Assembly (NCBI GenBank): GCA_963921795.1
Contig: OY997649.1
Coordinates: 28,774,362-28,838,361, forward strand
Origin: Nannobrachium achirus
Taxonomy: Eukaryota > Chordata > Actinopteri > Myctophiformes > Myctophidae
Length of the DNA: 64,000 bases
Direction of reading: 5' to 3'
Shown: positions 1 to 64,000 of the stretch, piece after piece
Layout of the letters: each line of letters opens with the position of its first letter
How positions within the stretch are numbered: position 1 is the first letter of the stretch
Position numbers and translations under genes: made by a program
The notes under the pieces: generated by a model
The model's input: only the letters and a program-made list of their open reading frames with translations
The model's database searches: none
Told to the model about the DNA's origin: nothing

Positions 1-644
1 GTTTAGACAGATATCTCGTGTTGTGTTTATAGACATTTGTGTCCCCTCTCAAATGAGCACTTGCCCTGTTGGGCAACCTGAAAGCCAACTTCACCTGCCC
101 TGACGTTTTATTTACCTGCCGGGGGCAGGTGGGCAAGCCTTAGTGTCAATGCCTGGTTACAAGCTTGCAGTGTGGCACTCGGTGCCGCACTGTGAGCTTT
201 TCAATAGTTAAAGTACCCAGGGCCCAGAATTTGGTGCGACACCCCTGGAGAACAGCGACACACACAAAAAAAAAGGGTGAAGAATGGAAGGCTGGACCGA
301 CGTGTAGCTCTCATGTTCTCCTGCTCAAAGCGCCTGACTCCAACAAAAGCACCTGTTACCTCATCTCGTCATCCTCTAGGTGTGTCCCCAAGGACAGATG
401 CACAAGAAGGTGATGAGATCAGCCCCAATCTTGTGCTTTATTACAGTACGTCTTCAGACACTTAGCCCTGTTCTTAGCCCCCAGGTCAGTGAAAGTGACT
501 CTGAAGCCTCATGTTTCTCCTCCTGGGACTATACTTATATAATTTTTAAAGGTAGGGTTGATCTCTTTCCCGAAGACCGGGGTCCCCAGGGATCTACACT
601 AGATCTTTGTGTATTTCCTTCCACGCCAATTTTCTTGACTGTAA

Positions 645-716
645 AATACCCGATCTACATGCTCACAATGCATCGCAACATGACGCTTTGTGAGTTTGTA
701 CATCGGCTATTTTCGA
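645..716. repeat. Hairpin module, diverged copy
   Basis: CCGATCTACATGCTCACAATG pairs imperfectly with TTTGTGAGTTTGTACATCGG; the right arm ends GCTATTTTCG. First of the dispersed copies in the window. Confidence 0.7.
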
Positions 717-745
717 AGCATGTTTTGCTCTCCTTTACTACAATT

Positions 746-775
746 TAGCAGACACTCTTTATCCAAAGTGACTTT
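746..775. mobile_element. Short L2-like LINE tail
   Basis: TTAGCAGACACTCTTTATCC resembles the conserved 3' end of fish L2-like LINEs (same phrase as at 19141-19180). Too short for more. Confidence 0.45.
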
Positions 776-890
776 CAGCGCTGTTCCCAAACTGTGGGTC
801 AGGACCCATTTGTGGGTTGCGGACAAATTTGTATGGGTCCCTTTGTTTTTTACCCCTACATTTAGTTTATTAATTAAACTAAATGTTTAA
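776..890. mobile_element. hAT-like MITE fragment, left end
   Basis: Begins CAGCGCTGTTCCCAAACTG followed by GTGGGTC, the usual start of one fish hAT MITE group. No matching right end; the sequence runs into a half copy of the hairpin module and then into the CA-repeat family. Confidence 0.5.
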
Positions 891-930
891 GAAGTGGTGA
901 AAATAACCGATCTACAAGCTCAAAATGCGC
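891..930. repeat. Hairpin module, left half only
   Basis: AACCGATCTACAAGCTCA without a right arm, at the joint between a hAT-like fragment and the CA-repeat family. Confidence 0.6.
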
Positions 931-1342
931 TGTATATTAGCATTTTTATGGTGTATCTACTATCTATTCTGCATCTAGCATGAGGCATATCTATTCTGCA
1001 TCTAGCATGAGGCAACATGTTTAACCAGCTCTCTGTGTGTGTGGGTGTGTGTGTGTGTGTGTGTGTGTGCAGGCGGGTGGGCGGGCTGCCAGGGGGGGGG
1101 GGGGGGGGTCGGCTGTCTGGCCCTGTTACAGATTTTGTCCAAAAATCATGCAGATCGGTACACAGTATCTCTGTAGCCATTAAACGAAACGGGTATTTCT
1201 TACATTGATGCTCCTACATATTATCATGCAAGCACCAGAAAGTTTCCATCCCTCATATACTGTGTGCACAGTGCACACCCCATAACCCACACACTGCACA
1301 TCATTTCGGAGCTCATATCTTTGAACGGGTAAGGACTAGTCT
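930..1342 (+). repeat. Dispersed family with internal GT microsatellite, copy A
   Basis: Matches the complement of 35070-35562 almost base for base outside the microsatellite: a twice-repeated TCTATTCTGCATCTAGCATG, then AACATGTTTAACCAGCTC, the GT tract, GATCGGTACACAGTATCTC, and a long tail ending TTGAACGGGTAAGGACTAGT. Here the GT tract is only about 37 bp and is followed by a G run at 1092-1108. Confidence 0.85.
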
Positions 1343-1350
1343 GTCTAAAT

Positions 1351-1743
1351 CAGTGTTTCTCAAACTTTAAAATGTCAAGGTCTCCCCTTAAATCTGACAG
1401 TGTACACATTTGTACACACAATCTAGACTCCCCTAAAGGTACCCACTGAGTCCCTGGAATCAGTGTTGCATTGCTGATTCAATGTTTGGGGGTACGCGAT
1501 CTTCATGACGTCACGTGCACGTCGCTCAACACCTAGCCTACTAGGTCTAATTGATATGCATACAGGCTTGTTTCTTTGTTAAAATACCCTGTTGTGACAA
1601 GCGAGGTGTGAACTTGGGGGGGTTTGGCATCAATGCATGTCCGTTTGCGTGGGAGGCGTGACCCCTGCTCAGAAAAGATATGGGGCGGTGGGGGCGCTCG
1701 ACCCCAATTCAACACTGCCTGGAATCCACTTTGAGAAACACTG
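1351..1743. mobile_element. hAT MITE with 8-bp TSD GTCTAAAT, hosting a nested MITE
   Basis: TIRs CAGTGTTTCTCAAAC and its complement TTTGAGAAACACTG bound the element; GTCTAAAT is repeated exactly at 1343-1350 and 1744-1751, the 8-bp duplication typical of hAT. A second hAT MITE lies inside it at 1461-1717, so its own unit is only about 130 bp. It carries no transposase. Confidence 0.9.
1461..1717. mobile_element. Nested hAT MITE with TSD CCTGGAAT
   Basis: Starts CAGTGTTG and ends CAACACTG; CCTGGAAT is repeated exactly at 1453-1460 and 1718-1725. It therefore jumped into the surrounding CAGTGTTTCTC element after that one had settled. No coding capacity. Confidence 0.9.
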
Positions 1744-2078
1744 GTCTAAATAACATACTACAGTATCTATTACATATTAACCTTTGCATGAAGCTGCATG
1801 GTTGTCAAGGCTAGGTCAAGGGCTACGGGCTGAGGTGGGGTCTGAAGAGGCGGGTATTCAGATTACGCTGGATTACGCTAGAGTTCAAGTGGTTAAACCT
1901 CTGGAATGATGGTCCTGGTGGATCTTCCTACCGAGTATAGCACCTGTTTTCAGCTGTTGACAATTATTAACTAACTAACCCATGTAGTAAACAAAGTTTA
2001 TGAGGCATGTGCTCATATCATGTACAGTTTATGTCTCTCTGAGCTCATTATGTCATTCCATGACTTATGTTTGTTGAT

Positions 2079-2570
2079 AAGCTCTCTGTCTTTCGAGCAA
2101 TCTTCGTTCCCACTCTGACCTATGGTCATGAAGTGTGGGTCATGACCGAAAGTATAAGGTCTCGGGTACAAGCGGCCGAAATGAGTTTTCTCAGAAGGGT
2201 GGCTGGTATCTCCCTTAGAGATAGGGTGAGAAGTTCAATCACCCGAGAGAGACTTAGAGTAGAACCGCTGCTCCTTCACTTGGAAAGGAGTCAGCTTAGG
2301 TGGTTCGGGCATCTAGTACGGATGCCCCCCGAGCGCCTTCCTAGGAAGGTCCTCGATGCACGTCCCACTGGGAGGAGACCCCGTGGCAGACCTAAGACCA
2401 GATGGAAGGATTATATCTTCAAACTGGCCTGGGAACGCCTCGGTATACTCCCAGAGGGAGTGGAGGAAGCTGCTCAGGATAAGGAAATCTGGAAGTCTCA
2501 GTTGGAACTGTTACCCCAGCGACCGATTCCGGATAAGCGGTTGAAGATGGATGGATGGATGGATGGATGG
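2079..2570 (+). mobile_element. Rex3/RTE-type LINE, 5'-truncated, TSD ATGTTTGTTGAT
   Basis: Last part of the reverse-transcriptase ORF: an open frame of about 160 codons with TYGHEVWVMTE, AAEMSFLRRVAG, QLRWFGHLVRMPP and RGRPKTRW, the C-terminus of fish Rex3-like (RTE clade) elements, followed by the typical GATG tail (about 2546-2570). An exact 12-bp target duplication flanks it (2067-2078 and 2571-2582). Only about 490 bp were inserted, so it was dead on arrival, but the frame is unbroken, which points to a young insertion. The family name rests on the GATG tail and remembered protein motifs. Confidence 0.85.
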
Positions 2571-2648
2571 ATGTTTGTTGATGTTTTCTTTTTTTTACAA
2601 TATGCAATCAGTGTCTTGTTTTCCTGATATACCCATGAAACAATCAAA

Positions 2649-3037
2649 TAGAGATGTGCCGATCGGCCGATAATGTCTCTATCGGCTTTGATCGGTATTG
2701 GCTTTGCCTCTATCGGCTTTGCCGATCTACAAGCTAGATCAGCTATTTTCACAATATTTATCTGTGGGACTGAATGTAACCTCAGCTTCAACTCCTACAA
2801 GTTGAATTGGATACTAAAGGACCTCAGCCTGCAATCACCTAATGTTTATACTTAATATACAATGTCAATGTTTTGTAAGAAGAATCATTAAATATATAAA
2901 TGCTGCTACAGCAACACAATAAATAGAAGAATTTATGGATTTGACGCTGTGATCGGGAATATCGATATCAGCAGATAGTGATTCCAGTTGATCGGTGATC
3001 GGTATCGGCCCCAAAAATCACAATCAAAGCATCTCTA
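2649..3037. mobile_element. hAT MITE (TAGAGATGTGCCGATCGG family)
   Basis: Ends TAGAGATGTGCCGATCGG and GCATCTCTA with GATCGGTATCGGCC near the right end. Flanks CAATCAAA (2641-2648) and CGATCAAA (3038-3045) match at 7 of 8 bases. A shortened hairpin module lies at 2721-2751. No coding capacity. Confidence 0.75.
2721..2751. repeat. Hairpin module, tip lost
   Basis: GCCGATCTACAAGCTAGATC followed by AGCTATTTTCAC: the outer parts of both arms remain, the inner part is deleted. Inside hAT MITE 2649-3037. Confidence 0.65.
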
Positions 3038-3104
3038 CGATCAAACAAACAAACAGCTAAATCGGTCTACTGCTACTGCTACTGTTGTCGAATGCGCACG
3101 TGAG

Positions 3105-3106
<2 letters not shown>

Positions 3107-3159
<53 letters not shown>

Positions 3160-3186
3160 TGGGTGTGGGTGTGTGTGGGTGTGTGC
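3107..3186. repeat. GT microsatellite
   Basis: About 80 bp of GT with a few GGGT interruptions at the right end. Confidence 0.95.
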
Positions 3187-3732
3187 TGGTGCAGGGGTTA
3201 ACCCAGCCGGACAGAGTGAGAGCAGACAGAGTTAACAGTAATCTATCACACGACAAAGAGCTATTCATAAGAGGGTTAAACTGATTAGGGAGACAGGAGG
3301 ATGGAAGAGAGAAATTTAGGGGTGAGGGAGGGGGTCGTGTCAGTGGCAGGGGGCCGGCCCCGGACTTATGATTGTATTCAAATCAAAACACATCCCACAA
3401 TGCACCTCTGCCCCTGGCTCTCTTATGCACATACGGATGGACAAAAGAAAAACAGAGCTGACGCCTCACCGTGCAGCATAATCTTGTCTTCCTCCATAGG
3501 TGCTGCTGCTATTGTATCGTAATATGATGCTGAATATACACCGCACTTTGCTGTTATGTCAGAGAGTAGCGTGGGGGAACCCCTCTCTGCAACGATCACA
3601 ATCCGTTTCCTCGCAACACAATGAAGTCTTATCGCAAAGCTTTATCGGAGCAAATCCAAACTCCAAACAACCAGCTAAAGCAGCTCAGAGTATACACGCT
3701 AAGCAATGTCAAATACACTGTCACCTCTCATA

Positions 3733-3914
3733 TCGTCGTTGTTGGGTGAAAATAGCCGATCTACAAGCACACAACGCCTCGCGGTGCGAGGCGTTGTGTG
3801 CTTGTAGATCTGCTATTTTCACTAGTTTTGTGCGACACTTTTGTAGGGCTTTAATTGACAAAAAAACATATATTTGAAACTTGGAGATACAAGGTTTCTG
3901 CCCGACAGTGGCGA
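3733..3914. mobile_element. Tc1/mariner-like MITE (TCGTCGTTGTCGGG family), copy 1
   Basis: Left end TCGTCGTTGTTGGGTGAAAA and right end GCCCGACAGTGGCGA, with TA on each side (3731-3732, 3915-3916). Internal GAAACTTGGAGATAC is shared with the copy at 14857-15122. Its centre is a complete hairpin module (3746-3822). No transposase. Confidence 0.7.
3746..3822. repeat. Hairpin module, complete (3-nt loop)
   Basis: Arms of 37 nt, GTGAAAATAGCCGATCTAC outward and CACACAACGCCTCGC inward, almost perfectly complementary around GGT. Confidence 0.9.
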
Positions 3915-4395
3915 TAATACTGAGAGTGCTTGACTGTGTTTGCTGTGTGCATTCTTAAAGTTCAACCCAAGGTGAGAAGATTCATGTGAGTAAAATAAAA
4001 CATGATGATGTAACCCGGCCTCGCTGAGTTTACATACAACTAGAGCGCGTTCATTTCAAAGGGAAATACAATCTTAAAAAAGCCTTGTCCTTTCTTATAT
4101 ATTACAGCCCCCAGGCGATGGCTATATAAAAGGAAAAACTGTTATTGAGGAACAGAAACCACGAGACAAGGCTAGCTGTCTGGCTGTGGCACCGCTCTGA
4201 ATCGCTGAGTGATTCCAAGCCTTGCCACCCACTGGGAGAGAACCTGACTCTTGCTAATATGAAGAGAGGGCACACACAGTGGGTTCCATTTTCTACCCCC
4301 GGTTGGCCAACGGACCTGTCGGAACAGGGGCCTCGTTTTCAGCTAGACTGGAGCTGTCATGTGATATCTACTGGCGGAAAAAACATTGTGGAGGA

Positions 4396-4941
4396 CAGTG
4401 TTGTTTTTGACAGCAAATTTTGATTTGGTTTTAGTCATAGTCTTTTGAATAAAATCTCATTTAGTTTTAGTCATTATTTAGTCTCCTGAAAAGTTTTAGT
4501 TTTAGTCATATTTTAGTCGACTAAATATCATGAGATTTTAGTTGACTAAATCCACAGTTGATTTAGTCAACTGAAATCTATTTTGGCAGGCCTTGATGGC
4601 ATCGTAATGACTGATTTTACACTTGGTTTGCACGCTTAAAATAGCAGATCTACAAGCTCACAACGCGTCGCGCTGCGACGCGTTGTGAGCTTGTAGATCT
4701 GCTATTTTAAGCGTGCAGCACCTGAGAGCAACCAAACATAAAATTACTTTCTTCTCCACTAGTCTCTTCCTAACGTTTTAGTCTAGTTTTTATTTTGTTG
4801 ACGAAATTGTCAATATATTTAGTCCTAGTTTTAGTCATCATTGCTTAGTTTTTATTTCGTTTTTATTTCGTTTTCGTCAGTGAAAAAAACGCAGTCGACA
4901 AACATTTTTTGTCATAGTTTTCGTCGACGAAATCAACACTG
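4396..4941. mobile_element. hAT MITE (CAGTGTTG...CAACACTG) flanked by 74-bp direct repeats
   Basis: Starts CAGTGTTGTTTTTGAC and ends TCGACGAAATCAACACTG; the body is built of TTTAGTTTTAGTC phrases. Instead of an 8-bp duplication, the flanks are two near-identical 74-75-bp copies of one sequence (4321-4395 and 4941-5014). A perfect palindromic hairpin module sits inside (4629-4717). Confidence 0.8.
4629..4717. repeat. Hairpin module, 89-bp near-perfect palindrome
   Basis: Centred at 4673 with essentially no loop. The arms read outward to inward GCACGCTTAAAATAGCAG then ATCTACAAGCTCACAACGC. The most perfect copy in the window. Confidence 0.92.
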
Positions 4942-5833
4942 GAACAGGGGTCTCGTTTTCAGCTAGACTGGAGCTGTCATGTGATATCTACTGGCGGAAA
5001 AACATTGTGGAGGATAGACACGGGAATGGAGCAGCAGCAGCTATTGTTTTTGCCTCCCTTGTGCTCCCATAGAGAGTCTAATAGTGGTAGTGGGTCTGGA
5101 GGAGTGCAGTAGTGGACGGTATGCTAATGCACGGTGGGGGACTGGGAGGGTGAATGCTTCTGCTTGGAGGGTTACGGCTCACTTGGGTCACAAAGGTCGC
5201 TCTCTCATTGGTTGTAGACGGTGGATTATCGATTCAAACACGCCGGCTAACCTCTCTGTAACCTTTCATTGAATTCCGCGTGGAAGGAAACTGCGGCGTT
5301 TTGTTTTAACATTTTGGTCAGTCGCTTGTCAACTTCAGTGGTCCTTCGTTGTCTTTCGCGATATCTGCGTGAATGAAGGAAGAAATGTTTTAGCGCGTTC
5401 AGTGAGAGTATCTGTTTTGGGATTCCAGTGTACGTACAGAGTTGCATGTTGATTTGCACGTTCAAATTAAAACGAAAGCATTTGTCATTCCATGTCAAGG
5501 CCTTTGTCTGTCAACACACTCAAATGAAAGCAGGGTCCTCTCTTTCTCCCCCTCTCCTTTATCTCGCTCTCTCTCCTTCTGCCTCTTGCTGCTTGTTGGA
5601 TTTGTCACAAGCCATTCGCCCTTTATTTGAATCAAAACATGTCTTTTTTTCCCCCCTCCGCTTGTAATTTTTCAAATTCGTGGCAATACATACCCCACCC
5701 CCTGTGTGATCGACCCTCCCCTACCCATGTTTGGCCCTGTTGGGTTTCTACGGCAACTGAATTCAAATCTAAACCCTCAGCCCAGGTCTTTTTTTTTCTT
5801 GGTCTCATCTCTATGGTAACCTGAGAGAATGAA

Positions 5834-5891
5834 GAGTGTGTGTGTGTGTGAGTGTGAGTGTGTGTGTGTGTGTGTGTGTGGGGGGGGGGGC
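5834..5891. repeat. GT microsatellite with G run
   Basis: Interrupted GT repeats followed by a run of ten G. Confidence 0.9.
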
Positions 5892-6409
5892 TGTTCTCTT
5901 TGTAGTGATGGACAGGAGGAGGGAGGGAGAGGGAAAGGGTTAAGAGTTTGATGATGAAACTTGAATTCCCCCGTGGAGTAGCCAAGGGGGCGGGGCCACT
6001 CGTGGGATTTTGAAAATCAACATGTTTGGACTGGAGTCCCAACCACGTGCTTCTGGAGTCTGGACCCACACGGCTCAGCGACGCACTGGTCACTCGTGTT
6101 TGATTCCTGGAATCATTCCAACAGGTGCTGTCGGCCGTAATGAGCTTAAAGTATCCTACAGTATTACCACATGATGATTAGCTGTGTGTATGAGAGAGAG
6201 TATGTGTGGGAGTGGGTGTGTAGTGCTGCACGTGAAAGTGTTTTTCTCCTGGTTAACCCCGTGGTGAACCCCCGACTCTACGAATGCCTTCTAAATCCGT
6301 GGTTCTCACACTTTAAAAAAAACTTTAAAAAAATGTGCAACAATAGCAGATGTAAAAGCTTACAGCGCCGCGGCACGAAGTCTAAAATCTAAAATGACTG
6401 AAAGCATCT

Positions 6410-6460
6410 GAAAATAGACGATCCTCAAGCACACAACGCCTCGCATTGTCAGCTATTTCC
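6410..6460. repeat. Hairpin module, damaged copy
   Basis: GAAAATAGACGATCCTCAAG then CACACAACGCCTCGC, with only a short remnant of the right arm (CAGCTATTTCC). A further weak half (AATAGCAGATGTAAAAGC) lies at about 6343-6361. Confidence 0.55.
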
Positions 6461-7898
6461 TCTATTTTTTTAAATGTTAACACCTTTTTAAATGTTTTGA
6501 AAATGTTTGAAATGTTCTTCTATGGTTCTTCTATGATGTCATGCACCAAAATAGGGACTCCAGATTGAAAGTCGTTAAATATAATCCCAGTTTGGAGTCC
6601 TCTAAAAACTAAGGGTAAAGGTCAGTTTTTTTTACGCAGGGGTCAACTTTGACACAGTCAGTTAAATGACCACTCAGGGGTGTAGGAAATGGGCTGAGCG
6701 CTCCAGGAGAGGCCCTCATAAGCCTCTATACAGAGATAAGAGCAAATGCCTGGAGTTTTCCCCACACCTGTTATCATCAACGTAGCACATTTCCTCTATC
6801 GGTGCCCCGCCCAGTTGTTTAAATGATGCTGACCTGGAATCTCTCTTTTTTTATGGAAGCTCAAACTGAACACCGCCCATCAAAGGCTGGGTCAGTCGTT
6901 GAGGCCAGTCAATCATTAAAGCCATCTATTAAGCACAGCAACAGGCCCAGCCAGGAATGCAGGGTTAATTGTTAGCCATTGTTGTGCTTCTCTAACCACA
7001 GTGTGGTGTTTTCAGCCGGTCTCATACATACCTCTCAAGGCTCAGGTCCAGTCTCTCTTGTCTGAAGGGGAAGTAAAGCCTGAATATACTTTGTTGTACG
7101 GCGGCGTATAAAACACCCAGACAGCCTTTTGTGTTTCCTGTGATATTGTTGCAGAATAAGTTCAAAGGTTGAAGTGATCAGTATAATTATTTTCCCCCCG
7201 GTGACCTCAGCTAGGTGCTGAACTTCAGGACTGTGACGCAATTATATTTCACACTTCATGGTTTTACAAATATGTCTCAAAACATTTTCCACACTTTGAG
7301 TCCAGATAGATAAAGTTTAGTTTTCTCACTACCATTATTGAGCTCCCTCAAGCTCTATCTATGCTATGTGTTTGCAGCAAGCAGTAAGAACTAGAAATTG
7401 ATTAGAAACAGGATTAATTTCATGTATGTTTTTTTCTCTGTGAGGTTGGTACATTACCATGAATTAATAGCTGATGAATTGAGAAACATTCACAAATTAT
7501 TTACAAATCTGTACAAAAGCGTAACGACACACGCGTATAAAAACTATGCTATTGGTGGCACACCGGAAATCTCCCTGCGGTTACTTTGTTTTCTCTCAAA
7601 ATGAGTCTATTATGAGCACCGTTCAGGGCGTGAGTTTGCACCCTTTTTGCATCCTCTCTATGATTTCAAAGCTGGAGATTGAAGTAGGAAAAAGAGTTCA
7701 TTGAGGAAACTGAATAAAAGAAAGGGGGGGCGGGGGGGTTTGGTAGGGAAGGGTAACTCCAGTGCCCTGAAAACCAGGCTGCAGTCACCAGGCAACCAAC
7801 GTATCAAGTTTCAAAGCCTGACAAGGAGTTGTAAGAAGTATAGAGAGAGAGGGTGAGGAGGAGAGGGTGCGGTGTAAAGACTAATTCATACAGTACTT

Positions 7899-8165
7899 CA
7901 GTGTTTCTCAACCCAGATGATAAACTTAATGTGCAACACTGTTTTCTCACTCAACAGTAAACAAACCAACATAAAGTTTAAGTGTATAGAGAGTATCTGC
8001 ACATTTAAGGACTTTTTTAACAGCTCTAAAATGACAAATTAAACATTGGCCTAATTGTCAAATATTAGAGGCAGACATTGTGAAAATAGACGATCTACAT
8101 GCTCACAACCCAGTTAAAATATGATTATTTTGGGGGTCGCGGCTTGAAAAGGTTGAGAATCACTG
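7899..8165. mobile_element. hAT MITE with TSD CAGTACTT
   Basis: TIRs CAGTGTTTCTCAACC and GGTTGAGAATCACTG; exact 8-bp duplication at 7891-7898 and 8166-8173. Contains half a hairpin module. No coding capacity. A related partial copy lies at 30715-30896. Confidence 0.9.
8080..8109. repeat. Hairpin module, left half only
   Basis: TGAAAATAGACGATCTACAT then GCTCACAAC, inside hAT MITE 7899-8165. The related element at 30.7 kb has the whole hairpin at the same place. Confidence 0.7.
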
Positions 8166-8281
8166 CAGTACTTCACCGGCGGTGTCGCTCAACAACAGTA
8201 ACGCATTTTCAAGTGAAAAATCTGTGATATCCGGCAAGCAACACTCTCGTACAACAAAGTATGACTTTGTTTTTAGTTCGC

Positions 8282-8314
<33 letters not shown>

Positions 8315-8345
8315 TGTGTGCACATAAGTGTGCACGCGTGCGTGT
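8282..8345. repeat. GT microsatellite
   Basis: GT repeats with TTGT, CACGCGTGCG and other breaks. Confidence 0.9.
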
Positions 8346-9054
8346 GTTTGTCCTTGTGCATGTGTTTAAGCAGCATACTGCGTATCTGCCAATGTGCCAA
8401 GGTGTTTTTGCCAACTGTCCTCTGATAAACAAAAGCAGATGGTTCGTTTTGTGACGCATCTCTCTTTTCCCACAGGAATGCTTCCTTAGGTGAAGACTTC
8501 TCAGAAATATGTATAAATAGCTGTCATACACAGTTTGTTTTTGGGGGAATGTTAGTCAGTACAAAGTTTTCCTCAAGCATTCCTATGGTGGTCCGTTACG
8601 TCTGCGCCTGTAAACAACCGAACGCCTGAAAATGATAGGACGAGCTCTTCAGCTGTCATCTTACACATCATTACCGCTGCCACCAGTGATTGATATGTTT
8701 GTACTTTTCCAACCCAAGGTCACTGGCTTCTCATCCTTTTAATTGCGCACTTTAATTGCCGCGTTCCACATGCGATAGCGTTCTGCAAAAGCCCAAAACC
8801 AGTGCTTAACTCTTCCCCACGCGGAATTAATGCGACATATTGTGGTTGAATATTTGCTACTGACATTGCCGCAGCATACGCCCTGGAACACAGGGCTGTG
8901 TGCTTCATGGCAATAAAGGCCAGCTGTGACGTTTGACTTTGACTGTGGCCTTTTGTGTCACACTGTGGATGCCTGTGTCCTAAGCATGGTCAGCCTTCTG
9001 CCTGCTTGTGCTGACTCTGCCTGTCTGTCTGTCTGGCTGGCTGTGTGTGTGTGC

Positions 9055-9240
9055 AGCAGTGGTGGAAAAAGTACTCACATGTTTACTGTAAGTAAACGTA
9101 TCAATACTGCAATATAGAAATACTCTGTTACAACTACAAGTAGAAGTCCGGAATTCAAAATGTACTCGGGTAAAAGTACGAAAGTGTTGGCATCAAAATG
9201 TATTTATAAAGTGCCAAAAGTAAAAGTACAAAATGTTTGA
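9055..9240. mobile_element. hAT MITE left end (CAGTGGTGGAAAAAGTACTC)
   Basis: The start is the common fish hAT MITE end; the body is full of AAAAGTAC phrases. No right TIR; it ends in a half hairpin module. Confidence 0.6.
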
Positions 9241-9371
9241 AAATAGCAGATCAACAAGCTCAACAACTCTGTACTTAGTCTGCTCTTTTTCCCCTCTACA
9301 CCAAACCTGTTTGCCGAAAATAGCCGATCTACAGCGCAAGGCGTTGTGAGCTTGTAGATCTGCTATTTTTG
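9239..9371. repeat. Hairpin module, a half copy and a nearly complete copy close together
   Basis: GAAAATAGCAGATCAACAAG at 9239 has no right arm. At 9315-9371 CGAAAATAGCCGATCTACAG is paired with CTTGTAGATCTGCTATTTTT, with part of the left arm lost. Confidence 0.75.
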
Positions 9372-9495
9372 GTTGCAGTTCTCAGAATATGGACACTAGG
9401 GTTCAAGTGGTTAATATAAAAAGGATTGGAAGATTTGGAGGACCCCCTGTAGTTACCCCCTAGGGGTCCCGGAGCCCCTGTTGAAGACCCCTGCT
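9270..9495 (-). mobile_element. hAT-like MITE piece (CAGGGGTCTTCAAC family)
   Basis: On the minus strand it begins CAGGGGTCTTCAACAGGGG and passes CCTAGGGGGTAACTACAGGG and GAACCCTAGTGTCCATATTC. Same family and order as 45018-45340. Contains a hairpin module. Confidence 0.7.
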
Positions 9496-9529
9496 TTACA
9501 ACACTGTGTGTGTGTGCTGCTGACCCTGA

Positions 9530-9531
<2 letters not shown>

Positions 9532-9590
<59 letters not shown>
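9532..9590. repeat. CT microsatellite serving as polypyrimidine tract
   Basis: About 29 CT units end 8 bases before the acceptor AG of the igsf9a exon that starts at 9600, so the microsatellite forms the polypyrimidine tract of that intron. Confidence 0.9.
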
Positions 9591-9591
<1 letters not shown>

Positions 9592-9599
9592 CAATGCAG

Positions 9600-26291
<16,692 letters not shown>

Positions 26292-26989
26292 CAGCGTATC
26301 TTGGTCCGTTTACACTGCATGTGTCCTCTCATCTTTTCGCCCTCTCTCTCTCACTGTCTGCCTGCTTGTTTTGTTGCCTGCCACTGTTGCTGCCTGCTAC
26401 CATGTCATCTAAATGTGGAGTGGACTTTGATACTGTCTGTTAAAGCTGATTAAATCATGATGTCAAATTGTCCAGTTAAAAATGATTATAGGCTACCTTC
26501 CCGGGCAGTGTTTTCTAATGGTGTTCTGCTCTCTGTCTTTCCTTGTGCAGGTGTTTCTAAGAATGGAACCAAATAGTTATTTCAAATGCACAGAAGACGA
26601 CAGCGCTGCGGTCCTGGACACAGAGGTCCACCCCACTGGAGCTTTGTTATATATTTTGACCCGTCGTTTTACGTTGTCTTTTACAAAAGTTTCAACTTCA
26701 TTTGATCTGTTACAACAGACTGAAGCATAACATGTTTTTTGGACATCTCTTAAGATAATATTTTACTTGGCTGGAACCCTTATGTGAAACGATTAATTAA
26801 TATAATTGTATTTGGTGGCATTTGGTATGCCTTGACAATCAACCTCAGAGGCCCCCCTTTTGAAAAGGACAAACTGCTCACCATTGTCTAAAATCAGTTT
26901 ACACCCAAAAGCATGACAAAACAGAGGTGTAATTTCAGAAAGAAACGGGGTGGCAAAAAATAAGTTACCACTTAAGCCCCATTTCTAAA

Positions 26990-27058
26990 ATAGCGGAAAT
27001 AGTGAATCTACAACCTCTCAACGCGTCACCAAGCGATGCGTTGAGAGCTTGTAGATGG
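26990..27058. repeat. Hairpin module, diverged
   Basis: GTGAATCTACAACCTCTCAA with TTGAGAGCTTGTAGATGG; in the probable igsf9a 3' UTR. Confidence 0.65.
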
Positions 27059-27272
27059 TTAATACATTAATGATACAATAGGCATAAAATAACTGAATTT
27101 GAGGTTAAATGTGAACACTAGGGGGTGGCCGTTGCCATCCCCTGATGACAAAAGTATGCCCAAGGCTTACTTTCAAGCTATATGATGCCATAATGGCTAC
27201 GGTGATTCTTTCAAATCTGTCATTGTCCACTGTTGTTTTCGAAGAAGTAGGTCAAACATAGAGGTCTTGCTA

Positions 27273-27370
27273 TATTGTTGCTGTCGGGTGAAAACCTTTT
27301 ATCTCCCGGCGATAGAATTTAAAGCCCTTGTTCATCATTCGAGCGTCACACAAAAGTAGTGAAAACAATT
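27273..27370. mobile_element. TCGTCGTTGTCGGG family MITE, partial copy 3
   Basis: ATTGTTGCTGTCGGGTGAAA matches the left end of 14857-15122, and ACACAAAAGTAGTGAAAAC near 27350 matches the arm before the hairpin in the copy at 38.9 kb; the sequence then stops before any hairpin. Confidence 0.5.
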
Positions 27371-28480
27371 GAATTTAAATGTAAATGATTTTGGTTTCCT
27401 CCTGACTGCAAGGGTATGCATTATGTAGCTCGGTCTGGTCTCAGTGAAAACTGTATCATTAGCAACAAATACGTTTTTGAGTTACTCATATTCACATTTT
27501 AACAACAATCTTCATTTCTGAAGAACAATCCAGACAACTATCTGAAGTTAGTACCGGTAAAAATGCTCCATTAATCCAGTCAACACTGTATTTGTATAGA
27601 ATAAATCGTTTTTACTTTGTTACTTTAACCGTTAACTGTTTAAAAAACAATCAATGTTCAAACTATGTATAAATGTTTATATGTATTCTTCTAACATCAT
27701 TGAACCCTGTCCTTGTATATTATACATCAGTAAATGTTCATACTGTAAGTTCATCATATGAGAAAATGCTACTTTGCTCGACCTGAAGTGGTACAACTTT
27801 GCCTGTATATTTTATTCCCCAAAACTTGAAAAGATCCTTTGTGAGACACAGGAGGAAAATATTATTTTTTGCCTTACTTTTGTAATTGCTACAATAGTTT
27901 AAGTTGCCAAGCTATAATAAAACAGGATTTTATTTTTTACAATTGTAAGAATTGTATTCATTTGTACCTTTTGTTATATTTTCCGGCAAGTTTGAGGATT
28001 TCTGTGTATTTATTAAAATGGGATTATATATGCAACAATGTTTACACTTCACATTATTGATGTGAACACAACACTGTGAATATGTCATTAAGCTGGCTTT
28101 TAATTCTGTTTGAATGGCAAGTCTTCATTGTTATTGAGTTTATACCCATTATTTGCCTACTGATAATATCGTTGTTGTTTTTTTCTTTTACTTTTTGCGC
28201 AATGACAAAACTTTTTTTTTTGTACTTTTAAAAGGTGGACTGTTTCACAGTGACCCAGAGATCAATAATAATCTCACCTTTTTTCTAGTGCTACTTGGAA
28301 AGAATAAATTTGTATTTTGCTTACAGTAAATAATCCAACTGGATAGCTTCAAATGGTGACTGAGTATGCATTTCTAATGATGATTTTGGATGTTTTGTAC
28401 AAACAGAAATTTTTATATTGTCACTTGTTTTTTGTCATTTTTATACGTATGTTTGTAATAAATTGATTTATTCTGAACAT

Positions 28481-29148
28481 GATTGGTTCTTGCTGTTATC
28501 TTATTCTGACATCCTACTTAACCACTTAAGATCTATATACACCTTTATAGAAAGTCGATGGGAGCCCAACTTGATATGGATAATTCTATGGGTAAATTTC
28601 AAAATAAAGTTTGGTACCCAAGGCAAAAATCCATTGTTAGGTCCTAAAGAAGCCTCAAAAAAAGTTTAGCGCTTTTATCCGCTTCATTTCGATAATTTTG
28701 TTAAGACAACCCACTACAAGAGATGTGTGACTGAATGATGCAGCACATAGATTCCATTTTCAAATCAGCAGCTTAATTTAATTGTAATAATTGAAGACTA
28801 ACATTCTGAAGAATGTGTCTGAGTGGTGGTGTAATGGTCTAAGCATCTGATTTTATGTGCACCAGTTAATTTTATGTGCACCAGTCCTTGTTCAAATCCC
28901 ACGCCTCCTATTATTCAATGCTGGAGTAAGTGGAGTTTCAACTTAACATTACTAACTGAAGAGAATCATACAAAATAACTCTTGAATAGTAAGATACCAT
29001 TGCGTTAAACAAACTGAGTTAATATAGTGTAGATGTCTAATGTTTACAGAGATTCCATGATCAAATCCCAGGCATCATGGTAATTAATTGCTATTTTTGG
29101 CATAACAGCCTAGAGAGAAGACAATCACTTGTTTTCATGAGTTTTTTG
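28481..29148. other. Intergenic, AT-rich; one tRNA-like SINE head
   Basis: No coding signal. At 28822-28912 GGTGTAATGGTCTAAGCATC followed by TTGTTCAAATCCCACGCC looks like box A and box B of a tRNA-derived repeat, with a short internal duplication (TTTTATGTGCACCAG twice). Confidence 0.5.
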
Positions 29149-29650
29149 GGACTCACTTTTTGGGGGATTTTGGGACTCACTTTTCACCAGGTGTTTCGCC
29201 TTGATGGGACTCACTTTTCTCCGGGTGTTTCGCCATGATGGGACTCACTTTTCTCCGGGTGTTTCGCCTTGATGGGACTCAATTTTCTCCGGGTGTTTCG
29301 CCTTGATTTAGGACTCACTTTTCACCGGGTGTTTCGCCTTGATGGGGACTCACTTTTCTCCGGGTGTTTCGCCTTGATGGGACTCAATTTTCTCTGGGTG
29401 TTTCGTCTTGATTTTGGACTCACTTTTTTTGGGATTTTGGGACTCACTTTTCACCGGGTGTTTCGCCTTGATGGGACTCACTTTTCATCGGGTGTTTCGC
29501 CTTGATGGGACTCACTTTTCTCCGGGTGTTTCGCCTTGATGGGACTCACTTTTCTCCGGGTGTTTCGCCTTGATGGGACTCAATTTTCTCCGGGTGTTTC
29601 GCTTTGATGGGACTCACTTTTTTCCAGGTGATTTTGGGACTCACTTTCTT
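29149..29650. repeat. 34-bp minisatellite array
   Basis: About 14 units of a 33-35-bp repeat with core GTGTTTCGCCTTGATGGGAC and CACTTTTCTCC; a few units lack the middle (TTTTTGGGATTTTGGGACTC). Located between the convergent igsf9a and hk2 genes. Confidence 0.9.
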
Positions 29651-30290
29651 TTAACGCAATTATCTTAACCACTGCACCACTGTGGTTCTTATTTAATCTG
29701 TTCTCTTGCAAACTGTCAAGTGAACATTTTTAGGTAAATGTACAAGAACCAGGTAAAACTTAGAGAAATCCCTACACTGGGTATAGCTCTGTATCTACTC
29801 CACTACACCACCATGGCTCATACACCTACTGTTCTCTTGCACAATTTCAAGTAAAGATTAGTTAGTTGAAGGTATAGGAGCCGGTTAAAACTTTGAATAA
29901 CACCCTTGCCAGGTTTGAGCTAGTAACCTTCTGGCCACAATGCCCTCACCTTAACCACTAATCCATGAGGGTTTGCACTGGTTCTGTTCTCTTGCACATT
30001 TTCAGTAAAAGATTAGATAAAGGTGCAAGAGTAAGATAAAAGTTGACAGAATCTTTTATCTATGCTGGGTTTGAACCAAGGACTTTAAAATTGCAAACTC
30101 TGTCTTTACCACTGCACCAACTGTGGTTTGTACATATATTCTTCTCTTATGTGTTCTTCAGTGTAAGATTAGATAAAATGTAAAAGATCCAGGTAAAAGT
30201 TGGAGAATAGTCATTACTGGTTTTGAAGTCAGAACCTTCTATATAAAAGGTCTGCATCTGAACCACTACACCATTGAAGTTAACAATTTA
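29651..30290. repeat. Diverged tandem units of about 150 bp with tRNA-like boxes
   Basis: Four or five units each contain CTGTTCTCTTGCA, AGATTAGATAAA or a variant, AGGTAAAACTT, a B-box-like GGTTTGAACC/GGTTTGAGCT, and ACCACTGCACCA. The B-box and the ACCACT phrase suggest amplification of a tRNA-derived repeat. Confidence 0.6.
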
Positions 30291-30708
30291 CTACGTTGGC
30301 ACCTCGCTATTCCTACATACTTTAACTTGATTCAAAATTCAAAAATGCCACCTTACTGTGGACATGCATGGTTGCGATTTTTACTTTGAAAAATTTTTTA
30401 GTTTTTGAAATATTTAACTTTACTGCCCAATGCATTGTCAATGACAATGGCCTTTTAAAGGAGAGAAAAACCAAGCCATCAGTGTTAATTGCTCAAATGC
30501 AGAGGGAAAAAAAACCTAAAGAATGATTGACCAGGGGCCCTCATGGGGGTTAATACGTCCCTGTATATACATAGGCATTTTAAAAGAAAAGTTTTGGAAC
30601 CACTGGTCAACATAATTATGTTCAAATCCTGGTCGTCCTGGCTGTGTTTCAATGCTGGTGTGTTTGTGTTTAACTTTACCAACTCAATGCTAACATACTA
30701 AAGAACTA

Positions 30709-30774
30709 CTAGCCCTTCTACATGCTCACAACGCCTCGCGTTGCATTGTGAGCATGTAGATCTGCTATTTTCAC
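30709..30774. repeat. Hairpin module, complete
   Basis: TTCTACATGCTCACAACGCC with GTGAGCATGTAGATCTGC and a TATTTTCAC end. Shares the CATGC variant with the half copy at 8080, and both lie in the same MITE family. Confidence 0.8.
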
Positions 30775-30896
30775 AATAAAACCGTGTTATACAAAATGTA
30801 ATGCCTCAACTCTTAGTGCTGGGCCAGGGTGGGGGGTCCTCAGTTAAAATATGATTATTTTGGGGGTCGTGGGCCTGAAAAGGTGGAGAACCACTG
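30715..30896. mobile_element. Partial hAT MITE related to 7899-8165
   Basis: Shares AGTTAAAATATGATTATTTT, then GGGGGTCG, GCCTGAAAAGGT and a GAGAACCACTG end with the element at 7899. Here the hairpin module is complete. Confidence 0.7.
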
Positions 30897-31440
30897 CCTT
30901 TAAGGAGTAGTTCAGTATCAATTACACCCCATGAATCCTTGAATTCATAGAGATTCCTGAGCCCAATAATTTGATGGCCAGCAGTCTCTGCGGGAATCTC
31001 CTATTGACCAGCAACTTGAGCAGAATATTACAGTGTAAGGTCCCTCTGCAGAATGACATTCTGATGATATCCGTTATTGTCCCCATAGTTAAATCTTTAA
31101 GAGAATATTAATCATTAATTGCTAATAAAGTAACATTGCTTTAAAGTAACATTCTAACTTTTTAAAACCGTTTTTTATTGGAGACTTCACAGTTTTAAAG
31201 GACAAAACAACAAGACATTATTACAAATATAGTCAAACATAATTTTAAGCATGAATGAAGGAATACAAATTATCTTAATGAGAGGGGACAACAAATCAAA
31301 CACAGTGCTACACTAGAACATTTCTAAAGGTGCTGCACTTATAAAAAACTTAAGACCTATAATTAATTGACTGGATACAGTCAATATACAGGGCTCTGTA
31401 GGACCCTCCCTTTTTCACTTTAGACCAAATATCTTTGCAG

Positions 31441-31506
31441 ACAATTGCTGATATGCAAGCTCATAATGTTGCAATGCATTGTGAGCTTGTAGATCAGCTA
31501 TTTTTG
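31441..31506. repeat. Hairpin module, complete
   Basis: AATTGCTGATATGCAAGCTC with GAGCTTGTAGATCAGCTATT; in the probable hk2 3' UTR. Confidence 0.75.
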
Positions 31507-31953
31507 CCGAATGTTAGACCTTGAACAGTGATTAAGCACATTATGAGATTCGACTAGATAACTGGAATAAATCTACAAATGACCAATTGAGATTTGGGAA
31601 CATTACCACAGACTTTCTGTTCCCATATAAAGTGCAACAAGACAAGAGGTGACAACAAATACAAAAGATGGAAAATAATGTAGTTCTCTCGCCCAAGGCC
31701 GCTTTCTTGCCATGTGCTCTGCTTAAATATTACTCAAGTGCAACAATCCATAATAGTCAGGAAACGTGAAATAATTTATAAAAAAATAAAGGGGAAAAAA
31801 TTGCACCCATGCCACAGACATATTGTACCAAACAACTGTTGTCTTGATGCATAAATGCACACATTATTACACAAGGGCATGTACACAGATTTACACAGAC
31901 ACAAACTTGACACAGAAGTCTCAGACACAAACTAATACAGAAGTCAGATGAAT

Positions 31954-32125
31954 TAGGCCGGATTTACACTGCAACCAAATCCAGCCTGAATCAGATCTGT
32001 GTCACATCCAGACTGGAATCTGATTGGTATAAATGGTCACATGGTCATATGAAACCAATCAGATTCCACTCGATGTGACACAAATCTGATTCAGGCTGGA
32101 TTTGGCTGCAGTCTATATCAGGCCT
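31954..32125. mobile_element. Long palindromic MITE in hk2 3' UTR
   Basis: AAATCCAGCCTGAATCAGAT and GTGTCACATC on the left pair with GATGTGACACAAATCTGATT and CAGGCTGGATTT on the right; outer ends are TAGGCCGGATTT and TATCAGGCCT. Arms of about 70 bp around a short centre. It starts about 165 bp past the hk2 stop. Confidence 0.8.
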
Positions 32126-32289
32126 TTGAACAGTGAAAAATCAAACTGCAATCAAACGGATACTATATGGACGTATTTAGATTTTCAACAGCGGCATGTA
32201 AAATACAGTAACGTCTGTCCCTCGGAGATGGTTGGGGTCAATTCCTTGTCCCAGGAGATCACTGAATGGACATTCAGGCCTGCTGCCTG

Positions 32290-52365
<20,076 letters not shown>

Positions 52366-53648
52366 TTTCGTGTGATGAATTGTGTCCTCTACTTGAGCGA
52401 CTGAGACAGTTTGTCGATATAATGAGCAACTATTCCTGAAAGTTTTTAACTGCCGTTCATAATAAACTTCTTCCAGATTTTGACGTGTTTGTTGCGTCAA
52501 GTATCACTAGACGGATGAGGATCACCGAGGACTCATTGGAACTTCCTATGTAATTTGAGTTGGCTGTTACAACTGCGTCATTTAATGCCACTGGTTGTGA
52601 TTGGCCACAGCGAGGGCGCGCTCATTCTGCACAGTTGGATGCATGTGGGGAAGATGAATGTGAACGGGTTTGACCCATAGAGTTATAATATTAAGGTTTG
52701 ACCCTTTTATATATACTCTATGGTTTGACCCCATAGTCCGGAGGGAGGGGAGGACAGTTTGTTCATGGTTTCATCCATAGAGTATATAAACAAGGTTTCT
52801 TATAACTCTATGGTTTCATCCTTCATCCCTTATAACTCTATGGTTTCATCTCTCTATCCATCTATTCTCCAAAAACCTCACTGGCACTGCAAAAGTAGGC
52901 TGATCCGGGGTGGGGTGGGTAGCCTATTTACTGCCAATGGTAGGCTGTTAGTGGTTAATATTAAGAGGATATGGAGTGTGTGTGTTTGTTTTACTGCCAA
53001 GTGTAGGATGATCACAGCCAGGTCTTATGTTATTAGCCTACTTTTTTTCTTTTACAAAATCAACTCAAGTTGCATTTTGTTAAACAAAACTTGTTTGTTT
53101 TGTTTAAAAGTTTAAGAGGACCACTAAACAGTTTTAACTTTAGTTTCTTCTTCAATTGGTCCTCAAAATGCTCATTTTAAATATGGCTCCATTTCTGTCA
53201 ACGCCAAAGCGGTCAGACATAATGTTCAGTTTATTCCAAAAATGTACAAAAATAAACAATGCATTGGAAAATGAACATTTAAGTATCAGACCTAGATTTA
53301 CCTTTCAATTTCTTGTATCCCCAAAATGACTTTCGTAGACATAAATTGGGCCCTTAAAAATATGTAGGCATATGGGACCGTCACCTAATTCATGAAATAA
53401 ATGTAAATAAAAAAATATAATTTAAAATAGCTACAAAATAAATCTAAACGTGTTCAGAAATACTAGTTGCCCAGACTGCCCACTGTTCCGGTTGCCGACT
53501 TGGCAGTCTGTTCTACAGTTCCATAATCCATATATAGGCCTACCTGGCACAGACTCCCATCAATGTTTGCGCCCGGTCTGTTGTCAAATCGCCCAAAGAG
53601 ACGCTAACCCTAACCGTCCCTAACCTCGCCCTAACCCTAACTGTAGCA
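52366..53648. promoter_or_regulatory. Divergent hk2/figla promoter region
   Basis: The 1283 bp between the hk2 ATG (minus) and the figla ATG (plus). On the hk2 side the minus strand has GGCCAATCA, a CCAAT (NF-Y) box, at 52606-52598, and TGACGCA at about 52580, an ATF/CRE-like site; mammalian HK2 promoters are known to use CCAAT and CRE elements. On the figla side there is a TATATAGG at 53531-53538, about 110 bp before the ATG. At 52677-52860 a short phrase (TATAACTCTATGG) is repeated in both orientations, and 53603-53641 is telomere-like. Site assignments are inference from sequence. Confidence 0.45.
53603..53641. repeat. Telomere-like CCCTAA run just 5' of the figla ATG
   Basis: Imperfect CTAACCC units (GCTAACCCTAACCGTCCC and CGCCCTAACCCTAACTG) end 7 bp before the figla start codon, so they probably lie in its 5' UTR or core promoter. 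The complementary motif forms the core of the fold-back element in intron 3 of the same gene. Confidence 0.7.
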
Positions 53649-54392
53649 ATGAAGGTTCCTGGAAAAGAATTGATGCGTGACATTTTAATGCGTGTTACAG
53701 GTGAGTCGGCGCTCCCTGTATACAGTGACATTGTCAAATATAAACGAGCGGCTAGGAGCGGCCTGTACGTTGTAGCTGAAGACTACAGGTTAACTGCGAA
53801 AAAAAGAGAAATGGTCAACGCAAAGGAGCGACAGAGGGTGAGTAATGTATGTATGCCTACATATTTTGGGCCACGTAGGCCTAACTAACCACTGGAGTTG
53901 ACTGAATGTTGGTTGAGCAACTTCCTAATGCACTATTCAGTGGTTTAGAGGCCCTCCCTTTTCACCAAAATAATCTTATTCAGCCGTGAGGCGCTAATTG
54001 GCTTCGAAAAAATGTTGTCTTTGCTCTGGCTCTGCTGCTGCTAGGCCTAGAGTGGTGAGTAGACTTCACTCAACTAAATAGGTTACTGCTGAGGAAAATG
54101 TGTGTTAATTGTCGAGCCTGTAGTAGTGACAGTCTATGGCCTAGTGATGCCACAGCTTTGAGTGGTAACAGCTGGGTGGGCAGTGCATGGGCACCAAAAC
54201 ATTCTGGGCACTAGGGAAATGTGGGCACCAACACAAAGTGGGCATCATACCCCCCCCCCCCCCCCCCCTTCAAAACATATTCTGACACATTTTAGGCTTT
54301 GTCAAGGGTTTATGGTTTGGGTTAGGCAGAGTTTTCCTTAAATTGGGATTAAGGTTAGGCTAGCCCCTCTCGAGACCCTAAATGTAATACCT

Positions 54393-54474
<82 letters not shown>

Positions 54475-54824
54475 GTAAATACAGTCCAGAAAGGGGCTAA
54501 GGTTAGGCATATTTCACTTGGTGCCCAGTCTTCCCAGGTCTGGTGCCCACTCTGTATTGGTGCCCACATTCCCAGAGTCAGTGCCCATCATTTTGGTTGC
54601 GTGAATGTGGGGGATTTGATTGTACATTTTTGGAGTGGTGAAAGCACTCCCAATAGACAGGTATATCCGTGGGTATGTCCGTGGGTGGCTGGGTGGGTGG
54701 GTGGCTGGCTGGCCGTGTCCGTAGCCTGGCAATACCTTGAGTGGCCACACACAACACACTAGTTAAAGGAGGGGCGCTGTTTTGTGCAGGCCAGGCACAC
54801 TCAACACACACACACACACATACA

Positions 54825-54860
<36 letters not shown>

Positions 54861-57800
54861 CGTACGCACGCACGCTGCTCAGATTCACCACTCCACTTCG
54901 AACCGAGGTTTGAATTTTTAAATTATGAGCTATGACATTGTCAAATCTTTTATATGTATAAAATGTTGGCCATTCTTGCCTCTACAGATCAGGAACCTGA
55001 ACACCATGTTCACCCGTCTGAAGCGCATGGTGCCTCTGATGCGTCCAGATCGTAAACCCAGCAAAGTGGACACACTTAAGGCTGCCACTGAATATATTCG
55101 TCTACTCCTTGCTGTCTTGCAGGATACTGATGGCGTAAGCATTACATTTTGCAGAATGTTTACAATAGTTCTGTTGAAAGGGAATTCATCCATGACTAAT
55201 CTCCTTTTTGGTACTTTGATATAAAAATAACAATAATTTTTTCATCAGGAGTATGGCAACACAACTGACTTTCTGAAGAACGCAGTCAACTATGGTAACA
55301 CAGATGGCATGTGCGGTGACCTGTGGAAGGTAGATGACGTAAGTTGTGTTTTGGGTTTTTATGGTACAGTATGTACGGCTAATCTCTCAAACTGCTGGAC
55401 CGATCAGTGCCAAATGTTGCAGGCTACAGCAATATTCCTTATTTTATTTTGATATATATGTTTCATACTTTGAAATATTTCATTTAAAATGTATAATGGA
55501 AGTCAATAGTGGTCTCATCTGGCTGCAACCTTGCCCAGGTAATAGGTAATAAACTGACATCACAGTTTGGCAACATGATGTCCGAGATACACACTGTTCC
55601 TGAGATTGACACAACTTGTTTTTTGTACTTGCACAGACATAATAATGGCAAGCAATGATCACAGCGGCTCTGTATTCCAATGGAACGCTAAAGGTGCTGA
55701 TACTGTACTGTGTCTACAGGCCAAACTAATACTTTAACTTATCTTATCCAGCTTGAATAAAACATACATTGTCAGCATTACAACTAATGACGGATGCAAA
55801 CATATTTGCAGTAGGAGCGAGATCATTTAGCGACCTACAACTGGGTTGCAACCCAGTCGGTAGTTTTCACCGACTGGGTTGCTAAATCTACCGACTGGGT
55901 TGCTAAATCTACCGACTGGGTCGCTAAATCCACCGACTGGGTTGCTAAATCTACCGACTGGGTCGCTAAATCCACCGACTGGGTTGCTAAATCCACCGAC
56001 TGGGTCGCTAAATCTACCGACTGGGTTGCTAAATCTACCGACTGGGTCGCTAAATCCACCGACTGGGTTGCTAAATCCACCGACTGGGTCGCTAAATCTA
56101 CCGACTGGGTTGCTAAATCTACCGACTGGGTTGCTAAATCTACCGACTGGGTCGCTAAATCTACCGACTGGGTTGCTAAATCACCGACTGGGTTGCTGAA
56201 TCTACCGACTGGTCGCCAATACCGACCAGGTCGCTAAATCTACCGACTGGGTTGCTAAATCACCGACTGGGTTGCTAAATCTACCGACTGGGTTGCTAAA
56301 TCACCGACTGGGTTGCTAAATCTACCGACTGGGTTGCTAAATCACCGACTGGGTTGCTAAATCTACCGACTGGGTAGCTAAATCTACCGACTGGGTCGCT
56401 AAATCACCGACTGGGTCGCTAAATCTACCGACTGGGTCGCTAAATCACCGACTGGGTTGCTAAATCTACCGACTTGGTCACTAAATCTACCGACTGGGTT
56501 GCTAAATCACCGACTGGGTTGCTAAATCACCGACTGGGTTGCTAAATCTACCGACTGGGTTGCTAAATCTACCGACTGGGTTGCTAAATCCCTAAAAACG
56601 GTTAGGGTTAGGGTTAGGGTTTGGGTTAGGGTTAGGGCTAGGGTTTGGGTTAGGGTTAGGGTTAGGGTTAGGGTTTGGGTTAGGGTTAGCAGCCCGGTCG
56701 GTGGATAAGCGACCCTGTCGGTAGATTTAGTGACCCAGTCGGTAGATTTAGCGACCCAGTCGGTAGATTTAGTGACCCAGTCGGTAAATTTAGCAACCCA
56801 GTCGGTAGATTTAGCGACCCAGTCGGTAGATTTAGCAACCCAGTCGGTAGATTTAGCAACCCAGTCGGTAGATTTAGCGACCCAGTCGGTACATTTAGCG
56901 ACCCAGTCGGTAAATTTAGCGACCCAGTCGGTAGATTTAGCAACCCAGTCGGTAGATTTAGCGACCCAGTCGGTAGATTTAGCAACCCAGTCTGTGATTT
57001 AGCAACCCAGTCGGTAGATTTAGCAACCCAGTCGGTGAAAACTACCGACTGGGTTGCAACCCAGTTGTAGGTCGCTAAATGATCTCGCCCTCTCTCCATA
57101 TTTGTCCCAAGGAAGGCTAAATAAGAACATTCAAACTAGGCAAGGCAATGTTATTGTATAGCCCATTTCAACAAGCAATTCGATGTACTTTACACAAAAC
57201 ATCAAGCAAAGGAAACAAATAATACAATTATAAAATTATATTAGGATCCATAAAACTAAATACATACCAATGTATAGATAAAGTTACAGTGCATAGGAGA
57301 AAATAAAAACGAAATGCTGCTTCCCCATGTTTTAACATTACCACAGTTTAAGGAACAGAAAGCAGACCTTTCACAGATGACCTGAGCGTTCTTGACGGTT
57401 TATGAATACAGATCAGAAATGTAGATAGATACAGTAGTCAAGTCTACTGAAGATGAATGCATGGACGTTGAACGTTTTTCTAGATCCTGCTGAGACATAA
57501 TTCCTTGCTTAAACCTGTATATTTTAGGTGATAGTAGGCTGAGTCCAAGGTTTTTGACTTGGCTAGTGGTTCTTAACATTACCACAGTTTAAGTACGTTG
57601 TCCAATTACAATTGGTTACCTAAATCCAAGGTGGCTTTGACTTAGAATGTAGTATCTTGACCCTAAACTATTATTATTATTATTCATGAATGTGTTCTCT
57701 TCACAGTTTTTGGATGGTGTCCCAGGGGTGGACATGGTTGACAATTTCACCATGACAATGCCTACTATGGGCATTGCGAAAGAGGAGGCAGAAGTGAGTG

Positions 57801-57883
57801 CATTGGAGCTGCAACAGTGTATGATGCCCACTTACCAGTTTATCATTCAAGTAACACCTGAGCAGAACATTCAACTTTGTTAG
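53649..57883 (+). CDS. figla: figla, factor in the germline alpha (bHLH), complete, 4 exons
   Basis: Oocyte basic helix-loop-helix transcription factor; in vertebrates it pairs with E12/TCF3 on E-boxes of zona pellucida and other oocyte genes, and in fish it is an early ovary gene. Exons: 53649-53837, 54988-55134, 55249-55338, 57707-57883, all introns phase 0, total 200 residues. Exon 1 ends in the basic region (NAKERQR); exon 2 supplies helix 1 ([16 protein letters not shown]), the loop with RKPSKVD and helix 2 ([17 protein letters not shown]). The KPSKVD-LK-ATEYI run is the FIGLA signature compared with other class A/B bHLH proteins. The first ATG in frame is taken as the start. Exons 3 and 4 are short and poorly conserved, as usual for this family. 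Intron 3 (2.37 kb) houses the fold-back minisatellite element. Confidence 0.92.
54250..54268. repeat. Poly-C run
   Basis: About 18 C in figla intron 1. Confidence 0.9.
54397..54471. repeat. AT microsatellite
   Basis: About 37 AT units in figla intron 1. Confidence 0.95.
54804..54875. repeat. CA / CGCA microsatellite
   Basis: CA units pass into about fifteen CGCA units. Confidence 0.9.
55817..57088. mobile_element. Fold-back element with minisatellite arms and telomere-like core
   Basis: The two ends are inverted copies: GCGAGATCATTTAGCGACC at 55817 and its complement ending at 57088. Each end carries the 18-bp palindrome ACTGGGTTGCAACCCAGT and a short CGGTAGTTTTCACCG spacer. The left arm (to about 56590) is a tandem array of 20-21-bp units, CCGACTGGGTTGCTAAATC plus one or two bases; the right arm (56691-57055) is the same array in reverse orientation. 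Between them, 56600-56690, lies TTAGGG-like sequence with TTTGGG variants. The arms are unequal (about 770 and 400 bp). No target duplication is visible. It sits in figla intron 3. It resembles fold-back transposons in form, but family and mobility are unproven. Confidence 0.75.
56600..56690. repeat. Interstitial telomere-like TTAGGG tract
   Basis: About 15 units of GGGTTA with GGGTTT and GGGCTA variants form the centre of the fold-back element. Vertebrate telomere repeat is TTAGGG; here it is a short degenerate internal tract. Confidence 0.85.
57120..57300. repeat. Common fish dispersed repeat piece
   Basis: GGCAAGGCAATGTTATTGTA, then TAGCCCATTTCAACAAGCAA and GTACTTTACA, the usual order of a widespread fish repeat whose class I do not know. 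In figla intron 3, directly after the fold-back element. Confidence 0.6.
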
Positions 57884-59520
57884 TGGAGTACCGAGGTAAT
57901 TATAACTATCATTTATCGCCTCGCAAGTACAAACCCTTCAGTTAAGGAAGGGAAGCCACCAAGTTTCCTATGTGAAAAAAAAAGAAAAATGCAGGCCTCA
58001 AATATCTCAATTAACAGGAAAGAACAAGCTACTTATTGGCAATCAGCACAGGGTGTTTTTTGAGGGTTTTCAGTGAAAAGTTATGGTGGGACCCCACAGA
58101 CAGTGTTTCCATTATGTTTATCCAATGAGTACATGGTTTGTAATTTTGTTACCTCAGATGCCGTAATGCATACAGTAGCATTTGATCACAAACAGCTGTT
58201 TACTAATTTAGCAGTAACACTGTAGTCTTTGTAATTTACAGTGGCCTTCTCTCATTTTGTTCACATTTTGTTGTTTTAGACCCAATTTAAAAGTATTAGC
58301 AAACTCTGGTGAGGTCGACTCTAGACCTAAACAGGGCTCTAGATGTCTGCATGAAATTCTGCATGAATCTCTTGCTGACTTGGTTCATTGTAGAATTTGG
58401 GCAGCTCCTAGTCACTCCGGACTTCACTGAAACGTGCCTGACTGTTAAGTCTGCCGGTTTCCAAGTGTGTGGAACACCATGCACTTGGATTCGGCTATGC
58501 ATGATTAAAGTAAACGGCTCTGAATATGTATATTCATGATATTTATGTTTATTTTTAAACAAGCGAGTGTTTCTAAAAACGTGTTTTTGCTTTGCCATTA
58601 TGTTTTATGTGTAGGTTCATGTAACAAATAAGAAAAATCTGTCTATTTTATGTTATTGTTGTATGCCAACATATTTAAGCCAAACAGTCCTTGTGAAGAC
58701 AGATGAAGAATGTACAATTTTATTTCGATACTTAATTTTTTTTAATACTTAACTGAAAAGGGAATCACCTGCACTGAACAGGAGTGAACCCGAATGGTTA
58801 TTTAGGTTAGCTTGGATACTTATAATGGAACATTTGACAGGTTAGACTTCACACCAGAACATTGCATTATAGATTGATTTGCTTTATGTGTACTGCTTAA
58901 ACTTTTTTTCTTGGGAACCTTCAAACACCTATTACCTCTTTCAGTCTCGTCAGATAAAGCAAGTACATTGCATGCCTTATGTCAATGCCAATATATAGTT
59001 TCCATTGATTTGTAGGGGCGTGCTACTTTGAGGAAAGCAAGTGTTTCAAAAAGATTCAGTTTTATTTTGGCTTTATATTTTTAAATATTCTGTTTATTTA
59101 TGAATGTTTTTATTTTAATTTTACAAAGTGTATTAGCAGCCCCTCAAATTTACAATGCAGCCCTAATAATTCTTTTGCAGAATTTCTGTTTAAAACGATT
59201 TTGTGTCAGCTGCCTGAGAAATGCTGTATTTTTTATTTGTATTTGTTTTATTTATTTTATTTATGAGAAAACATGGACATGAAGCAGGGCAGCCACTTGG
59301 ACAACTAATATCAGTCAAACAAATGTATAAGTCTCAGCCTCTTGGGCTTCATGTCAGTCAATTACTTTGTCTTTCACCACTGTCCAATGTAAAAAATAAT
59401 AATAAAACGTATACGACTGTATGTGGACAAACGTCATTATGTTTTGGATCTTCTGAACAATTATTTTGAGGAAGGTTGTTTTGACTGAAACGACTTCATT
59501 AAAAATTGTCTGCAAGTGTA
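57884..59520 (+). other. figla: figla 3' UTR and flank
   Basis: AT-rich, no coding signal. The first clear AATAAA after the stop is at 59401-59406, with an ATTAAA at about 59499, so the transcript may be long; nearer weak signals cannot be excluded. Short open frames here have no family resemblance. Confidence 0.35.
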
Positions 59521-59989
59521 CCAGGAGTGTTGCAGTGGAATCTTTTTTTTTACCATCTCACTAGCAAAATGTGTCTGCAGTCTCTGCACATACATTTTGT
59601 GTACTTTTCATGTTTGTGATCATTTTATAGTTGTAGTGTTCATAAAACATCTAAATTTACGGATATAGCTACCATAGTACCATTTGATACAGTGACAAAC
59701 AAATTACCAAAAGATCTCAGAGTTGGGACCAAATTATCATTTTATGAAATTCCTCTTTGTCTGCACATGTCCCTATGAAACAGCAGATGGCGCCACCGTA
59801 ACACAATTCACCCAATGGCCAATGTGAGGTCTATGTATTATAGCCTACCCAGCTTAATAAATAAATAAAATCTGTAAGCCTTCGCTTGCAAACATAGGGT
59901 AACGAGGCTAAATTATATAAAGCAACAACAAAAATCTCATACCCAGCAGCATTTAGGAAGGATATGTCTGTTGGAAGTGTGGGATTGGG

Positions 59990-60350
59990 AAATTGATGGG
60001 GTTAGAGCCGAGCCGGGGGGCGTTTTAAGTAGCGCAGGTGGCGGTGGTCCGGAGAGGCAAATTATCAGGGTCTAAATGACGGCAGGCGTGGCAGTGGGCT
60101 GGTCCAGACTCCAGACGCGTCTCTCAGTGATGATGAAAAACATCACCAGAGATATAGACCTGGTTGGTATCTGATCTGAGGCCCTCAATATTGTCTGGGC
60201 AAAAGCTTCCCGAAGTCGAACGTAAATATTTTCTAAAGCTATTTGGTGTGATCACCACCAGCCGACCCTGTGTGTCTCGGTGTGGGAAGAGGACAGTGGG
60301 TGTGTGTGACGCGCACCCACAAAAGGACAGGACAACGAGAATGCGCTGAG
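59990..60350 (+). other. Possible non-coding first exon of a downstream gene
   Basis: A GC-richer block with several CpGs in AT-rich surroundings (GGGGGGCGTTTTAAGTAGCG near 60014) ends in GAG/GTAAGATC, a strong donor at 60351-60352. No long reading frame uses it, so it would be 5' UTR. In human, ADD2 lies just downstream of FIGLA in the same orientation and begins with non-coding exons, so add2 is a candidate. This rests on synteny memory and base composition only. Confidence 0.25.
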
Positions 60351-60352
60351 GT

Positions 60353-63300
60353 AAGATCATAATCTATCATAATTGTTCTTACATTAAAAATGTAGGGCCG
60401 GGCGATCAAATCAATAACCAGCTATTTGGTCATATAGGCTAGCCTACGTGCACGTCTGCACGAGTCTAACAACTAACATATTCGACCTTATTATAGCCAT
60501 AATAGCCTACAGTCATTTGTTATTTAGCCTAATTTAGATGAAGACTGCACCGATCTTCTGCCTCGATTGCTCATGGCCTGCATGTTATTGGACTACCTGG
60601 ACATGCATGTTATGTTATGTTATGTCTTGAATTGCCGCGGAAGGCCCATAATAACCATGCCAAATATTGCTGTTTATGTAGGCCTGCCGATGAGCTGAGC
60701 AGCGTATGATGTGCTTTCTCTATGGCTCTAACGAATACGTTGAATTTAGTGCCTTGGTTAGCCTGCAGCGGCGACGTTGCAGGCCTATTTTTTTTTAAGC
60801 ATCTTCGATGTAGCAATTTGATGTCACGACTTGGGGCCTATAGCTATGCATGGAGGCATAGACCTAGTAGCGTAGGCTAACTTTAACCTTAGAGTCTAGA
60901 CGTAGACCTATTTGTTATTTATGCTGTAGTCGGTTGAAACGTCAGGCATCTCGCATGCAGGCTCGACAGCTTGCTCCAGGGTTGGGGGTGGCCATTAGCA
61001 CATCATCCGCTGGGTGCTGATGTTGTTGCTATGACACCATGCCAACCTCTGGCCAGCTGATGGAGCAGCTCTGGAAAGGAGAGCAGAGGCACAGCACAGC
61101 CTGTGAAAACGAATCTATGGAGATATTGTGAATAACATTGTACACCTTGACATGAAAAAAATCTGTTCACTTTTCAAATGTTCCTATTTTTATTGCATTA
61201 ATTCACCTTTGAACTTGAAAAAAGAATAGAGCTGATGGGCTGATATAGGCTACTTAAAGGCAAGGCAATTGAAGCAGCTTCAATGAATTTGAGAGGCTTG
61301 AATTTGAATTTGATAGGCTATCTACAACAAGCTCACAACACGATTTGATCATGTGGTCCATGTGGGCTTGAAGATCTGTTATTCTAACTTGCGACTTTTT
61401 GGAAAAGGTTTCAATTCCTATACTGATATATGACATACGTTTCTCAGTTTGATTAATTGTTGCACTGATCCTCTCAGAATAGGCCTACCTGCCACCATCT
61501 CTCCTCTTTGGAGATCTATATCTACTTTGAACATCCATAATAAACAATTAAGTAGAAAGGGAGCTCTGAAAGCCTAGGGTCAGGCCTAACATCCTGTCAA
61601 AAACCTTGGGATGTTTGGCCATCCCTCTAGAGAGAGCATCACAAGAGCATCATCCAGCTAATGCATTGGAAATTCAGGGTAATACAATTGATGGTGTGTC
61701 ATGTGAAATTATGTTAGCTGTATCAAAACATGCCTCACTGCATTTGCATATCAAGCTTCCACAGGCCTATATGAATAACATTTTTGCCTCACCATGGCAT
61801 CTTTGTAGGGTGGAGTCGACTACTTGATCCTTTGGTTGTGCTCATCTCACACTAACTCTGGGCCTGAAGAGTTATACAGTACATGCTTGATCTAGTGTTC
61901 CAGAGTACAGTATGCACAAGCGGGACAACCCTGATCTCTAGTTACAGGATAACCAGTAATAATCAATCTTTATTTCAGACTCAGGTCCATATAACATAGA
62001 AATTACATAACATAAAAACGGTAACAATATAAAAACAAAATCATTAAAAAAAAAGTAAGACTCCCTTATCGGGAGTAAAGCGACCATCAGGTCGCATAAT
62101 GCTGTCTGCCAAAAGTAACCTCATGGTGGCGCTATGGGGCATGTCAGAAATCAGGGGTGGAGGTTTTGGTTCGCCAGCCTAGGAGAGTGTGCAAAGTTTT
62201 GGCATGGATATGGGCAACGGTGCCGGAGATAAAAGTGTGCAAAAAGCAACCTCATGGTGGCGCTAGAAGAGGCCCATGTGCAGGTGTGAACATTTTAAGT
62301 GCATGTATGGCTATATTATGTTGAGGGAATGTGCATGGCTAATTGCATAGAAAAGGCTGGAACTGGGAACGTTAATATGAAAAGCATGCAAAAGCTGTTG
62401 TTCAGTCCCCTTGATTGACATTTTCTGTTAATTTACGTTACAGTTACAGAAATAGACTTCTATACATGATATTAAGTCATGATACATACACACACACACA
62501 CACACATCATCACTCTATAGAGCTGTATACCAAGCTGCAAGTCAAATTTACCATTACCGACAATGAGGTCTTGAACTCTGTCTTTCATTTGTGCAAATGC
62601 ACAACCATAGCAGTTATGCAGTAACATGCTTCTATTTAAACGTTTTATCTATAGTCTGTAAAATAATTCAAAATGAGTCTATTTATCTAGGAGGTATTAT
62701 TCATACAGCCAAGTCAACATTTACACATTCCTATCGTAAAATGACTAATATGAAATAACTGGATTAAGGAAGTGCTATATTGACTAGTTTGTGTATTTAG
62801 GGTTAGGTTACAGGTGCGAACATCAATTTGCAGTTCACCTAACCAAATCCTATGTGAGGAAATCGATTAATACTGCACTATCCCAGGACTTCCAAAGGGA
62901 ACTGGTACAAAAACTTCAAATTATAAAGTCTTTAATAATTAATTCTAGTAATTAACAATTATTTATTTGAGCAACTGTGTCATCCGATTCAAAAGTTAGC
63001 CTGTTCAAGGTGGTAACACCATTATTCCGCCTCATTGTTCTAATCTACATAGATTATTAGAAGGCATAGACATAATGAGGTATTGTTCTTTTGCTCTGCT
63101 GTTAAGCCAGCTGTGGAGGAAGTCAGAGCTGAATCGATCTGTGTAAATGACAGTCAGCATGGCAGGAAGGGTGTTACATCTAAGCCAAAGGTATGCTCAC
63201 CTTTCTGCCTCGAACCAGAGCCTTGTATTAGAGAGTTACACCAACCCTGGGGTAGAAAACGGCATTTATTTTGAGAAAACAGGCCATACATGAGTCAGTC

Positions 63301-63655
63301 CTGACCTTACAGTTGCACTGGCAACAACAGCACAGTTAAATCAGTTACTCTACTAAATAGGCCTTCATAAACAATACATGCCTTTGAGTCACTATTTTGT
63401 GAAAGAAAGGTGTACAGTAGGTTATTGTATACAATCTTTAAATCTATGGACAACAGATGTCATGTCAGGTTGTCTGGGCTTGTTTGAGATGGAGAGAGAG
63501 GAATCACATTCTGAAGTGAATTTTGTAACTTAAGAACAGGGACCCCCTGTATTTGATGACAAATATTTAAGGAATAAATACATAAAATATATTTGAATAT
63601 GTGAAAGACAATTGAACGACTTCTATGTAAACCATACTATGAAATCCTATTTTTA
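60353..63655. other. Non-coding stretch, possibly intron 1 of the next gene
   Basis: No supported exon. Contains a worn hairpin module (61318), a twice-present phrase CCTCATGGTGGCGCTA (62119 and 62250), and a CA run at 62486-62506. Otherwise unremarkable AT-rich sequence. Confidence 0.5.
61318..61390. repeat. Hairpin module, worn copy
   Basis: GGCTATCTACAACAAGCTC and CACAACACG on the left, GGGCTTGAAGATCTGTTATT on the right, imperfectly paired. Confidence 0.5.
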
Positions 63656-63790
63656 ATGTTGGAAAGCATTTTCAGCATCACAAAAACCCTATCCGATCAC
63701 CTACAGTCCACAGATTTGGAGCTGGCATCTGCCAATGATCTGGTCTGTTCAGTTATCAATAACCTAAGCAAGAGAATCTTGTTTGTCTTA
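63650..63790 (+). mobile_element. Possible hAT/ZMYM-type transposase remnant
   Basis: The frame from 63656 reads ITKTLSDHLQSTDLELASAN then DLVCSVINNLSKR, which resembles the helical stretch of hAT-like transposase-derived proteins (LSK-LQS-LDL pattern). Too short to place; downstream sequence (LLLLKNDLSVNDLSG, SISDHF) is more like a LINE endonuclease end. Confidence 0.3.
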
Positions 63791-64000
63791 TATTGGTATT
63801 ATTATATTGTTTGTTTGACAAAATTAATTCGCCCCTGCTCTAAAAAAGCCAGCCCCCCCATAGCCCAGCTGCTGCTGCTTAAGAATGATCTTTCTGTGAA
63901 TGATCTGAGTGGGTTCAACTTTAGCATCTCTGACCATTTTTGCTTTTATTTTATTTGGTGAAGGAAAAACTTGTTTTGGCACTTGTCTCTCTGCCTTCCA

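Follow-up and report, generated by a model that had tools for sequence, protein, structure and literature searches.

Hairpin Copies in the Window

The window, the 64-kb stretch of DNA analysed here, carries many copies of one short palindromic hairpin, often within transposon-like elements of different kinds. A profile built from 11 of its copies recovered 23 non-overlapping loci of at least 9.2 bits, the 11 seeds being among them, whereas the best score was 7.7 bits over 10 dinucleotide shuffles and 8.0 bits on the reversed window. The preliminary description of this DNA, which counted about 20 copies dispersed across 61 kb, is therefore borne out by 23 loci above every shuffle. Four further listed loci, at 2735, 33278, 33380 and 11088, scored 3.2–7.6 bits in the same search, inside the null range. 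Each of 10 copies folded as DNA beats all 200 of its own shuffles, and in the copy at 4630–4718 the arms pair across 42 bases. The 64-kb window gave no match to Rfam families at gathering score.

Full copies lie on the forward strand at 643–715 (68.5 bits), 3746–3822 (84.4 bits; within the family of a TA-flanked MITE), 4635–4712 (85.1 bits; inside a MITE at 4396–4941) and 26993–27060 (58.4 bits). On the same strand, a copy at 30707–30774 (61.0 bits) has the right flank of the hAT family found at 7899, and one at 31437–31508 (55.2 bits) carries a 30-bp tail resembling the tails at 9313 and 24735. Two more lie in nested-MITE-like segments of a hAT with CAGGGGTCTTCAAC ends, at 9313–9371 (reverse strand, 49.1 bits) and 45165–45242 (forward strand, 75.4 bits). 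Half hairpins are seen at 896–932 (reverse strand, 25.0 bits), beside the hAT-like end GGGTCAGGACCC, and at 6409–6449 (forward strand, 28.5 bits), where the flank resembles the TA-flanked MITE. Degraded copies remain at 14026–14080 (reverse strand, 19.8 bits), 51081–51136 (forward strand, 21.7 bits) and 61314–61386 (forward strand, 21.9 bits), and a remnant recognised by its sequence lies at 2719–2754 on the forward strand (7.6 bits for 2735–2751), within a putative element that begins at 2649.

Host Elements

At least nine hosts had been described as unlike in terminal inverted repeats (TIRs) and even in superfamily, and for several of them this stands. A hAT-like MITE at 7899–8165 has the target-site duplication (TSD) CAGTACTT intact at 8/8 positions and holds a half hairpin at 8080–8109, and a hAT with TAGGGCTGTCACGA ends at 39486–39833 has the TSD GCTATGAC, also 8/8, and a collapsed hairpin at 39713–39740. 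Another kind of host is the TA-flanked MITE at 14857–15122 (TCATCGTTGTCGGG / TCGTCGTTGTCGGG ends; hairpin 14944–15018), whose 14-bp ends differ by one mismatch and have TA on both sides, which is the target duplication of a Tc1/mariner-like element; TA also precedes most, though not all, of the further copies of its end. The element at 10594–11363 (hairpin 10871–10950), with a TSD of 7/8 and ends alike at 10/14 positions, is a likely hAT host.

Three other proposed hAT hosts lack a clear 8-bp TSD. The MITE at 4396–4941 has CAGTGTTG/CAACACTG ends around the hairpin, and shows no 8-bp duplication but 78-bp direct repeats on its flanks; the element at 24642–24995 (hairpin 24735–24808) has good TTAGGGATGGAACG ends with TA only, on both sides; and the element at 2649, with weak ends, a TSD of 7/8 and a hairpin remnant of 7.6 bits, is an uncertain host. 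Outside the window, TSDs of 8/8 enclose hairpin-bearing elements at L015:63-494, L027:197-746, L027:898-1340 and L027:9436-9822, as well as a 938-bp host at L027:2576-3513 (TSD ATAGAGGG), and a further host at L030:9609-9991 has a TSD of 7/8. All hosts listed with 8/8 duplications combine the 8-bp TSD and short TIRs of hAT elements; for 10594 and L030:9609 the agreement is 7/8, and for 2649, 4396 and 24642 it is absent or uncertain.

Tc1-like hosts had been proposed at 3733, 14857 and 38940. Of these, 14857 holds, while the third was ruled out as a host of that kind: what lies there is a fragment of the TA-flanked MITE, with a hairpin at 38998–39051, enclosed in a hAT at 38861–39294 that has CAGGGACGTGCTGG ends and the TSD TGCATGTG, 8/8. 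Since all three belong to one family, as do the copies at 9270 and 45018, independent acquisitions are fewer than copies. Even so, the hosts truly differ, in their unlike ends and in more than one kind of target duplication; a single host family, which would have refuted the preliminary description, is not what was found.

Abundance in the Genome

The 19-mer arm core GATCTACAAGCTCACAACG has 34,951 + 34,830 = 69,781 exact copies in the window's own 1.66 Gb genome, across which the reversed core does not occur once. Density was estimated from twenty 10-kb regions (L012-L031) that were not picked for hairpins; as all sit at 5.0 Mb of contigs C1-C20, this sample is not a random one. They hold 79 hairpin loci of at least 10 bits, 46 of them nearly full length, with at least one locus in 19 of the 20 regions. 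At the resulting density of roughly one per 2.5 kb, the whole genome would hold about 655,000 loci, with an uncertainty of about 100,000 either way from the spread between regions. The arm, as a 19-mer with one Y, has no exact match in viral contigs and three in bacterial and archaeal genomes, which we take as chance.

Most loci share their surroundings with other loci. Comparison of flanks among 118 distinct copies gave 31 flank types with at least two members, and left 27 copies with both flanks unmatched within the sample, among which solo hairpins are possible. Of the 79 loci in the 200-kb sample, 58 share a flank with another hairpin locus, in some cases by local duplication; the other 21 are singletons. 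When three of these 21 were compared with the whole genome, none was a solo hairpin. The singleton at L027:2640-3020 lies in a repeat that has 40 scored matches including itself, at 98–100% identity, and the 381-base query is matched over its full length in 39 of the 40 and over 3–381 in the remaining one. That at L024:6820-7180, likewise in a repeat, has 41 matches including itself, at 83–100%, most of which stop at query base 341 and most of which span the hairpin region.

The third singleton, in L018, is located within an intron of a gene array; full-length matches number 28 on contig C7, with further ones on C8 and C14, and the hairpin is present in all seven introns compared, its own included. 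This intron hairpin appears to lie in an old hAT remnant; its flank was likened by eye to that of the half hairpin at 896–932, so that the assignment is a matter of apparent sequence likeness. The exon beside it matches no Pfam family, and by its likeness the gene may be of zona-pellucida type. A hairpin placed mostly outside transposons, the other outcome that would have refuted the preliminary description, is not what the tested copies show.

Position in Host Families and Spread as a Passenger

Within the host families sampled, the hairpin keeps to a single homologous place. Eight of nine further loci of the TAGGGCTGTCACGA hAT (a tenth, L032, is the window copy itself) have either the hairpin or a remnant of an arm at one place, and the exception, L036, has no hairpin but a rearranged junction without a clear arm. 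Matching flank pairs were found 41 times without a hairpin between them, against 384 times with one. The comparison with empty host copies that had been called for yielded no clean empty site among the aligned copies of three families (L036; L027 twice and L016; L034, L026 and L033): the aligned hairpin-less copies result from deletion or rearrangement, and most retain remnants of an arm; L033 misses a larger stretch. The single homologous place indicates that many copies are passengers of the amplification of their host.

Nesting goes deeper than the preliminary description had it, with hairpin-bearing MITEs themselves inside hATs. The TA-flanked MITE lies within the hAT L027:197-746 and, as a piece, within the hAT at 38861–39294, and in the CAGGGGTCTTCAAC hAT the hairpin looks to be held in a nested MITE with TTAACCACTTGAACC (or TTAACCACTTGAACCC) ends. 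Three hAT families in all, and perhaps a fourth, seem to contain the hairpin as a component of a different MITE. The segment with TTAACCACTTGAACCC ends adjoins hairpins in other contexts too.

A 30-bp tail common to the hairpins of three hosts was considered as part of a larger module, as two pairs, at 17.0 and 15.0, lie above the maximum of 13.5 among 4650 shuffled scores, and this reading was replaced by one in which the tail is what remains of the nested MITE with TTAACCACTTGAACCC ends. For the tails at 24735 and 31437 the likeness is one of flank only. The left flanks at 24735 and 9238, each paired with the left flank at 38998, also rise above the shuffles and are unexplained, so that the tail control is lenient for AT-rich flank.

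The explanation that we favour, with modest confidence, is that several transposon founders took up an old palindromic module, which then multiplied with them as a passenger. The module would most likely be what is left of a short, palindromic DNA transposon, and would have reached the founder copies of several non-autonomous families, either directly or within a smaller MITE that was already nested, and amplification of each host family would then have multiplied it. We infer the former mobility of the hairpin, as no lone insertion with its own target duplication was seen, and capture by founders is likewise approached indirectly, as no clean pre-insertion host copy was found. Passenger spread of this kind probably needs no special preference: at a spacing of 2.5 kb per hairpin, a founder of 400 bp taken at random would include one in about 15% of cases, and the odds of the next founder carrying it therefore rise with each host amplification.

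Share of Carriers and Agreement of the Arms

The hairpin may also have helped its carriers, as a class II counterpart of the conserved domains of SINEs, so that the founders that amplified were those that carried it, possibly through protein binding, escape from silencing or the stalling of gap repair. We regard this as unlikely, although it is the strongest of the alternatives. It could account for the several unlike host families, for the hairpin region in families with matches of 98–100%, and for the hairpin in eight of 15 hand-picked hAT-like elements, against 15% by chance placement. These 15 were chosen by hand from 33 hits of an element scan that left out the window block after 55,700, and elements resembling palindromes, satellites or tandem arrays were dropped; in the raw scan 8/33 elements carry a hairpin, so that 4.5% of the 255,700 bases contain 8 of the 100 hairpins. 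The excess is partly circular, with a few families supplying several elements; it would fit a preferred module as well as a helpful one, but does not establish a preference for MITEs.

The arms themselves point the same way in that they keep pairing through two-sided changes, which were found at 10 of 36 pairs in 12 copies, a number reached by 4 of 500 shuffles; the covariation score of these copies was reached by none of the 500. Some of the arm changes are common to the members of one host family, so that there are fewer events than changes. In 48 copies the two arms are more alike within a copy (identity 0.891) than when re-paired between copies (0.845; 0/2000 re-pairings reach the observed value), and in 44 copies the palindrome extends into the host-specific flank by 4.11 bases, against 1.62 when re-paired and 2.66 in the highest of 200 re-pairings. 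We infer that copying between the arms, by fold-back templating or gene conversion, could have kept them alike and produced the extension into the flank, and descent of the families from longer palindromes would account for this too.

Several observations count against a helping role. The hairpin at L027:2798-2863 is imperfect, yet 39 other places match its region at 98–99%; copies of three families have internal deletions of the hairpin; and a hAT with the same CAGGGGTCTTCAAC ends, at 46551–46970 (TSD ATGTAGTG, 8/8), which served for comparison, is without a hairpin. The broader claim, of a selfish class II central domain that raises the amplification or recombination of its carriers and has spread to about 650,000 loci in many unrelated families of one vertebrate genome, we hold to be improbable on present grounds. 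Should such a helping role prove true, the hairpin would be for class II elements what the conserved domains are for SINEs.

Possible Crossovers at Hairpins

Two loci look like crossovers at hairpins. In L029, a tandem duplication of 2.78 kb, 98.2% identical, ends at a hairpin (4023 and 7072), and the hairpin at L029:3952 shares its body and one flank with the hairpin at 7001, its other flank being that of the hairpin at 783, a member of another family. In L005, the match to L007 covers 1501–2019 and that to L004 starts at 1994, and both limits fall in the right arm of hairpin 1952. Palindromes of this density are likely substrates of recombination, as the two crossover-like loci, one with its 2.78-kb duplication, illustrate.

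The preliminary description had suggested that the segment is exchanged between MITEs during repair. On that reading hairpins of different families recombine, or act as points of template switching, and so move pieces that include the hairpin from one MITE to another, and both crossover-like loci, L029:3952 and L005, together with hybrid flank pairs, give it something to build on. Both cases are, however, local duplications in which an assembly error is possible, and the hAT composites are explained by nested insertion. A crossover of two hairpins, moreover, cannot supply a hairpin to a host that has none, and we consider exchange doubtful. Multiplication of a captured module with its hosts remains our preferred reading.

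Ends of the Hairpin

The shared module spans about 71 bases, from AAAATAGC-N-GATCTACAAGCTCACAACG through to the mirror image, and in 68 nearly full copies, a few of them duplicates of each other, conservation drops outside AAAATAGC...GCTATTTT. Among the 69,781 exact cores, 35,934 are preceded by AAAATAGCN and 1,808 by GTGAAAATAGCN, so that GTG marks a minority version of the hairpin end; the counts refer to these strings and not to GAAAATAGC, the ends given in the preliminary description. Taken alone, the hairpin has the inverted repeat of a MITE. It has neither constant ends, as its outer ends differ between hosts, nor a target-site duplication of constant length. Direct repeats at the hairpin ends of 11 copies measure 3–5 bases, against 2–9 for mispaired flanks; a general target duplication at these ends, which was to be looked for, is accordingly rejected for want of any excess.

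These results bear on the other mechanism first proposed, a tiny hairpin transposon that moves by itself and prefers MITEs, and make it highly improbable. TA immediately adjoins the hairpin on either side in the TA-flanked MITE, in the TAGGGCTGTCACGA hAT and in the intron copies, three contexts that allow a TA-targeting origin without demonstrating one. Against such an element stand the lack of target duplications beyond those of mispaired flanks, outer ends that vary by host (GTGAAAATAGC on only 1,808 of 69,781 exact cores), the absence of clean empty sites among the aligned copies, the single homologous place in each family sampled, and the absence of solo insertions among the three singletons tested. 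That all hosts are one family with a simply homologous hairpin is scarcely credible: the copies at 3733, 14857 and 38940 do collapse into one family, as do 9270 and 45018 and perhaps part of 24643, but the ends and target duplications are unlike, and 31 flank types of at least two members surround the hairpin.

Comparison with Known Elements

Several known systems share features with the hairpin. MADE1-type mariner MITEs are palindromic elements of about 80 bp, and the hairpin resembles them in length, in its near-perfect palindrome and in having TA on both sides in some contexts; unlike them, it varies at its ends, lacks a general TA duplication and sits inside other transposons. Angel and other short inverted-repeat elements of teleosts are likewise palindromic and of high copy number, a likeness drawn here from description and not from sequence. 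Nested MITEs, and the insertion of MITEs into MITEs, are known as well; the present case shares this arrangement and differs in that one small module recurs across unlike hosts. The highly conserved domains of SINEs, such as CORE, V and Deu, are central modules common to families with different ends. SINEs, however, are retroelements copied through RNA, whereas the hairpin hosts seen are class II elements and the module is a palindrome. We recognised no description of a hairpin or MITE of this kind in open papers, in whose texts six 15-base pieces of the arm are absent, and a name in Repbase or Dfam is possible.

Closest among the published cases found is the V domain of SINEs, a short module of otherwise different elements, which lies inside the MITE MER6 and was multiplied by its burst (PMC6887750). 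The V domain and the hairpin are alike as short modules multiplied inside a MITE; the former concerns one MITE family of mammals (PMC6887750), whereas the latter is palindromic and occurs, within one genome, in several families of DNA transposons. If the hairpin is only a passenger, it offers a clear case of a module that, carried along in other transposons, came to rank among the most abundant interspersed sequences of a genome, with families that carry it and families that do not available for comparison.

Direct Repeats, Tandem Copies and Fold-Backs

The MITE at window positions 4396-4941, which holds a full copy of the palindromic hairpin, is bracketed by two direct repeats (4321-4398 and 4941-5017) of about 78 bp each that are 96% alike and stand where the 8-bp target duplication would be. 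In the 10-kb sample region L029, a tandem duplication of 2.78 kb (1254-4023 and 4305-7072, 98.2% identical) ends at a copy of the hairpin. Elsewhere in the genome assembly, on contig C1, the hairpin arm occurs four times at a spacing of 45 bp (90030762-90030927), and here it seems to have been turned into a short tandem array. A fold-back element in sample region L026 carries one hairpin per arm, at 4180-4252 and 4497-4569, in opposite orientations, and similar pairs were seen in regions L022 and L031.

Coding Matches and Other Repeats

On contig C7, a gene segment with an intronic hairpin, possibly of zona-pellucida type, gives 28 matches at 98–100% between 2.83 and 5.13 Mb; a Pfam search of the exon beside the hairpin, in sample region L018, returned no match. 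The window itself contains a fibronectin type III match on the plus strand (18625-19023), a hexokinase match on the minus strand (41061-41453) and a long frame at 21173-24538, which we take to resemble an IgSF9-type gene. Such content suggests a vertebrate genome, probably that of a teleost. Further along, a big block at 55867-57038 is made of short repeats in both orientations, with inverted arms of up to 315 nt, and its translation reads as repeated TDWVAKS.
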